64,000 nucleotides of DNA from NCBI RefSeq assembly GCF_945957525.1, contig NZ_CAMFLA010000001.1, positions 248,001 through 312,000 on the forward strand, in the 5' to 3' direction. The position numbers and the translations under genes were made by a program. Origin of the DNA: an uncultured Aquitalea sp. GTDB taxonomy: Bacteria > Pseudomonadota > Gammaproteobacteria > Burkholderiales > Chromobacteriaceae. Positions 1-64,000 of the stretch are shown piece after piece (the stretch's first letter is position 1; each line of letters begins with the position of its first letter). Below the pieces are notes generated by a model. The model searched no databases, had not been told where the DNA came from, and saw nothing but the letters and a program-made list of their open reading frames with translations.

Positions 1-19
1 GCCAGCCGGCTGCCATGAA

Positions 20-45
20 CAAGGCCCGGCATGCGCCGGGCCTTG
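20..45 (+). terminator. Hairpin terminator of a gene upstream of the window
   Basis: Perfect 11-bp stem (20-30 with 35-45) and a 4-base loop, followed by TTGTG and a loosely T-rich stretch. It fits the end of a transcript entering from the left. The T-run is weak, so its direction is uncertain. Confidence 0.5.
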
Positions 46-195
46 TTGTGCTCTCGCTTTCCGGACAATAAAGCTCAGCTGCCATGCAACGCGGGGGATG
101 CACAGAAGCGGGAAGGCGGCGGAATTGCCCAGCAAGTCGCAAACCCGGCCTTGCCGCATCCCGCACCCTCTCGCCCGATTGCTTTCTCAGCAAGC

Positions 196-221
196 ACAAA
201 GGCCGCTATCGCGGCCTTTGT
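196..221 (-). terminator. Hairpin downstream of the glycine-zipper gene
   Basis: Perfect 11-bp stem (196-206 with 211-221), loop TATC. It lies about 40 bases beyond the stop of the minus-strand gene ending at 264, so it probably ends that transcript. The U-tract is poor on both strands. Confidence 0.5.
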
Positions 222-263
222 TGCTGCTGCACCTTGCCATGAAGGGCGGCATGCCGCCCGTCA

Positions 264-947
264 TCAATTCAGCAACAGCTCGCCATCGCGCGCGGGGATG
301 CGCTTGCCCGGCTTGTGGTCCATGCGCACGCTGCCGGTCTTGCCGTCCAGCGAGTAACGCACCTGATAGCCCACCACTTTTTCACTGCGGGTTTCTTCGT
401 TGTTGCAACGGTTTTCGGTGGCGGTAACCGTATCGTTCTGCTGCATGCGCTGCTGCACCTGATTACCGGCGTATCCGCCAGCCACCGCGCCCACCACTGT
501 GGCGATCTTCTTACCATTGCCGCCGCCCACCTGATTGCCGAGCACGCCGCCCAACACGCTGCCCAGCACGGTGCCGGCTACGCGGTTTTCATCCTGTACC
601 GGCGCTTGACGGGTAACTTGTTCGGGACGGCAGACTTCCTTGCTGCCGGTTACCGGCTCGGTGATGGCCTTGACGCTCAGCACCTTGGCGTAACTGGCAT
701 GTTTCGGCGTGGTCGGAGCGGCAGTCTGCGCCCCGGGCGAAGAGGCCGGCAGCGGCGAAGAAGCCGCCGAGCTGAGCGCGGCGGGCGCCGATGCCGCCTG
801 CGCAAGCAGCTGCGCAGCGGGTGCGGAAGCCTGCGCCAGAGGCGCTTCGGCCCCGCGTTTGTTCAATGACTGATAAGCAGCCACGCCCAGCCCGCCGGCG
901 ATCACACCACCAGCCAGCACGCTGGCGATCAATACGGATTGTTTCAT
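264..947 (-). CDS. Glycine-zipper 2TM-domain envelope protein
   Basis: 227-residue protein. Residues 1-25 form a hydrophobic N-terminal segment (signal anchor or signal peptide), followed by an Ala/Ser/Pro-rich low-complexity linker to about residue 80. A glycine-zipper block follows, with repeated GxxxG spacing around VLGSVLGGVLGNQVGGG and ATVVGAVAGGYAGNQVQQ. This is typical of the Rickettsia 17-kDa antigen / glycine-zipper 2TM family of outer-membrane or periplasmic proteins. The C-terminal 50 residues carry the usual 'VVGYQVRYSLDGK' segment. The ATG at 947 was chosen over upstream starts because GGGAGA sits just upstream and the hydrophobic segment begins there. The exact role is unknown; family members are linked to envelope integrity. 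Confidence 0.85.
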   Translation of the reverse strand: MKQSVLIASVLAGGVIAGGLGVAAYQSLNKRGAEAPLAQASAPAAQLLAQAASAPAALSSAASSPLPASSPGAQTAAPTTPKHASYAKVLSVKAITEPVTGSKEVCRPEQVTRQAPVQDENRVAGTVLGSVLGGVLGNQVGGGNGKKIATVVGAVAGGYAGNQVQQRMQQNDTVTATENRCNNEETRSEKVVGYQVRYSLDGKTGSVRMDHKPGKRIPARDGELLLN

Positions 948-1128
948 TGTTGTCTCCCTGTGGCTTGCGCCGTCTTGCAACGCGCATGGAACCACTGAGA
1001 CACCAGCACCAAAGGCCAGTTGCATGCCTGTGGCATCGACAGGTAAGGCCGCGTGACAGCGTGTAAGCAGATGTATCAGAGCAGCCCACAATACTACCAG
1101 CCCCACTCTGGCTGCTGACCGCCGCGCC

Positions 1129-1443
1129 TTATAGCAACCAGCGCATCGCGCCGTAAACGACAAAGCTCACCACGATGGCCAGCAAGGTCTTGCCAGTTTT
1201 GAACGCCACCGCCAGCGACACCAGCGTGCCCACCAGCCAGGGATTGCCCGGGCGGATATCCAGCGTGCCGCCAGGGGCCAAGGCCATCGGCACCACCAGC
1301 GCCGACAGCACCGCCGCCGGCACATAGTGCAGTGCGCGATTCAACCAATCGGGAAAAGCCAGACGTTGGCCGAAGACCAGGAAACTGGCGCGAATGGCCA
1401 CCGTCACCGCCATCATGCCCAGAATTGCCAGCCACTCATGCAT
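1129..1443 (-). CDS. azlD: AzlD family branched-chain amino-acid exporter subunit
   Basis: 104-residue, almost wholly hydrophobic protein with about three to four membrane segments, matching the small AzlD partner of AzlC. AzlC and AzlD together form an inner-membrane exporter of branched-chain amino acids or their analogues. The gene follows azlC with an 8-base overlap (1436-1443), so translation is probably coupled. Length is normal for the family. A GTTGGCCGAAG motif lies antisense in it at 1365-1375. Confidence 0.85.
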   Translation of the reverse strand: MHEWLAILGMMAVTVAIRASFLVFGQRLAFPDWLNRALHYVPAAVLSALVVPMALAPGGTLDIRPGNPWLVGTLVSLAVAFKTGKTLLAIVVSFVVYGAMRWLL

Positions 1444-2146
1444 GATCGGCCTCCTTGCGGCCAGGGGCGCGCTCCAGCAGCATGCCCGCCGCCACGCCCA
1501 CTACGGCGGCCAGCATCAGATCCAGCTTGTAGGGCATGCCCCGCGCCAGCAAAGCGGTAAGCCCGGCGGCGCAGGCGGCACCCAGTGCCGGACGTTTTTT
1601 CAATTGCGGCGCGACGATGGCGGCAAAAGTGGCCACCATCGCGAAATCCAGCCCGAGATTGGCCAAGCCGGGAATGCTCTTGCCCAGCAGCACGCCCACC
1701 AGTGTCCAGAACAACCAGTTGCCGTACATGGCTAGCGAGGACGCCAGCCAGTAACACTCGCCCAGCTCACTGCCGCGTGAGCGGAAACGGTGCTCCACCA
1801 CGGCAAAGGTTTCATCGGTAAGCCAGAACGCCAGCGGCCAGCGCCAGCGCAACGACCAGTCGCGGGCAAAGGGCAGCAGCGTGGCGCTATAAAGCGCATG
1901 GCGCAGATTGACGACGAAGGTGGTAAGCCAGATCACCGGCAGCGCCGCACCGGCCCCGATCAGACTGACAGCGATGAACTGCGACGAACCGGCGAACACC
2001 AGCAGCGACATGCCCAGCGTGGCGGCAGAGGACAAGCCCGCGCCCACCGCCAGCGTGCCGAAGATCACGCCAAACGGCGCAGCGCCCACCAGCATGGGAA
2101 TGGTGTCGCGCATGCCCTCGATGAAAGCGTTGCGTGCTTCGCTCAC
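1436..2146 (-). CDS. azlC: AzlC family amino-acid exporter, large subunit
   Basis: 236-residue inner-membrane protein with several hydrophobic helices. The N-terminus 'FIEGMRDTIPMLVGAAPFG' and the segment 'GLSSAATLGMSLLVFAGSSQF' are characteristic of the AzlC family, which exports branched-chain amino acids together with AzlD. The start at 2146 overlaps the stop of the preceding GFA-family gene (ATGA arrangement), and the end overlaps azlD by 8 bases. AraC regulator, GFA enzyme, azlC and azlD thus look like one minus-strand operon. The substrate cannot be read from the sequence. Confidence 0.88.
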   Translation of the reverse strand: MSEARNAFIEGMRDTIPMLVGAAPFGVIFGTLAVGAGLSSAATLGMSLLVFAGSSQFIAVSLIGAGAALPVIWLTTFVVNLRHALYSATLLPFARDWSLRWRWPLAFWLTDETFAVVEHRFRSRGSELGECYWLASSLAMYGNWLFWTLVGVLLGKSIPGLANLGLDFAMVATFAAIVAPQLKKRPALGAACAAGLTALLARGMPYKLDLMLAAVVGVAAGMLLERAPGRKEADHA

Positions 2147-2574
2147 AAGCTCTCCTCTCTCGGCCCAGGCCAGCAGTCCCGCGCGCCGGCGGCTTTCAGC
2201 GTCATGTCCGCACCCGAGGTGGCGCGCACCGGCAATCGGCTGTGGTCGAAATCATCCAGACAGTGAATGTTGACGCCGTAGTGGTCGGGCATGGCCCGCT
2301 TGCGGTGGAAAGTATAAACGCCGCAATGGCGGCAGAAGAAATGGCGAGCCGCGCCGGTATTCCAGCGGTACTCGCTCAGCGCCTCCGCGCCGGAGAGCAC
2401 GCTCAATGCGCTTTCGTGCACGCGCGTCATCAGCGCATTCTTTTTTACGCACAGCGAGCAGTCGCAGGTGGTCAGCTCCAGCGGCTCGGCATCCAGCCGG
2501 AAGCGCACCGCGCCGCAGTGACAGGAACCATGATAAGGCAAGGGGACATCCTCGGCAGACAAGCAAAAACCCAC
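2143..2574 (-). CDS. GFA / CENP-V family zinc-binding protein
   Basis: 143 residues. 'GSCHCGAVRF', 'CDCSLCVKKNAL' and 'FFCRHCGVYTFHR' give the paired CxC and CxxC zinc ligands of the glutathione-dependent formaldehyde-activating (GFA) family. Many such proteins have no proven GFA activity, so the reaction is unknown. The open frame begins with GTG at 2574. A TTG closer to 'PYHGSCHC' is also possible, so the start is uncertain. The 3' end overlaps azlC by 4 bases, suggesting co-expression with the exporter. Confidence 0.8.
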   Translation of the reverse strand: MGFCLSAEDVPLPYHGSCHCGAVRFRLDAEPLELTTCDCSLCVKKNALMTRVHESALSVLSGAEALSEYRWNTGAARHFFCRHCGVYTFHRKRAMPDHYGVNIHCLDDFDHSRLPVRATSGADMTLKAAGARDCWPGPREESL

Positions 2575-2595
2575 AGTAGCACGCGGGCGAACTGT

Positions 2596-3438
2596 TCAGC
2601 TTGAACGATATTGCGCCTTGCTGGCCAGCCCGCGCTGATAGGCCGCCGGCGTCACACCCAGCGAACGGCGGAAAGCACGGGTGAAATGCGCCTGGTCGGC
2701 AAAGCCCAGCTCCTGCGCCACCGTGCCGGCCGAGCGCCCCAGTCCCAGCAGCTGACGGCCACGCGCAATGCGCAACTGATTGCGCCAGGCCACCGGCGGC
2801 AGGCCGAACTGCCGCGCAAACTGCCGGTTGAACTGCCAAGGCGACAAGCCGGCCTCGGCGGCCAGCGCCTGCAGCGAGAGATTGTCGGCCAGTCGGTCGC
2901 TCAGCAGTTGCCGCGCCCGCTCGATCCCCGGCCGCGCCGATGCCGCCTCCCGCTCGCGCACTTGCATGTGTCGCTGCACCACGCTGGCGAACACCGCCTG
3001 CAACGCGCTTTCTCGCAGCAAGGCATCCGCGCTGTCGCGCAGCAGGCAATGCAGGCGATCCAGCTCGAGCGCCAGTTGCGGGTCCTGCACCACGGTTTGC
3101 CGAAAGAAAGGGATCGCGCCGCGACGGCCGCTGATGTCTTCGGCCAAACCGGTCATCAGCGACGCGGCAGGATAAAAACCGCGATAGGCCCAGCCTTGCT
3201 GATGCGCGCACTCCCCCGTGTGCACCTCGCCCGGATTGATCAGCACCAGCGCGCCCACGCCGGCCACATGCTGGCCGCCGCGATGGCGATAGGACTGCGC
3301 GCCGGTCGTCAGCGCATTGACGACATACTCTTCGTGAAAATGCGGAGCGAAGGTCTGGCTGTGATAAAAGGCGTCCAGGCACTCCAGCGGAGCGAGATCG
3401 TCAGCGCGAAAGAAACGGGCGTATTCACGGGAGGCCAT
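2596..3438 (-). CDS. AraC family transcriptional regulator with cupin-type sensor domain
   Basis: 280 residues. The N-terminal half (about 10-150) is an AraC-type ligand-binding cupin, with 'FAPHFHEEYVVNAL' and 'LINPGEVHTGE'. The C-terminal half (about 175-275) holds two helix-turn-helix units, with 'LSLQALAAEAGLSPWQFNRQF' (first) and 'GTVAQELGFADQAHFTRAF' (second). The ATG at 3438 matches the usual N-terminus; longer upstream starts add non-conserved sequence. It sits 21 bases upstream of the GFA-azlCD genes on the same strand and probably controls them. AraC regulators commonly accompany AzlCD exporters. Confidence 0.88.
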   Translation of the reverse strand: MASREYARFFRADDLAPLECLDAFYHSQTFAPHFHEEYVVNALTTGAQSYRHRGGQHVAGVGALVLINPGEVHTGECAHQQGWAYRGFYPAASLMTGLAEDISGRRGAIPFFRQTVVQDPQLALELDRLHCLLRDSADALLRESALQAVFASVVQRHMQVREREAASARPGIERARQLLSDRLADNLSLQALAAEAGLSPWQFNRQFARQFGLPPVAWRNQLRIARGRQLLGLGRSAGTVAQELGFADQAHFTRAFRRSLGVTPAAYQRGLASKAQYRSS

Positions 3439-3512
3439 GGCAGAGAAACCGGAAAAGGGCGTTTTCCATTCTGTCACAGCCCGCCGCGGAAAACTTGAAC
3501 GATCTTGCCGCC

Positions 3513-4157
3513 TCAGGAGCCGGCCATAAAGGTGCGAATGCCGGAACCCACAAACTGCACGCCAACACAGATCAGCAGGAAACCCATCAGCCGGGTGGCT
3601 ACTTCCCGACCGCTGCGGCCCAGCCGTTGTGAAATCAGCGCCGAGGAATGCAGCACCAGCCACATGGCAAGGCAAGTACCGGCAATGGCGACGAAGGTCA
3701 TGCCAAAGGCCATGGTCTTGGCCTGCCAGCCGGACAGCTCGGCGATTTCAGTTGAGATGCCAATCACCACGGCAATGGTGCCCGGCCCGCTGATGCCGGG
3801 CATGGCCAGAGGAAAGAACGCATAGTCTTCGCGCCCGGCCGGACGCGGTGCCATACCCGGGTCTTGGGTGAGGAACAACATGCGATAGCCCAGCACCGCC
3901 ACCACGAAACCGCCGGCAATGCGCAAGGCGCCGTAGGAAATGCCGAAGGCAGCCATGATGAGGTTGCCGGCCAGCAGGCTCACCACCATGATGGCGGCGG
4001 CGTATACGCAGGCCCGTCGCGCCTGGTTGGCGCGGCCGCGATCGTTCATCTCCTGAGTCAGCGTGACGAACAGCGGAATCTTGGACAGCGGGTTGGTGAT
4101 GGTGATCAGACTGAGCAGACCGCCGAACAAAAATTTCAGGGACAGGGTTTCAAGCAT
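3513..4157 (-). CDS. marC: MarC (UPF0056/NAAT) family integral membrane protein
   Basis: 214 residues with about six hydrophobic segments. The N-terminal signature 'LLSLITITNPLSKIPLFVTLT' is typical of the MarC family. The ATG at 4157 gives a standard MarC N-terminus; the longer frame adds 36 non-conserved residues. Members are inner-membrane proteins of unproven function. Older links to multiple antibiotic resistance were not supported, and some are annotated as neutral amino-acid transporters. Divergent from the copper chaperone gene at 4346. Confidence 0.85.
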   Translation of the reverse strand: MLETLSLKFLFGGLLSLITITNPLSKIPLFVTLTQEMNDRGRANQARRACVYAAAIMVVSLLAGNLIMAAFGISYGALRIAGGFVVAVLGYRMLFLTQDPGMAPRPAGREDYAFFPLAMPGISGPGTIAVVIGISTEIAELSGWQAKTMAFGMTFVAIAGTCLAMWLVLHSSALISQRLGRSGREVATRLMGFLLICVGVQFVGSGIRTFMAGS

Positions 4158-4345
4158 GGCATCGCGCCTGACAATGACGGGCAAGCGAGCGATTGTAAGC
4201 CGCCCCCACCCCGGCGTCAGCACGCCGCAGCCCCCGCGGGACAAAGCATGTCGCATCGGGAACATCCGCCTGCGGCAAAATGTCGCAGCACTCCCACCCG
4301 CCCCTGTGATAGCGTTGGGCCCACCTGTTTTCGGAGAGAATCATC

Positions 4346-4792
4346 ATGCGTTATCTGGCCCTGATCGCCGGTTTGTTGTTGTCCTTCAGCGTTGCCGCGC
4401 ACAGTTTCAAACTCGGCCCGCTCGAACTGGGCCACCCATGGAGCCGCGCCATGCCTGAAGCCAGCCCCAGCGGCGCGGCCTTCTTCAGCATCCGCAACAC
4501 CGGCAAGGACGCCGACACCCTGTTGTCCGCCAGCACCCCGCGCGCCGAGAAGGCGGAAATCCACACTCACATCAACGACAACGGCGTGATGCGCATGCGC
4601 GAAGTCACCGACGGCGTAGCCGTGGCCCCCGGCACCACCGTCAAATTCGCCCCCGGCGGCTACCACATCATGCTGATGGGCCTGAAACAGCCGCTGAAGG
4701 CCGGCGACCGCTTCCCGCTGACACTGAAATTTGCCAAGGCCGGCAGCGTCACGGTGGACGTACAGGTGGAAGACGGCGCGGCCAGCCACTAA
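4346..4792 (+). CDS. Periplasmic copper chaperone PCu(A)C family
   Basis: 148 residues with a cleavable signal peptide (residues 1 to about 19, 'LIAGLLLSFSVAAHS'). The mature part carries the copper site of the PCuAC family: His and Met in 'LGHPWSRAMPEASPSGAAFF', then His/Met ligands in 'EIHTHINDNGVMRMREV'. It ends with the conserved 'GGYHIMLMGLKQPLKAGD'. These proteins bind Cu(I) in the periplasm and deliver it to cytochrome oxidase assembly. The start is supported by GGAGAG nine bases upstream. No SCO partner gene is adjacent. Confidence 0.92.
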   Translation: MRYLALIAGLLLSFSVAAHSFKLGPLELGHPWSRAMPEASPSGAAFFSIRNTGKDADTLLSASTPRAEKAEIHTHINDNGVMRMREVTDGVAVAPGTTVKFAPGGYHIMLMGLKQPLKAGDRFPLTLKFAKAGSVTVDVQVEDGAASH

Positions 4793-4808
4793 ACCTGATC
4801 ACCGTATC

Positions 4809-4836
4809 GAAAGGCCCGCATAGCGGGCCTTTCTTG
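4809..4836 (+). terminator. Rho-independent terminator after the copper chaperone
   Basis: Perfect 11-bp stem (4809-4819 with 4823-4833) with a 3-base loop. The T-rich tail is short. Confidence 0.75.
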
Positions 4837-4952
4837 CGTCCGCGTTGCGACAATGTGACATCGTGCATTGCAGCATGAGGGCGAGACTAGAGTATTCGCT
4901 TTACCAGCGTCATCCGCTTGGGCACACTGCACGACGGGAATGGAGTACTACT

Positions 4953-5082
4953 CGATCCGCCGGCAACCCTGCCTGAATACGCGCCAAGTCTGCACTAAAA
5001 GAGTCAACACGATGGAGGAGCGGGCTTCCTAGCGAAGCCTGTAAAACAAGCACAGCGACATCGGGGCCCGGCGGATTTTTTC
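4953..5082 (+). ncRNA. Candidate structured small RNA of unknown family
   Basis: The gap 4837-5131 holds no plausible gene but has an RNA-like layout. Bases 4955-4963 (ATCCGCCGG) pair perfectly with 5068-5076 (CCGGCGGAT), which run directly into six T residues (5076-5081), so a ~125-base unit is closed by its own terminator. Inside, CCC (4967-4969) can pair with GGG (5063-5065), and 5023-5028 (GGCTTC) with 5034-5039 (GAAGCC) around a CTAGC loop. The GAAGCCTGTAAAAC stretch loosely recalls 6S RNA, but the unit is shorter than usual 6S and I could not build the 6S fold. It could be an sRNA, or a leader of the SelW-like gene 49 bases downstream. Confidence 0.45.
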
Positions 5083-5131
5083 CCATTCTGCGTTATCCTT
5101 TCAGGTTGTGAAATTCACTGTGCAACCTGCT

Positions 5132-5446
5132 ATGCAAGTCACCACGTTTACCTCTCCTGATTGCCCGCAAGCTGCCCTTGCCATCGAATACTGCACCGGC
5201 TGCCGCTGGCTGCTGCGCGCCGCCTGGATGGCGCAGGAACTGCTCACCACCTTTGAAAAAGAGTTGGCCGAAGTGGCGCTGCGCCCCGGCACCGGCGGTG
5301 TATTCCGCATTACGCTGAACGGCGACACGCTATGGGACCGCAAGGCCGATGGCGGCTTTCCGGACATCAAGGAGCTGAAGCAGCGAGTGCGCGACCTGGT
5401 TGCGCCGGACAAGGCGCTGGGTCACAGCGACCGCCCCGCAGGCTGA
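5132..5446 (+). CDS. SelT/SelW/SelH-family thioredoxin-like protein (Cys form)
   Basis: 104 residues. 'IEYCTGCRWLLRAAWMAQELLTTFEKEL' is the Rdx (SelW) family signature with a CxxC pair, a bacterial cysteine version of mammalian selenoprotein W. The fold is thioredoxin-like and redox-active, with unknown targets. The ATG at 5132 was preferred. A GTG at 5108 in the same frame would lie almost at the likely transcript start, given a TTATCC element near 5093, and neither start has a strong ribosome site. dinB begins 8 bases after its stop, so the two are probably co-transcribed. Confidence 0.8.
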   Translation: MQVTTFTSPDCPQAALAIEYCTGCRWLLRAAWMAQELLTTFEKELAEVALRPGTGGVFRITLNGDTLWDRKADGGFPDIKELKQRVRDLVAPDKALGHSDRPAG

Positions 5447-5454
5447 ACAAGGCC

Positions 5455-6537
5455 GTGAAGCCGCCTCGCAAGATCATCCATGTCGATTGCGACTGCTTTT
5501 ACGCCGCCATCGAAATGCGCGACAACCCCGAGCTGCGCGACATTCCGCTGGCCGTGGGCGGGCGGCCGGATTCGCGCGGCGTCATCTCCACCTGCAACTA
5601 TCTGGCCCGCCGCTACGGCGTGCACAGCGCCATGTCCTCCGCGCGCGCGCTGCGCCTGTGCCCAGCCTTGCGCATTTTGCCGCCGGACATGCGACGCTAC
5701 CGCGAGGCCAGCCAGGCCATCATGGGTATTTATGAGCGCTACACCGACCTGATTGAACCGCTATCGCTGGATGAGGCTTACCTAGATGTCAGCGGACAAC
5801 CGCATGAACAGGGCAGCGCCACGCTGATGGCGGAGGCCATACGCCGGCAAATCCGCGAAGAAGTGGGCATCACCGCCTCGGCCGGCATTGCCCCCAACAA
5901 GTTTCTGGCCAAAGTGGCCAGCGACTGGAACAAGCCCGATGGCCAGTTCCTCATTCGTCCGCGCGACGTGGACGCCTTTGTCGCCGTGCTGCCGGTGGAA
6001 AAAGTGCACGGCGTGGGCCGTGTGACGGCCGCGCATCTGAAAGAGCTGGGCATCCACACCTGTGGCGATTTGCGCGGCTGGGATCGCGCCGACTTGTTGC
6101 GCCATTTCGGCCGCTTCGGCGAACGCTTGTACGACCTCGCCCGCGGCGAAGACCACCGCCCAGTGTCAACAGACCGCCAGCGCAAATCTGTCAGTGTGGA
6201 AGAAACCTATCCGCAAGACCTGCCCGATCTCGCCGCCTGCATGAACAAGCTGCCGGAACTGGTGCAACGCCTGCAGGCCAGGCTGGAACGCGCCGGCAGC
6301 CCGCCCTTTCGCGGCCTGTCGGTCAAATTGAAGTTTGCCGATTTCAGCCAGACCACGGTGGAACAAACCGGCTTGCGCCTGTCCGCCACCGGCTTCGCCG
6401 ACTTGCTGGGCATTGCCTGGCGGCGCGCCGGCAAACCGGTGCGACTGGTGGGAGTGGGTGTCAGGTTGGCCGAAGACGAGGACGGGCCGACCCAGCTTAC
6501 GCTGTTCGGCCCGTCGGAAGCGGGCGCGGCCGGCTAA
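5455..6537 (+). CDS. dinB: DNA polymerase IV (Y-family translesion polymerase)
   Basis: 360 residues. N-terminal 'IIHVDCDCFYAAIEMRDNP' and 'PLSLDEAYLDVSG' contain the catalytic Asp/Asp-Glu set of the Y-family palm. 'TASAGIAPNKFLAKVASD' and 'VHGVGRVTAAHLKELGI' are palm and thumb (HhH) elements, and the C-terminal little-finger domain includes 'RKSVSVEETY'. It copies past DNA lesions without proofreading. The GTG at 5455 was chosen because it gives the standard short N-terminus and follows the upstream stop by 8 bases with AAGG in front. No LexA-like box was recognised nearby. Confidence 0.95.
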   Translation: MKPPRKIIHVDCDCFYAAIEMRDNPELRDIPLAVGGRPDSRGVISTCNYLARRYGVHSAMSSARALRLCPALRILPPDMRRYREASQAIMGIYERYTDLIEPLSLDEAYLDVSGQPHEQGSATLMAEAIRRQIREEVGITASAGIAPNKFLAKVASDWNKPDGQFLIRPRDVDAFVAVLPVEKVHGVGRVTAAHLKELGIHTCGDLRGWDRADLLRHFGRFGERLYDLARGEDHRPVSTDRQRKSVSVEETYPQDLPDLAACMNKLPELVQRLQARLERAGSPPFRGLSVKLKFADFSQTTVEQTGLRLSATGFADLLGIAWRRAGKPVRLVGVGVRLAEDEDGPTQLTLFGPSEAGAAG

Positions 6538-6559
6538 ACGCCGGCCGCGGCAAGGGCAA

Positions 6560-7216
6560 TCAGGCTTTTTGCTGGTTGGCGAACCACGCGTCCAACGCCG
6601 TCTGCCAGTCGGCCCAGGTCTTGGCCACGCTGGGACGCTGCCCCAATTTCAGCAGATACTCTTCAATACCCGGCAATACCGTGGTGAGGTCTTCATCCAG
6701 CACTTCACGCGTGGCGTAGGCCACAATGGGCAGCACGCTGGCGGCTGAAATATCGGCGTAGCTGAAATCCTCGCCAGCCAGCCAGGGGCCGTACTTCACC
6801 AGACGAGACAAGGCCAGCAGCACCTTTTCCACTGCGGCGCGAGCCGCTTGCCGGCCCGCGTCGTCCAGCGGTGCGCCGAACACGCGGTGACGGTACAAAG
6901 GGCCCGCCGCCGGCATCAGGTACTGGTCGATCATGGTGGACAGCTCGCGGGCATGCGCTCGGCCATTAGGGCTGGGCGGCAACAGGGCGGCGGTGGGATA
7001 GGCGTCTTCCAGCCATTCCAGGATAACCGTGGACTCGGTCAGCCAATGACCGTTGATATCGACAAAGGGAATCTTGCCCATCGGGCTCTTTTCCAGCATG
7101 GCCGGCTCTTGCGAGGGACGGGTCGGCACTTCCTGAAAGTTCACGCCCTTTTCGATCAGAGCGATCTTCACCTTGTTGCAATAGGCGGAAAACGGAACGC
7201 CATACAGCGTGATCAT
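6560..7216 (-). CDS. Glutathione S-transferase family protein
   Basis: 218 residues. The N-terminal thioredoxin-like domain (1 to about 78) has 'MITLYGVPFSAYCNKVKIALIEKG', the cis-Pro region 'MGKIPFVDI' and the glutathione-binding 'LTESTVILEWLED'. The rest is the all-helical GST C-domain. The ATG at 7216 matches the usual 'ITLYG' start. The specific class and substrate are not clear. It is convergent with dinB (22 bases between stops) with no obvious terminator between them. Confidence 0.88.
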   Translation of the reverse strand: MITLYGVPFSAYCNKVKIALIEKGVNFQEVPTRPSQEPAMLEKSPMGKIPFVDINGHWLTESTVILEWLEDAYPTAALLPPSPNGRAHARELSTMIDQYLMPAAGPLYRHRVFGAPLDDAGRQAARAAVEKVLLALSRLVKYGPWLAGEDFSYADISAASVLPIVAYATREVLDEDLTTVLPGIEEYLLKLGQRPSVAKTWADWQTALDAWFANQQKA

Positions 7217-7303
7217 GCGGGCATCTCCTGGCTGACAATATGACGGCCGCGGCTCACGCGGCCCAGGGCGGCGGGCTACTGGCCGCGCCGCCTGCATTAT
7301 GCA

Positions 7304-8203
7304 CTACTTGGCCGGGTTGTTCATGGCCAGCGCCTTTTGCTGCAGGCGAGCGCGAATCTGCGCCATCATCTGCTGCGTGGCCTTCTCGCCTTCCAGCACC
7401 GCCTCGTGGCGAGCCGCGAAATCGGCCGAGCCGATGCTGAGCACCTGTGGGCGGATGACCACATCGGCCTGCTTCAACTCATTGCTCAGCGCCGCGCTGC
7501 TCATGATGTTGAGGCTTTGGTCCAGCATGGAAAACAACCCGGTAGCCTTGCCCGGCTTGGGTTTGGCGGAGATATCCACCGCAATGACAAAGTCCGCGCC
7601 CATTTCGCGCGCCGCCGATACCGGCACCGGGCTCACCAGCCCGCCGTCCACATAGCGCTTGTTGCCAATCTGCACCGGCAGGAACACATTGGGAATGCTG
7701 GCGGAAGCGCGCACCGCCTGGCCGGTATTGCCGACGCGGAACACGATCTTCTGCCCACTATCCAGCTCGGTGGCGACAATACCCAGCTGGCGCGGCAATT
7801 TTTCGATGGGGCGGTTGCCCACCTGGTTATTGATATAGGCGGCCAGCTTTTCGCCCTTGAGGAAACCCTTGGTGGACAGGGTCCAGTCAGTCAGCTCGCC
7901 CTCATCCAGCTGCATGGCCTTGCTCTGCAATTGCATGCCGTTGAGTCCGGACGCGTACAGGCTGCCCACCACGCTGCCGGCGCTGGTGCCGGTGATGATG
8001 TCGGGCACGATGCCGTTGGCTTCCAGCATTTTGATGACGCCGATATGGGCGAAACCCTTGGCCGCGCCGCCGCCCAGCGCCAGCGCAATCTTCGGCTTGG
8101 CAAGCGGTTTGGGAGGTTCGACGGGTTTGGGGGGATTGATATTGCAAGCGGCCAGCATCGACAGCAGGGCCACGGGAAGGGCGCGACGCAGCAAGGTAAT
8201 CAT
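7304..8203 (-). CDS. Patatin-like phospholipase lipoprotein (RssA-like)
   Basis: 299 residues. Signal peptide with lipobox 'LLSMLAAC' (Cys about residue 19), so probably an envelope lipoprotein. The patatin hydrolase fold follows: oxyanion motif 'ALGGGAAKGFAHIGV', nucleophile elbow 'GTSAGS', and 'YVDGGLVSPVP' supplying the Asp of the Ser-Asp dyad. Family members hydrolyse acyl chains from lipids. The lipoprotein form resembles RssA-like proteins common in betaproteobacteria. The ATG at 8203 is where the signal peptide starts. Confidence 0.88.
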   Translation of the reverse strand: MITLLRRALPVALLSMLAACNINPPKPVEPPKPLAKPKIALALGGGAAKGFAHIGVIKMLEANGIVPDIITGTSAGSVVGSLYASGLNGMQLQSKAMQLDEGELTDWTLSTKGFLKGEKLAAYINNQVGNRPIEKLPRQLGIVATELDSGQKIVFRVGNTGQAVRASASIPNVFLPVQIGNKRYVDGGLVSPVPVSAAREMGADFVIAVDISAKPKPGKATGLFSMLDQSLNIMSSAALSNELKQADVVIRPQVLSIGSADFAARHEAVLEGEKATQQMMAQIRARLQQKALAMNNPAK

Positions 8204-8261
8204 GATAGGCGGAAGGTTCGTGTGAAAACGGAAAAGGAAGCCCATTCGATGGCGCAAGCCG

Positions 8262-8795
8262 TCATGGGTTCCCCGATGATAGCGCAGGCAGGAACAACAG
8301 GCGGTTGGCGTGGCGTTCACCCTCCATCTCGAACCAGGCTTCGCCCCGGTCCTGCAGCCCCATGCTCTGATAAAAAGCCAGGGCAGGCGCATTGCCGGCA
8401 TACACCGTCAGCCACAATCCGCCCTCGCCATGCTCGCGCGCCGCGGCCAGGGCGGCCTGCAACAGACGTCGGCCGAAACCTTGGCCGGCAAAGCGCGGCA
8501 TCACGTACAGGGTTTCCAGCTCCGCGCGGGTTTCCGGCACATTGTGCGCGGCAGCCTGCCAGCGCAGCTGGGCGTAAGCCAGCAAGTGGCCGTTGCGCTC
8601 CAGTACCCACAGCTGCCGCGAGGGATCGCTCAACACTTGCCGAAATGCTGCGGCGTTGAGCCCGGTCGCCACATAACGGGCCAGTGCAGGGCGCATGCCG
8701 TCAAGAGCGTAAGTGTGCAACCACACCAGCGTCGCCAGCGCCGACAAGCTGTCGGCATCGGCCTTGCCGGCCAGTCGCAACCGGGGTTCAGTCAT
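8262..8795 (-). CDS. GNAT family N-acetyltransferase
   Basis: 177 residues. A GNAT fold is visible: 'LETLYVMPRFAGQGFGRRLLQAALAAAREHG' holds the acetyl-CoA pyrophosphate-binding Q/RxxGxG/A loop, followed by 'LTVYAGNAPALAFYQSMGL', the usual NxxAxxFYxxxGF strand-helix. The acceptor substrate is unknown. The start at 8795 overlaps the end of bioC by 8 bases, so it is translated as the distal gene of the biotin cluster. Confidence 0.87.
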   Translation of the reverse strand: MTEPRLRLAGKADADSLSALATLVWLHTYALDGMRPALARYVATGLNAAAFRQVLSDPSRQLWVLERNGHLLAYAQLRWQAAAHNVPETRAELETLYVMPRFAGQGFGRRLLQAALAAAREHGEGGLWLTVYAGNAPALAFYQSMGLQDRGEAWFEMEGERHANRLLFLPALSSGNP

Positions 8796-9711
8796 GGCCC
8801 GGCTTGCCGCCCGGCCAGCTGCCCGGTTTGTGGAATTCGATCACCTGACGACCATCGGCCAAGGTCTTGCCCTTGCGTTCGTCCTTGCCCTTCCAGGCAT
8901 GGCCGTATACCACTTCGTAAGTGGCGGGCAGCGCATTGTCGCGGCGGCGCGCTTCGTAAGCCTGCTCCACCTTGCGCCAGGCCTGCTTGCCCATCAGGCC
9001 GCGACCGCGCCCGGCAGTGGCGTTGTGCGCGCCAATGGCCTTCAGGTCTTTCATCACTTCGCGCGCGCCTGGATAGGTCATGACGATCTTTTCCATGTCC
9101 ATCACCGGTTCGGCAAACCCCACCCGCATCAGCGCATCGCCCAGATCGTGCATGTCGATGAACTGATTGACGTGGGTGGCGGCGTCGGCGTGGCTGAAAG
9201 CCTCGCGCAGCTCGAACAGGGTATCCGGACCCAAGGTGGAAAACATCAGCATGCCTTCGGGCTTCAGTACGCGGCGGAATTCGGCGAACACGCTGTCCGG
9301 AATGTTGACCCACTGGATGGTGAGGTTGGACCAGATCATGTCCACGCTGCTGTCGGCCAAGGGCAGGCGCTCGACATCGGCGCACACTTGCCAGGGTTCG
9401 CGGCGGAACAGTTTTTTCAACAGGCCGTCTCCGGCCTGCTGACGTTCGCGCGAAGCTTGCAGCATGGCCTGGGCCAGATCCAGCTCCACCACGCGCGCCT
9501 CGGGATAGCGGGCGCGCAACCTGGCCGCGCCGTAGCCGGTGCCGGTACCGGCATCCAGAATCACTTGCGGCTGAAACTTGATGTAATCCAGCCGCTCTTC
9601 CATGCGGTCGGATACTTCGCGTTGCAGCACAGCGGCGGCGTCGTAGCTGCGAGCGGCCTTTTCAAAAGAGGCGCGCACGCGCGACTTGTCGGTATAAAAC
9701 GCTTCGCTCAT
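8788..9711 (-). CDS. bioC: Malonyl-ACP O-methyltransferase BioC
   Basis: 307 residues. Class I methyltransferase: N-terminal 'KSRVRASFEKAARSYDAAAVLQREVSDRM' is the BioC signature, motif I is 'ILDAGTGTGYGAARLRARYP', and 'MIWSNLTIQWVNIP' is also BioC-like. BioC methylates the free carboxyl of malonyl-ACP with SAM so that fatty-acid synthesis can build pimeloyl-ACP methyl ester. It follows bioH with a 4-base overlap. At 307 residues it is somewhat longer than E. coli BioC (about 250), with extra C-terminal sequence usual in betaproteobacteria. Confidence 0.93.
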   Translation of the reverse strand: MSEAFYTDKSRVRASFEKAARSYDAAAVLQREVSDRMEERLDYIKFQPQVILDAGTGTGYGAARLRARYPEARVVELDLAQAMLQASRERQQAGDGLLKKLFRREPWQVCADVERLPLADSSVDMIWSNLTIQWVNIPDSVFAEFRRVLKPEGMLMFSTLGPDTLFELREAFSHADAATHVNQFIDMHDLGDALMRVGFAEPVMDMEKIVMTYPGAREVMKDLKAIGAHNATAGRGRGLMGKQAWRKVEQAYEARRRDNALPATYEVVYGHAWKGKDERKGKTLADGRQVIEFHKPGSWPGGKPGHD

Positions 9712-10472
9712 GCGGAGGCTTCCAGATGCGGGGTCAGCTTGGCGAGAAACTCGTCCTGATGCGACAGGAACGGAGCATGCGAAGCCTGAGGGAATTCATG
9801 CAATACGGCGTCCAGCAGGGCTTCGTTCAGCCAGCGGCCGGCGCCGATGGGGGTGATGGCGTCGCGCACGCCGAAAAACAGCGCGACGGGGCAGCTGATG
9901 CGGCCGGCCAGTTCACGGGCGTCGGCCTCCAGCAACAGGCCCAGCGCCGGCAGCAAACCTTGCGGACGACCATGGGCAAACAGCTCTTCACGCACGGCTT
10001 TCACCGTATCGCGGGCGGCCGGCGCGCCCATCATCTGCAAGGCGAGAAAGCGCTCCAGCGTTTGCTCGAACGCGGTATCGAGGCTGGCGCCCACCGCCTC
10101 GATGGCGGCGCGCTGCTGCGCATGCGGCCAGCTGTCGTCGCGCACAAAGCGCGGGCTGGTGGCCACTAGCGACAGGCTGCGCACTTTGTCGGGATGGCGG
10201 GCCGCCCAATGCTGGGCGATCAAACCGCCCAGCGACCAGCCCACCACCTGCACCGGCAGAGGAAAATGACTGTCCAAGAGATCGGCCACCGCATCGGCGT
10301 CGAAGCGCGTCATGGCGTCGGATGCGCCATGACCGGGCAAATCCACCAGATGCACGCAAAAGCGCTCGGCCAGACGGTCCGCCACGCGGGAAAACACCCC
10401 GCCATGCAGGCCCCAGCCATGCAGCATCACCACATCCGGGCCATGGCCTCGGCTTTCGACAAACAGATTCAT
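9708..10472 (-). CDS. bioH: Pimeloyl-ACP methyl ester carboxylesterase BioH
   Basis: 254 residues, alpha/beta hydrolase. The oxyanion region is 'VVMLHGWGLHGGVF', the nucleophile Ser lies in 'VVGWSLGGLIAQHWA', the acid Asp is around 'FFGVRDAITPIGAG', and the catalytic His is in 'PQASHAPFLSH'. BioH removes the methyl group placed by BioC, releasing pimeloyl-ACP for BioF. The gene lies 6 bases after the methyltransferase gene and overlaps bioC, so the group is tightly coupled. Confidence 0.94.
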   Translation of the reverse strand: MNLFVESRGHGPDVVMLHGWGLHGGVFSRVADRLAERFCVHLVDLPGHGASDAMTRFDADAVADLLDSHFPLPVQVVGWSLGGLIAQHWAARHPDKVRSLSLVATSPRFVRDDSWPHAQQRAAIEAVGASLDTAFEQTLERFLALQMMGAPAARDTVKAVREELFAHGRPQGLLPALGLLLEADARELAGRISCPVALFFGVRDAITPIGAGRWLNEALLDAVLHEFPQASHAPFLSHQDEFLAKLTPHLEASA

Positions 10473-10478
10473 GGACCG

Positions 10479-11114
10479 TTAAATGGGGGAGGCAGGCGGC
10501 TTTCGCAAGAGCGCGATGCGAAAGAAACCGCCAAAGCCGGCCTCTTCCTCATGATCGCGCAGCAAGGCCGTGGCCGACTGGATATCGCCCAGTCGGCGGT
10601 TGATGTCGGTGGCCAGCACGCGGGTCACAAGGTTGGCCGAAGCCCGCAGCAATGAGGCGCGACCGCGATCCGGCAGGAATTTGTCGAACACCACCGCCTT
10701 GCCGCCCGGTTTCAGCACCCGCTCCACCTCGCGCAGGCAGGCTACCGGATCGGGGATCACCGCCAGAATCAGATGCAGCACCACTTTGTCCATGCTGTTG
10801 TCGGGCAGCTCCAGCCGCTGCGCATCCATCACGCGCGCGTCCACCGGCAAACCCAGCGCATGGGCGCGTTCGGCCAACCTGCGCAACATGCCTTCGGATA
10901 CATCCACCGCGGTCAGGCGATGGCAGCGCACCAGAAAATCCAGATCCAGCCCGGTACCCGCGCCGACAATCAGCACCTGATCCTCCGGCTGCGGGTTGAG
11001 CAGCGCAATGGCGCGCCGGCGACGCGCGGCGAAACCCTGCGCCAGCTTGTCGTATAGCGGCGCGTAGAGGTTGTAGCGCCACCGGTTGAAACGGGTGGCC
11101 AGCTCACGCCGCAT
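10479..11114 (-). CDS. Class I SAM-dependent methyltransferase (UbiE/PmtA-like)
   Basis: 211 residues. 'RWRYNLYAPLYDKLAQ' resembles the N-terminus of UbiE and phospholipid N-methyltransferases. 'DQVLIVGAGTGLDLDFL' is motif I, 'ALGLPVDARVMDAQRLELPD' motif II and 'EVERVLKPGGKAVVFDKF' motif III. The substrate is unknown; phosphatidylethanolamine or a quinone precursor is possible from the resemblance only. The ATG at 11114 overlaps the upstream GGDEF-EAL gene by 11 bases. The stop is 6 bases before bioH, placing it inside a biotin-gene transcript. It carries an antisense AAGGTTGGCCGAAG motif (10629-10642). Confidence 0.85.
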   Translation of the reverse strand: MRRELATRFNRWRYNLYAPLYDKLAQGFAARRRRAIALLNPQPEDQVLIVGAGTGLDLDFLVRCHRLTAVDVSEGMLRRLAERAHALGLPVDARVMDAQRLELPDNSMDKVVLHLILAVIPDPVACLREVERVLKPGGKAVVFDKFLPDRGRASLLRASANLVTRVLATDINRRLGDIQSATALLRDHEEEAGFGGFFRIALLRKPPASPI

Positions 11115-13950
11115 GGCGGAACTCTTGTACAAAACGGGCCAGGCGCTCCCAGTCGATGGCGGCGGCCGGCGCGGGCGCGGCAAAGTAGAACCCCTGCAGC
11201 TTGCCGCAACCCATCTCTTGCAGACGCTGCAGCTGGGAAGCGGTTTCCACCCCTTCCGCCACCACGTCCAGTCCCAGCGCCTGCGCCAGCGCAAGAATGG
11301 CGCGCACGATGGCGGCGGACTCTTCCTTGCGGTCCACATCGAACACAAAGGACTGGTCGATCTTCAGCACGTCGAAGCGGTAGCGGTGCAGATAGGACAA
11401 CGCGGAATAGCCGGTGCCGAAATCGTCCAGCGCCAGCTTCACGCCCAGCTCGTGCAGGGCCTGCATGACGGTGGCGGCGATATCCGGCACATCAATCAGC
11501 GCGCTCTCGGTGATTTCCAGATGCAACGTGGACGGCGGCAGCCGGTGCTCGTCGATGACGCCGCTCATCCAGGTCACCAGCTCCGGATCATGAAAGTTGG
11601 CCGAAGACAGGTTGATGTGCAGCGTGATATCCGGCCCCACCCTGGCCTCGTCCAGCCAGGCGCGCAGCTGGCGGCACGCCGCCTGGATCATGTAGCGATC
11701 CAGCCGGGTAATCAGGCCGCTCTCCTCCGCCATTGGCAGGAACATGGCCGGCGAAATCAGTCCACGCTGCGGGTGACGCCAGCGCACCAGGGTTTCGAAG
11801 CCCACCAGATGGCCGTCTCGGGCATCGATGAAAGGCTGGAAGTACGGTAGCAGCTGGTCTTCTTCTTCCAGCGCGCGGCGCAGTTCTGTTTCCAGCGCCA
11901 GCTGATCCGCCTGATTGATGCGCAGCTGGTGGTTGAACACGGTATACCCCTGCCGCCCTTGCTGCTTGGTGCAGTACATGGCGTGGTCGGCGTCGCGCAG
12001 TAGCTCATCGGCCTTGGCGTAGTGATCCTTGTCAGCCAGCACCACGCCCACGCTGGCGGTGGAAAACACCTCGCGGCCGGCCAGGATCACTGGCCGTTCG
12101 AACTCGCTGACGATGCGGCGGGCAATCATTTCGCAGCCTTCCAGCGTATCGGTGCCAAACAGCAACACAGCGAATTCATCGCCGCCCAACCGGGCGAGAA
12201 AGTCGTAATGACGCAAGCAGGCGCGGATGCGGGCGCCGGCCTCAAACAAGAGATGGTCGCCGGCCAGATGCCCCAGCGTATCGTTGACCAGCTTGAAGCG
12301 GTCCAGGTCGATGAAGATGACGCTGAAACGCGCGCCGCTGCCGTTGAGGTAGCCCTCCCAGGCACGACGCAGGGTCTTGGAAAAATAGGTGCGATTGGGC
12401 AGTTTGGTTAGCGGGTCGTGCAAACTGTCGAATTCCAGCTGGGCATTGACCGCATCCAGCTCGCTGGTGCGCTCCCGAACGCGCTCTTCCAGCTCGGCGT
12501 AGGCGTCCTGCAACTCCTGCATGGCCCGCACCCGCGCCAGCGCGGTGCCGATGTTGTTGGCGACAAACTCCAGCACTTCCTGGTCGCGGAAGCTGTAGCT
12601 GACTTCTTGCTGATAACTTTGTACAGACAGCACGCCCAGCAACTCATGACCGCAGTAAAGCGGCACGCCCAGCCAGCTCTTGGGTTGCGGCAAATAAGCA
12701 TCTTCCGGCAGGCTCGGGTTCACCGCATAGGTGTCCACCAACATGGGGCGGCCGCTATGCAGCACCTGCTCGACATAGCCCTTGCCGGGCCGGCGCGACT
12801 TGGGCGAGCTGACATGCTCGTCCGCACAGTAGGGGAAGCTCAGCAGATCGGTGGTCATGTTGTACAAGGCCACCTGGCAATTGCGCGCCGGTACCATCTC
12901 CACCAGCAGGCGGTGCAGGCCGGCAAGAAAGGCTTCCAGCGACAGGCTGGTATTGGAGAGGTCGGCTATGCGGAACAGCACATCCTGGAACCGTTCGGCG
13001 CGCTTGCGCTCCGCCATCTCCGAACGCAAACGGGCATTGATGCCCTCCAGCTCGCAAGTGCGCTGCCACACCTGCCTCTCCAGCTGGCTGCGATACAACA
13101 CCCGGTCGAGCGCATAGCCGACATGGCGGGCGACAAACAGGAACAGCGACTGGTCGGCCGACGTGCAAGGCGCCTGATTGGCGTAGAACTGCAATACCGC
13201 CGCGCCGATGATGGCTCCGCTGGCATTTTGCAAAGGCACGCCCATCCAGAGTTCCGGCATCGGCCCCCGCGGGGCCAGGTTTTCCAGCGCCTGCACTTCC
13301 TGTAGACGCTCGCGCGTCATGACCAGCGGCTTACCGCCGCGAATCAGCCAGCCCGTCAACGACCGCTGACTGGCCTCGTCATCCATCAAGTCCTCGGGAC
13401 GCGGCGGCGTCGGGTCGATCTGGTCGGCAAAATAGGGAAAGGTGAGCGAAGTCGTTTGCTCATCGTAGAGGGCGATGTAGAAATTGCTGGCGTCCATCAA
13501 CCGCATCAGCAACCGGTGCAACTGCGGCAGCAGGCTTTCCATCGAGGTGCATTCCACCGGCAACTGGCTGATTTCCAGCAAGGTGTCGTGAATGACGCGC
13601 GACTCGGCCTGCGTGGACAGCAGGCGGGCGCTTTGCAAATGCCCGGCCAGCAGTGCCGCCACGGCGGGAAGATTGTCCGGCCGCCTGCCCCGCCATACCA
13701 GCCAGCCGATGACTTCGTCCTGCGCCGTCAAAGGCGTGGCTCCGCCATCAGGCCCTGGCAAGCGCCCAGCCGACAACGCCTCAGCCGTTGTCAGAGTGTC
13801 TGCCGCCCCAACGGCGGCCAGCCTTTGCCATACGGAACCCACCAAGCCCCAGACTGCGGCGGCGGCAGGTTCGCCCTGTTGTTGCAACAGGGCCAAGGCA
13901 ATGCTGGCGGCCTCCTGCTGGGTGGACAGGTAATCAGCCGTACTCTTCAT
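11104..13950 (-). CDS. GAF-GAF-GGDEF-EAL c-di-GMP signalling protein
   Basis: 948 residues, no obvious transmembrane segment, so probably cytosolic. Two GAF-type sensor domains (about 130-290 and 325-470), a short coiled coil ('LEERVRERTSELDAVNAQLE'), then GGDEF (about 505-660) with an intact 'ARLGGDEFAVLL' near residue 590. The EAL domain (about 690-930) has 'GFETLVRWRHP', 'INLSSANFHDPEL', 'LALDDFGTGYSALSYL' and 'VVAEGVET'. Both cyclase and phosphodiesterase motifs look intact; which activity dominates cannot be told. It shares 11 bases with the downstream methyltransferase gene and lies between bioF and bioH. Confidence 0.93.
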   Translation of the reverse strand: MKSTADYLSTQQEAASIALALLQQQGEPAAAAVWGLVGSVWQRLAAVGAADTLTTAEALSAGRLPGPDGGATPLTAQDEVIGWLVWRGRRPDNLPAVAALLAGHLQSARLLSTQAESRVIHDTLLEISQLPVECTSMESLLPQLHRLLMRLMDASNFYIALYDEQTTSLTFPYFADQIDPTPPRPEDLMDDEASQRSLTGWLIRGGKPLVMTRERLQEVQALENLAPRGPMPELWMGVPLQNASGAIIGAAVLQFYANQAPCTSADQSLFLFVARHVGYALDRVLYRSQLERQVWQRTCELEGINARLRSEMAERKRAERFQDVLFRIADLSNTSLSLEAFLAGLHRLLVEMVPARNCQVALYNMTTDLLSFPYCADEHVSSPKSRRPGKGYVEQVLHSGRPMLVDTYAVNPSLPEDAYLPQPKSWLGVPLYCGHELLGVLSVQSYQQEVSYSFRDQEVLEFVANNIGTALARVRAMQELQDAYAELEERVRERTSELDAVNAQLEFDSLHDPLTKLPNRTYFSKTLRRAWEGYLNGSGARFSVIFIDLDRFKLVNDTLGHLAGDHLLFEAGARIRACLRHYDFLARLGGDEFAVLLFGTDTLEGCEMIARRIVSEFERPVILAGREVFSTASVGVVLADKDHYAKADELLRDADHAMYCTKQQGRQGYTVFNHQLRINQADQLALETELRRALEEEDQLLPYFQPFIDARDGHLVGFETLVRWRHPQRGLISPAMFLPMAEESGLITRLDRYMIQAACRQLRAWLDEARVGPDITLHINLSSANFHDPELVTWMSGVIDEHRLPPSTLHLEITESALIDVPDIAATVMQALHELGVKLALDDFGTGYSALSYLHRYRFDVLKIDQSFVFDVDRKEESAAIVRAILALAQALGLDVVAEGVETASQLQRLQEMGCGKLQGFYFAAPAPAAAIDWERLARFVQEFRHAA

Positions 13951-14023
13951 GTCATTATCGTAGTATGAGTTGTCCGGAAAGTCCGGTCATGCCACGAACA
14001 GGACACGATTCCCCCGTGAATCG

Positions 14024-15169
14024 TCATGCCGCCAACACGGCGCTCAGCACTCTCTCCAGCTGTTCTTCACCGTGAGCCGCCGACAAGGCAAGGCGCAGAC
14101 GGGCCGTCCCCTCCGGCACCGTGGGCGGGCGGATGGCTGGCACCCAGAACCCCTGCTCCTTCAACCTTGCGGCAAGCGACATCGCCTGCTCGTCGCAGCC
14201 TATGATAATGGGCTGTATCGGTGTACGGGAAGGGGCTAGCCGGAAACGTCCTTCGGCCAACCCTCGCCTTGCCTGGGCGATGCGATCCGCCAGCGCCTGG
14301 CGTCGCCAGGTCTCCTCCCGCATCACTTGCAAACTGGCCAGCACGCCGGCAGCCAGCGCCGGCGGTTGGGCGGTAGTGAAGATATAGCTTCTCGCCACAT
14401 TCACCAACCACGCCACCAGCGCGGCGCTGCCGGCGACAAAAGCGCCGGCCACGCCCGCAGCCTTGCCCAGCGTGGCCATATAGATCAGCCGTTCGCCATG
14501 CAAGCCTTGCTCGGTTGCGGAACCCCGCCCCTCGCCCAATACTCCGAATCCGTGCGCATCATCGATGTAAAGCCACGAATCATATTTATCGGCCAGTTCC
14601 TGCAATTTCTTTAATGGCGCTTCATCGCCATCCATGCTGTACACCGCATCCACGGCAATCAGGCGAGTGCGTGCCGGCGTGGTAGCCAGCAAATGTTCAA
14701 GCTGTTCGAGGTCATTGTGACGAAACCGGCGAAACTCTGCCCGTGACAGCAAACAGGCGTCGTTGAGCGAGGCGTGGTTGAGACGGTCGGCAAACACGGC
14801 ATCGCCACGCCCCACCAGACTGGTGATCACCGCCTGATTGGCGGCGTAACCAGAACCGAACATCAGCGCGGCCGGCATGCCGACAAAATCGGCCAACGCC
14901 GCCTCGGCTTCCTCGTGCAGGGCAAAGTGCCCGGCCACCAGATGCGAAGCGCCGCCGCCCAGCCCCCATTTTTCCAGCGCGTCCCTCACCGCACCCACCA
15001 GCCGAGGATGGTTGGCCAGGCCCAGATAGTCGTTGCTGGCAAAACCGACATAAGGCTTGCCGTCCACCACAATGTCGACCCCTTGCGGAGTCTCCAGCAG
15101 ATGGCGCTGGCGGTAGCGATGCCGATCACGCAAATCCTGCAGCGCGGCGGCGATGTCCTGATGACGCAT
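14024..15169 (-). CDS. bioF: 8-amino-7-oxononanoate synthase BioF
   Basis: 381 residues, PLP-dependent alpha-oxoamine synthase. 'YVGFASNDYLGLANHP' at the N-terminus, 'GGGASHLVAGH', the catalytic region 'YIDDAHGFGVLGE', and the PLP-binding lysine in 'ATLGKAAGVAGAFVAG'. It joins pimeloyl-ACP and alanine to give 7-keto-8-aminopelargonic acid. ATG at 15169. An AT-rich stretch with TATATA (15219-15235 on the minus strand) just upstream suggests its own promoter in addition to read-through from bioB. A sense GTTGGCCGAAG motif ends at 14251. Confidence 0.95.
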   Translation of the reverse strand: MRHQDIAAALQDLRDRHRYRQRHLLETPQGVDIVVDGKPYVGFASNDYLGLANHPRLVGAVRDALEKWGLGGGASHLVAGHFALHEEAEAALADFVGMPAALMFGSGYAANQAVITSLVGRGDAVFADRLNHASLNDACLLSRAEFRRFRHNDLEQLEHLLATTPARTRLIAVDAVYSMDGDEAPLKKLQELADKYDSWLYIDDAHGFGVLGEGRGSATEQGLHGERLIYMATLGKAAGVAGAFVAGSAALVAWLVNVARSYIFTTAQPPALAAGVLASLQVMREETWRRQALADRIAQARRGLAEGRFRLAPSRTPIQPIIIGCDEQAMSLAARLKEQGFWVPAIRPPTVPEGTARLRLALSAAHGEEQLERVLSAVLAA

Positions 15170-15244
15170 TGATTTTTTTCCGGGAAGCGAGGTTGGTCGA
15201 AAAGGCGAAAAATCATTCCTTATATATACATTTTTTTGAACCGG

Positions 15245-15256
15245 CTTCGGCCAACC
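15245..15256 (-). repeat. Intergenic copy of the GGTTGGCCGAAG motif
   Basis: Plus strand reads CTTCGGCCAACC, between bioB and bioF, outside any gene. It is one of 22 exact copies of the 11-base core GTTGGCCGAAG. A degenerate relative, GGTTGGTCGAAAAGG, lies nearby at 15191-15205. Confidence 0.6.
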
Positions 15257-15271
15257 CGCAAAACAGGGATT

Positions 15272-16255
15272 TCAGAGCGGCGAGAGGTCCAGTTTTTCCA
15301 TCAATTGGCGATCGGCGTCCACATCAGGATTACCGGTGGTCAACAGTTTGTCTCCATAGAAAATGGAGTTGGCGCCGGCCAGGAAACACAGCGCCTGCAT
15401 GGCTTCCGGCATCTCGCGGCGGCCGGCGGAAAGACGGACATAGCTCTTGGGCATGGTGATGCGGGCGACGGCGATGGTGCGGACGAATTCAGTCCAGTCA
15501 ATCGGCTCGGCGCCTTCCAGCGGCGTACCACCCACCTTCACCAGGTTATTGATCGGCACCGACTCCGGCTGCGGCGCCAGATTGGCCAGCTGCGCAATGA
15601 GGCCGGCGCGATCCGTGCGCGTTTCATTCATGCCGACGATGCCGCCGCAACAAACCGACAACCCGGCCTGGCGCACCTTGCCCAGCGTGTCCAGGCGGTC
15701 TTCATACTCGCGTGTCTGGATGATGTCGCCATACTTTTCCGGCGCGGTGTCCAAATTGTGATTGTAATAGTCGAGGCCGGCATCCTTGAGTTTTTCCGCC
15801 TGCCCGTCCTTCAGCAAACCAAAAGTGGCGCAAGTTTCCAGACCCAATGCCTTCACCTCGCTCACCATGCGCAGCGTCTGTTCCAGATCGGCGTCTTTCG
15901 GACCGCGCCAGGCCGCGCCCATGCAAAAGCGGCCGGCCCCGTTTGCCTTGGCGATGCGGGCTGCGCCGATCACCTCGTCCACCGTCATCATCGGCTGGTT
16001 CTCCACCGGCGTGTCGTGATGCACCGACTGCGGGCAGTAGCCGCAGTCCTCCGGACAGCCTCCGGTCTTGATGGAGATCAGCGTCGACAGCTGCACCTTG
16101 GTCGGATCAAAAAACTGGCGATGGATTTCCGCCGCGCGAAACACCAACTCCATGAACGGCAGTCCCAGCAGGGCCTCAATATCTGCTACGGACCAGTCGG
16201 CGGACTCGGGATGGAGGGTGGCGGGGCGGGAAAACTGAATGGTTTGCGTGCTCAT
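15272..16255 (-). CDS. bioB: Biotin synthase BioB
   Basis: 327 residues, radical-SAM enzyme. '[13 protein letters not shown]' carries the CxxxCxxC motif for the [4Fe-4S] cluster. '[16 protein letters not shown]', '[15 protein letters not shown]' and the C-terminal '[19 protein letters not shown]' are standard BioB segments, including ligands of the sacrificial [2Fe-2S] cluster. It inserts sulphur into dethiobiotin, the last step of biotin synthesis. The ATG at 16255 gives the normal N-terminus. bioA and bioD are not in the window. No BirA box was recognised in the 129-base gap to the divergent comF. Confidence 0.96.
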
Positions 16256-16384
16256 GACGTGACCTGGCAGGGAGATTTCCAGCGGCCGATCGGAAACAAC
16301 GACCGCACAGCGGGATAAAGGACAATTGGCGGCCAAAACAGGCTGCCTGACAGTAGTTGCTCCGCATCTTGCAGGCCCACTCCC

Positions 16385-17095
16385 ATGCTGTCAAATCTCA
16401 ATATGGCATTAGTTGACAAGTGCTCAATATTTAAACAGAACTGTTTGTTGTGCAAAGCACAAAACTGCTATTTCGGTCTCTGCGATGGCTGCCGCAGAGA
16501 CCTGCCGCGATTAGTTGGACCCAACTGCCCGATCTGCGCGGAACCAACATCGACAAGGGTAATCTGCGGTCGCTGCCAACATCGGCCACCCGCTTTTGAC
16601 GCACTACACGTTCCATACCGTTTTGGCTACCCCCTGAGCGAAATAATTTATGGATACAAATACGGAAAACGACTGGAGACAGGGGGAGTCCTTGCCAGAC
16701 TAATGACTGATTTCTGCCGAGAAACCGGGCTTTACAGCGATATTGTGCTACCTGTTCCCTTGGCAAATGAAAGACTTGCAGAGCGTGGATTCAATCAATC
16801 CGACGCACTGGCCCAAGCGATCGCTGATACAATGCAAAGCCGCTTTTCCGCCACACTGTGTTGGCGAAAACGCAACACCCTGCCGCAGGCCTCGCTCAAC
16901 CGCCGCGAAAGGCTGCGAAACCTGAAGAATGCATTTGGCGTAAAACAACGGATTGACGGGCTTTCCGTCGCCATTGTCGACGACGTCGCCACCAGTGGAG
17001 CGACCCTTTCCGCACTGGCCGAAATCCTCAAAAAACAGGGGGCAAAAAGGGTCGATGCGTGGGTGCTCGCAAGAGCATCCTTTTCAAAAACTTGA
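16385..17095 (+). CDS. comF: ComF family phosphoribosyltransferase-like protein
   Basis: 236 residues. Zinc-finger-like N-terminus (CxxC pairs in '[18 protein letters not shown]' and '[17 protein letters not shown]'), then a phosphoribosyltransferase fold with '[25 protein letters not shown]' and the PRPP-binding '[17 protein letters not shown]'. In naturally competent bacteria ComF acts in the cytosol during DNA uptake and integration. The start is the first ATG; an ATG 18 bases downstream is possible and no clear ribosome site was seen. The gene is noticeably AT-richer than its neighbours and uses many A/T-ending codons, hinting at different ancestry or weak selection. Confidence 0.9.
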
Positions 17096-17135
17096 CCAAG
17101 ATTTTGATTCTTTGGAACAATCCAGCCTGCCAACG

Positions 17136-17600
17136 ATGTTCACTGTTGTTCTTTTTCAGCCGGAAATCCCGCCCAATACGGGCAATGTGATTCGTTTATG
17201 TGCCAACACCGGCTGTGAACTGCATCTGGTCAAACCAATGGGTTTTCCCTTGGAAGACGCCAAGTTGCGACGTGCCGGGCTCGACTACCACGAGTACGCC
17301 CGAATCGTTGTCCACGAAAACTGGGCCGCCTGCCGGCAGGCCCTGCAAGGACGGCGGATTTTCGCTGCAACCACCAAGGGCGCCACGCGCCACGACCAGA
17401 TTTCTTTCCAATCCGGGGACGTTTTGCTGTTCGGTCCCGAATCCCGCGGCTTGCCGCCAGAAGTGCTGGAGGATTTTTCCCCATCACAGAGGATTCGTTT
17501 GCCCATGCGTCCCGAGTCGCGAAGCATGAACCTCTCCAACGCCGTCGCGGTGATGGTGTTCGAGGCCTGGCGACAGATCGGATTTGAAGGAGGAGGCTGA
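17136..17600 (+). CDS. trmL: tRNA (cytidine/uridine-34 2'-O)-methyltransferase TrmL
   Basis: 154 residues, SPOUT-class methyltransferase. 'LFQPEIPPNTGNVIRLCANTG' (motif 1), 'LLFGPESRGLPPEVLED' (motif 2) and 'IRLPMRPESRSMNLSNAVAVMVFEAWRQ' (motif 3, trefoil knot) are diagnostic. It methylates the wobble ribose of certain tRNA-Leu. The ATG at 17136 was chosen because 'MFTVVLFQPEIPPN' is the family N-terminus. It follows comF by 40 bases on the same strand. Confidence 0.94.
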   Translation: MFTVVLFQPEIPPNTGNVIRLCANTGCELHLVKPMGFPLEDAKLRRAGLDYHEYARIVVHENWAACRQALQGRRIFAATTKGATRHDQISFQSGDVLLFGPESRGLPPEVLEDFSPSQRIRLPMRPESRSMNLSNAVAVMVFEAWRQIGFEGGG

Positions 17601-17763
17601 TACGCAGCTCACAAGCCGGCCAACACAACCGGGCATTCGCCGCCGCATGCAGTACTGCGGCAACCGGTCCTGACCCGATTTCTCCGCACAACGCGGAATC
17701 AGGGTTCCCCGAAGACGGGCAGGACAGGCAGCAGCGATATGCCCAACAGCATAAGGGAGCTCT

Positions 17764-18633
17764 ATGAAACCAGTACTCCGCTGGCTGTGGCTTGTATTTG
17801 TCAGTCTTGTGCTAGTGGCCTGTTCCACCGTGAAGACCGCCAGCGCCAACAGTCAAGCGTCGGCCAAGCCGACGAAGAAACCCACGGTCGCCAGCAGCAA
17901 CGGCGCCTACTTTCAGAATGACGGCCCGGCCAACCACATCCCGGTCAACCTGAATCTGGTTCCGGACGCCGTACCGCAGGAAGAACCGCTGATCAAGTCG
18001 GCCAATCTGCCCTACTCGGCGCTGGGCATGAGTTATCGCCCCGACACCAGCGAGAAGCCTTACAAGGCGGAAGGCAAGGCGTCCTGGTACGGCAAGCAGT
18101 TTCATGGTCGCAAGACCACCTCGGGCGAGAAGTACGACATGTTCGCCATGACCGCCGCCCACCCGACGTTGCCGATCCCGAGCTATGCCCGGGTGACCAA
18201 TTTGTCCAACGGTAAGAGCGTGGTGGTGCGCATCAATGACCGAGGCCCGTTCCACAAGAATCGCAGCATGGACCTGTCCTATGCGGCGGCCTACAAGCTG
18301 GGCTTTGTCAAACAGGGCAGCGCCAAGGTCAGCATTGAGCGCGTCTGGCCGATGGCCGGCGGCGAAAACGTCGCCACGGCGCCGATCAACGCCGACATGA
18401 AGGCGGAAGACAACCCGAAATACCTGCAACTGGGTTCTTTCAACAAGCTGGCCAACGCCGAGGCCTTGTTGAAGAAGATGCTGGACGACATGGATGATCG
18501 TTACGACTCCAAACTTGGCATCATCAACCAGCAAGGCAACTATAAAGTCCGCCTGGGGCCCTTCCCCAGCGACGATGCGGTACGCAAAGCCGCAGAGAGC
18601 CTGAAAGTGGAGTACGTGGTGATGAAGAACTGA
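17764..18633 (+). CDS. rlpA: RlpA-type septal lytic transglycosylase lipoprotein with SPOR domain
   Basis: 289 residues. Lipoprotein signal with 'VSLVLVACST' (Cys at about 20). Double-psi beta-barrel domain (about 105-195): 'GKASWYGKQFHGRKTTSGEKYD', 'AAHPTLPIPSYARVTNL' and 'VVVRINDRGPFHKNRSMDLS', including the catalytic Asp region of RlpA. The C-terminal SPOR domain (about 218-285), 'YLQLGSFNKLANAEALLKKM', binds stripped septal peptidoglycan. RlpA cleaves such glycan strands during cell separation. GGGAG 6 bases upstream supports the start. Confidence 0.93.
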   Translation: MKPVLRWLWLVFVSLVLVACSTVKTASANSQASAKPTKKPTVASSNGAYFQNDGPANHIPVNLNLVPDAVPQEEPLIKSANLPYSALGMSYRPDTSEKPYKAEGKASWYGKQFHGRKTTSGEKYDMFAMTAAHPTLPIPSYARVTNLSNGKSVVVRINDRGPFHKNRSMDLSYAAAYKLGFVKQGSAKVSIERVWPMAGGENVATAPINADMKAEDNPKYLQLGSFNKLANAEALLKKMLDDMDDRYDSKLGIINQQGNYKVRLGPFPSDDAVRKAAESLKVEYVVMKN

Positions 18634-18658
18634 GCAAAAGCCGGTTCTTTACGAGAAA

Positions 18659-18685
18659 AGCGAAGGCGATGCCTTCGCTTTTTTT
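18659..18685 (+). terminator. Rho-independent terminator of rlpA
   Basis: 9-bp perfect stem (18659-18667 with 18671-18679), GAT loop, and seven consecutive T residues (18679-18685). Confidence 0.9.
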
Positions 18686-18724
18686 ACGTCCTCGATTTTC
18701 AACAACATGACACTCAAACGGCGG

Positions 18725-18756
18725 ACGTAAAAAACCCCGGTACAAACGTACCGGGG
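18725..18756 (-). terminator. Rho-independent terminator for the engB transcript
   Basis: On the minus strand a perfect 9-bp stem (18748-18756 with 18735-18743) is followed by a T6 run (plus strand AAAAAA, 18729-18734). It lies about 100 bases beyond the engB stop, leaving a long 3' untranslated region. Confidence 0.85.
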
Positions 18757-18857
18757 ACAAGGCCTTAATTGTCAGCGTAAGGCTCCCGCTCAGGGAGGCA
18801 AGCGGGAGGTGCCGAGGCACCTGAGCGGTTAGTACGCCCCCACTCAACAAAGTTCCA
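18757..18857 (-). other. Structured 3' untranslated region after engB
   Basis: About 100 bases between the engB stop and its terminator contain nested inverted repeats. CCGCTCAG (18786-18793) pairs with CTGAGCGG (18821-18828), enclosing AGGTGC/GCACCT (18807-18822 region). CCCGCT (18785-18790) can alternatively pair with AGCGGG (18800-18805). Mutually exclusive stems next to a strong terminator are compatible with a 3'-UTR-derived sRNA. I recognise no family. Confidence 0.4.
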
Positions 18858-19481
18858 TCAATCTTCCGCTTGCTCGGCGGATTCGTCCGCTTCGCCGCTG
18901 GCGAACCAGGCTTGAACCACCTCTTCCACTTGCTCTACCCCGGTTTTCTTCAGGCTGGAAAACAGCTGGATGCTGACACCCGGGTAGTCTTTCAGGGCAG
19001 CCTTCACCGTGGCCAGGGTCTTGTTTTGCTCCTGGCGCGACAGTTTGTCGGCTTTGGACAACAGTATGTGCACCGGTCGCCGGGTGTCGCGGAAGAAGTT
19101 CAGCATCTTCCAGTCCAGCTCTTTGAGCGGGTGACGTGAGTCCATGATCAGGATGAGACCGATCAGACTTTGGCGCGTTTGCAGATAGCGGCCCAGCAGT
19201 TCCACCCAATGGGCGCGCACGGCCTCCGGCACCTCCGCATAGCCGTATCCCGGCAAATCCACCATGAAACGCTCGTTGCCGAGGTCAAAAAAGTTGATGT
19301 GCTGGGTGCGGCCAGGCGTCTTGGACACGTAAGCCAACCGCGTGCGGTTGGCCAGCGTATTGATGGCGCTGGACTTGCCGGCGTTGGACCGTCCCACAAA
19401 GGCCACCTCGGCCCTAGTGGGCGGCAGGTCGCGCAGATGGTTGACGGTGGTATAGAAAGTGGCGTTCTGAAAAATCGACAT
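18858..19481 (-). CDS. engB: Ribosome-biogenesis GTP-binding protein EngB/YsxC
   Basis: 207 residues, P-loop GTPase. G1 '[15 protein letters not shown]', G2/switch region '[11 protein letters not shown]', G3 '[11 protein letters not shown]', and '[12 protein letters not shown]' as the TKxD-type specificity motif. EngB (YihA/YsxC) is needed for large ribosomal subunit assembly. ATG at 19481. The divergent neighbour is cytochrome c4, an arrangement common in Neisseriales and related betaproteobacteria. Confidence 0.95.
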
Positions 19482-19572
19482 AGTAGTAAGGTTGAAATCA
19501 GTTGGTATAGAATATCAGGTTTGAAATTGCCACTTTTACAGATATTTAAGAAATTCCTCACAAGGAGCGATC

Positions 19573-20187
19573 ATGAAACGGATGATGCTGTTGGCAATGG
19601 CTGCGGCGACCCTGGCTGGCAGTGCGATGGCGCAAGACAGCGCACCCAAGGGCGACCCGGTAAAGGGCAAGCAGATCGTGGATACGGTTTGCGCCGCCTG
19701 TCACGGTGCTGACGGCAACAGCGTGGCTTCCGCCAACCCGACGCTGGCTGGCCAACACGAGGCGTATATCTACAACCAGCTGCAAGCATTCAAGAAGGGC
19801 GATCGCAAGAACCCCATCATGCTGGGCATGGCCTCTTCGCTGTCCGACGCCGACATGCGCAATGTCGCTTCCTACTTCAGCCAGCAAAAGCCGAAGCCGC
19901 GCGAAGCCTCCAACAAGGATCTGATCGCTCTGGGCACCAAGATCTATCGCGTCGGCAATCCGACCACCCACGTACCGGCCTGTATGGCTTGCCACGGTCC
20001 GGCCGGCAAGGGCATCCCCGACCAGTTCCCGCGTCTGGGCAGCCAGCACGCCGCTTATGTGGCCAAGCAACTGGCTGACTTCAAGGCTGGCGCCGATCGC
20101 AAGAACGTCACCATGTCCGATGTTGCCAATCGCATGAGCGACGCCGAAATGAAGGCTGTGGCCGAGTACATCTCCGGTCTGCGTTGA
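19573..20187 (+). CDS. Di-haem cytochrome c4
   Basis: 204 residues with a signal peptide (1 to about 20, cleaved after 'SAMA'). Two CxxCH haem sites, 'VCAACHGADGNS' and 'ACMACHGPAGKG', lie in two similar halves, each followed by a Met ligand region ('NPIMLGMASSLSDAD', 'NVTMSDVANRMSDAE'). Cytochrome c4 carries electrons in the periplasm, mainly to terminal oxidases. AAGGAG 5 bases before the ATG supports the start. The haem-attachment machinery (resB, ccsB) lies immediately downstream. Confidence 0.94.
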   Translation: MKRMMLLAMAAATLAGSAMAQDSAPKGDPVKGKQIVDTVCAACHGADGNSVASANPTLAGQHEAYIYNQLQAFKKGDRKNPIMLGMASSLSDADMRNVASYFSQQKPKPREASNKDLIALGTKIYRVGNPTTHVPACMACHGPAGKGIPDQFPRLGSQHAAYVAKQLADFKAGADRKNVTMSDVANRMSDAEMKAVAEYISGLR

Positions 20188-20215
20188 TTCGCAACTTTTG
20201 CCCATGGTCCTGTTC

Positions 20216-20245
20216 AAAAGGGAAGCCTTAACAGGCTTCCCTTTT
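20216..20245 (+). terminator. Terminator between cytochrome c4 and resB
   Basis: Perfect 13-bp stem (20216-20228 with 20233-20245), 4-base loop, ending in TTTT. It ends only 16 bases before the resB start, so it may act as a partial terminator that lowers resB expression relative to cytochrome c4. Confidence 0.8.
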
Positions 20246-20261
20246 GTGTTCGGCAAACATA

Positions 20262-22280
20262 ATGAAAAACCAATCGCGCCAATCCACGGCATACCGGCTG
20301 TATGAGCTGTTCAGTTCGATGCGTTTCGCCATCGGCCTGCTGACCATTCTGGCCATCGCTTCCGTCATCGGGACGGTGCTCAAGCAGAACGAACCCTACC
20401 CCAACTACGCCTTCGAATTTGGCCAGTACTGGTTTACCGCTTTTGAAAAGCTGGGCCTGTACGACGTCTACCATTCGGCCTGGTTCCTCACTATCCTCGC
20501 TTTTCTGGTGATGTCCACCACCTTGTGCATCATCCGCAACGGCCCGGGCTTCCTCAAGGAAATGAAGTCCTTCCGCGAGAAAGCGTCCGACAACTCGCTG
20601 GCGGCCATGAGCCACAGCGAAGCCATCGAGGCAGAACTGGCCGATCCGGCCCCGCTGCGCGACTACTTGCGCCGCAATGGCTGGCGTTGGCGAGAGCATC
20701 AACGCGAAGACGGCAGTCTGCTTTTCGCCGCCAAAAAGGGCAGCGCCAACAAGCTTGGCTACTTTTTCGCCCACATTGCGCTGGTGGTGATCTGCATCGG
20801 CGGTCTGATGGACGGCAACCTGCCGCTGAAACTGGGCGAACTGGCCGGCAGCGTCGTGCCGGAGACGCGAGATATCCCGCAAAGCCAGATTCCGGCCCAC
20901 AGCCGCTTGTCCACCAGCAACCTGTCCTTCCGCGGCAATGTCACTATCGCCGAGGGCAAAAGTGCCGACGTCACCTTCCTCAACGCCGGCAACGGTTATC
21001 TGGTGCAGGACCTGCCCTTCATCGTATCGCTGAAGAAGTTCTATGTGGACTACTACAGCAACGGCATGCCCAAGCTGTTCGCCAGCGACATCGTCGTCAC
21101 CGACAAGGCCACCGGCAAAGTGACGGAAGCGCAGGTGAAGGTGAACCACCCGTTGATTGTGGACGGCGTGGCCATTTACCAGGCCAGCTTCGGCGACGGC
21201 GGCTCGCCGCTGACGCTCAAGGCTTGGAACCTGGATTCCCCGCAGATGGCGCCGGTGGACATCAAGGGCGTCTCCACCGCCAGCCAGCCCCTAAAAGCCA
21301 ACGGCAAGGATTACACGCTGGAGTTCGGCGACCTGCGCGTGTTCAACGTGGAAAACATGGGTACCGGGCCGCAAGCCGAGAAAACCCTGCAAGACCGCAT
21401 GAAGGACGCGCGCGAGGTGAAGCACGAGAAGCAACTGCGCAATCTCGGCCCGTCCATCACCTTCAAGCTGCGCGACCGACAGGGTCAGGCCGTTGAATTC
21501 CATCACTACATGGCCCCCATCCAGCAGGACGGCGCCAGTTATCTGGTGGCCGGGGTGCGCAACAAGGTGTCAGATCCCTTCCAGTATCTGCGCATTCCGG
21601 TGGACGACGAGTTGTCCATCAACCGTTTCATGCGCCTGCGACAGGCCTTCATGACCCCAGCCTGGTATGACGAGATCGCCCGCCGCACGACGGAAAAAGC
21701 CATGAAAGGCTCGGCTATCAGCCCGGCCATGCAGCGGCAGTTCGGCGACAGTGTGAAGTGGATTCTGCAAAGGTTTGCCGAAGGCGGCTTTGTGGCGCTG
21801 GAACAATTCCTCGACGATCGCGTGCCGCAGGACAAACGCCAGGCCGTGGCGCAGACCTATGTGAAGATCCTGCAAGGCGCGGTGGTCGACGTCATGGCGG
21901 TGGCCGACGAGAAAGCCGGTCTCAAGCCCATGGTGCAGGACGGGCAGCACTATCGCTTCTTGCTGGACAGCCTGGTGGGCATCAGCGCGCTGCACGACTA
22001 CAAGGCGCCGGTGTTCCTGCAACTGCAGGGTTTCGACCAGGTACAGGCCTCCGGCTTGCAGCTCACCCGCTCCCCGGGCAAGAATCTGGTGTACCTCGGT
22101 TCGCTGATGCTGGTTTTCGGCATCATCCTGATGTTCTATGTTCGTGAAGTGCGTCTGTGGATTCGCCTAGGTGCCGGCTCGGTGCGCGTGGCGATGACCT
22201 CCAATCGCCACAACCGCGATCTGGACCGCGATTTCCAGCGTCAGACCGACGCAGTCAAACAGTTGGCAAGAGGTGAATGA
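20262..22280 (+). CDS. resB: System II cytochrome c biogenesis protein ResB
   Basis: 672 residues. N-terminal membrane segments ('YELFSSMRFAIGLLTILAIASVIGTVLKQNEPY', 'AWFLTILAFLVMSTTLCIIRN', a third near 170), a long periplasmic domain, and a last membrane helix near 610 ('NLVYLGSLMLVFGIILMFYVREVRLW'). This is the ResB/Ccs1 layout. With CcsA/B it moves haem across the membrane and ligates it to apocytochromes. The ATG at 20262 gives the typical short N-terminus. It overlaps ccsB by 4 bases. Confidence 0.95.
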   Translation: MKNQSRQSTAYRLYELFSSMRFAIGLLTILAIASVIGTVLKQNEPYPNYAFEFGQYWFTAFEKLGLYDVYHSAWFLTILAFLVMSTTLCIIRNGPGFLKEMKSFREKASDNSLAAMSHSEAIEAELADPAPLRDYLRRNGWRWREHQREDGSLLFAAKKGSANKLGYFFAHIALVVICIGGLMDGNLPLKLGELAGSVVPETRDIPQSQIPAHSRLSTSNLSFRGNVTIAEGKSADVTFLNAGNGYLVQDLPFIVSLKKFYVDYYSNGMPKLFASDIVVTDKATGKVTEAQVKVNHPLIVDGVAIYQASFGDGGSPLTLKAWNLDSPQMAPVDIKGVSTASQPLKANGKDYTLEFGDLRVFNVENMGTGPQAEKTLQDRMKDAREVKHEKQLRNLGPSITFKLRDRQGQAVEFHHYMAPIQQDGASYLVAGVRNKVSDPFQYLRIPVDDELSINRFMRLRQAFMTPAWYDEIARRTTEKAMKGSAISPAMQRQFGDSVKWILQRFAEGGFVALEQFLDDRVPQDKRQAVAQTYVKILQGAVVDVMAVADEKAGLKPMVQDGQHYRFLLDSLVGISALHDYKAPVFLQLQGFDQVQASGLQLTRSPGKNLVYLGSLMLVFGIILMFYVREVRLWIRLGAGSVRVAMTSNRHNRDLDRDFQRQTDAVKQLARGE

Positions 22281-23422
22281 TGGAACTGGCCCAACCCTTG
22301 ATCGAACAGCCCTTTTACAAGCGCCTGCAACTGGGCGACTGGGCGTACGCCGTGCTGGTGCTGGCGGCGGCGGCATACAGCTGGTCGCTGTACAACCACT
22401 ACATGGACGGTTACGAACAGGCCATTCTGGCCGGCTCCGCCATTGGCCTGGTGGCGCTGGGCTGGTTCTGGAAATCCTGGCGCTGGTTCTTCCCGCTTGC
22501 CGGCGCGGTGGCCCTGTTGGGCATCAACGCCTATCACGGCGAGCTGGCGCGCGGACAAACCGCCTTCTGGCTGAAGTACGCGCTGTCCAGCCAATCCGCC
22601 ATCATGTGGATGTGCACGCTGTTCTTCCTCGCCACCGGCGTGTACTGGGCCGGACTGATCGCCCGCTCCGGCCTGCTGACCCGCATGGGCAGCGGCCTGA
22701 CTTGGGCGGCTGCAGTGATGGGGGCGGCCGGCCTGTTCGTGCGCTGGTACGAGAGCTATCTGATTGGCGCCGACATCGGCCATGTACCGGTATCCAACCT
22801 GTATGAAGTGTTTGTGCTGTTCACGCTGATCACCGCCTTGATGTATCTCTACTACGAGGCCAAATTCGCCGTGCGACAAGCCGGCGCCTTTGTGCTGCTG
22901 GTGATCTCGGCGGCGGTGGGCTTCATCCTGTGGTACTCCTTCGACCGTCAGGCACATGAAATCCAGCCGCTGATCCCTGCCCTGCAGTCCTGGTGGATGA
23001 AGATTCACGTTCCGGCCAACTTCATCGGGTACGGCGCTTTCGCCATGTCCGCCATGCTGGGCGTGGCCGAGCTGCTGGTGATCAAGGGCAAGCTGAAAGA
23101 CCGTCTGCCTGCGGCAGACGTGCTGGACGAGATGATGTACAAGGCGATTGCCGTGGGTTTCCTGTTCTTCACCATCGCCACCATCCTCGGCGCCATGTGG
23201 GCGGCCGATGCCTGGGGCGGTTACTGGAGCTGGGACCCGAAAGAAACTTGGGCGCTGATCGTGTGGCTGAATTACGCGGCCTGGCTGCATATCCGCCTGG
23301 TGAAGGGCTGGCGCGGCGAGCCGCTGGCCTGGTGGGCGGTGATCGGCCTGCTGGTCACTACTTTCGCCTTCCTTGGCGTCAACATGTTCCTGACCGGCCT
23401 GCACTCTTACGGCGGCCTGTAA
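22277..23422 (+). CDS. ccsB: System II cytochrome c biogenesis protein CcsB (CcsA family)
   Basis: 381 residues, about eight membrane helices. The tryptophan-rich haem-handling motif '[20 protein letters not shown]' (WWD domain) is near the C-terminus, with conserved His residues flanking it ('LWSDxx'-type region and '[12 protein letters not shown]'). It works with ResB as the haem exporter/synthetase. ATG at 22277 (a second ATG follows directly) overlaps resB by 4 bases, indicating coupled translation. Confidence 0.95.
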
Positions 23423-23440
23423 GCATTGCGCCAAGCCCCA

Positions 23441-23470
23441 AAGCCCCGGCCCTGCCGGGGCTTCGTTTTT
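23441..23470 (+). terminator. Rho-independent terminator of resB-ccsB
   Basis: 10-bp stem (23441-23450 with 23454-23463), 3-base loop, then CG and five T residues. Confidence 0.88.
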
Positions 23471-23546
23471 CCCCGGCTGCGGACAAAGCGTCGCCGGCCT
23501 GCTATCGTATCGATTCTTTTGTTGCAGAGGACTCTGTTTTTACATC

Positions 23547-25124
23547 ATGGACTTATCCTGGCTGTCTGACCCTTATGCCCTGCTCGGCCTGCTCACGCTT
23601 ATCGTGCTGGAGGTGGTGCTCGGCGTCGACAACCTGATTTTCGTGGCCATCCTGGCCGAGAAACTCCCCCCGAGCCAACGCGACCGCGCCCGCGTGATCG
23701 GTCTGTCGCTGGCGCTGGTGATGCGGCTGTTCATGCTGGCCGGCATCAGCCATCTGGTGAAACTCACCTCCCCCTTGTTTACCGTCTTCGGCCAACCTTT
23801 CTCCGGCCGCGACCTCATCATGCTGGGCGGCGGCCTGTTCCTGCTGTTCAAGGCCACCATGGAGCTGCACGAGCGCCTGGAAGGCGTGGAGGACCACGAG
23901 AGCGAGGGCCAGAAGGCCTACGCCGGCTTTGCCGCCGTGGTGGTGCAGATTCTGGTGCTGGACGCGGTGTTCTCCATCGACTCCGTCGTTACCGCCATCG
24001 GCATGGCCGAACACCTTACCGTGATGATGACCGCCGTAGTCATCGCCATGGTGCTGATGATTCTGGCCAGCAAACCGCTGACCCGCTTCGTCAACGCCCA
24101 CCCCACTGTGGTGATGTTGTGCCTGGGCTTCCTGCTGATGATCGGCTTTAGCCTGGTGGCCGACGGCTTCGGTTTCCACATCCCCAAGGGCTACCTCTAT
24201 GCCGCCATCGGCTTCTCGGTGCTGATCGAAGTGTTCAACCAGGTGGCCAACGTCAACCGGCAGCGCTACATCAATAGCCGCAACACCTTCCGCTCGCGCA
24301 CGGCGGATACCGTGTTGCGCCTGCTGGGCAGCGCCCCGCTGCACGGCGGCACCAGCGGCGAGCCGGAACAGGAACAACGCAAGGACGAGGGCGAGACCGC
24401 CTTTGCCCAGAACGAGCGTGCCATGATCCACAGCGTGCTGACGCTGGCCGAACGCCCCATCCGCGTGATCGCCACCCCGCGCTCCGATATCCACCGGCTG
24501 GACTTGAGCCAGCCGCGCGACAGCCAGCGCCAGGTACTGCGCGACAGCCCCTACTCCCGCTTGTTGGTGGTGGGGTCTGGCGGCATCGACGAGCCGCTGG
24601 GCATTGTGGCGCGCAAGGACCTACTAGCGCAGGTGCTGGACGGGGAGGAGCTGAACGTCACCGCCGCCTTGCGCCAGCCGCTGGTGCTGCCGGAAGGCAT
24701 GACCGTGCTGAAGGCCATGGAAGCCTTCCGTCAGCAAGCCGCCGACATGGCCTTCGTGGTGAACGAGTTCGGCAGCCTGGAAGGCATTGTCACCCTCAAA
24801 GACCTGATGGAAGCCATCGCCGGCGACTTTCCGGAAGAGCATGAACGCAACGAGCAACCCGCCATCGTGCAAAACGAAGACGGCAGCCTCGATCTGGAAG
24901 GCAGCCTCGAGCTGGTGACGCTGGAACAGTACATTCATCTGGGCGACTTCGAAGACGAAGACTTCCACACTGTAGCCGGCCTGCTGATGGACCGCCTGGA
25001 GCGCATCCCGCGTCTGGACGACAGCATTGTGGTGGGCAACTGGGAAATCCGCGTTACCGAGCAGAAGGGCAATCGCACCGAGCGGGTGTGCATTCGCCCC
25101 CTGTCCGACACCGCCGATGAGTGA
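23547..25124 (+). CDS. TerC-family membrane protein with CBS pair and CorC/HlyC domain
   Basis: 525 residues. The N-terminal TerC domain (1 to about 240) has seven or so helices, with '[20 protein letters not shown]' and '[21 protein letters not shown]' bearing the membrane acidic residues of the family. Two CBS repeats follow (about 305-425, '[22 protein letters not shown]' and '[26 protein letters not shown]'). A CorC/HlyC transporter-associated domain ends it. The layout matches E. coli YoaE/YegH. TerC proteins have been linked to metal export, especially manganese at secretion sites; the ion here is not known. A GGTTGGCCGAAG-type motif lies antisense at 23786-23799. Confidence 0.9.
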
Positions 25125-25431
25125 GGACGCGGCAGGGCCGGCAGCAAGCCGGCCCTGGTTTGTCTACATGCTGAAATGCCGCGACGGCGCGTTCTACACT
25201 GGCATTACCACCGATGTGGCGCGCCGTTTTGCCCAGCATCAGGCCGGCAAAGGCGCGCGTTACACCCGCGCCAATCCACCGCTTGCCATCGCGCTGGTGC
25301 TGGAATGCGCCGACAAGGGCGCGGCCCTGCGCGCGGAATACGCCATCAAACAACTGGATCGCACAGCCAAACTGGCGCTGATTGCCCGTTGCGAAACGGA
25401 AAAGCCACACTGCCCGTCAGACAAGCACTGA
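25117..25431 (+). CDS. GIY-YIG nuclease-superfamily protein (UPF0213/YhbQ type)
   Basis: 104 residues. '[37 protein letters not shown]' is a single GIY-YIG domain with Tyr, Arg and the later Glu ('[11 protein letters not shown]') in place. It resembles E. coli YhbQ, a small DNA-related protein of unclear role. The ATG at 25117 overlaps the end of the TerC gene by 8 bases and gives the family-typical length; the upstream part of the frame overlaps coding sequence. Confidence 0.88.
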
Positions 25432-25518
25432 GCGGCATCACAAGGCCATTGCATGTAAGCGTCATGTTTCGTGGCTAAAGTCTATAGTAGATAAAGACTT
25501 CAGCCACCGACTGCGAAC

Positions 25519-28437
25519 ATGCCCTTCACCCAGCGCGCCATTTCCCTGCAACTTCACATCGCTTACCTCTTCATCGGCCTCCTGCTCAGCTTTGCGGTCG
25601 TAAGCGGCATATATCACTATCGGGAAGAAACCCGCCTGTTGCTGGATGCCGCCGACAAGGAGATGTCGCTGGTAGGCGATCAGACCGGGTTGCAAATGGA
25701 AGGCCTGTATCAGCCGGCCGCCACCTTTGTCGACCTGCTGGCCCAGCAGCGCCTGATGCGCGCCACCACGCTGGACGAACGACTGGACAGCCTGCCCTTT
25801 GTACTGGATGGCATGCGCCGGCTACCCGCAGTCACTGCCAGCTACATCGGCTACGACAACGGCGACTTCTTCATGCTGCGCCGCTGGCGCTCCGATCCGG
25901 CCTTCGGCAAACTCTTCCACGCACCCGCCGGTACCCGCTGGGTAGTGCAGAGCCTGATCCGCATCGGCACCAGCACACAGGGCGAATTTCTCTATCTGGA
26001 CGATGACGGCAAGCTGCTGAGCCGCGAATGGCGCGACGACTACCGCTTTGATCCGCGCAGCCGCGGCTGGTATCAGGCCGCCAGAAAGTCGCCGGACCAA
26101 GTCACCTCGCCGCCTTACATCTTTTTCACCACCCGCCAAAGCGGCATCACCCTGTCGCGGCGCAGCGGCAATGACATGGCCGTCGCCGGCGCCGACATCC
26201 AGCTGGACGATATCGGCCGCATCCTGCAGAAATCCCGGCTTACCCCACACAGCGCGCTGGCGCTGCTGGATGAGCAAGGCGCTGTCCTCAGTTGGGATTT
26301 GGGCGTGCCCGAAGCCAAGGTTGGCCCAAACGGCCAATTGCGGCCTCCGGCGCTGAGCGACACCGGTAATGCAGTGCTCATCCGCCTGCAACAACTCAAT
26401 CCCGAAGACCGGGGCGAAGCCTTCACGGTTAACGGCGAAGACTGGCAAGGCACCATCGAAGCCGTGCCCGTGCCCGGCGGCAAGCCGCTCAAACTGCTGA
26501 TCGCCGCGCCGCACCGCGAACTGCTGGCTGACGCACTGGCCATCCGCAACCGCATCCTGCTGGTGACCGGCTTGTTGATCGTTATCGGCGTCGCCTTGGC
26601 CAGCTGGCTGGCCCGTCTCGCCTCCCGCCCGCTGAGCGACCTGACCCACGAGGCGGAAAAGATTCGCCGTTTCGATTTTGCCGATCCCGTGGGCACCAGC
26701 TCCACCATCAAGGAAGTGGTGCAGCTGGCGCAATCGTTCGACAGCATGAAATCCACCATTCGCCAGTTTCTGGACCTCTCCAGCACGCTGGCGTCGGAAA
26801 CCCACTTCCCCACCCTGCTCAAGCGGGTACTGACCGAGCTGCAGCAAGCCACCGGCGCGGAAGGCGGCCTGCTGCTGCTGATCGATGCCGACAACGGCAA
26901 ACTCACCAGCGCGGAACGCATCTGGCGGGGACACGCGCCGGCGGAAAGTACGCCGCTGGCCATCAACGCCGACAGCCATCCCGGCCACCCGCTGCTGAGC
27001 GCGCTGCAAAATCCCGACCGGCCACTGCCGCTGGACGCCGATACGGCCCGCATGCACTTCGGTACGCTGGGCGACATCGACCGACCACTCACCCTGCTGG
27101 CCATGCCCTTGCAGGACCGCAGCGGCCAGTTGCTGGGCGCAGTCGCCCTGTTGGTGGATGAAGTGCGCGCACCGCTGGGTGCGGACCGGCTGGGCTTTGC
27201 GCACGCCCTGTCCGGCACCGCCGCCATCGCTCTGCAAACCCAGCAGCTGATCAACGAGCAGAAAATCCTGCTGGAGTCTTTCATCCAGCTGATTGCCGGC
27301 GCCATCGACGCCAAGAGCCCCTACACCGGCGGCCACTGCCAGCGAGTGCCCGACCTCACCAAACGGTTGGCCGAAGCCGCCTGCCAGGAAAAACAGGGCG
27401 TGTTCGCCGACTTCAAACTCAGTGCGGAAGAGTGGGAAGAGCTGCACATCGCAGCCTGGCTGCACGACTGCGGCAAGGTCACCACGCCGGAATACGTGGT
27501 GGACAAGGCCACCAAGCTGGAAACCCTCTACGATCGCATTCACGAAGTGCGCATGCGCTTTGAAGTGCTCAAGCGCGACGCGGAAACCGCCTGCTGGAAG
27601 GCGATTGCCGAAGGCGGCGAACGCGAAGCCTTGCTAGAGAATATGGCCGAAGAGCAAAAGCGACTGGATGACGATTTCGCTTTTGTCGCCAGTTGCAACG
27701 AGGGTGGGGAATTCATGAGCCCGGACCGGGTGGCGCGGCTGAAAGCACTGGCCGGCAAAACCTGGCTGCGCACCCTGAGCGACCGCCTGGGCGTGAGCTT
27801 CGCAGAGAAAAAACGCAAGGACGCGCAGGGCGCCGAAACCCTGCCCGCGCCGGAAGCGCTGCTGGCCGACAAACCCGAGCACATCATCCCGCGCGAAGAT
27901 CACGACCGCTTGCCAACCGACAGCCGCTGGCAGTTCCGCGTCGACATGCCCGAACATCTTTACAACCGGGGCGAACTGTACAACCTGTCCGTCGGGCGCG
28001 GCACGCTGTCCGAGGAGGAGCGCTACAAGATCAACGAGCACATCATCCAGACCATCATCATGCTGGGCAATCTGCCGCTGCCGCGTCATCTGCGCCGCAT
28101 TCCGGAGATCGCCGGCGGGCATCACGAAAAAATGGACGGCAGCGGCTATCCGCGCCGGCTCAAGCGCGAAGAGATGGGCTGGACGGCGCGTATGATGGCC
28201 ATTGCAGACATATTTGAAGCCCTCACTGCTGGCGATCGGCCCTACAAACAGGGCAAAACCCTGTCCGAAGCCATCCGCATCATGTCCTTCATGAAGAAAG
28301 ACCAGCACATCGACCCGGATCTGTTCGACCTCTTCCTGCGCACCGGCATCTACCTGGACTACGCCCGCCAGTACATGGACCCAGCGCAGATAGACGACGT
28401 GGACATCCAGCCCTACCTGAGCCCTGTCGGCGTCTAA
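25519..28437 (+). CDS. Membrane Cache-HAMP-GAF-HD-GYP c-di-GMP phosphodiesterase
   Basis: 972 residues. TM1 (about 11-31), a periplasmic double-Cache sensor (about 35-340, with 'RFDPRSRGWYQAARKSPDQVTSPPY' typical of dCache), TM2 (about 345-365), HAMP, GAF-like domain (about 420-580), then HD-GYP. 'HIAAWLHDCGKV' near 649 holds the metal-binding HD. 'IAGGHHEKMDGSGYPRRL' near 874 holds HHExxDGxGYP, followed by 'MAIADIFEALTAGDRPYK'. Key residues are intact, so c-di-GMP hydrolysis is expected. About 170 residues separate the HD and GYP parts, more than in simple HD-GYP proteins; much of that segment is charged and helical. Confidence 0.93.
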   Translation: MPFTQRAISLQLHIAYLFIGLLLSFAVVSGIYHYREETRLLLDAADKEMSLVGDQTGLQMEGLYQPAATFVDLLAQQRLMRATTLDERLDSLPFVLDGMRRLPAVTASYIGYDNGDFFMLRRWRSDPAFGKLFHAPAGTRWVVQSLIRIGTSTQGEFLYLDDDGKLLSREWRDDYRFDPRSRGWYQAARKSPDQVTSPPYIFFTTRQSGITLSRRSGNDMAVAGADIQLDDIGRILQKSRLTPHSALALLDEQGAVLSWDLGVPEAKVGPNGQLRPPALSDTGNAVLIRLQQLNPEDRGEAFTVNGEDWQGTIEAVPVPGGKPLKLLIAAPHRELLADALAIRNRILLVTGLLIVIGVALASWLARLASRPLSDLTHEAEKIRRFDFADPVGTSSTIKEVVQLAQSFDSMKSTIRQFLDLSSTLASETHFPTLLKRVLTELQQATGAEGGLLLLIDADNGKLTSAERIWRGHAPAESTPLAINADSHPGHPLLSALQNPDRPLPLDADTARMHFGTLGDIDRPLTLLAMPLQDRSGQLLGAVALLVDEVRAPLGADRLGFAHALSGTAAIALQTQQLINEQKILLESFIQLIAGAIDAKSPYTGGHCQRVPDLTKRLAEAACQEKQGVFADFKLSAEEWEELHIAAWLHDCGKVTTPEYVVDKATKLETLYDRIHEVRMRFEVLKRDAETACWKAIAEGGEREALLENMAEEQKRLDDDFAFVASCNEGGEFMSPDRVARLKALAGKTWLRTLSDRLGVSFAEKKRKDAQGAETLPAPEALLADKPEHIIPREDHDRLPTDSRWQFRVDMPEHLYNRGELYNLSVGRGTLSEEERYKINEHIIQTIIMLGNLPLPRHLRRIPEIAGGHHEKMDGSGYPRRLKREEMGWTARMMAIADIFEALTAGDRPYKQGKTLSEAIRIMSFMKKDQHIDPDLFDLFLRTGIYLDYARQYMDPAQIDDVDIQPYLSPVGV

Positions 28438-28443
28438 CGCAAA

Positions 28444-28477
28444 AAGGCGGCGGCGGGGTCTGCCCCGCCGCCGCCTT
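28444..28477 (+). terminator. GC-rich terminator hairpin of the HD-GYP gene
   Basis: Perfect 15-bp stem (28444-28458 with 28463-28477), loop TCTG. There is no T-run after it on the plus strand; the strand continues straight into CGGCCAACCTT, so the descending arm overlaps a copy of the repeated motif. On the minus strand the stem is followed by TTT, but the nearest minus gene starts further left, so plus-strand termination is more likely. Confidence 0.65.
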
Positions 28478-28488
28478 CGGCCAACCTT
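28475..28488 (-). repeat. Full-length copy of the AAGGTTGGCCGAAG motif in a terminator
   Basis: Plus strand CTTCGGCCAACCTT. It is intergenic and shares its first three bases with the terminator stem. DNA uptake sequences of Neisseria are also often found in or beside terminators. Confidence 0.6.
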
Positions 28489-28542
28489 GGCGCATGTTGC
28501 TTCCCATCGCGCCAGGCCTTCCTTGCCTGATCCACACGCCGG

Positions 28543-29121
28543 CTATTCGGTATGCGCAGCCTGCTCCATGCGACGATCCGGCACCAGCCAGGCCAACGCC
28601 ATCAACCAGTACAGCGCCACACCCAGCCAGGGCTGCCAGCAAGACAACAGCACGCCTGTCAGGTAGATCACCGGCGACAGCTTGCCTTTCAAGTCGCCGC
28701 CCAGCGCCCGGGACAGCGATTCGCGATTGCCCGGCACGCACAACAGCGCCTGCTGCATCAGCCACCACGCCACCGCGCACATCAATAGCACCGCGCCATA
28801 TGCTGCCACCGGCACCGCCTCCAGATGGTTCTCGCCCATCCAGCCGGTCACAAAGGGCAGCAGCGACAGCCAGAACAGCAAATGCAGATTGGCCCACAAC
28901 ACCTTGCCGTCCACATGACGCACAGCGTGGTAGAAATGATGATGGTTGTTCCAGTAGATACCCACGTAGATAAAACTCAGCACATAGCTGAGGAATACCG
29001 GCAGCAATTCGCCCAAGGCGGCGAGGCTGGTGGCGTGCGGGACTTTCAGCTCCAGCACCATGATGGTGATGATGATGGCGATGACGCCATCGCTGAAGGC
29101 TTCCAGTCGGTTCTTGCCCAT
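28543..29121 (-). CDS. TMEM175-family potassium channel protein (DUF1211)
   Basis: 192 residues, about six membrane helices. The N-terminal 'RLEAFSDGVIAIIITIMVLELKVP' is the diagnostic first helix of TMEM175 (pore-lining, with the RxxxFSD motif). 'YVGIYWNNHHHFYHAV' follows. Bacterial members are tetrameric potassium-permeable channels of one repeat. The ATG at 29121 starts directly at this motif. It follows the kinase gene by 13 bases on the minus strand, so the two may be co-transcribed. Confidence 0.9.
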   Translation of the reverse strand: MGKNRLEAFSDGVIAIIITIMVLELKVPHATSLAALGELLPVFLSYVLSFIYVGIYWNNHHHFYHAVRHVDGKVLWANLHLLFWLSLLPFVTGWMGENHLEAVPVAAYGAVLLMCAVAWWLMQQALLCVPGNRESLSRALGGDLKGKLSPVIYLTGVLLSCWQPWLGVALYWLMALAWLVPDRRMEQAAHTE

Positions 29122-29134
29122 AAAGGCTCCTAAT

Positions 29135-30136
29135 TCAGTGCTGCGCGGCGGCGGCAGGTTGATACGGCACGGTGATGATGGCGCAATAGCGGTCCGGGGT
29201 ACTAACCGCCTCCAGCTGGGCTTCCGCGTCGTAAAACAGCGCCAGCCGTTCACGCAGGTTATCCAGCGCCATGCGGTTGCCCTTGTGCGGTTCGGCATTG
29301 CCGTCGGACAAGGGGTTGGTAACGGACAACACCAGCTGCTTGCCGGCCAGATGCGCGGCCACATGAATGACCCCGCCCGCCCGCGAACGCTCCACGCCGT
29401 GGTGGACCGCGTTTTCCACCAGCGGCTGCAGCAGCAGCGCCGGCAATACGGCATCGGCCGGCGCTTGCACATCCCAGCTCACTTGCAGGCGCTCGCCCAC
29501 CCGCTCAGCCTCGATGGCCAGATACATGCGTGCCAGCTCCACTTCGCGCGCCAGCGTAGAGGCCTTGCCCGGATCGGCCATCTGGGCGCGAAACAGATCC
29601 GCCAGGTTTTCCAGCACCATCTCGGCCTTGTCCGGCTTGCTGCGGATCAGGGCGATGGCGGCATTCAGGCTGTTGAAGAGAAAGTGCGGCCGGATGCGCG
29701 CCTGCAGCGCCGCCAGACGTGCTTCGCTCAAGGCGGGCGACAAAGCGCGCTGGCGCAGCCAGAAGTAATGCATCAGCAGCAGTGCCATCAGCATGGCCAA
29801 TAGCGGACGTTCAAGCGGAAAAGGATCGTGCGGGGTCAGCAGGCGATCCAGCCCGCTGACGCACAGCAGGCATACCAGCACCACCGTGAGATAGGGCTGG
29901 CGCTGGCGCATCAGGTGTTCGGACAACAAAGCAAGAATGCCGAGGATGAGCAGCAACGCCGGCTCCACCCAGGCGGTCAGCGTCAGGACGCGCACGAACA
30001 GCGGGTCGCTGCCCCGCAGCAGAATGGCCGCCACCAGCAATAGAAGGTTCACCAGCAGCAGGATGCGCAGCATTACGCCCAGATTGCGGAAATCCGGAAT
30101 AGCGAGATAGCGGCTTTTTTGCAGGATGGCTGACAT
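29135..30136 (-). CDS. LytS/AlgZ-type membrane sensor histidine kinase
   Basis: 333 residues. About four N-terminal membrane helices (about 20-125), then a His_kinase domain with the phospho-acceptor motif 'RPHFLFNSLNAAIALIRSKPDKAE' (His near 153) and an ATP-binding domain with the N-box-like 'LLLQPLVENAVHHGVE'. This is the AlgZ/FimS class whose partners are LytTR-type response regulators. The gene is divergent from argH, as in pseudomonads, but the gene after it is the TMEM175 channel. No algR-like regulator is adjacent. ATG at 30136. Confidence 0.88.
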   Translation of the reverse strand: MSAILQKSRYLAIPDFRNLGVMLRILLLVNLLLLVAAILLRGSDPLFVRVLTLTAWVEPALLLILGILALLSEHLMRQRQPYLTVVLVCLLCVSGLDRLLTPHDPFPLERPLLAMLMALLLMHYFWLRQRALSPALSEARLAALQARIRPHFLFNSLNAAIALIRSKPDKAEMVLENLADLFRAQMADPGKASTLAREVELARMYLAIEAERVGERLQVSWDVQAPADAVLPALLLQPLVENAVHHGVERSRAGGVIHVAAHLAGKQLVLSVTNPLSDGNAEPHKGNRMALDNLRERLALFYDAEAQLEAVSTPDRYCAIITVPYQPAAAAQH

Positions 30137-30262
30137 GACGGCGCTGAGAGAAAGATTGCCTGCATCATAGCAAGCGCCGGCAAGTCGGCGCGAGCCGCGG
30201 CGGTTGCTGCCGCCAAAGCCACAAGCGGGAAATCCCCGCTCGCCCGTCAAGGCCGGTTTCCC

Positions 30263-30297
30263 TATAATCATCCGGGATACCTCAGGTATCGCCCGGA
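30263..30297 (+). promoter_or_regulatory. argH promoter with hairpin at the transcript start
   Basis: A perfect TATAAT lies at 30263-30268. Immediately after it, 30271-30297 folds into a strong stem (TCCGGG...CCCGGA outside, ATACC/GGTAT inside, loop TCA). The hairpin would sit at the very 5' end of the argH transcript, or be a protein-binding palindrome in DNA. The -35 region is weak. Confidence 0.6.
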
Positions 30298-30329
30298 TAA
30301 CGCAACACACCCGCAGGGAAAACATCAAG

Positions 30330-31709
30330 ATGCAAGACAGCCATGCCTGGTCCGGTCGCTTCAGCGAACCGGTTTCCGAACTCGTCAAGAAGTACACCGC
30401 CTCGGTCGACTTCGACAAACGTCTGGCCGAATTCGATATCGAGGGCTCTTTGGCCCACGCCGCCATGCTGAACAAGGCCGGCGTTCTTTCCGATGACGAT
30501 CTGGCGGCCATCCGACGAGGCATGGCGGAAATCATCGACGAGATCCGCGCCGGCGCCTTCGCCTGGAGCGTGGACCTGGAAGACGTGCACATGAACGTGG
30601 AACGTCGCCTGACCGACAAGATCGGCGACGCCGGCAAGCGCCTGCACACCGGCCGTTCCCGCAACGACCAGGTGGCCACCGACATCCGCCTGTGGTTGCG
30701 CGCGCAGATCGACCTCATCGTCGGCCTGATCGGCGAGCTGCAGCAAAGCCTGCTGGAGCTGGCGGAACAGCACGCCGACACGGTCATGCCGGGCTTCACC
30801 CACCTGCAGGTGGCCCAGCCGGTGACCTTTGGCCACCACATGCTGGCCTATGTGGAAATGCTGTCTCGCGACGCCGAGCGCATGAGCGACTGCCGCAAAC
30901 GCGTCAACCGCCTGCCGCTGGGCGCGGCCGCGCTGGCCGGCACCACCTTCCCCATCAATCGTCACTACACGGCCGAGCTGCTGGGCTTTGACGATGTATG
31001 CCACAACTCGCTGGACGCCGTGTCCGATCGCGACTTCGCCATCGAATTCACCGCCGCCGCCAGCCTGGTGATGGTGCACCTGTCGCGCCTGTCCGAAGAA
31101 CTGATCCTGTGGATGAGCCCGCGCGTCGGCTTCATCGACATCGCCGACCGCTTCTGCACCGGCAGCTCCATCATGCCGCAGAAGAAAAACCCGGACGTAC
31201 CCGAGCTGGTGCGCGGCAAATCCGGTCGCGTGGTGGGCCACCTGATCGCCCTGGTCACCCTGATGAAGGCCCAGCCGCTGGCCTACAACAAGGACAATCA
31301 GGAAGACAAGGAGCCGCTGTTCGACACCGCGGACACCCTGATCGACACCCTGCGCATCTACGCCGACATGATGCGCGGCGTCACCGTCAAGCCGGCCGCC
31401 ATGCGCGCCGCCGTGCTGCAGGGCTTCGCCACCGCCACCGATCTGGCCGACTATCTGGTGAAGAAGGGCCTGCCCTTCCGCGACAGCCATGAAGTGGTAG
31501 CGCTGGCGGTAAGGTTTGCCGAAGGCCGTCAGGTGGATCTGGCCGACCTGTCGCTGGCCGAGCTGCAACAGTTCAGCCCGCTGATCGCCGAGGACATCTA
31601 TCAGGTGCTGACGCCGGAAGGCAGTCTGGCGCAGCGCGACCACGTCGGCGGCACCGCGCCCAAGCAGGTGCGCGCGCAGATCGCCCGCCACAAAGCGCGC
31701 CTTGGCTGA
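30330..31709 (+). CDS. argH: Argininosuccinate lyase
   Basis: 459 residues, fumarase/aspartase superfamily. '[20 protein letters not shown]' at the N-terminus, '[10 protein letters not shown]', '[18 protein letters not shown]', '[16 protein letters not shown]' and the signature '[20 protein letters not shown]' with the catalytic serine loop. It splits argininosuccinate to arginine and fumarate. ATG at 30330; a purine-rich GGGAAAA precedes it. A TTTGCC variant of the repeated motif lies at 31511-31525. Confidence 0.97.
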
Positions 31710-31732
31710 CCACCGACCGATGCCGAACCTCC

Positions 31733-31757
31733 AGGCCCGCTGCTAGCGGGCCTTTTT
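31733..31757 (+). terminator. Rho-independent terminator of argH
   Basis: 9-bp stem (31733-31741 with 31745-31753), 3-base loop, then T5. Confidence 0.9.
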
Positions 31758-31834
31758 CATGCTTGCGCCGAGCGGACAGCAAAGCGGCATGCCAGTCGTA
31801 TATCATGTAATGTCGCCCAGCTCAGAGGCAGCCC

Positions 31835-33403
31835 ATGCCAGCCACGCCCGCCATTCCTCCCCGACTACGCCACACGCGCTGGCTGCCCTGGCTAATGGCC
31901 TCTCTCGCCTTTCTGCTGGGCCTGTTTCTGGCTGCCGCCTTTTACCGCTCCATGCTGCTGGAAGACGCCGAGCACAATGTGCAGCAGCTGGTCGCCATGT
32001 CCGACGCCTTGCTGGACGAGGCCGACAACGTCAATCGCACCGTACTCAAGCTGGCGCCGCAGCCTTGCCACAAGCTGCGCCCCTTCCTGCTCAATCTGGC
32101 CATGACCTCGCCTTATGTACGCAGCATCAACCTGCGAGATCTGGACGGTCAGCTGTTGTGCTCTTCCTACCTGCAAGCCGACCTCCCCATCCGGCCTGAC
32201 AACAGCCACCGCGCCGTCCGGCTGGAGATGCTGTCCGGCACCCGCCTCGCGCCCGATGTGCCTATCTTGGTGCTGCGCGAGCAGGCAGGGCCTTATCACG
32301 TATCGTCGGTGGTGGACCTGCGCTATCTGGCAGGCAGCATGCGGATGGCGGACAACTATCTGCCGGTTTACTTGCGCGTGGGCAAGCGCTGGGTGGGCAT
32401 GGACTCACACGTTTACGAACAAGCCCCGGCGAAGCTCGGTCTTGTCCAGACCAGCGCGAACTCCGGTCGTTACGATGTCACCGTTGTCTCGGGTTTGCCG
32501 ATGGGAGAAGGCCTGCGCCGGCTGCTGACCGATTACCCCCTCCTGCTGGCGCTGCTGGCCCTGATCGGCGCGCTGGCGGCGTACAGCAGCTACCAGATGC
32601 AGCGGCGGGCCGATCCAATGCAAAGCGAAATGCGCTTCGGGCTGGTGCACGCCGAGTTCGATCCCTGGCCGCAACCCTTGGTAGATGCGCAAACCGGCCA
32701 CTGGATAGGCGCAGAGGTGCTGATGCGCTGGCGTCATCCGCAGCAGGGACTGGTGCCGCCCAATCTGTTCATCCCCGCGGCCGAAGACAACGGCCTTATC
32801 GTGCCGATGACCCGCATGCTGATGCAAAAAACCGCAGCGGCCTTGCGCCGCGCCGCACTGCCGCCAGCCTGTCACATCGGCTTCAATGTCTGCGCCCGCC
32901 ATCTGGAAGAAGGAGACATCCTGCAGGACTGCCGTGATTTTCTCGAAGCTTTCCCGCCCGGCGCAGTGCGACTGGTGCTGGAGCTGACCGAGCGCCAACC
33001 GGTACCGGACACGCCCCGCATGGATGCCCTGTGGGACGAACTTCACCGTTTGGGCGTATGGATCGCCATCGACGACTTCGGCACCGGCCACTCCAGCCTC
33101 GCCTATCTGCAAACCCTGCATGTAGATGAGCTCAAGATCGACCAGAGCTTCGTCGCCGGCATCGGCACCGACAGCCTTACCCACAATATTCTCGACAGCG
33201 TGCTGGCGCTGGCGGTGAAGCTGGACATGACTATCGTCGCCGAAGGCGTGGAAACCGAAGCCCAGCAGCGCTACCTGAGCGATAATGGCGCCCATTTGCT
33301 GCAAGGCTATCTCTTCGCCAAACCCATGCCGCTGGCTGACTTTATCCAGCAGCTGCCGTCGCATGCCCCATCGGCCAAGCTGGCCGGCCACGCCACGGCC
33401 TGA
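31835..33403 (+). CDS. CSS-motif EAL-domain c-di-GMP phosphodiesterase
   Basis: 522 residues. TM1 (about 18-38), a periplasmic CSS domain with 'GQLLCSSYLQ' (Cys-Ser-Ser near 109) and other Cys for redox control, TM2 (about 230-248), then a cytosolic EAL domain. That domain has 'GAEVLMRWRHP' (EVL variant near 294), 'HIGFNVCARHLEEGDI', 'VLELTERQPVP', 'WIAIDDFGTGHSSLAYL' and 'TIVAEGVETEAQQ'. The metal and catalytic residues appear intact, so c-di-GMP hydrolysis is expected. In E. coli, related CSS-EAL proteins are controlled by DsbA/DsbB disulphide state. AGAGG supports the ATG at 31835. Confidence 0.92.
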   Translation: MPATPAIPPRLRHTRWLPWLMASLAFLLGLFLAAAFYRSMLLEDAEHNVQQLVAMSDALLDEADNVNRTVLKLAPQPCHKLRPFLLNLAMTSPYVRSINLRDLDGQLLCSSYLQADLPIRPDNSHRAVRLEMLSGTRLAPDVPILVLREQAGPYHVSSVVDLRYLAGSMRMADNYLPVYLRVGKRWVGMDSHVYEQAPAKLGLVQTSANSGRYDVTVVSGLPMGEGLRRLLTDYPLLLALLALIGALAAYSSYQMQRRADPMQSEMRFGLVHAEFDPWPQPLVDAQTGHWIGAEVLMRWRHPQQGLVPPNLFIPAAEDNGLIVPMTRMLMQKTAAALRRAALPPACHIGFNVCARHLEEGDILQDCRDFLEAFPPGAVRLVLELTERQPVPDTPRMDALWDELHRLGVWIAIDDFGTGHSSLAYLQTLHVDELKIDQSFVAGIGTDSLTHNILDSVLALAVKLDMTIVAEGVETEAQQRYLSDNGAHLLQGYLFAKPMPLADFIQQLPSHAPSAKLAGHATA

Positions 33404-33419
33404 CGTTCAGGAGCGCTTC

Positions 33420-34127
33420 TTGTCCCATCCCACCGCCGTCATCGGCATCGCCGGCGTCACTGTGCCCGGCGCGCTCGACTGTCTGGCCCGCATGCATCGC
33501 CATGCCGGACAATGCTTCAACCACCACCACCATCCGCGTTTTGTACTGGATCAACCGGACTTCGGCATCGTGCATGCCGCACAAGTGGACAACCGCTGGG
33601 ACATCGTCACGGACTCCATCGTTGGCTCGCTGCAACGGTTGGCCGAAGCCGGCGCGCAACTGGCGGTGATTCCGGCCAATACCGTGCACCGCTGCATCGA
33701 CGACATCCGAGCCCGCTCGCCCTTGCCGGTATTGAGCATGCTGGACGTGGTGGCGGAGGCCTGCCGCCAGCGCGGCCTGGCCAAAGTAGGCATACTCGGC
33801 ACCGCCTGGACCATGTCGGGCCATCTTTACCGCCAGCCGCTCTCGGCGCTGGGGCTGGAAGAAGCGATCCCCTCCCCGGCGGCGCAAGAGCGCATCCAGC
33901 GCGCCATTTTCGAGGAGCTGGTGCCCACCGGCGCTTGCAGCGCCCAGACGCTGGCCGATCTCTTGCGCATCGTACAAGACCTGCGCGATGCAGGTTGCGA
34001 CGGCGTGGCGCTGGCGTGCACCGAGCTGCCGCTGGTGCTCGATGACGACAACTGCGGCCTGCCGGCCATCGACACCACCCGCCTGTTGGCCGAAGCGGCG
34101 GTGAATGCCGTCTGTGAGCGAAAATGA
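33420..34127 (+). CDS. Aspartate/glutamate racemase-superfamily protein with first catalytic Cys replaced
   Basis: 235 residues starting at TTG (33420) with AGGAG 7 bases upstream. The fold is recognisable from 'VIGIAGVTVPGALDC', 'GAQLAVIPANTVHRCID' and 'GCDGVALACTELPLVL'. Classical racemases have CNT at the first site; here it reads ANT (Ala about 86), while the second Cys (about 200) remains. YgeA-type enzymes have Thr at the first site and arylmalonate decarboxylase has Gly, so this protein may be a decarboxylase, isomerase or altered racemase. It follows the EAL gene by 16 bases. Confidence 0.8.
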   Translation: MSHPTAVIGIAGVTVPGALDCLARMHRHAGQCFNHHHHPRFVLDQPDFGIVHAAQVDNRWDIVTDSIVGSLQRLAEAGAQLAVIPANTVHRCIDDIRARSPLPVLSMLDVVAEACRQRGLAKVGILGTAWTMSGHLYRQPLSALGLEEAIPSPAAQERIQRAIFEELVPTGACSAQTLADLLRIVQDLRDAGCDGVALACTELPLVLDDDNCGLPAIDTTRLLAEAAVNAVCERK

Positions 34128-34198
34128 GCCGAAAGCGCACCGGTTTGTGTCGTATCAAGGCCGGCAGCCGTGTTGTATTTGCCCTATCTGCGGAAAAT

Positions 34199-34217
34199 AT
34201 GTTAGTAAACTAAACAT
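34199..34217 (+). promoter_or_regulatory. Inverted-repeat operator candidate upstream of the DeoR/GlpR gene
   Basis: ATGTTAGTAAACTAAACAT, an imperfect palindrome 22 bases before the ATG. Its ATGTT...AACAT arms resemble GlpR-type operators, so autoregulation is likely but unproven. Confidence 0.5.
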
Positions 34218-34238
34218 GATTTTCGGAATCGAATCCCC

Positions 34239-35009
34239 ATGAGCCGATCACCCCGACACGACAAAATCCTGCAGCTGGTTCGCGAAAACGGCTTCATGCC
34301 GATTGAAGAGCTGGCCCGCCTGCTGGACGTAACACCGCAAACTATCCGTCGCGACATCAACCAGCTCTGCGAAGAGAACCTGCTGCGTCGCTATCACGGC
34401 GGCGCCGCGCTGGGCAACAGCGTGGAAAACGAGGACTACTTCGCTCGCAAAGGCAAGTTCCAGAGCGAAAAGGCGCATATCGCCGACATGATTGCCGGCA
34501 GCATCCCCGACCACGCCTCGCTGTTCATGAGCATCGGCACCACCATTGAGGCGGTGGCGCAGGCGCTGACCAGCACCCACAAGGGTTTGCGCGTCATCAC
34601 CAACAATATTCACGTGGCCTCCATCATGTCGGCCAATCCGGACTTCACCGTGATGATCACCTCGGGCGTGGTGCGCGCCTCCGACGGCGGCATCACCGGC
34701 GTGGCCACGCTGGACTTCATCAACCAGTTCAAGGTGGACTACGCCATCATTGGCGTCTCCGGCATAGAGACCGACGGCTCGCTGCTGGATTTCGACTACC
34801 GTGAAGTGCGCGTGGCGCAAGCCATGATGGCCAACGCCCGTCACCGCTATCTGGCTGCCGATCACAGCAAGTTCGGTCGCAATGCGCTGGTGCGCATGGG
34901 CCATATCAGCGAATTCCACACTGTGTTCACGGATGCGGAGCCGCCGGAATCGCTGGCCAAGCTGCTGGAAGAGCACAATGTGCGGCTGATTCTGGCCGAC
35001 GCCGCCTGA
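34239..35009 (+). CDS. glpR: DeoR/GlpR-family transcriptional repressor
   Basis: 256 residues. The N-terminal DeoR helix-turn-helix (5-60), 'FMPIEELARLLDVTPQTIRRDINQLCEENLLRRYHGGA', is close to GlpR proteins. The sugar-phosphate isomerase-like sensor domain (about 75-235) includes 'IGTTIEAVAQAL', 'VITNNIHVASIM', 'DYAIIGVSGIETDGSLLDFDYREV' and 'ADHSKFGRNALV'. GlpR represses glycerol-3-phosphate genes, but no glp genes are in the window, so the symbol rests on sequence character alone. Confidence 0.82.
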   Translation: MSRSPRHDKILQLVRENGFMPIEELARLLDVTPQTIRRDINQLCEENLLRRYHGGAALGNSVENEDYFARKGKFQSEKAHIADMIAGSIPDHASLFMSIGTTIEAVAQALTSTHKGLRVITNNIHVASIMSANPDFTVMITSGVVRASDGGITGVATLDFINQFKVDYAIIGVSGIETDGSLLDFDYREVRVAQAMMANARHRYLAADHSKFGRNALVRMGHISEFHTVFTDAEPPESLAKLLEEHNVRLILADAA

Positions 35010-35020
35010 TCCGTCTCCCG

Positions 35021-35056
35021 CAATGAAAAAGCCCGCTTGCGCGGGCTTTTTCATTG
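35021..35056. terminator. Bidirectional terminator between the GlpR-like and REC-GGDEF genes
   Basis: Perfect 16-bp stem (35021-35036 with 35041-35056), loop TTGC, with A5/T5 tracts inside the stem so that it works in both directions. It reaches the stop codon of the minus-strand gene at 35051-35053. Confidence 0.92.
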
Positions 35057-36676
35057 CCTGCCGTCATCCTCAGGCATGGGCCAGGCCTCCACCCGATTGC
35101 GACCGTTCTTCTTCGCCTGATACAGCATGTCGTCCGACTGCTGTACCAGCGTGGCGGTATCTTCGGCCGATGCCAGCGAGCTGACGCCCACGCTGAAGGT
35201 TTGCCGAAAGGTCTGCCCGCCGCCGCGCTGATCGATGCGCGAAAAGGCCTGCCGCAGCGCTTCCATCACGCGCAAGGCGTCCTCTTGTCGAGTGCCCGGC
35301 AGCACAATGGCGAACTCCTCCCCGCCGTAGCGGCTGATGAGGTCGGAGCGGCGCAAACGCTCGCGCAGGAAGCGCGCGAGGTTCACCAGCACCTCGTCGC
35401 CGGCCGGGTGGCCGTAGGTATCGTTGATGGTTTTGAAGTGATCCAGATCCAGCATCACCAGCGACAGATGGCGACCGTCGCGGCGCGCTCGCAGCACTTC
35501 GTACTCCAGCTGGGCATACAGGTGAGAGTGGTTGAGCAGCCCGGTGAGACTGTCGTTGATCATGTAGGAGCGCAGCTTGCGATAGCGGCGTGCACGGTTG
35601 ATGACCGTCACCGCCAGCTCATCCGGTGCCACCGGCTTGGTAAGAAAGCCGTCAATGCCCAGCGTCAGCGTATCCAGCTGGATGGACTGCCGTTTCTCCA
35701 CCGACAGGAACAGGATGGGTATGCCGTCCATCAAGCGCTGCTGGCGGATGATGCGCGCCAGTTCCATGCCGTTGCAGTCCGGCATGTACATATCCATCAG
35801 GATCAGGTCTGGCCGGAACTGCACGATTGCTTCCAACACGCGCGCCGGCTCGGTGATCTGATAGGTGTCCACGCCGTGACTGCCCAGCACATTGGCGTAC
35901 AGGCCGGCCAGAGAGGCCATGTCCTCCACCACCAGCACACGCAATGGGTCGCGCTTCTCGCCCAGATCTCCAAAGCTCAGGTTGTCGATGAGTTCGTGAG
36001 CCAACAACGGCCAGGACATGAAGCCGGAAGCGCCCGCGCGCACGGCGGTCAGCCGCGCTTCGAAGTCGTAACGGGTGGAGCACACCAGCAAAGGACACAG
36101 GGCGCAGATCGTGTCCGCCAGCGTAAGAATGGGATCGCCTTCGGCAAACTCGGTATAGGCCACCACCGCCGCCGGCGTGGCCGCCTGCAGCGCCTGCGCC
36201 AGTTTGGAGGCCTGATTCATGGTTTTCACCAGAAAACCATAGCAACTGAGTTGCTGCACCAGATTGGAAGTGTCCAGACTGTCCGGCACCCACAAGTACA
36301 ACAGATGCGGGCCATCCCGACTGAGCGCCGATGCGTAGCTGTCGGACGGCAGCGGCTGTTCGGCCATCATGCCCAGCTGACTGACGATGCCCAGATGGTG
36401 GCGCAGCAGATCGTAGCGCTCGTTCTCGCTCGGGCTGTCGCTGTTTTGCAGCAACCATCCCTGCAACAGCGCAGACAGCGCCTGACACTCTCTTGCCAGC
36501 ACTGCCTCCTGCCGCGCCGAGCTGTCTCGCTCAAGTTGCCCGATCAGGGACAGCAAGTGCGCGGCCAGCGAGCGGTCCCAGCGCGTTACCAGCATGTGGC
36601 CGAAGCGGTCGATCTCCCGCGCCATGTGTTCGCGGGCCTGAGAACTCTTTTCCATGTTTTGTGTACCCGTACCCAT
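35051..36676 (-). CDS. REC-GGDEF diguanylate cyclase response regulator
   Basis: 541 residues. N-terminal helical region (1 to about 105), a degenerate receiver-like domain (about 120-240) lacking an obvious phospho-acceptor Asp, then a standard receiver domain (about 245-365) with 'LRVLVVEDMASLAG' and 'LILMDMYMPDCNG' (Asp near 295) and 'FLTKPV'. The GGDEF domain (about 375-535) has 'DLDHFKTINDTYGHPAGDEVL' and active-site GGEEF near 450, preceded by the inhibitory site RRSD. Synthesis of c-di-GMP controlled by phosphorylation and product feedback is expected. The start could also be the ATG at 36655; neither has a strong ribosome site. Confidence 0.92.
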   Translation of the reverse strand: MGTGTQNMEKSSQAREHMAREIDRFGHMLVTRWDRSLAAHLLSLIGQLERDSSARQEAVLARECQALSALLQGWLLQNSDSPSENERYDLLRHHLGIVSQLGMMAEQPLPSDSYASALSRDGPHLLYLWVPDSLDTSNLVQQLSCYGFLVKTMNQASKLAQALQAATPAAVVAYTEFAEGDPILTLADTICALCPLLVCSTRYDFEARLTAVRAGASGFMSWPLLAHELIDNLSFGDLGEKRDPLRVLVVEDMASLAGLYANVLGSHGVDTYQITEPARVLEAIVQFRPDLILMDMYMPDCNGMELARIIRQQRLMDGIPILFLSVEKRQSIQLDTLTLGIDGFLTKPVAPDELAVTVINRARRYRKLRSYMINDSLTGLLNHSHLYAQLEYEVLRARRDGRHLSLVMLDLDHFKTINDTYGHPAGDEVLVNLARFLRERLRRSDLISRYGGEEFAIVLPGTRQEDALRVMEALRQAFSRIDQRGGGQTFRQTFSVGVSSLASAEDTATLVQQSDDMLYQAKKNGRNRVEAWPMPEDDGRQ

Positions 36677-36754
36677 GAAGCCGTCATTCCCGCCTGCCCG
36701 GAAACGCGACTGATCCAGTTCAGGCGCAAACTGCGCTTGGGCCCGGATGCTCGA

Positions 36755-36763
36755 TGTTATAAT
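36755..36763 (+). promoter_or_regulatory. Extended -10 promoter of the RNase II family gene
   Basis: TGTTATAAT, a perfect TATAAT with the TGn extension, 32 bases before the ATG at 36795. A GCTTGG/TTGGGC element near 36735-36742 may serve as -35. Confidence 0.65.
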
Positions 36764-36794
36764 TGCAGATTAACGAATAATGCCCGGCGCGCAA

Positions 36795-38669
36795 ATGAAT
36801 GTTTTTTACGAAGAGAGCGGTTCTTTCAAGGTAGGCAGCATTGTCTCCCGCTCCGATGCCAGCTTGCAGGTGGACACCCAGCACGGCAAACGGGCGAAGA
36901 TCAAATCCAGCAACGTATTCTTGGAATTTACTTCATCTCTGGCAGATTTTCTGCCGTCGGTTGAAAAACTGACGCAGGACATCGATCTGGACTTCCTCTG
37001 GGAATGTTCGCCCGACGATGAGTTCGGCCATGATGAGCTGGCAGCCGACTACTGGGGCCACACCCCGTCCTCGCTGGAGAGCGCCGCGATCATCATGCGT
37101 CTGTTCGGCGCGCCCATGTACTTCTACAAAAAGGGCAAGGGCCGCTACAAGAAAGCGCCGGAAGAGGCGCTGAAAGCCGCGCTGGCCGGCGTTGAGCGCA
37201 AAAAACGCGAGCAGGAGCAGATTGATGCCTGGGTGGCCGAGCTGAAAACCGGCGCGCTGCCGGAGGCCATCCGTTCCCAGCTGATGACGCTGCTGTGGAA
37301 GCCGGACAAGAACACACTGGAATTCAAAGCCTTCGACCAGGCCGCGCGCGAGCTGTCGCAGTCGCCGCTGAAGCTGGCGCAAGCAGTGGGCGGCATCCCC
37401 TCGGTGCCGGACTACCTGATGGCCGGCTTCCTGATGGAGTACTTCCCCAAAGGTACCGGCTTCGGCAAATACGCCGCGCCGGCCCTGCCTGACGACCTGC
37501 CGCTGTCCGCGGTGCGCGCCTTCTCCATCGACGACGCCAATACCACGGAAATCGACGATGCACTGTCGGTGGAAGTCCTGCCGGACGGCGGTCGCCGCGT
37601 GGGCATCCATATCGCCGCGCCGACGCTGGGCGCGGCATCCGGCTCCGATATCGAAAAACTGGTCTGGAGCCGTCTCTCCACCGTTTACTTCCCCGGCGAC
37701 AAGATCACCATGCTGCCGGACGACGTGGTGGATGCCTTCACGCTGAAAGAAGGCCATGACTGCCCGGCCTTCAGCCTCTACGTGGACGTGAACGCCGACT
37801 TCGAACCGGTGGCTTACGAGAGCCGCATCGAACGCGTGCACGTGGCCGCCAACCTGCGTCACGCCGAACTCGAACAGCAGTTCAATGAAGACACCCTGCT
37901 CAACGACCCCGGCGTCGACTACCCGTTCAAGCAGGAACTGATCTGGCTGTGGCACTTCGCCAACGCGCTGGAGAAGCGCCGCGGCAAGTACGATCCCACC
38001 CGCCCGGTGCAGATGGACTACAACTTCAACGTGGTGGACGGCAAGGTGGCCATCACGCTGCGCAAGCGCGGCGCGCCGATGGACAAACTGGTGTCCGAGC
38101 TGATGATTCTCGCCAACAGCGAGTGGGGCCGCATGTTGGCCGAAGCCGACATCCCGGCCATGTACCGCGCCCAGAGCATGGGCAAGGTGCGCATGACCAC
38201 CCGTCCCGAGCCGCACATCGGTCTGGGCGTGGCGCAGTACGCCTGGGCCACCTCGCCCCTGCGCCGCGCCACCGACTTCATCAACCAGCGTCAGCTGGAG
38301 GCGATGATTCGCGGCGAGAAGCCGGTGTTTACCCAAGGCGATGCGATGATGTTCGCCCTGCTGCGCGACTTTGACGCTACCTACTCGGCCTACTTGTCCT
38401 TCCAGGACCGCATGGAGCACTTCTGGTGCCTGCGCTGGTTCACGCAGGAAGGCGTTACCGACCCCACCGCCACCTACATCAAGGAAGATCTGGTTCGCAT
38501 CGACGGCCTGCCCATGCGCGCGCGCATTCCGGGTCTGCCGGAGCTCAATCGCGGCGACCGCATCCAGCTGTCGGTGATCCGCATCGACGAACTGATGGCC
38601 GAAATCGAGTTCCGCTTTGTCGGCGTGGTGGGCCATGTCGAGGAAGCCTCCGAAGACGAAGGCAACTGA
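36795..38669 (+). CDS. RNase II/RNase R-family exoribonuclease (RNB domain)
   Basis: 624 residues. The N-terminal part is divergent. The RNB catalytic core begins near 240: 'AFSIDDANTTEIDDALSVE' supplies the clustered Asp residues that bind magnesium, then 'GIHIAAPTLG', 'YFPGDKITMLPDDVV' and 'YRAQSMGKVRMTTRPEPHIGLGVAQYAWATSPLRRATDFINQRQL' with the RNB C-terminal signature. A short S1-like tail ends it. It degrades RNA 3' to 5'. It is shorter than RNase R and lacks recognisable cold-shock domains at the start, so it is a betaproteobacterial RNase II variant; no gene name is given. An in-frame ATG at 36780 is possible. Confidence 0.88.
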   Translation: MNVFYEESGSFKVGSIVSRSDASLQVDTQHGKRAKIKSSNVFLEFTSSLADFLPSVEKLTQDIDLDFLWECSPDDEFGHDELAADYWGHTPSSLESAAIIMRLFGAPMYFYKKGKGRYKKAPEEALKAALAGVERKKREQEQIDAWVAELKTGALPEAIRSQLMTLLWKPDKNTLEFKAFDQAARELSQSPLKLAQAVGGIPSVPDYLMAGFLMEYFPKGTGFGKYAAPALPDDLPLSAVRAFSIDDANTTEIDDALSVEVLPDGGRRVGIHIAAPTLGAASGSDIEKLVWSRLSTVYFPGDKITMLPDDVVDAFTLKEGHDCPAFSLYVDVNADFEPVAYESRIERVHVAANLRHAELEQQFNEDTLLNDPGVDYPFKQELIWLWHFANALEKRRGKYDPTRPVQMDYNFNVVDGKVAITLRKRGAPMDKLVSELMILANSEWGRMLAEADIPAMYRAQSMGKVRMTTRPEPHIGLGVAQYAWATSPLRRATDFINQRQLEAMIRGEKPVFTQGDAMMFALLRDFDATYSAYLSFQDRMEHFWCLRWFTQEGVTDPTATYIKEDLVRIDGLPMRARIPGLPELNRGDRIQLSVIRIDELMAEIEFRFVGVVGHVEEASEDEGN

Positions 38670-38691
38670 CAACCCCGCCCTCTTCAACAGC

Positions 38692-38717
38692 AAAAAGCCC
38701 GCGCAAGCGGGCTTTTT
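38692..38717 (+). terminator. Rho-independent terminator of the RNB gene
   Basis: Perfect 11-bp stem (38692-38702 with 38707-38717), loop GCAA, ending in T5. The A5 on the other side allows use by the minus-strand HDOD gene as well. Confidence 0.9.
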
Positions 38718-38743
38718 CCATGCACATGAGCTTGGCCGAAAGC

Positions 38744-39562
38744 TCAGAACATCTCGTCCAGCTCGGTTGACGCCGTCTTCAACTCTCCAATGGCGGCTTT
38801 CATTTCCTCTTCGCCGATATTCAGGCGCTGCACCACTTTCCACGGCAGGGTGGCGATCATGTCGTCTTCGCTCATGCCGTGATTGAAACCGGCCACCAGA
38901 TAGGCCGACAGGCCGATCAGCACGGCGAAGGCGGTCACGTCGCCCAGCAGGTCATGCTGGTCGCGAATGGCTTGCTGGATATCGTCGGGGAAGTTCCAGC
39001 GCCGCGCCAGCTCCGCGCCCACCTCGGTCAGATCAATACCCAGCAGCATACGCTCGGTGGCGACGCGATCCGCGCCGCCGGCGACGATCTTGTCGATCTG
39101 CACCGCCTGCTCCGGCATGGCCACATGCAGCACCAGCTCGCCGATATTGGACAGCAGCCCGCAGGTATAGCCCAGTTGGGCGTCCAGCTTGGCCAGCCGC
39201 GCCAGCCGCTTGGCGGTGTTGGCCATGGCGAAGCTGCGCTGCCAGAATCCTTTCATGTCGAAGCCGGGAATGCCCGCCGTGGCGCCGGTGATGCCGGAGG
39301 CGATCACCAGAATGCGCAGGTTATCAAAACCCAACAGGATTACCGCGTCATCCAGCGACCCCACCCGCCGACTGCCGCCGAAGCGGGCGGTATTGGCCAG
39401 CCGCAGCACGCGGGCCGTCAATACCTGATCGTGTCCCACCTTGTCGGTGATGTCGTCGATGCTGATGTCGGTTTTCTGGAAGCTTTCCACCAATTCCTGC
39501 ACCACCTTGGGCACCATCGGCAGCCGCCCGGAAGCCCGCTCGAAAATTTCCGCTACTTGCAT
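38744..39562 (-). CDS. HDOD-domain signalling protein
   Basis: 272 residues, essentially one HDOD domain (about 15-215): 'LPMVPKVVQELVESF', 'VGHDQVLTARVLRLANTARFGG', 'SLDDAVILLGFDNLRILVIAS', 'YTCGLLSNIGELVLHVAMPEQA'. HDOD domains look like HD phosphohydrolases without the metal ligands and act as protein-binding modules in two-component and c-di-GMP signalling. ATG at 39562. No partner domain is fused. Confidence 0.9.
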   Translation of the reverse strand: MQVAEIFERASGRLPMVPKVVQELVESFQKTDISIDDITDKVGHDQVLTARVLRLANTARFGGSRRVGSLDDAVILLGFDNLRILVIASGITGATAGIPGFDMKGFWQRSFAMANTAKRLARLAKLDAQLGYTCGLLSNIGELVLHVAMPEQAVQIDKIVAGGADRVATERMLLGIDLTEVGAELARRWNFPDDIQQAIRDQHDLLGDVTAFAVLIGLSAYLVAGFNHGMSEDDMIATLPWKVVQRLNIGEEEMKAAIGELKTASTELDEMF

Positions 39563-39702
39563 GTTTGTTGATCCCCTTTATTGTCGTTGTTCGGTCGACG
39601 TCTATTGAGCTTAGGCGAACGCCGACAGAAGGGAAGCGGAAAACCGCAGAGGTTTGATCTGACCGCCCGGCGGCGCAAAGCAACAGGGGTTTGTTAGCGG
39701 CG

Positions 39703-40596
39703 CTAAGCCACTTCCTGCCCGCGCGCGGCTTCCAGCAGGCGGAACCAGCTTTGCCGGTCCAGCCTGAGCGAAACGGCGGCATGCGCCTCGTCCAGCGATG
39801 CCAGGCGACGCGAGCCGATTACCGGCACCGGGCCGCAAGGCAAAGTCAGCAGCCAGGCCAGCGCCAGCGTGGAAACGGCCACGCCGCGCTCGACCGCCAT
39901 CTCGCGCAGCAGGGCGGCCACGGGATGGCTAGCGGCCTGCAACAGACGGCCGCCGGCCAGCGGCGACCAGAACATGGGCCGGCAACGCTCTTGCTGGCAC
40001 TGGTCCAGCGCACCGTCAAACAGCGGGGCGGTATGCAGCAGCGAGCACTCCAACTGGTTGGTGACCAGCGGGGTGCGCGCAGCCAGCAAGGCAAATTGCG
40101 CGGGCGTGAAATTGGACACGCCGAAGTGCAGCACCTTGCCCGCCTGCCGCAGTTGGCCGAAGGCTTCGGCCAACTCGTCCGCCTGCATCAGCGGGTCTGG
40201 GCGGTGAATCAGCAGCAGATCGAGATGATCGGTCCCCAACTCGGCCAGCGAGCGCTCCACCGAGGCGACGACATGGACCGCGCTGCTGTCGTAGTGCTTC
40301 ACCTGCCAGCCGAACCCCGCATTGACGGGCTTGATGCCGCACTTGCTCACCAGCCGGATGGCGTCGCGTTGCGAAGGATGGGCTTTCAGCCAGCGGCCAA
40401 ACAGCCCCTCGCAGGTAAAACCACCGTAGATGTCGGCATGATCGAATGTATTGATGCCCAGCGACAGCGCGTGCTCCACCCAGCCCTGCAGCTGCGCGGG
40501 CGTGAACGCCCACTCCGCCAGTCGCCACAGGCCGGCTGCCACCGGAGAGAAAGCCGGCCCCACCGGGGCCAGCGTCACGGGCGCGAGCGGCGTCAT
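39703..40596 (-). CDS. Aldo/keto reductase family protein in the sugar-transport operon
   Basis: 297 residues, TIM-barrel aldo/keto reductase. 'GINTFDHADIYGGFTCEGLFGRWL' holds the catalytic Asp and Tyr, 'LVSKCGIKPV' the Lys, 'HLDLLLIHRPDPLMQADELAEAF' the His, and 'PVIGSRRLASLDEA' the NADP-binding end. It resembles the YdhF type of reductase. The ATG at 40596 shares one base with the stop of the ABC ATPase gene, so it belongs to the sugar-import operon and may act on the imported sugar. It contains a perfect inverted pair of the repeated motif (40151-40175). Confidence 0.9.
   Translation of the reverse strand: MTPLAPVTLAPVGPAFSPVAAGLWRLAEWAFTPAQLQGWVEHALSLGINTFDHADIYGGFTCEGLFGRWLKAHPSQRDAIRLVSKCGIKPVNAGFGWQVKHYDSSAVHVVASVERSLAELGTDHLDLLLIHRPDPLMQADELAEAFGQLRQAGKVLHFGVSNFTPAQFALLAARTPLVTNQLECSLLHTAPLFDGALDQCQQERCRPMFWSPLAGGRLLQAASHPVAALLREMAVERGVAVSTLALAWLLTLPCGPVPVIGSRRLASLDEAHAAVSLRLDRQSWFRLLEAARGQEVA
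40151..40175. repeat. Inverted pair of the GTTGGCCGAAG motif
   Basis: Two 12-base arms, AGTTGGCCGAAG (40151-40162) and CTTCGGCCAACT (40164-40175), separated by one G, form a perfect 25-base palindrome inside the reductase gene, where it encodes Leu-Ala-Glu-Ala-Phe-Gly-Gln. Head-to-head pairs of this kind are a known trait of DNA uptake sequences. Confidence 0.6.
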
Positions 40597-41705
40597 CAGG
40601 CGATGCGCTTTTCGCTGGCGGGATCGAACAGCACCGCCTTGGACACGTCGAACACCAGCTCCATGCTTTCGCCCGGGCGCTTGGCTTCGGTGGGGTGCGT
40701 ACGGCAGCACACCTTGGTCTTGTTGAGCGAAACGAACACCAGCGTATCCGGGCCGGTGGGTTCGATCACGTCGATGTGGCAGCTCATCTCCGGCAAACCT
40801 TCGCGGTGCGCGGTGCGCGCGTCCGTGATCTGCTCCGGACGGATGCCGAAGATCACTTCCTTGCCCACCCAGGCCGCCAGCTTGTCGCGCTCATGCGGCA
40901 AAGGCAGCACTACGCAGCCGCGATCGTCGCAGATATTGACGCCCAGCTTGCCGCCGGACTCGACGATGGTGGCCGGAATGAAGTTCATCGACGGCGAGCC
41001 AATAAAGCTGGCCACGAACAGATTGGCCGGGTTGTCGTAGATGTCTTGCGGGCTGCCGAATTGCTGCACCACGCCGTCCTTCATCACCGCGATGCGGTCA
41101 CCCAGCGTCATGGCTTCGATCTGGTCATGCGTCACATAGACGATGGTGGACTTCAGCCGCTGGTGCATCAGCTTGATTTCCGTGCGCATTTCCACCCGCA
41201 ACTTGGCGTCCAGATTGGACAGCGGTTCGTCGAAGAGGAAGATGGAAGGGTTGCGCGCCAAGGCGCGCCCCATGGCCACGCGCTGACGCTGACCGCCGGA
41301 CAGCTGGGAGGGTTTGCGATCCAGCAGGTGGGTGATTTGCAGCATGGTGGCCACCCGCTCCACCGTGGCGTCGATCTCGGCCTTGGGCAGCTTGCGGATT
41401 TCCAGCCCAAAGCTGATGTTCTGCCGCACGCTCATGGAGGGGTACAGCGCATAGCTCTGAAACACCATGGCGATGTCGCGATCCTTGGGTGACAGGTCGT
41501 TGACCCGTTCACCGCCAATGAGGATATCGCCGCTGCTGATGTCGTCCAGACCGGCGATCATGTTCAGCAGGGTGGATTTGCCGCAACCGGACGGCCCGAC
41601 CAGAATCAGGAACTGGCCGTCTTCGATGGCGATATTGATGCCCTTGAGGACTTCCGTCCCGCCGGTGTAAGTCTTGCAGACGTTATTGATGGAAAGTGCA
41701 GCCAT
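40596..41705 (-). CDS. Sugar ABC transporter ATP-binding protein (UgpC/MalK family)
   Basis: 369 residues. Walker A 'VGPSGCGKSTLLNMIAG', Q-loop 'VFQSYALYPSMSVRQNISFG', signature 'LSGGQRQRVAMGRALARNP', Walker B 'IFLFDEPLSNLDAKLR', H-loop 'VTHDQIEAMTLGDRIAV'. The C-terminal TOBE-type regulatory domain (about 235-369) is typical of the MalK/UgpC carbohydrate group. It energises the permease pair encoded just upstream (3 bases away). The equivalent in Pseudomonas glucose uptake is GtsD/GltK. Confidence 0.94.
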   Translation of the reverse strand: MAALSINNVCKTYTGGTEVLKGINIAIEDGQFLILVGPSGCGKSTLLNMIAGLDDISSGDILIGGERVNDLSPKDRDIAMVFQSYALYPSMSVRQNISFGLEIRKLPKAEIDATVERVATMLQITHLLDRKPSQLSGGQRQRVAMGRALARNPSIFLFDEPLSNLDAKLRVEMRTEIKLMHQRLKSTIVYVTHDQIEAMTLGDRIAVMKDGVVQQFGSPQDIYDNPANLFVASFIGSPSMNFIPATIVESGGKLGVNICDDRGCVVLPLPHERDKLAAWVGKEVIFGIRPEQITDARTAHREGLPEMSCHIDVIEPTGPDTLVFVSLNKTKVCCRTHPTEAKRPGESMELVFDVSKAVLFDPASEKRIA

Positions 41706-41708
41706 CGA

Positions 41709-42566
41709 TCAACCTTTCACAGCGCCGGCCGTCAGACCGCGCACAAAGTAGCGGCCGGCAACCATATAAACGAACAGGGTGGGCAGGGCGGCGATGATGG
41801 CCGCGGCCATGTCCACGTTGTATTCCTTCACCCCGGTGGAGGTATTCACCAGATTGTTCAGCGCCACCGTGATGGGCTGCGACTCGCCGGCGGCGAACAC
41901 CACGCCGAACAGGAAGTCGTTCCAGATCTGGGTGAACTGCCAGATCACGCACACCATGAAGATGGGGCCGGAGATCGGCATCAGGATGCGGAAGAAAATG
42001 GTCCAGAAACCGGCGCCGTCGATGCGCGCCGCCTTCACCAGTTCGTCCGGAATCGTCACGTAGAAATTACGGAAGAACAGCGTGGTGAAGGCCAGGCCGT
42101 ACACCACGTGCACCACCACCAGACCGGTTGTGGTATTGGCGATGCCCAACTGGCCCAGCAGGGTGGCCATGGGCAGCAGCACCACCTGGAAGGGAATGAA
42201 GCAGCCCACCAGCACCATGGTGAACAGCGCGTCCGAACCCTTGAAGCGCCACATGGACACCACGTAGCCGTTGATCGCGCCAATCAGCGTGGACAGCAGC
42301 ACCGAGGGCACCGCCATCTTCACCGAGTTCCAGAAAAACCCCTTCATGCCTTCGCACTGCACTCCGGTGCAGGCGCTGGACCAGGCCTTGCTCCAGGCGT
42401 CCAGCGTAATAGCGTGCGGCAGCGAGATGAGATTGCCGGCGCGGATGTCGTCCAGCGTTTTCACCGAGGTGGACAGCATCACGTACAGCGGCAGCAGATA
42501 GTAGGCGGCCATCAGCACCAGTGCGGCATAGAGCACGATGCGGCCGACGGACAAGTGTTTAGCCAC
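41709..42566 (-). CDS. Carbohydrate ABC transporter permease (MalG family)
   Basis: 285 residues with six membrane helices and the permease EAA loop 'PDELVKAARIDGAGFWTIFFRILMPISGP' that docks onto the ATPase. The start is GTG at 42566, overlapping the preceding permease gene by 8 bases. The C-terminus 'GRYFVRGLTAGAVKG' is standard for the MalG/GtsC group. Most like the glucose/mannose importers of Pseudomonas; specificity is inferred from the neighbouring glucose catabolic genes. Confidence 0.92.
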   Translation of the reverse strand: MAKHLSVGRIVLYAALVLMAAYYLLPLYVMLSTSVKTLDDIRAGNLISLPHAITLDAWSKAWSSACTGVQCEGMKGFFWNSVKMAVPSVLLSTLIGAINGYVVSMWRFKGSDALFTMVLVGCFIPFQVVLLPMATLLGQLGIANTTTGLVVVHVVYGLAFTTLFFRNFYVTIPDELVKAARIDGAGFWTIFFRILMPISGPIFMVCVIWQFTQIWNDFLFGVVFAAGESQPITVALNNLVNTSTGVKEYNVDMAAAIIAALPTLFVYMVAGRYFVRGLTAGAVKG

Positions 42567-43461
42567 GTTTGGCGCTCCTCGTTTCCATATACATCAGCGG
42601 CACCAGCACGGCGACGATGGTCATCAGCATCATCATGGCCGAGGCCGCGCCCAGGCCGAGCTGGCCGCGGGTAAAGGCGAACTGGTACATGAAGATGGCG
42701 GGCACGTCCGAAGAGGTGCCGGGGCCCCCGCCGGTCAGCGCCATCACCAGGTCGAAACTCTTGATGGCAATGTGCGACAGGATCAGCAGCACGCTGAAGA
42801 ACACCGGACGCAAACTGGGAATGATGATGCGCCAGTAGATGACGGGCAGGCTGGCCCCGTCCACCTGGGCGGCCTTGATGATGGAGTCGTCAATGCCGCG
42901 CAAGCCGGCCAGGAACAGCGCCATCACGAAGCCGGACGACTGCCATACGCCGGCAATGGCCACGGTGTAGATGGCTTTGTCCGGGTCTACCAGCCAGTCG
43001 AAGGTGAAGTTGGGAAAGCCCCAGTCGTTTACCAGCTTCTGCAGGCCGAGATCGGGGTTGAGCATCCATTTCCAGGCGGTGCCGGTGACGATGAAGGACA
43101 AGGCCATCGGATACAGGTAAATGGTGCGCAAAGCTCCTTCGGCGCGGATTTTCTGGTCCAGCAACACGGCCAGCAAAAGGCCCACCGCCAGCGCGCAAAA
43201 GATGAAAAGCCCGCCGAAAATGCCGAGATTGGCCACGGCGGTCCACCAGCGGTCGTTATCGAACAGCTCGCGATACTGCACCAGACCGGAAAGGGTCATG
43301 TCCGGCAACAGGCGCGACTCGGTCAGCGACAGCCAGGCCGTCCAGGCGATGAAGCCGTAGACAAACAGCAAGCTGGCCGCCAGCGAGGGCGACAGCACCA
43401 GTTTGGGTAGCCAGCGGTCGGCCAGGGCCGACCAGCTGGAAGCTTTATTGGGAGAGGACAT
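42559..43461 (-). CDS. Carbohydrate ABC transporter permease (MalF family)
   Basis: 300 residues, six membrane helices, EAA loop 'DDSIIKAAQVDGASLPVIYWRIIIPSLRP'. The ATG at 43461 is preceded by a GAGGA-like element (on the minus strand). Partner of the MalG-type permease. It follows the binding-protein gene after a 162-base gap containing two hairpins, which probably reduce permease expression relative to the abundant binding protein. Confidence 0.92.
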   Translation of the reverse strand: MSSPNKASSWSALADRWLPKLVLSPSLAASLLFVYGFIAWTAWLSLTESRLLPDMTLSGLVQYRELFDNDRWWTAVANLGIFGGLFIFCALAVGLLLAVLLDQKIRAEGALRTIYLYPMALSFIVTGTAWKWMLNPDLGLQKLVNDWGFPNFTFDWLVDPDKAIYTVAIAGVWQSSGFVMALFLAGLRGIDDSIIKAAQVDGASLPVIYWRIIIPSLRPVFFSVLLILSHIAIKSFDLVMALTGGGPGTSSDVPAIFMYQFAFTRGQLGLGAASAMMMLMTIVAVLVPLMYMETRSAKRG

Positions 43462-43507
43462 CACATCATCCTGGTTCCGCAGCCGGCGGCATCCGCGCAG
43501 GCGAAGC

Positions 43508-43585
43508 CCGTCCGGCGCGGGCCGGACGGCAGCTGAGAACGTATCAAACAGGGGAATGGAGCAGGCGGCGGCGCATGCCGCCGCC
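43508..43585 (-). other. Two intercistronic hairpins between binding-protein and permease genes
   Basis: A 9-bp stem at 43508-43516/43521-43529 (loop GCGG) and a second perfect 9-bp stem at 43564-43572/43577-43585 (loop GCAT). Neither has a U-run, so they look like mRNA-stabilising or attenuating structures rather than full terminators, as is common after periplasmic binding-protein genes. Confidence 0.6.
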
Positions 43586-43623
43586 CATGCCGGCATCAGG
43601 CCCGCAAGGGCCGGATATCAGCC

Positions 43624-44868
43624 TCAGTGCACCTTGCCGGCCTTGGCCAGGCGCTCGGCGGCGGTCTTGGGCGTCATGCTGGAGTTCATGAACTGGGAGA
43701 TCACGTCCACCATCGCGCCTTCGGTGGCCGAGGGCATGGCCATCTTGTGGGCAAAGCTCGGTACCAGGCCGCCGTTCTTGTTGGCGGTGGTCAGATCGGC
43801 CTTGGATTTCTTGGCGCAATCGTCGAACTTGTCCATCGGGGTGTCCAGACGAGCCGGGATGGAGCCCTTGTTCAGGTTGAACACTTCCTGGAAGTCCTTG
43901 CTCATTACGGTTTCAGCCAGATCGGACTGGGCCTTCTGAGCGGCAGGATTCTTCTGTTTGAACATCGCCAGGCTGTCGATGTTGAAGGTGAAGCTGTTGG
44001 CGGTGCCCGGAGCGGCTACGCAGAGGAAGTCCTTGCCCGGCTTCTTGCCGGCGGCAGTGAACTCGCCCTTGGCCCAGTCGCCCATGAACTGCATGCCGGC
44101 CTTGCCGTTGATCACCATGGCCGTGGCCAGGTTCCAGTCGCGACCCGCTGCGCCCTTGTCGATATAGCCCTTCACCTTCTGCAGGGTTTCAAACACCTTG
44201 ACAGTGGTGGGGCCGGCCAGCGTGGCCTGATCCAGCTTCACGAAGGCCTTCTTGTAGTAATCCGCGCCGCCCACGCCGAGCGCGACGGATTCAAACAGGG
44301 TGGCGTCTTGCCACGGCTGACCGCCGTGCGCGATCGGCTGGATGCCGGCTTTTTGCAGCTTGTCGGCGGTTTCAAAGAATTCCGGCCAGGTGGTCGGCAC
44401 CTTGGCGCCGGCCTTTTTCAACGCGTCCGGGTTGACCCACAGCCAGTTCACGCGGTGCACGTTGACCGGGGCGGCCACGTACTGGCCCTTGTATTTCATG
44501 ACCTGGCTCACCACCGGCGGCAATTGCTTGTCCCAGCCTTCTGCCTTGGCTACTGCATCGATATTGGCCAGCACGCCTTCAGCGCCCCATTCCTGGATGG
44601 CCGGGCCCTTGATCTGGGCGGCGGTGGGCGGGTTGCCGGAAACGACGCGGGTCTTAAGCGCGGTCATGGCGTTGTCGCCGCCGCCGCCGGCCACGGCGAA
44701 GTCTTTCCAGGTATCGCCCTTGGCATTCATCATCTTCTTGAGTTCGGCCACGGATTTGGCCTCGCCGCCGGAAGTCCACCAATGCAGCACCTCCACTTCG
44801 CCGGCGAACACGGTGGCCGGCAGGATGGCGGTGGCGAGGAGTGCTGCGCTCAATTGCTTGAGTTTCAT
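43624..44868 (-). CDS. Periplasmic sugar-binding protein of the ABC importer (GtsA-like)
   Basis: 414 residues with a signal peptide (1 to about 22, 'LLATAILPATVFAGEVEV'). Family-1 solute-binding features: 'VLHWWTSGGEAKSVAELKKM', 'PTAAQIKGPAIQEWGAEG', 'APVNVHRVNWLWVNPDALKK', 'PIAHGGQPWQDATLFESV'. This pattern matches the glucose/mannose-binding proteins GtsA/GltB of pseudomonads. GGAGA lies upstream of the ATG. Glucose as substrate is inferred from the nearby Entner-Doudoroff genes. Confidence 0.9.
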   Translation of the reverse strand: MKLKQLSAALLATAILPATVFAGEVEVLHWWTSGGEAKSVAELKKMMNAKGDTWKDFAVAGGGGDNAMTALKTRVVSGNPPTAAQIKGPAIQEWGAEGVLANIDAVAKAEGWDKQLPPVVSQVMKYKGQYVAAPVNVHRVNWLWVNPDALKKAGAKVPTTWPEFFETADKLQKAGIQPIAHGGQPWQDATLFESVALGVGGADYYKKAFVKLDQATLAGPTTVKVFETLQKVKGYIDKGAAGRDWNLATAMVINGKAGMQFMGDWAKGEFTAAGKKPGKDFLCVAAPGTANSFTFNIDSLAMFKQKNPAAQKAQSDLAETVMSKDFQEVFNLNKGSIPARLDTPMDKFDDCAKKSKADLTTANKNGGLVPSFAHKMAMPSATEGAMVDVISQFMNSSMTPKTAAERLAKAGKVH

Positions 44869-45078
44869 TGTCTAGTCTCCGTTCTCTGTAGCGTTGAATT
44901 TTTAGCTTTGTTATCGCCTGTGTCCGGGTTATAGCCCACGCGGATCAGCAGACGTGGGTGAACTATAACGACGAACTGTAAGTTTTGCGTAAGCTTTATG
45001 TTCGCGCACTGTAAGAAAACGACAAAAAGACAAAGCACCGCAACATGCCAAACAGATGAAATCTTTTGTTTTAAGCAC

Positions 45079-45095
45079 TTGCCGCCATGCGGCAA
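45079..45095 (-). terminator. Weak hairpin after the histidine kinase gene
   Basis: 7-bp stem TTGCCGC/GCGGCAA with a 3-base loop, about 55 bases beyond the kinase stop. Only scattered T residues follow on the minus strand. Confidence 0.35.
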
Positions 45096-45148
45096 CGCAG
45101 CATTGCATTGCCGTGTAGTGTGTCAACTACGCTACGAAAACTACAACA

Positions 45149-46558
45149 TCAGCCGCGCCGCACGGGCAGGCGCAGACTGGCGCACAAGCCTTGCGGGCTG
45201 TTGTCGGCCAGTTTCACGCTGCTGTGATGGCGGCGAGCAATCTCTTGCACGATGGCTAGCCCCAGCCCACAGCCTTTGCTGTTTTGCTGCGGATCCACCC
45301 GGTAAAAGCGCTGGAATACCTTGTCCCGCTCCGCCGGCGGAATGCCCGGCCCCGCGTCGCGCACCGCCAGCTCCGCCTCATCGCCGTCAAGCGCAAGCGT
45401 CACGGTGATTTCGCTGCCCGCCGGCGAATACTGGATAGCGTTGTCTACCAGATTGGCCAGCAATTCGCGCAGCAGGCCGGCGTGCCCGAGGATGGGTGCC
45501 GCGCCGTCCGGCCCTTCAAAACCCAGGTCTTGCTTGCGCGCCAGCGCGCGCGGTACGGCCTCGGCGGTGACTTCGCGCGCCAGCCGCGCCAGGTCCAGCG
45601 GCTCCAGCGAGAGTCCGGCCTCCGGTTCGGCGCGGGCCAGCGCCAGCAATTGGTTCACCAGATGGATGGTGCGCGCCACGCTGGCGTCCACCTGCCCCAA
45701 CTGGCGCAAGGCGCGCGCCATGTCAGGCTGCTCGGCCTGCAATTCCGATCGCACCAGTTCGTTTTGCGATTTCAAGCCGGCCAGCGGCGTGCGCAACTGG
45801 TGGGCGGCGTCGGCGATGAAGCGCCGCTGCTGGGTGACCTGACCGTTCACTTCGGCCAACAGGGTGTTGATAGATGCCGCCAGCGCCCGCACCTCGGAGG
45901 GCGCATCGCTGGCCTCGATAGGCGCCATGTCTCGCGGGGAGCGGTTTTCCACCATGCGGCGCAAGCGCCGCAAGGGCGACAGCCCGCGCGTGATGCCGCC
46001 CCACACCAGCAAGCTGGTGAGCAGCATCAGACCCATCAGCGGCAGACCCATGTCCAGCATGATCTTGCGGGTGAGTTCGGCGCTCTGGGCGCGGCTTTTG
46101 GCCACTTGCACCAGCATCAGCTGCGGCGCGTCATGGGTGCCGGCTTGCAAGTACAAGGCTGCCACGCGCACGTCCACCCCTTTGATGGCGGCATTGTAGA
46201 AATAACTGTCTCCGGCGCGCGCCGGCAAGCCGGGCGGCACGGCCGGCATGGCCGGTTCGCCCAGAAGGAAAGCTTCCGGCGGCGAGCTGACGCGGTAGTA
46301 GACGCGGTCGGCGGGGTCTTCTTCCAGAATTTCGCGCGCCGCTTGTGGAAAATCCACATAAAAACCGTTGCCGAAGGGCTTCACCTGCCGCGCCAGCGCG
46401 CGGGTGGATTGCGCCAGCGTCTGGTCGATCACCTGGCTGGCGTAGCGCACCGCCATGGCGTGCGCCAGCAAGGCGGCCGCCAGCCACAGCACCAGCTGCG
46501 GCAGCAGCAGCCAGATGAGCAGCTGCCGCCGCAAAGAGAGTTTGCGTGCCTGCGACAC
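45149..46558 (-). CDS. Two-component sensor histidine kinase (TctE/QseC type)
   Basis: 469 residues. TM1 (about 12-33), periplasmic sensor region (about 34-165), TM2 (about 168-188), HAMP linker, H-box 'FIADAAHQLRTPLAGLKSQNEL' (His near 248), N-box 'LLANLVDNAIQYSP', G-boxes 'VRDAGPGIPPAERDKVFQRF' and 'GCGLGLAIVQEIA'. GTG start at 46558, three bases after the response-regulator stop. Its position between the sugar transporter and the Edd/Eda genes suggests control of sugar uptake, like GtrS/GltR in Pseudomonas. Carboxylate sensing as in TctE is an alternative. Confidence 0.92.
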   Translation of the reverse strand: MSQARKLSLRRQLLIWLLLPQLVLWLAAALLAHAMAVRYASQVIDQTLAQSTRALARQVKPFGNGFYVDFPQAAREILEEDPADRVYYRVSSPPEAFLLGEPAMPAVPPGLPARAGDSYFYNAAIKGVDVRVAALYLQAGTHDAPQLMLVQVAKSRAQSAELTRKIMLDMGLPLMGLMLLTSLLVWGGITRGLSPLRRLRRMVENRSPRDMAPIEASDAPSEVRALAASINTLLAEVNGQVTQQRRFIADAAHQLRTPLAGLKSQNELVRSELQAEQPDMARALRQLGQVDASVARTIHLVNQLLALARAEPEAGLSLEPLDLARLAREVTAEAVPRALARKQDLGFEGPDGAAPILGHAGLLRELLANLVDNAIQYSPAGSEITVTLALDGDEAELAVRDAGPGIPPAERDKVFQRFYRVDPQQNSKGCGLGLAIVQEIARRHHSSVKLADNSPQGLCASLRLPVRRG

Positions 46559-46561
46559 TGC

Positions 46562-47242
46562 TCAATCGCCCTGTTCTTCGGCCAACAGGTAGCCCAGCCC
46601 GCGCACCGCGCGGATGCCCACGCCGCTGCCGTCCAGTTTCTTGCGCAGGCGGTGAACGTACACTTCCACCGCGTTGGCGCCCACCTCCTCGCCGTCGCTG
46701 GCCAGCTCACCGGCGATCTGCTCCTTGGTCAGCACTTTTTCGGCATGGCTCATCAGGATATACAGCAACTCCAGCTCGCGGGCGGACAGGTCCAGCGCCT
46801 GCGCGCCGCCCCAGGCGCGTTGAGCCGCGCGGTCCAGCCGCAGCGGGCCAAAGCGCAGTTCGTCCCGGCTGGGGTCGGCCGCGCGCTGACGACGCAGCAA
46901 GGCGCGGATGCGGGCTTCCAGCTCGGGGAATTCAAACGGCTTCACCAGATAATCGTCGGCGCCGGCGTCCAGACCAGCCACCCGGTCTTCCATGCTATCC
47001 AGCGCGGTGAGCAGCAGGATGGGCAAGGCCGGCTTGTGCACGCGCACATTGCGCAGCACCTTGAGGCCGTCCTGCCCGGGCAGGCCGATGTCCAGCACCA
47101 CGGCATCGAAGGCTTCGGCCAACAGCCGGTCCTGCGCAGACAAACCGTCCGCGCAATGCGCGCAATCAAACCCCAACTGGGTGAAACGGGTCAGCAGGGC
47201 GTCGGCCAGCACTGCGTCGTCTTCGGCGAGCAGGATGCGCAT
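46562..47242 (-). CDS. OmpR-family response regulator (TctD type)
   Basis: 226 residues. Receiver domain (1 to about 115): acidic 'AEDDAVLADALL', phospho-acceptor Asp in 'DAVVLDIGLPGQDG' (about 51), 'LLTALD', 'DYLVKPFEFPELEARI'. Winged helix C-domain (about 130-222): 'DLSARELELLYILMSHAEKVLTKEQIAGEL' and 'VEVYVHRLRKKLDGSGVGIRAVRGLGYLL'. Partner of the kinase encoded next. The ATG at 47242 was chosen since 'MRILLAEDD' is the family start. Confidence 0.94.
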   Translation of the reverse strand: MRILLAEDDAVLADALLTRFTQLGFDCAHCADGLSAQDRLLAEAFDAVVLDIGLPGQDGLKVLRNVRVHKPALPILLLTALDSMEDRVAGLDAGADDYLVKPFEFPELEARIRALLRRQRAADPSRDELRFGPLRLDRAAQRAWGGAQALDLSARELELLYILMSHAEKVLTKEQIAGELASDGEEVGANAVEVYVHRLRKKLDGSGVGIRAVRGLGYLLAEEQGD

Positions 47243-47401
47243 ATCGTCGGCTTTATCGGGAATGAGGAGCTGTGATGGTATGCCAAGTGCCCGCTTGCGC
47301 TCCAGCGGCACATCAAGCTTGGCCGAAGAAAAACCATGCCAGCGCCGACGGGAAGGCCGTCCAGCCAGGCTTGTGGCCGAAGACAGGCAACGCCCAAAGA
47401 A

Positions 47402-47424
47402 AAACCGCCCGGAGCGGGCGGTTT
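47402..47424 (-). terminator. Terminator of the edd-eda operon
   Basis: Perfect 10-bp stem (47402-47411 with 47415-47424), reading on the minus strand into TTTTTC. It is placed 27 bases after the eda stop. Confidence 0.85.
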
Positions 47425-47450
47425 CGGCATAAGGGCGCAAGGCCTTGCGA

Positions 47451-48074
47451 TCAGCGGGTCAGACCACTGGCCTGACGGGCCAGCTCGGTAATGCGCGCCC
47501 AATCACGATTGGCGATGGCGTCGTCCGGCGTCAGCCAGCTGCCGCCCACCGCCAGCACGTTGGGCAGGGCCAGGTAGTCGCTGGCCTTGACCAGATCAAT
47601 ACCGCCGGTAGGGCAGAAACGCAGATCCGGCAGCGGGCCGGCCAGCGATTTCAGCAGCTTGATGCCGCCCACGGCCTCGGCCGGGAACAGCTTGAGAATA
47701 TCGAAGCCTTCGTCCTGCGCACGCATGGCTTCGGACGGCGTAGCCACACCCGGGATCAGCGTCATCTGGCTGTTGCGGGCGGCGGAGGCCAGTTCCGGGG
47801 TCAGGCCCGGGCTGACGCCGAACTGCGCGCCGGCGTCGATGGCGGCTTCCAGTTGGGCGCGATTGCGCAAGGTGCCCGCGCCGACGATGGCGTCCGGCAC
47901 TTCGTCGCGCATGCGGCGCATGGCGGCCAGCGCGGCCTTGGTGCGCAGCGTCACTTCCAGCACGCGAATGCCGCCGTCCACCAGCGCGCGCGCCAGATCC
48001 ACGGCAACAGCCGCGTCATTTACCACGATCACCGGCACCACCGGTCCTTGGCGCAACAGGGTCAATGCATCCAT
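47451..48074 (-). CDS. eda: KDPG aldolase (2-keto-3-deoxy-6-phosphogluconate aldolase)
   Basis: 207 residues, class I aldolase. 'GPVVPVIVVND', 'IRVLEVTLRTKAAL' with the catalytic Glu, 'VGAGTLRNRAQLEAAIDAGAQFGVSPG', Schiff-base Lys in 'FDILKLFPAEAVGG', and 'FCPTGGI'. It splits KDPG into pyruvate and glyceraldehyde-3-phosphate. The ATG at 48074 has GGAGAG 7 bases before it. An ATG at 48080 overlapping the edd stop (ATGA) is an alternative. Second gene of the edd-eda operon. Confidence 0.95.
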   Translation of the reverse strand: MDALTLLRQGPVVPVIVVNDAAVAVDLARALVDGGIRVLEVTLRTKAALAAMRRMRDEVPDAIVGAGTLRNRAQLEAAIDAGAQFGVSPGLTPELASAARNSQMTLIPGVATPSEAMRAQDEGFDILKLFPAEAVGGIKLLKSLAGPLPDLRFCPTGGIDLVKASDYLALPNVLAVGGSWLTPDDAIANRDWARITELARQASGLTR

Positions 48075-48076
48075 GG

Positions 48077-49912
48077 TCATTCTCTCCAAAGCGGGTGGTG
48101 GAAGCTCATGGCGCCGGCTTCCGCGGCGTTGGCCGACTCGCGGAAAACGGCGAAGAGCTCGCGGCCCACGCCAAACTGATTGTGTTCGAGGTTGGCGACG
48201 GCCTGGTCGCGTTGCGCCCATTCCTCCGCCGGTACTTTCACTTCCAGCGTGCCGGCCACGGCGTCCAGCCGCACGATATCACCATCGCGCACCTTGCCGA
48301 TAGCGCCGCCGCTGACGGCTTCCGGGCTGACATGAATAGCGGCTGGCACCTTGCCGGACGCGCCGGACATGCGACCATCGGTCACCAGCGCCACGGCAAA
48401 GCCGCGCTCTTGCAGGATGCTCAGCGCCGGGGTCAGCTTGTGCAACTCCGGCATGCCGTTGGCGCGCGGGCCCTGGAAGCGGATCACCGCTACAAAGTCG
48501 CGCTCCAGCTCGCCGCGCTTGAAGGCGGCCAGCATGTCGTTCTGATCATGGAATACCACCGCCGGAGCTTCCACCACGCGGTGTTCCGGCTTGACCGCCG
48601 ACACTTTGATGACGGCGCGACCCAGGTTGCCGCTCACCACGCGCAAGCCGCCGTCCGGCGAGAAAGCGTCGCTGGCCGGGCGCAGCACGTCGAGGTCGCC
48701 GCTGAGGGCCGGGGCCGGTCGCCACTTGAGCGCCGCGCCGTCCAGCCACGGCTCATTGGCATAGGCGGACAGCCCCTTGCCGACGATAGTGGCAACGTCC
48801 TCGTGCAACAGACCGGCGGACAGCAGTTCGCGAATCACGAAACCCATGCCGCCCGCGGCGTGGAAATGGTTCACATCGGCCTTGCCGTTGGGGTAGACGC
48901 GGGTCAGCAGCGGCACGGCGGCGGACAATTCATCAAAATCGTCCCAGTTGATGTCGATGCCGGCGGCGCGGGCAATGGCCACCAGATGCAGTGTGTGATT
49001 GGTGGAACCGCCAGTGGCCAAGAGGCCGACGATGGCGTTGACGATGGATTTTTCATCGATCATGCGCCCGACGGGAGTGAAATGCTCGCCCTGGGCGACA
49101 ATCTTCACGGCTTGGCGCGCGGCCTCACGGGTGAGCGCCTGACGCAGCGGCGTGCCAGGGGTGACGAAGGCGGTGCCCGGCAGATGCAGGCCCATGATCT
49201 CCATCATCATCTGGTTGGAGTTGGCGGTACCGTAGAAGGTGCAGGTGCCGGGGCCGTGGTAAGACTGGCATTCCGATTCCAGCAAGGCGTCGCGGCCTAC
49301 CTTGCCTTCGGCAAACAGTTGGCGCACCTTGGCTTTTTCATCATTGGCGATGCCGGTGGTCATCGGACCGGCCGGCACAAACACCGCCGGCAGATGGCCG
49401 AAGGTGAGCGCGCCGATCAGCAGGCCCGGCACGATCTTGTCGCACACGCCCAGATACAGGGCGGCGTCGAACATCTGGTGCGACAGCGCCACGGCGGTGC
49501 TCATGGCGATCACATCGCGGGAAAACAGCGACAGCTCCATGCCCGGCTGGCCTTGGGTCACGCCGTCGCACATGGCGGGCACGCCGCCTGCAAACTGGGC
49601 CGTGGCCCCAGCCGCCAGCGCGGCTTCCTTGATCCAGGCCGGATAGGCTTCCAGCGGCTGGTGGGCGGACAGCATGTCGTTGTAGGCCGAGACAATCGCC
49701 AGATTGGCGCGGCGATCTTCCTTGAGATGGATCTTGATGCTGTCGGGCATGGCCGCGAAAGCATGCGCCTGATTGGTACAGGACAGTTGCGAGCGCTCCA
49801 CCCGGCCTTGCCGGATCTGCGCGTCCAGATGCGCCAGATACGCCGTGCGGCGCGCGCGGCTGCGGTCTATGATGCGCTCGGTGACACTGTGCAATACCGG
49901 ATGCAAAGCCAT
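48077..49912 (-). CDS. edd: 6-Phosphogluconate dehydratase
   Basis: 611 residues, IlvD/Edd family. Iron-sulphur ligand cysteines lie in '[20 protein letters not shown]', '[13 protein letters not shown]' and '[24 protein letters not shown]'. '[24 protein letters not shown]' is the C-terminal signature. It converts 6-phosphogluconate to KDPG. ATG at 49912. A HexR-like box (49942-49957) overlaps the putative promoter. Confidence 0.96.
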
Positions 49913-49939
49913 GGTGAAATCCTGTGTTGAGTGTAGATA

Positions 49940-49970
49940 AATGGTAGTTTTACTACACATAAAATGCAAG
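49940..49970 (-). promoter_or_regulatory. edd promoter with HexR-like operator
   Basis: On the minus strand, TTGCAT, 17 bases, TACCAT form a plausible -35/-10 pair. Between and across them lies TGTAGTAAAACTACCA (49942-49957), with GTAGT-AAA-ACTAC arms like the HexR operators of gamma- and betaproteobacteria. Binding there would block transcription of edd-eda. Confidence 0.6.
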
Positions 49971-50118
49971 GAAAGCGCCCTCCCTACAGTTGCTTCCACC
50001 TGACAATACCAGCCTGAAATCCACACCAGTTAAGCATATGGCCTGTTTTTTCCCATTTTTGTCACTGTTGCGTAATGCGGAATACACCGGTTTGACGCAT
50101 GGACATGACAAAAGCGGG

Positions 50119-50134
50119 TGGTAATATAACTACA
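50119..50134 (+). promoter_or_regulatory. zwf promoter with HexR-like operator
   Basis: TGGTAATATAACTACA; its complement is TGTAGTTATATTACCA, nearly the same as the edd box (TGTAGTAAAACTACCA). It covers TATAAC (50125-50130), a likely -10, 31 bases before the zwf start codon. This fits coordinated repression of zwf and edd by HexR. Confidence 0.6.
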
Positions 50135-50164
50135 TCTGCTACTGCATTGAGACGGAACATCATC

Positions 50165-51643
50165 ATGGACAACCGTATCTCCTCCACCCCGGCCTTCGAT
50201 ATGGTGCTGTTTGGCGGCACCGGCGATCTGGTCATGCGCAAGCTGTTGCCTTCCCTGTACCAGGCGCACGCGGCGGGTCTGCTCAACACCGAAGGCCGCC
50301 TGCTGGCGCTGGGCCGCAAGGGCATCAGCCGCGACGATTACCTGCAACTGGTGGAGAAGCAGTCGCGCATCCACATCAAGGAACACTTCGACGACGCCGC
50401 CTGGCAAACCTTCTGCAACCGCATCCAGTATCTGAAGGTGGACGCCGGCGAGGCCGCCGACTACCCGGCGCTGGCTGAAGCCGTGGGCCAGCACCCGGAA
50501 CGCGTGGTGGTATGCTACCTCGCCACCGCGCCCGACCTTTTCTCCGGCATCTGCGACAACCTCGCCGCCGTGGGCCTTAACCGCCCCAATGTGCGCGTGG
50601 TGCTGGAAAAACCGCTGGGCACCGATCTGGACTCCTCCAACGCCATCAACAACGACGTGGCGCGCTTCTTCCAGGAAGACCAGCTGTATCGCATCGACCA
50701 CTATCTGGGCAAGGAATCGGTACAGAACCTGATGGCCATCCGCTTCGCCAACGCGCTGTTCGAACCGCTGTGGCGCCGCGAGTGGATTCACGATGTGCAG
50801 ATCACCATCTCCGAAGACCTGGGTGTAGGCACGCGCGGCGACTTCTACGACGGCACCGGTGCGCTGCGCGACATGGTGCAGAACCACCTGCTGCAACTGC
50901 TCTGTATCGTGGCCATGGAGCCGCCGGCCAATATGGAAGCCGACGCCGTGCGCGATGAAAAGCTCAAGGTGCTCAAAGCGCTGCGCCCCTTCACCGAACA
51001 CGATGTCGCCGCCAAGACCGTACGCGGCCAGTACAAGGCCGGCGCGGTGGCGGGCCAGCCGGTCACGGGCTATCTGCAAGAGCAAGGCATCCCGGCCGGC
51101 AGCCAGACGGAAACCTTCGTCGCCATCAAGGCCGAGATCGACAACTGGCGCTGGGCCGGCGTGCCCTTCTTCCTGCGCACCGGCAAACGCATGCAGGAGC
51201 GGGTGGCGGAAATCGTCATCAACTTCCGCGATGTGCCGCACCAACTGTTCTCCGGCCCGCTCAGCGGCAGCCACACCGCCAATCGGCTGGTGATCCGCCT
51301 GCAGCCGGAAGAGAGCATCCGCCTGTACTTCCTGGCCAAGGAACCGGGCGACACCATGCGCCTGCAACCGGCCTATCTCGACCTGGACTTCTACAAAGCC
51401 TTCAAGGTGCGCCGCGCCGATGCTTATGAGCGCCTGCTGCTGGATGTGATCCGCGGCAAACTGGCCTTGTTCATGCGTCGCGACGAGCTGGTGGAAGCCT
51501 GGCGCTGGGTGGAGCCCATCATGGATGTCTGGGCGCGCAGCAGCGGCAACCCGCCCAAGCAGTACACCGCCGGCACCTGGGGCCCGGCCGCGTCCAGTGC
51601 GCTGCTGTCCCGCGACGGCATCAGCTGGCACGAAGAAAGCTGA
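50165..51643 (+). CDS. zwf: Glucose-6-phosphate 1-dehydrogenase
   Basis: 492 residues. NADP-binding 'MVLFGGTGDLVMRKLLPSLY', substrate site 'YRIDHYLGKESVQNLMAIRFAN' with the catalytic His, and 'VPFFLRTGKRMQERVAEIVI'. It oxidises glucose-6-phosphate to 6-phosphogluconolactone. The ATG at 50165 was chosen over the in-frame start at 50099, which would place the HexR-like box and -10 inside the gene. Divergent from edd. Confidence 0.97.
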   Translation: MDNRISSTPAFDMVLFGGTGDLVMRKLLPSLYQAHAAGLLNTEGRLLALGRKGISRDDYLQLVEKQSRIHIKEHFDDAAWQTFCNRIQYLKVDAGEAADYPALAEAVGQHPERVVVCYLATAPDLFSGICDNLAAVGLNRPNVRVVLEKPLGTDLDSSNAINNDVARFFQEDQLYRIDHYLGKESVQNLMAIRFANALFEPLWRREWIHDVQITISEDLGVGTRGDFYDGTGALRDMVQNHLLQLLCIVAMEPPANMEADAVRDEKLKVLKALRPFTEHDVAAKTVRGQYKAGAVAGQPVTGYLQEQGIPAGSQTETFVAIKAEIDNWRWAGVPFFLRTGKRMQERVAEIVINFRDVPHQLFSGPLSGSHTANRLVIRLQPEESIRLYFLAKEPGDTMRLQPAYLDLDFYKAFKVRRADAYERLLLDVIRGKLALFMRRDELVEAWRWVEPIMDVWARSSGNPPKQYTAGTWGPAASSALLSRDGISWHEES

Positions 51644-52010
51644 ACCGGGCGCGCCCTGCCCAGATTATGACCAAGGCCCTCCCGCCTTCCCTTCAGGAAG
51701 CGGGAAGCCCTTCTTCAATGGAATTGGCAGGACAAGGGGATGGGGAATGAGAGCGGCTAACAGCGCCTCGCAAAGCCCCTGAACCAAGGCGCGCCGACGC
51801 TGGCGGTACATGGCGCAAGACTCGCAGGCGCAACGCTGGATCAGGGGTGTTGTTGGCGGGCCTGAACGAGAAGGCGACAGCATCAAGCAGTTACGTCGAA
51901 GAGCCGGGCTTTGCCGGGCTCCGCACTCGCACCCAATGATTTTCCGCCGGCCCCGCCCGTCGGCGCAGCAACAACAAGGTTGGCCGAAGCCAGCCGGAGG
52001 AGAAAACAAG
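51644..52010. other. 367-bp gap between zwf and pgl
   Basis: No convincing gene. A stem at 51681-51690/51696-51704 (one bulge) may end the zwf transcript. The rest contains short direct repeats (GCCGGGC twice near 51903-51919) and a full AAGGTTGGCCGAAGC motif just before the pgl ribosome site. Frames on both strands are open but unrelated to anything I recognise. It may be a decayed gene remnant. Confidence 0.5.
51976..51990 (+). repeat. Full-length intergenic copy of AAGGTTGGCCGAAGC
   Basis: It lies 20 bases before the pgl start, directly upstream of its GGAGGA ribosome site. It matches the 15 bases found inside the methyltransferase gene at 10629-10643. Confidence 0.6.
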
Positions 52011-52688
52011 ATGCAGTGGTTTGAATTCCCCGATGCAGCCGCCAGCGCCGACGCCCTGGCCGCCAGTGTGGCGCAGCGCCTCGCCGCCGCCATCCGTCGC
52101 GATGGCAGCGCCGTGCTGGCGGTATCCGGCGGTAAATCGCCGGTACCCTTTTTCCACGCGCTGCGCAGCCAGCCGCTGGACTGGTCTGCCGTCACCGTCA
52201 CCCTGGTGGATGAGCGCTTCGTGCCGGAAAGCCACCCGGACAGCAATGCCGCGCTGGTGCGCCAGCACCTGCTGCAAGGCGCCGCGGCCGAAGCCGCCTT
52301 CGCCCCGCTGGCCAGCAAGGCGGAGGACGCCGCCGCCGAACTGGCAGCGGCCAGCGCCGCCTTCCGCACCCCCACCGTCGCCATTCTCGGCATGGGCGAA
52401 GACGGCCACACAGCCTCGCTGTTTCCCGGCACCGAGGCGCTGGCCGCCGGGCTGGACCCGGCCAACCCCGCGCCGCTGCTGCTGGTGCAACCGGCCACCG
52501 CGCCGCACCTGCGCATCAGCATGAGCTACGCCGCGCTGGTGAAAAGCGGCTGCCTGATCCTGTCCATTCAGGGCGCTGGCAAGCGCGCCGTGTTCGACAC
52601 CGCACTGACGGCGCGCGACGACGCCTTGCCGATCAGCCATTTCCTGCACCAGACGGAGTGCCCGCTCGATGTCTACTGGACTGCCTAA
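52011..52688 (+). CDS. pgl: 6-Phosphogluconolactonase
   Basis: 225 residues, DevB/Pgl family (NagB-like fold). '[18 protein letters not shown]', '[28 protein letters not shown]' and '[22 protein letters not shown]' with the catalytic Glu-Asp-Gly-His. It hydrolyses 6-phosphogluconolactone made by Zwf. The ATG at 52011 has GGAGGA upstream; the longer frame adds unrelated residues. It overlaps glk by 20 bases. Confidence 0.95.
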
Positions 52689-53646
52689 AGCCTGGCCGCG
52701 CCTGGTGGCCGACATCGGCGGCACCAATGCGCGCTTTGCGCTAGAAACCGCCCCCGGCGTGCTGGAAGACGTCGAAGTACTGCCTTGCGCCGGCTTCGCC
52801 ACGCTGGAAGCGGCCATGCGCAGCTATCTGGCGCGCGTTGCAGCCCATGCCGTCTCGCACGCCGCCATCGGCATCGCCAACCCGGTCACTGGCGACTGGG
52901 TACAGATGACCAATCATCACTGGGCGTTTTCCATTGAAGCCACTCGCCAGGCGCTGGGCCTTGCCAGCCTGGTGGTGATCAACGATTTCACCGCGCTGGC
53001 CCTGTCGCTGCCGCATCTGCCGGCCGACGAGCTGGTGCAGGTGGGCGGCGGCGAACCGGTAGCCGGCGGCCCGCTGGCGCTGATCGGCCCGGGCACCGGG
53101 CTGGGCGTGTCGGCGCTGATTCCGCACGCCGGCGGCTACACGCCCTTGTCCGGCGAAGGCGGCCACGTCAGCTTTGCGCCCTTCGACGAGCGCGAAGCCG
53201 CCGTCTGGCGCTTTGCCCGCGACCGCTTCGGTCACGTCTCGGCCGAACGCCTGCTGTCCGGTCCCGGCCTGGTGCTGATTTACCAGGCGCTGGCCGCGCT
53301 GGCCGGCGAAGATGCGGCCGATTACAGCGCGGCCGACATCACCGAACGCGGCCTGACCGGGCAATGCCCGCGCTGCCGCGAAACCCTGGACGCCTTCTGC
53401 GCCATGCTGGGCACGGCTTCGGCCAACCTAGCGCTGACGCTGGGGGCACGTGGCGGGGTTTACCTTGGCGGTGGTATCGTTCCACGTTTGATCGATTACT
53501 TCAAAACGTCGCCCTTCCGGCCGCGCTTCGAGGACAAGGGCCGTTTTTCCGCCTACATGGCGGCCATTCCGGTTTATGTCATCGATAGCCGCTACCCGGC
53601 CCTCATCGGGGCCAGCGCAGCGCTGGCGGCGCATCTGGAGCACTGA
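52669..53646 (+). CDS. glk: Glucokinase
   Basis: 325 residues, bacterial Glk (ASKHA fold). '[17 protein letters not shown]' (phosphate 1), '[23 protein letters not shown]', '[16 protein letters not shown]' with the catalytic Asp, '[15 protein letters not shown]', '[17 protein letters not shown]', '[11 protein letters not shown]'. It phosphorylates glucose with ATP. It starts inside the end of pgl and is followed 2 bases later by hexR. Confidence 0.96.
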
Positions 53647-53648
53647 GC

Positions 53649-54515
53649 ATGCTGGAAAGAATCAAGTCGCAACTGGACACCCTGTCCTCGGCCGAACGCA
53701 AAGTAGCCGAGCTGGTGCTGGCCCAACCCTATACCATGATGCAGGCGGCGGTAGCCGACATCGCGCGCAACGCCAGCGTGAGCCAGCCCACCGTCATCCG
53801 CTTCTGCCGCTCCATGGGCTGTGCCGGCCTACCGGATTTCAAGCTCAAACTGGCCGGCAGCCTGGTCACCGGCGTGCCTTATGTGCACTCCAGCGTGCGA
53901 CCTGAGGACCCCACCTCCGAAATCGTGGCCAAGGTGTTCGACAACACCGTGTCCGCGCTGCTCAAGAGCCGGCACGACGTCAACCCGCAGGCCATCGAGG
54001 CCGCCATCGACGCCATCTCCCGCGCGCGCCGCGTGGAGTTTTACGGCCTGGGCAACTCCGGCATCACCGCCGCCGACGCCCAGCACAAATTCTTCCGCTT
54101 CGGCATTTCCACCGTGGCCTACGCCGACACCCACATCCAGATGATGGCGGCGTCGGTGCTGGGCCCGGACGACGTGCTGGTGGCCATTTCCAGCTCCGGT
54201 CGCTCGCGCGAACTCCTGGACGCGGTGGAAGAAGCGCTGGCCTCCGGTGCCACGGTGGTGGCGCTGACCGCCAGCGGCTCGCCACTGGCCCGCGCCGCCA
54301 GCATCGCGCTGATGGCGGACACGCCGGAAGACAACGAAACCTACAGTCCGATGATCTCGCGCATCATCCACCTGGTGCTCATCGACGTACTGGCGGTGGG
54401 CGTAGCCCTGCGCCGCGGCCCCGATGTCATCGGACAGCTGGAAAAAACCAAGCACAGCCTCAAGCAAAAGAGGCTGGCCACCAACAGGACAAATGAGGAC
54501 AACCCCGATGCCTAA
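53649..54515 (+). CDS. hexR: HexR, RpiR-family regulator of central sugar metabolism
   Basis: 288 residues. The N-terminal RpiR helix-turn-helix (1-77) contains '[49 protein letters not shown]'. The C-terminal SIS domain (about 120-270) has '[24 protein letters not shown]' and '[21 protein letters not shown]', the sugar-phosphate sensing site. In characterised relatives HexR is released from DNA by KDPG. Likely targets here are the boxes at edd and zwf. Overlaps pgi by 8 bases. Confidence 0.94.
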
Positions 54516-56151
54516 CCTGACCCAGCTGCCGGCCTGGCAGTCGCTGTGGGATCACTTCGCCGAAGCCAAGCAGCGCCACATGCGCGAACTGTTTGCCGAA
54601 GACCCCGACCGCGCCGATCGTTACTCGCTGGAAGTGGGCGGTCTGTTCCTCGATTACTCCAAGAACCGCATCACCGACGCCACCCTCAGCGGCCTGATGC
54701 AACTGGCGCGCGAATCCGGCCTGCCCGATCGCATCAAGGCCATGTTCAAGGGCGAGAAGATCAACAGCACGGAAAACCGCGCCGTGCTGCACGTGGCGCT
54801 GCGCAATCGCACCAACTCGCCCATCCATGTGGACGGCGAAGACGTGATGCCCAAGGTGAATTCGGTGCTGGAACGCATGGGCAAGTTCGCCCACGCCGTG
54901 CGCTCGGGCGAATGGCTGGGCTACACCAACCAGCCCATCACCGACATCGTCAACATCGGCATCGGCGGTTCCGATCTTGGCCCGCTGATGGTATGCAGCG
55001 CGCTCAAGCCCTTCGGCCATCCGCGCATGAACATGCACTTCGTCTCCAATGTGGACGGCGCGCAGCTGAAGGAAACGCTGAAGAAAGTCCACTCCGAAAC
55101 CACCCTGTTCGTTGTGGAATCCAAAACCTTCACCACGCAGGAAACCCTCACCAACGCGCTCACCGCGCGCGACTGGTTCTTGCAGCGCGCCCGCGACGAA
55201 AAGGCCGTAGCCAAGCACTTCGTGGCTGTGTCCACCAACCAGAAGGCCGTGGCCGATTTCGGCATCGACCCATCCAACATGTTCGAATTCTGGGACTGGG
55301 TGGGCGGCCGTTACAGCCTGTGGTCGGCCATCGGCCTGCCCATCATGCTGTATCTGGGCGAGGAGAACTTCACCGAGCTGCTCAACGGCGCGCACATCAT
55401 GGACCAGCATTTCCGCAATGCGCCGTTCGAACAAAACATGCCGGTGCTGCTGGCCATGATCGGCATCTGGTACATCAACTACTACGGCGGCGGCAGCCAT
55501 GTGATCGCCCCCTACGACCAGTACCTGCACCGCCTGCCGGCCTTCATCCAGCAACTGGACATGGAGTCCAACGGCAAACAGGTGCAAGTGGACGGCACCC
55601 CGGTGAACTTTGAAACCGCCCCCATCATCTGGGGCGAAACCGGCATCAACGGCCAGCACGCCTTCTTCCAGCTCTTGCATCAGGGCACCCACATTTCGCC
55701 GATCGACCTGATCGCCTCGCTGGAGGGCCAGGGCAGCCTGCCGGGCCACCATGAAATCCTGCTGGCCAACGTATTTGCCCAGGCCGAAGCCTTCATGCGC
55801 GGCAAAACAGCCGACGAAGTGCGCGAAGAGCTGACCAAGCAAGGCATGAGCGGCGAGGCGCTGGAAGCGCTGGTGCCGCACAAGGTGTTTGGCGGCAACC
55901 GCCCCACCAACACCCTGCTGATGCACCGGCTGGACCCGCGCAACCTCGGCTCGCTGATTGCCCTCTACGAACACAAGATCTTCGTGCAAGGCGTTATCTG
56001 GGGTATCAACAGCTTTGACCAGTGGGGCGTGGAACTGGGCAAGCAACTGGCCAAGACCATTCATGCCGAGCTGACCGGCAAGCTGAAAAACGCCGAGCAC
56101 GACAGCTCCACCCGGCGTCTGATCCAGCTGTATCGCCAGGCCAACAAGTAA
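54508..56151 (+). CDS. pgi: Glucose-6-phosphate isomerase
   Basis: 547 residues. '[18 protein letters not shown]' (first sugar-phosphate site), '[17 protein letters not shown]', '[20 protein letters not shown]' (PGI signature), '[33 protein letters not shown]' and the C-terminal '[15 protein letters not shown]' (signature 2). It interconverts glucose-6- and fructose-6-phosphate. ATG at 54508, overlapping hexR. It ends the pgl-glk-hexR-pgi run. Confidence 0.97.
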
Positions 56152-56208
56152 GCCCGAACCGCGCCGGGCAAGGTTGGCCGATAGGCTGCCCGTCGGTAGC
56201 GGGCACAA

Positions 56209-56238
56209 AAAAACGCCGCTCATCCGAGCGGCGTTTTT
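56209..56238. terminator. Bidirectional terminator between pgi and the Tsx-like gene
   Basis: Perfect 13-bp stem (56209-56221 with 56226-56238) with A5/T5 ends and loop ATCC. A near-copy of the repeated motif, AAGGTTGGCCGA, lies just upstream at 56170-56181. Confidence 0.92.
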
Positions 56239-56275
56239 CTTGATCATGCGCCGGCAACCCGGCGCAGACCCGGCA

Positions 56276-57025
56276 TCAGAAGTTGTACTTGGCCGAGTAG
56301 ATCATGGCGTTCTGGTACACGCTGGTGCCCAGCTTCTGGTCGGCGTAACGGTATTGCACGCCGGTGGTGAAGTGCTTGCTCACGTTCCACCACAGCGCGA
56401 TGGCGCCGTTCTGGCCAGTGTGGCTGTTGTAGTTGGGGGTGAACTTGTCCTTGCGGGCGAATTCGGTTTCATGCCACTGGCTCACCAGGAAGGACTGACC
56501 GAAAGCGCTGAACGGGTACAGCAGCACGTAGCCGGCCATCCAGCCGTTGAAGCCGGAATTCACGCCGAAAGCGTCCAGCTCGTTATGCGCGCCGATGAAG
56601 GGCTTGATGGTCAGGTTGCCGAACTTCAGGTCGGTGCCCAGGCCCAGCACGCGGTTCTGGGTGAAGAACTCGTTGCCGCGGGTGTCGTACACGTGAGCGT
56701 ACAGCTGTACCGGCACGTCGCCGATGCGGGTCATGTTGAAGCGGGCAATCGCCTTGGTGGTGTAACGCTGGTCATGGCCTTCCTGACCATTGCCGCTCTT
56801 GCCCGGGTTTTCCAGGTCGAAGAAGCCGTACAGTTCGCCCCACTGGCCGCCCATGCCGCCTTCCAGCTCCAGGTATGCGAAGTCTTTCTTGCCGCTCTGG
56901 CCGGTGGTGCGGCTGGACCAGTCGAGGTAGTTGGCGCTAACGTCGCCCCAGGACCAGTTGTCGGCGTGAGCGAATGCGGCGCTGCCCATCATGGACAGGG
57001 CCAGCAGCAGATTGCGAGCTTTCAT
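56276..57025 (-). CDS. Tsx/OmpK-type nucleoside-specific outer-membrane channel
   Basis: 249 residues with a signal peptide (1-21, 'LALSMMGSAAFAHADNW'). The mature protein is made of alternating beta strands and ends in 'MIYSAKYNF', with the C-terminal Phe expected of outer-membrane barrels. 'SANYLDWSSRT' and 'KKDFAYLELEGG' match the Tsx/OmpK family, which transports nucleosides across the outer membrane. The ATG at 57025 lies after an AT-rich ~220-base upstream region likely to hold its promoter. Confidence 0.87.
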   Translation of the reverse strand: MKARNLLLALSMMGSAAFAHADNWSWGDVSANYLDWSSRTTGQSGKKDFAYLELEGGMGGQWGELYGFFDLENPGKSGNGQEGHDQRYTTKAIARFNMTRIGDVPVQLYAHVYDTRGNEFFTQNRVLGLGTDLKFGNLTIKPFIGAHNELDAFGVNSGFNGWMAGYVLLYPFSAFGQSFLVSQWHETEFARKDKFTPNYNSHTGQNGAIALWWNVSKHFTTGVQYRYADQKLGTSVYQNAMIYSAKYNF

Positions 57026-57250
57026 TTGTAATTTTGCCTAAGTGTGAACTTTGTTTTCGTTGAGACCCGCGTATGCGCTACGGGGGGCGCGCAGAGTAAC
57101 GCAAGTGCTTTGATATTGAAAAGTTTCACGCAGAGGCAATACGCATTGCACGTATGTTTACGTAGTATTTCCGCAACATTATGTAAATGTGCTGAAAGCG
57201 TGTCTGACAAATCGGCACAAAGCTTGAAACTGCCTGAATCGATTATGTTT

Positions 57251-57574
57251 TCACTTGAAGAAATATTCCGTCGGCCAACCGTAGCGCTTCAGGCTCACCC
57301 GTCCATTGTCGGACAATGCCACGCCCTCGTTCTCCAGCAACAGCTTTTGCAAATCGGCATGATGACTGCCCGGTCGCGACACGCGGCCCCCCGCGCCCAG
57401 CACCCGGTGCCAGGGTGCCCCGCATCCCTCAGGCAAACCACTCAGCAATTTGCCCACATGGCGGGCATGACGCGGATAGCCGGCCATGGCCGCCAGCGTG
57501 CCATAGGTGCAAACACAGCCGGGCGGGATATCGCCGATCAGGGCCAGCACGGCCTGTTCGAATCCGGGCGGCAT
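57251..57574 (-). CDS. atl: Alkyltransferase-like (Atl) DNA-binding protein, MGMT family
   Basis: 107 residues equal to the C-terminal DNA-binding domain of O6-methylguanine methyltransferase: 'GCVCTYGTLAAMAGYPRHARHVGKLLSGLP' (recognition helix with the finger Arg) and 'APWHRVLGAGGRVS'. The PCHR active-site Cys is replaced by Trp (about residue 55), the mark of Atl proteins. These bind and flip alkylated guanines without repairing them and pass the site to nucleotide excision repair. It starts 4 bases after the metallo-hydrolase stop, same strand. Confidence 0.92.
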   Translation of the reverse strand: MPPGFEQAVLALIGDIPPGCVCTYGTLAAMAGYPRHARHVGKLLSGLPEGCGAPWHRVLGAGGRVSRPGSHHADLQKLLLENEGVALSDNGRVSLKRYGWPTEYFFK

Positions 57575-57578
57575 GGCG

Positions 57579-58229
57579 TCAGCGATAGCGGGCGTTGCTG
57601 ACGAAGGGATTGTGACGCTTCTCCTCGCCCAGCGTGGTGAGCGGGCCGTGGCCCGGGATCACCACCACCTCGTCGGGCAGGGCGAACAGCTTGTTCTCGA
57701 TGGCGTCTATCAGCTGCTGATGATTGCCCATGGGAAAGTCCGTGCGCCCAATGGAGCCCTGAAACAACACATCGCCCGCCACCAGCAGCGCAGCCTCCGG
57801 GCTGTAAAACACCACATGGCCCGGCGTGTGGCCCGGGCAGTGGATCACTTGCAAGGTTTCCCGCCCCACGCTGACCGTATCGCCTTCGGCCAACCATCGC
57901 TGCGGCGTCAGCGCCGGCACGGAAGGAAAACCGAACATGCGCCCCTGATGTGGCAACTGGTCCAGCCAGAAGCTTTCCGCCTCTTGCGGGCCTTCAATCG
58001 CCACGCCCAAGCGCTCGGCCAGCTCGGCCGCGCCGCCGGCGTGATCGATATGGCCGTGGGTCAGCAACAGTTTGGTCACCGTCAGTTTGCGCTCGGACAG
58101 CCAGGCAAGGATGCGCTCCACATCGCCGCCGGCGTCCACCACCGCGGCTTCGCGGGTGGCGTCGCACCACAGCACGCTGCAATTCTGGGCAAACGGAGTA
58201 ACAGGAATCAGGTGATAGCGCAGGGACAT
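57579..58229 (-). CDS. Metallo-beta-lactamase-fold hydrolase (glyoxalase II-like, YcbL type)
   Basis: 216 residues. 'LLLTHGHIDHAGGAAELAERLGV' is the HxHxDH metal motif, 'HCPGHTPGHVVFY' the second His, 'LLVAGDVLFQGSIGRTDFP' the bridging Asp, and 'VVIPGHGPLTTLGEEKRHNPF' the last His. It resembles YcbL/type II glyoxalases that hydrolyse thioesters such as S-lactoylglutathione. The ATG at 58229 gives the typical 'LRYHLIPVTPFAQNC' start. Confidence 0.9.
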   Translation of the reverse strand: MSLRYHLIPVTPFAQNCSVLWCDATREAAVVDAGGDVERILAWLSERKLTVTKLLLTHGHIDHAGGAAELAERLGVAIEGPQEAESFWLDQLPHQGRMFGFPSVPALTPQRWLAEGDTVSVGRETLQVIHCPGHTPGHVVFYSPEAALLVAGDVLFQGSIGRTDFPMGNHQQLIDAIENKLFALPDEVVVIPGHGPLTTLGEEKRHNPFVSNARYR

Positions 58230-58356
58230 GGCAGGCTCGGCAAAATACGGAGAATGCCGCGATTGTGGCATGCAGGCCGCGCCCGGGCCAAGCTTGTCGA
58301 GGCAAGCGGCGGATTACAGGTAAAATGCCGCTTTTGCCGTTTGCCGAAAGCCCGCC

Positions 58357-59178
58357 ATGAGCCTCATCCCTGAAATCCGTCCGCAACAATCCATCGAGCT
58401 GCTCAAGGAACTGCACATCCTCACCCGCGACGGCAAAATCAATCAGGACAGCCGGCGCAAGCTCAAGCAGGTGTACCACCTATACCAGTTCATCGAACCC
58501 CTGATGCAAGACGTACTGACGCAAAAGGGCGACGTCACGCTGGCCGACCATGGCGCGGGCAAATCCTATCTGGGCTTCATCCTCTACGACCTCTTCCTCA
58601 AGGACAAAGACCTCGGCCGCGTCTTCGGCATCGAAACCCGCCCGGAACTGGTCAGCCGCTCGGAAGAACTGGCCGCCCGCCTCGGCTTTGGCCGCATGGA
58701 TTTCCTCAACCTCACGGTAGAAGAATCCATCACCTCCAGCCAACTGCCCCAGCAGGTGGACATCATTACCGCCCTGCATGCCTGCAACACCGCCACCGAC
58801 GACGCCATCCGCTTCGCTCTGGCCAAGGACGCCCGCTACATCGTGCTGGTGCCCTGCTGCCAGGCCGAAGTAGCCACGGTGCTGCGCCAGAAAAAGAACG
58901 AAACCTTCGGCAAGACCCCGCTCTCCGAACTGTGGCGCCACCCCATCCACACCCGCGAATTCGGCAGCCAGCTCACCAATGTGCTGCGCTGCCTGCAGCT
59001 GGAAGCGCGCGGCTACCAACTCACCGTCACCGAACTGGTGGGCTGGGAACACTCGATGAAAAACGAGCTGATCATCGCCAAGAAAACCGGCAAGGGCAAA
59101 AAAAGTGCCCGCGAACGGCAAGAAGCCATTCTGGAAGAACTCAACCTCAACGAACTGCGCGAACGCTTCGTGTATTAA
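58357..59178 (+). CDS. Class I SAM-dependent methyltransferase (RNA-methylase-like)
   Basis: 273 residues. An N-terminal helical part (1-50) precedes the Rossmann core, with 'LADHGAGKSYLGFILYDLFL' as an unusual motif I, 'VFGIETRPELVSRSEELAARLGF' and 'VDIITALHACNTATDDAIRFALAKDARYIVLVPCCQAEV'. The ALHxCxxxTD and VPCCQ segments are typical of the Methyltransf_32 group, some of which modify RNA. The target is unknown. A TTTGCCGAAAG variant of the repeated motif lies just before the start (58339-58350). Confidence 0.87.
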   Translation: MSLIPEIRPQQSIELLKELHILTRDGKINQDSRRKLKQVYHLYQFIEPLMQDVLTQKGDVTLADHGAGKSYLGFILYDLFLKDKDLGRVFGIETRPELVSRSEELAARLGFGRMDFLNLTVEESITSSQLPQQVDIITALHACNTATDDAIRFALAKDARYIVLVPCCQAEVATVLRQKKNETFGKTPLSELWRHPIHTREFGSQLTNVLRCLQLEARGYQLTVTELVGWEHSMKNELIIAKKTGKGKKSARERQEAILEELNLNELRERFVY

Positions 59179-59308
59179 CCCCGCTCGCCCGGCGTCGGGG
59201 GCATTGTCGGCGCCGCCCTCGCCCCGCACAGCGTGCGCCAAAGGCGCCCCTTCACCCGGCGCCGCTGAAAAGCCACGGGGCGGGAGGGGGCGGGATCACG
59301 GCCCCGGG

Positions 59309-59908
59309 GTACTGGCGCTGGATTGCGGGGCCAATCTGGGGGTGCATAAGGTGGAGTGGGCGCGCTTTCTCTATGGTTGGAGCCATGTAGTGGCCTTTGA
59401 AGCGCAGGAGAAAATCTATTACGCGCTGTGCGGCAATATCGCGCTCAACAATTGCCTTAACGTGAATGCGCTCAATTCGGCCGTGGGAAACCGCTGTGGC
59501 CAGATCGACATTCCCGAGCCTGACTACCTGACGCCAGGCTCCTTCGGCAGCCTGGAGCTGCAAGCCTCCGATCACAATGAATTCATCGGCCAGCCGCTGG
59601 ACTACACGGCTCGTACCATCCGCATCGACATGGTGACGCTGGATTCACTGAATCTGCAGCGCATTGATCTGATCAAGCTGGATGTGGAAGGCATGGAGCA
59701 ACAAGTGCTGGAGGGCGCCGCCGGCTCGCTGGAACGCTGCCGGCCCATGGTGTTTCTCGAGACGCTGAAGGCCGATATGAACGTCACCGGGCCCTGGCTG
59801 GCGTCGCGCTGCTACCGGCTGTTTCCCGCCGGCATCAATCTGTTGGCTGTACACGAAAGCGACCCGGCCCTGCCGCGTCTGAAAATGAAAACGGCAGGCT
59901 CAGTCTGA
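59309..59908 (+). pseudogene. FkbM-family methyltransferase fragment, probably 5'-truncated
   Basis: The frame shows a clear FkbM core: 'LALDCGANLGVHKVEWARFL' (motif I), 'VVAFEAQEKIYYALCGNIALNN', 'IDLIKLDVEGMEQQVLEGAAGSL' and 'RPMVFLETLKAD'. Family members normally have tens of residues before motif I, but here the sequence upstream is GC-rich and unlike protein, and no ATG or ribosome site precedes motif I. The frame opens at 59105 inside the previous gene. It could still be expressed from a rare start. It is terminated normally at 59891-59926. Confidence 0.6.
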
Positions 59909-59926
59909 TCTGAGCCTGCCGTTTTT
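59891..59926 (+). terminator. Rho-independent terminator after the FkbM fragment
   Basis: Perfect 13-bp stem (59891-59903 with 59910-59922), 6-base loop, then T5. The stop codon lies in the loop. Confidence 0.9.
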
Positions 59927-59958
59927 CTGCCCGCCCAAGCGCGCGGCGCAAGGGAGGA

Positions 59959-62658
59959 TCAACCGCTGTTGCGCAAGCCGGCGGAGGTGCCGTTGATGGT
60001 GAGGTGAATGGCGTACAGCGCCTCGGCGTCGTCGGGATTTTCACGCAGGCGTTGCAACAAATCGGCCTGCAGCAAATTGAGCGCGTCCAGATAAGGCAGG
60101 CGGGTTTCCAGGCTGCGGTACAGGGTGGGATTGTCCGCCAGCAAGCGGGTTTGACCGGTGATGGCGAAGAAGGCGTCGTGCGTTTTGCGCCATTCGCTTT
60201 CAATCTGGCCAAACAGTTTGTCGGCCAGCGCTCTATCCGACACCAGCGCGGCAAAGCGGCGGGCGATGCCCAGATCGGCCTTGGCCAGTACCTGCTCCAT
60301 ATTGGACAGGATGACCTGGAAGAACGGCGAGGTGCGGTACAAGCCTTGCAGACGCGCCAGCCCTTCGTCGCCGTGACGGGCGATATAGGCGGACACCGCC
60401 GAACCGAAGCCGAACCAGCCCGGCAGCATCACCCGCGATTGCGACCAGGAGAACACCCAGGGGATGGCGCGCAGGTCCTTGATGCTGGAGAGGCTCTTGC
60501 GCGAGGCCGGGCGGCTGCCGATGTTGAGCTTCGCGATGGCGTTGATGGGCGTGGCTTCGAGGAAGTACTGCATGAAGCCCTCGGTTTCCACCAGCGCGCG
60601 GTAGGCCGCGAAGGCGGTGTCGGACAGCTCGTCGAACACATCGCCGTCGGCCTCGCCGCTGGGGTGGCTGGTGAGGCTGGCTTCCAGCGTGGCGGCCACC
60701 AAGGCTTCCAGATTGCGCAGGCCGATGTCCGGATCGGAATACTTGGACGCGATGACTTCGCCCTGCTCGGTAATGCGGATGCGCCCGGCCACGCTGCCGG
60801 CTGGCTGGGCCATGATGGCCTCGTAGGACGGGCCGCCGCCGCGCCCCACCGAGCCGCCGCGACCATGGAACAGGCGCAGCTTGACGCCGGCCCGTTCAAA
60901 GCTGTTCACCAGCCGCTGTTCCGCCTTGTACAGCTCCCACTGGCTGGTGAGATATCCGCCATCCTTGTTGCTGTCGGAATACCCCAGCATCACTTCCTGC
61001 GTCAGGCCGCGGCTTTGCAGCAGCTGGCGATACCACGGCAGGGCGAACAACGCGTCCATGATGTCGGTGCAGCCGGCCAGGTCGGCGATGGTTTCAAACA
61101 AGGGCACCAGATTGAGGCTGGACACCGGCACGCCGTTCACCAGCCGGATCAGGCCGGTTTCCTTGAGGATGAGCGCCAGCGAGAGGATGTCGCTGACGGT
61201 GGCGCAGTTGGAGATGATGCTCTGGCTGATGGCTTCCTGCCCGAACTGGCGCTGGATCAGCGCCGCCTCACGGAAGATGGCCAGCTCTTTTTCGGTGTCG
61301 GCGCTGTAATCCTGATAGGGCGAATACAACATGCGCGGCGTGGACAGTTCGCGCAGCAACACGCGAATGCGCGCCGGCTCGTCCAGCGCGGTGAACTGCT
61401 CCAGCCCGGCGCTGGCGAACAATTCGCTCACCACCGCTTCATGCGTGCCGGCAAACTGGCGCAGATCCACCGGCATCAGGAAGAAGCCGAATACTTCCAC
61501 GGCGCGGCGCAGACGCGAGAGCCGGCCTTCGGCCAACAACGAGCTGCCGTGCGCGGCCAGCGAATCAGCCACCGTGGCCAGATCGGCCTGCAACTCGTCT
61601 GCGCCGGCATAGGCTTCGCCGGCCGGCCAGCGGCCGCGCACCGGCAAACCCAGTTCGGCAGCCTTGCCCAGCAAGCGCGACTCCATCGCCGCCAAAGCGC
61701 GGCGATAGGGTTCTTGCTCGCGGCTTTCCTTGGTGTCCGGCGTGCGGTCCGCCAGCGCTTGCAAGGCCGGGCTCACCGACACATGGCGCGCGGACAGCGA
61801 CAGCTCGCGGTACAGTGCGGCCAGTTCGTACAGATAATGTTCAAACGCCTGGGTGGCTTGCAGGGTGAAAGCGTGACGCAACACCGTGGCGTTGACGTTG
61901 GGGTTGCCGTCGCGATCGCCGCCGATCCAGCTGCCCACACGGATGAAGGGCGGCAGGGCCGGGGTCTGGCCCCAGGCGGCGCGCACTTCGTGCCCCAGCC
62001 GCTCATACAGCCGCGGCAGGGCGGAGAAGAAGGTCATCGGGTGGTAGGCCACGCCGTTCTTGATTTCGTCCTCCACCGACAGCTTGAAATGACGGATTTC
62101 CGAGGTTTGCCACAGGGACAGGATCACCCGCTTGAGCTTGCCGTCCAGCTCGTCTTCCTCTTCCGGCGTGATGTCCGGCGAACCGAGCTGACTGAGGAAT
62201 TTGCGCACGGCGCGGTGGCCGTCCAGCACGCTCTGGCGCTGCACTTCGGTGGGGTGCGCGGTAAGGATGGCCCCCACATACGATTCCTTCAGCGTGTCGG
62301 CCAGCTTGTCGAAACCGATGCCATCCTGTTTCAAGCGAGCCAGCGCGCGATTGAGGCTGCCCTGCTGCGGGGCGGAGCCGGCAATCTGGTGCGCGCGACG
62401 GCGGCGGGTGTGGTGCAGGTCTTCCGCAATATTGAACAGCTGCGCATACAAGCCACAGGCGCGCACCAGCGCGGTAGTGGCTTTGGGCGACAGCCCGGCC
62501 GGCAGCGGCAGCGAGCGCTGCTCCGGCGTACGGGCGGCAATGGCGCGCACTTCTTCGCATACTTCGGCGCCTTCCTGCTCCTGCAGGATGTTGCCCAACA
62601 AGCGGTCAAGGCGCGCCAGGTCGGCGCGCAAAGGCAGATCCTTGTCCTGATCAGTCAT
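59959..62658 (-). CDS. ppc: Phosphoenolpyruvate carboxylase
   Basis: 899 residues, full length. 'GAILTAHPTEVQRQSVLDGH' with the catalytic His (about 136), 'WIGGDRDGNPNVN', 'MLGYSDSNKDGGYLTSQWELYKAE' and 'LRLFHGRGGSVGRGGGPSYEAIMAQP', and the C-terminal 'IHLTINGTSAGLRNSG'. It makes oxaloacetate from PEP and bicarbonate to refill the TCA cycle. ATG at 62658. Divergent from hemC across a 468-base gap. Confidence 0.97.
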   Translation of the reverse strand: MTDQDKDLPLRADLARLDRLLGNILQEQEGAEVCEEVRAIAARTPEQRSLPLPAGLSPKATTALVRACGLYAQLFNIAEDLHHTRRRRAHQIAGSAPQQGSLNRALARLKQDGIGFDKLADTLKESYVGAILTAHPTEVQRQSVLDGHRAVRKFLSQLGSPDITPEEEDELDGKLKRVILSLWQTSEIRHFKLSVEDEIKNGVAYHPMTFFSALPRLYERLGHEVRAAWGQTPALPPFIRVGSWIGGDRDGNPNVNATVLRHAFTLQATQAFEHYLYELAALYRELSLSARHVSVSPALQALADRTPDTKESREQEPYRRALAAMESRLLGKAAELGLPVRGRWPAGEAYAGADELQADLATVADSLAAHGSSLLAEGRLSRLRRAVEVFGFFLMPVDLRQFAGTHEAVVSELFASAGLEQFTALDEPARIRVLLRELSTPRMLYSPYQDYSADTEKELAIFREAALIQRQFGQEAISQSIISNCATVSDILSLALILKETGLIRLVNGVPVSSLNLVPLFETIADLAGCTDIMDALFALPWYRQLLQSRGLTQEVMLGYSDSNKDGGYLTSQWELYKAEQRLVNSFERAGVKLRLFHGRGGSVGRGGGPSYEAIMAQPAGSVAGRIRITEQGEVIASKYSDPDIGLRNLEALVAATLEASLTSHPSGEADGDVFDELSDTAFAAYRALVETEGFMQYFLEATPINAIAKLNIGSRPASRKSLSSIKDLRAIPWVFSWSQSRVMLPGWFGFGSAVSAYIARHGDEGLARLQGLYRTSPFFQVILSNMEQVLAKADLGIARRFAALVSDRALADKLFGQIESEWRKTHDAFFAITGQTRLLADNPTLYRSLETRLPYLDALNLLQADLLQRLRENPDDAEALYAIHLTINGTSAGLRNSG

Positions 62659-63126
62659 CGTATTCCTGTCCTTCGATCGTTGTTGCCGGGTCGGCCTGTG
62701 GCTGCCCGATCTGTTTTCAAAACCCTGAACCGTTTCACCGGCGGGCAGTCCCGTGAGTCAAACGGCTCTCCCTGAAAATCACGCGTTGCCAAGCAGAGGC
62801 TTCTGTTTATCAAGCTGAAACAGAACCCCATCATAGGGGGCATCTTCCTTGTAGTGGGTCAATTACCCGATTTTTCTGTTGCAGCGTGTCATTCACGCCG
62901 CATAAGCCCTGTCTGGACTGGTTTTACCCTCCCCGCTCCGGCGGCGACACCAGCCCGCCTCTACTCGGCAGACGGGGTGGCTGCCGCGCTTCAGCGCGGC
63001 TTTGCCCTGCACCCTGTTTGCCACGCCATGCCGGCGGAATGGCTTTTCCTTGATCCGGGCCCAGGCGCAGCCTGCCGCTCATGCTAGAATCCTGCGCAAT
63101 TCCGCTTCCGTCAGGACCCCGATTTC
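62659..63126. other. 468-bp divergent gap between ppc and hemC
   Basis: No gene is supported here. Contents: the likely ppc promoter region on the left, an 8-bp hairpin (62983-62990 with 62993-63000) followed by TTT, and the hemC promoter near 63085. The short frames within it have no family resemblance. Confidence 0.6.
63082..63090 (+). promoter_or_regulatory. Extended -10 promoter of hemC
   Basis: TGCTAGAAT: TAGAAT with the TGn extension, 36 bases before the hemC ATG. No good -35 is seen, as usual for extended -10 promoters. Confidence 0.6.
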
Positions 63127-64000
63127 ATGGACAAGATCGTCATCGCCAGCCGGGAAAGCCGTCTGGCCATGTGGCAGGCCGAACACATCCAGAGCCGCCT
63201 GCAAGCCCTCTACCCGCATCTCACCGTCGAGATCCTCGGCATGACCACCCAGGGCGACCAGATCCTGGACAAAACGCTGTCCAAGATCGGCGGCAAGGGC
63301 CTGTTCGTGAAAGAACTGGAAGTGGCCCTGGCCGAAGGCCGTGCCGACCTGGCCGTGCACTCCATCAAGGACGTGCCCATGGTGTTGCCCGAAGGCTTCG
63401 CCCTGGCCGCCATCTGCGAACGCGAAGACCCGCGCGACGCCTTTGTTTCCAATCAGTACGCCAGCCTGTCCGAGCTGCCCGCCGGCGCCGTAGTAGGCAC
63501 CTCCAGCCTGCGCCGCGAATCGCAACTGCGCGCCCGCTTTCCGCATCTATCCATCAAACCGCTGCGCGGCAATGTGCAAACCCGCCTGCGCAAGCTGGAC
63601 GACGGCGAGTACGACGCCATCATTCTGGCGGCCGCTGGCCTGAAGCGTTTGAACCTGCACGACCGCATCCGTAGCGAACTCGCCCCGTCCGAAAGCCTGC
63701 CGGCCGCCGGCCAAGGCGCGCTGGGCATTGAAATCCGCGCCGACCGCGCCGACATGCAGGCCCTGCTGCTGCCACTGAACCACCCGGACACTCACGCCTG
63801 CGTCAGCGCCGAACGCGCTCTGGCGCGCGAGCTTGGCGGCAGCTGCCAAGTGCCGTTGGGCGCCTTCGCCACGCTGAGCGACGACACCCTGACGCTGGGC
63901 GGCTTTGTCGCCCATCCGGACGGCTCCGTGATGCTGACCGCCGCCGCCAGCGCTCCGCGCGACTATGCCGACGCACTGGGCCGCGCCGTGGCCAAAAAGC
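63127..64000 (+). CDS. hemC: Porphobilinogen deaminase (hydroxymethylbilane synthase), cut by the window end
   Basis: The first 291 residues are present (usual length about 310), so only the tail is missing. '[19 protein letters not shown]', '[23 protein letters not shown]', '[12 protein letters not shown]', '[10 protein letters not shown]', '[14 protein letters not shown]', '[13 protein letters not shown]' and the dipyrromethane cofactor Cys in '[16 protein letters not shown]' are all conserved. It polymerises four porphobilinogens to the linear tetrapyrrole of haem synthesis. Confidence 0.97.

Follow-up and report, generated by a model that had tools for sequence, protein, structure and literature searches.

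The dispersed word GTTKGCCGAA (K = G or T) is, judging by its distribution and by the genes that accompany it, very probably an uptake signature of the uncultured Aquitalea sp. that carries it, working in the manner of the Neisseria DUS. This reading draws on the enrichment of the word, its even spacing, the absence of local strand polarity, its scarcity in a prophage, the existence of three spellings within the family and the presence of ComP, PilQ, ComEC and DprA genes, and the best reading of these data is a DUS-like system outside the Neisseriaceae in which a CCG core replaces CTG.

The window, i.e. the whole stretch of 64,000 nt analysed (GCF_945957525.1, NZ_CAMFLA010000001.1:248,001-312,000, forward strand), is part of a 4.05-Mb genome assembled in 35 contigs (hereafter G000) and holds 22 copies of GTTGGCCGAAG, 11 per strand, versus 0.05 expected (100 dinucleotide shuffles: mean 0.05, maximum 1). 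The first-pass annotation had claimed all 22 of these copies, along with a chance expectation far below one and an assumed GC content of about 63% (measured, 62.9%); 21 of its 22 start positions are correct as written and one is shifted by a base (34085, not 34086). Simple gene calls of our own place 13 of the copies in sense and 6 in antisense orientation within genes, and a further 3 between genes (at 15245, 28475 and 51979), the last being the number originally claimed. While complete for GTTGGCCGAAG, that list had overlooked a second permitted form, GTTTGCCGAA, present in 11 copies, which together with one GTTGGCCGAA without the following G bring GTTKGCCGAA to 34 copies in the window (Table 1). 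A comF gene, also named in the annotation, is plausible (16385-17095; double zinc ribbon plus phosphoribosyltransferase domain, each barely above its cut-off) and adds little to the uptake reading.

Table 1. Copies of GTTKGCCGAA in the window, with the strand and the basis of each assignment.
Feature	Position	Strand	Basis
GTTGGCCGAAG copy	1365..1375	+	exact match
GTTTGCCGAA variant copy	3095..3104	+	exact match
GTTGGCCGAAG copy	5263..5273	+	exact match
GTTGGCCGAAG copy	6465..6475	+	exact match
GTTTGCCGAA variant copy	9109..9118	-	exact match
GTTGGCCGAAG copy	10632..10642	+	exact match
GTTGGCCGAA copy, next base C	10869..10878	-	exact match
GTTGGCCGAAG copy	11596..11606	+	exact match
GTTGGCCGAAG copy	14251..14261	-	exact match
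GTTGGCCGAAG copy, intergenic	15245..15255	-	exact match + gene calls
GTTTGCCGAA variant copy, intergenic	20249..20258	-	exact match
GTTTGCCGAA variant copy	21773..21782	+	exact match
GTTGGCCGAAG copy	23786..23796	-	exact match
GTTTGCCGAA variant copy	25903..25912	-	exact match
GTTGGCCGAAG copy	27366..27376	+	exact match
GTTGGCCGAAG copy, intergenic	28475..28485	-	exact match + gene calls
GTTTGCCGAA variant copy	31514..31523	+	exact match
GTTGGCCGAAG copy	33638..33648	+	exact match
GTTGGCCGAAG copy	34085..34095	+	exact match
GTTTGCCGAA variant copy	35199..35208	+	exact match
GTTTGCCGAA variant copy	36140..36149	-	exact match
GTTGGCCGAAG copy	38135..38145	+	exact match
GTTGGCCGAAG copy, left arm of intragenic inverted pair	40152..40162	+	exact match
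GTTGGCCGAAG copy, right arm of intragenic inverted pair	40164..40174	-	exact match
GTTGGCCGAAG copy	45850..45860	-	exact match
GTTGGCCGAAG copy	46576..46586	-	exact match
GTTGGCCGAAG copy	47113..47123	-	exact match
GTTTGCCGAA variant copy	49307..49316	-	exact match
GTTGGCCGAAG copy, intergenic	51979..51989	+	exact match + gene calls
GTTGGCCGAAG copy	53417..53427	-	exact match
GTTTGCCGAA variant copy	54591..54600	+	exact match
GTTGGCCGAAG copy	57884..57894	-	exact match
GTTTGCCGAA variant copy, intergenic	58339..58348	+	exact match
GTTGGCCGAAG copy	61527..61537	-	exact match

Across the whole of G000, GGTTGGCCGAA occurs 627 times compared to 5 for its reversed control, and AAGGTTGGCCGAAG 194 times compared to 1. 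In a 454-kb sample of this genome we counted 151 copies of GTTGGCCGAA and 89 of GTTTGCCGAA (about 7 expected each), with all remaining one-base variants of the 10-mer at 13 occurrences or fewer each; G usually comes next after the word, and A often stands two bases upstream. Measured against a Markov expectation, a comparison proposed when the motif was first noted, the counts in G000 are far in excess. A coding by-product, arising from common Leu-Ala-Glu or Phe-Ala-Glu tripeptides with favoured codons, would agree with the largest class of copies, the sense sites in one of these two frames (112 of the 240 sites in the sample). However, TTGGCCGAA encodes 83 of 193 Leu-Ala-Glu tripeptides as opposed to 9.2 expected, a result on which the codon-usage account fails, a further 67 sites are antisense and 49 intergenic, and nine genomes of the same genus are without the word, so that this explanation has next to no chance of being correct. 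The intergenic copies and the excess of TTGGCCGAA among Leu-Ala-Glu tripeptides show that the word is not a product of protein coding; with 49 of 240 sites in a sample whose noncoding share is 18.6%, no intergenic concentration was seen.

Base preference in G000 returns to background a few bases either side of the copies, and nearly all copies are single (3 inverted pairs among the 240 sites). Both observations speak against carriage of the word by a mobile repeat of REP or MITE type scattered over the genome, a possibility raised by the occurrence of inverted pairs and of a longer-repeat array with the word in one related genome, and which we consider extremely unlikely. Spacing of the copies in G000 is more regular than chance, in line with the even spread claimed at first (CV of 0.73 versus 0.95 simulated, with 0 of 2000 simulations as low). 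The lack of strand bias, likewise claimed, is seen in the window (11 versus 11) and, as absence of local polarity, in G000 (chi2 10.9, df 21, p 0.97), whose 35-contig assembly confined the test to this scale because its origin is not located; strand totals are near-equal in the motif-bearing genomes. A 20-kb Mu-like prophage stretch, a single prophage singled out because it scored lowest among 20 stretches, carries 1 copy versus 11.0 expected (P 2e-4 without correction for this choice).

Among 61 genomes of the family, 23 bear the motif and 38 are without it. Three spellings occur, one dominant per genome and all with the CCG core: GGTTGGCCGAA in 8 genomes (the window genome, Pseudogulbenkiania and three further genera), GGTTGGCCGCA in 13 of 13 Vogesella and GGTTGGCCGAG in 2 of 2 genomes of one genus. 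Across a further 386 genomes from the same order no count reached the hundreds, the largest total being 62, and some genomes of other families lie several-fold above the reversed control at low counts (e.g. 39 versus 6). A de novo search for another spelling, run on 80-kb samples from the motif-less genomes G001 (Aquitalea), G023 (Chromobacterium), G016 and G017 and which a weaker or rarer word could escape, yielded no comparable dispersed word. Viral contigs hold one copy each among the matches listed (80 of at least 120 stretches). Opposed pairs within 45 bp, counted in 80-kb samples, number 6 in Vogesella G013, 8 in G021, where a repeated array accounts for part of them, 3 in G011, 1 each in G014 and G018 and 0 in G010, and some Vogesella inverted pairs have terminator-like A and T runs alongside. 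The density of 0.78 sites per kb in G021 is inflated, because one of its four stretches (L200) had been selected for a cluster of copies. In one related genome the word lies within an array of longer repeats.

A ComP-like minor pilin, which the first-pass annotation had suggested looking for, is present in all 23 motif-bearing genomes (a ComP relative, with scores of at least 122.6 bits). It is also present in 30 to 34 of the 38 motif-less genomes, the range reflecting four Paludibacterium-group genomes whose best match (88.9 to 99.7 bits) lies under the 112.6 bits of other pilins and may not be ComP; ComP presence is therefore no predictor of the motif. All 4 genomes of group g9 are without ComP and without the motif. 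The top three PDB matches of the window genome ComP are 2m3k, 5hz7 and 2nba (E about 3e-10), the last labelled a prepilin-type protein in the PDB table and taken by us to be N. subflava ComP, and these matches extend in sequence past the common pilin helix. The same protein scores 41.0 bits against PF16732 (Pfam ComP_DUS; cut-off 27.3) and gave no match on plasmids, and its comP gene itself contains AGGTTGGCCGAAG. Alignment column 116 reads D in 22 of the 23 ComPs from motif-bearing genomes and in 5 of the 32 from motif-less ones, and column 75 is K or R in 22 of 23 motif-bearing ones, the window genome being the sole exception (T), although motif and residue counts are not independent, since both follow a tree. 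By alignment, column 116 falls in the beta1-beta2 loop, described in a passage of Berry et al. 2016 (PMC4906244) as a main DNA contact of Neisseria ComP. In the ComP tree, the CA and AG spellings (two of the three) each lie on one side of a branch; for the species tree, loci with fewer than 5 of 8 proteins were left out (5 of 36). PilQ, ComEC and DprA are all above cut-off in G000, and 13 genomes tried gave PilQ in 13, DprA in 13 and ComEC in 12.

The genome-wide spread, the evenness and the scarcity in the prophage stretch would also fit a chromosome-architecture or recombination signal independent of uptake (KOPS, Chi or a nucleoid-protein site). KOPS-like motifs, however, are polar, and the word shows no local polarity in G000; moreover, its spelling differs by genus and, for two spellings, partitions along a branch of the ComP tree, and its absence from 38 of 61 relatives would be odd for an essential signal. 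We regard such a role as unlikely.

Orthologous sites were compared at 11 related loci (5 Aquitalea, 2 Chromobacterium, 2 Pseudogulbenkiania and 2 Vogesella; 3 to 8 gap-free window sites per locus), a check put forward with the initial description, and no window site was exactly kept in any of them. Site identity in the Aquitalea loci was 0.66-0.73 versus 0.83-0.84 for random 10-mers, and the two Pseudogulbenkiania, which share the spelling, had no exact match at 6 and 5 aligned window sites, respectively (random 10-mers, 0.20 and 0.18). This result shows site turnover and lends no support to long-term upkeep in place. Among Vogesella themselves, all 10 locus pairs retained more sites exactly than expected of random 10-mers (11/12 versus 0.46 at the upper end, 5/9 versus 0.54 at the lower), with small numbers and pairs that overlap in genomes, and two Pseudogulbenkiania comparisons gave no signal (2/2 versus 0.68 and 2/3 versus 0.68). 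The word might also be the relic of an ancestral uptake system now out of use in the window organism, as the sister Aquitalea without it and the deviating column 75 of the window ComP could suggest. Unmaintained decay should, however, leave many one-base variants, and these are near background in G000, making a relic very improbable.

Returning to uptake, the DUS-like role proposed in the first-pass annotation is supported by the genome-wide excess and the ComP-like pilin, and we infer uptake itself, in that ComP would bind the word, uptake would be biased and this bias would have produced the enrichment. Free DNA that carries the word would be recognised by a ComP-type minor pilin of the type IV pilus and drawn in by this pilus through PilQ, and ComEC and DprA would hand it to recombination, with the outcome that DNA of kin is preferred; biased uptake and recombination could then spread and maintain the word wherever the genome recombines. 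In the published view, the origin of the DUS-ComP system postdates the separation from the common ancestor with Chromobacterium violaceum. We lean towards the reverse, that it is older than the divergence of Neisseriaceae from Chromobacteriaceae, that the CTG core is changeable, that spelling and ComP loops drift together from genus to genus, and that Chromobacterium, Paludibacterium and most Aquitalea have lost the word, with comP mostly retained.

If correct, our interpretation would give sequence-specific DNA uptake by ComP-type pilins a second bacterial family and make the conserved CTG core dispensable for this kind of system. It would also counter an earlier negative finding for a strain included here: a passage of Frye et al. 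2013 (PMC3630211) reports no obvious DUS in five Chromobacteriaceae genomes, including Lutiella nitroferrum 2002, which is Pseudogulbenkiania ferrooxidans 2002 in the NCBI taxonomy and has 655 copies of the word. The literature searched by title and abstract start, with preprints and most subscription papers outside it, did not describe any uptake word from Chromobacteriaceae, and the 19 papers in which the motif letters appeared were unrelated by title, so that the epithet "undescribed" holds within that literature. The three spellings, and the one motif-bearing and nine motif-less genomes of the same genus, offer natural contrasts for the residues that set ComP specificity, a question posed as open by Berry et al. 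2016 (PMC4906244).

Akin to the Neisseriaceae DUS, the Chromobacteriaceae word is a high-copy word of 10-12 bp with lineage-dependent spelling, strong genome-wide over-representation, no local strand polarity and a ComP relative in the genome. Inverted pairs of the Neisseria DUS occur in terminators, and inverted pairs, some with terminator-like flanks, are present in Vogesella. AG-simDUS and AGGTTGGCCGAA agree in register at 9 of 12 positions; over 6 dialects, both strands and shifts to 2, the best match would be as good as this with a P of about 0.009. In the passage of Frye et al. 2013 (PMC3630211), the CTG core is conserved in every DUS dialect and A stands at +10, whereas the Chromobacteriaceae word has CCG at +6 to +8 and G at +5, with A at +10 in two spellings and G in the third. 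The ComPs are related in sequence to those of Neisseria (2m3k, 5hz7, 2nba) but miss the four cysteines that, according to a passage in PMC4906244, form the DD region; with 2 cysteines in 21 of 23 motif-bearing ComPs and 3 in 2 of 23, in the part counted, they would be without this double-disulfide region. With the Pasteurellaceae USS, given in the same source as a dispersed word for self-DNA uptake, the Chromobacteriaceae word has the kind of solution in common.

All 22 copies of GTTGGCCGAAG that the first-pass annotation had claimed for the window are present, with one start wrong by a single base, as compared with 0.05 expected from shuffles, and this word ranks first among the window's 11-mers by z-score under a third-order Markov model. 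The suggested count against a Markov background, conducted on a 454,400-base sample of the window's own genome (G000; the window and 20 further stretches), bore out the excess: with ~7 copies of each expected under a fifth-order model, there are 151 of GTTGGCCGAA and 89 of GTTTGCCGAA. As all remaining one-base variants of the 10-mer reach at most 13 copies in this sample, the word can be written GTTKGCCGAA (K being G or T). In G000 the G form is followed by G in 75% of cases and the base two upstream of the word is A in 56%; the T form was observed in G000 alone, 80 kb from each of four genomes of the same spelling (G010, G014, G011 and G018) yielding 0 or 1 copies. Extrapolation from 240 sites in 454 kb suggests ~2,100 sites per genome.

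Simple gene calls put 124 of the 240 sites within genes in sense orientation, 67 in antisense orientation and 49 between genes, the noncoding share of the sample being 18.6%. The even spread without strand bias, claimed earlier for the window, extends to the G000 sample: per-stretch strand counts revealed no polarity (p 0.97), and site spacing was more even than random (0 of 2000 simulations as even). The poorest of 20 stretches, a Mu-like prophage stretch, holds one copy, inside a methyl-accepting chemotaxis receptor gene, against 11.0 expected. Since the stretch drew attention by being lowest, the P value (2e-4) calls for caution.

Features located in the window, its genome and other family genomes
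Location	Feature	Observation
Window 16385-17095	ComF-like gene	Phosphoribosyltransferase and double zinc ribbon domains
Window 18727-18809	Anti-hemB RNA family match	57.9 bits, above gathering score
L122 (G000:C4:1-20000)	Mu-like prophage stretch	Genes for Mu-type portal and Mu-like prophage I protein
L132:878-1330 (G000)	comP	Pfam ComP_DUS 41.0 bits
L129:10307-13468 (G000)	Large gene, presumably pilus-tip PilY1	Adjoins another ComP_DUS-matching minor pilin
L130:7561-10674 (G000)	Large gene, presumably pilus-tip PilY1	Adjoins another ComP_DUS-matching minor pilin
L200:3594-11051 (G021:C1)	Direct-repeat array	Repeats of 134-300 nt containing motif copies (AG spelling on both strands, AA spelling too); also 86-nt repeats, which we take to resemble integron attC sites
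G103:C1:465057-465458 (g8 genome)	ComP match	One in-frame TGA

We surveyed 61 genomes of the family, grouped by genus (g numbers), with genus names taken from named contigs within the same genomes. The window's spelling, GGTTGGCCGAA (AA form), dominates in eight: G000 (627 copies), three of g2, Pseudogulbenkiania (655, 532 and, in an 84%-complete genome, 105), two of g3 (902 and 233), one of g6 (957) and one of g10 (968; 80% complete, 7% contamination). GGTTGGCCGCA (CA form) dominates in 13/13 g5 (Vogesella) genomes, with 1141 to 1510 copies, and GGTTGGCCGAG (AG form) in both g4 genomes (1030 and 729). Each motif-bearing genome has one dominant spelling; minor second spellings are the AG form in G020 (53 copies) and the AA form in two g4 genomes (38 and 33). 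None of the three spellings marks the other 38 genomes (9 Aquitalea, 19 of g7, mostly Chromobacterium, 6 of g8, mostly Paludibacterium, and 4 of g9). A phylogeny built from as many as eight of the window's proteins groups the window with five named Aquitalea (86–87% identity), and nine genomes assigned to its genus carry 0 to 8 copies of GGTTGGCCGAA each. Among 399 genomes sampled from the order, scanned with the spellings found here and hence blind to other words, the largest total in the 386 outside the family was 62, some of these lying several-fold above the reversed control at low counts (e.g. 39 vs 6).

A ComP-like minor pilin, which the first-pass annotation had proposed to look for, is encoded by G000 and every other motif-bearing genome: a profile built from nine ComP-like pilins scored at least 122.6 bits in 23/23. 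Family-wide, 57 of the 61 genomes gave a match scoring at least 88.9 bits; those of g9, four in all, gave 64–65 bits or no match. Four g8 matches (88.9–99.7 bits) are unsure as ComP because other pilins reach 112.6 bits. Pfam ComP_DUS alone is unspecific, with at least one match in 40/40 genomes tried, many being pilins that adjoin large pilus-tip-like genes. The top three PDB matches of the G000 ComP are 2m3k, 5hz7 and 2nba, and its gene itself contains AGGTTGGCCGAAG. G000 encodes PilQ, ComEC and DprA, as do motif-less genomes, and the comF claimed for the window is plausible, a ComF-like gene lying there.

A tree covering 55 ComPs of the 57 (G009 and G104 left out) unites the Vogesella sequences in a single group and puts the window's ComP beside those of Aquitalea, on a long branch. 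Two alignment columns, whose counts are not independent, were chosen by a contrast scan over all columns: column 116, which maps by alignment to the beta1-beta2 loop, is D in 22/23 motif-bearing and 5/32 motif-less ComPs, and at column 75 a K or R stands in 22/23 and 0/32, the exception among the motif-bearing being the window's own ComP. In Neisseria ComP, this loop and the DD region are the chief DNA contacts (PMC4906244). The motif-bearing ComPs do not have the four cysteines of the DD region in the part counted.

Frye et al. (2013; PMC3630211) reported that five genomes, Lutiella nitroferrum 2002 among them, are without obvious DUS and that BLAST found no ComP in C. violaceum, and they dated the system's origin later than the divergence from the common ancestor with C. 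violaceum. Strain 2002 is P. ferrooxidans 2002 in the NCBI taxonomy, and its genome (G078, L023) holds the 655 copies of GGTTGGCCGAA vs 1 of the reversed word. We consider it very probable that the word works like a DUS. Since it has no CTG core and its putative receptor no four-cysteine DD region, it falls outside the published DUS definition and is most aptly described as a new DUS-ComP-type variant from Chromobacteriaceae. Unlike the DUS dialects compared, it has G at +5 and C at +7, and in g4 also G at +10. The T at +2 is shared with the neisserial variant GtCGTCTGAA (PMC2911385), and the C at +9 of the Vogesella spelling recurs in AA-king3DUS. Aligned as 12-mers, AG-simDUS agrees in register with AGGTTGGCCGAA at 9 positions (P ~0.009 for a best match this good) and with the spellings of Vogesella and g4 at 8.
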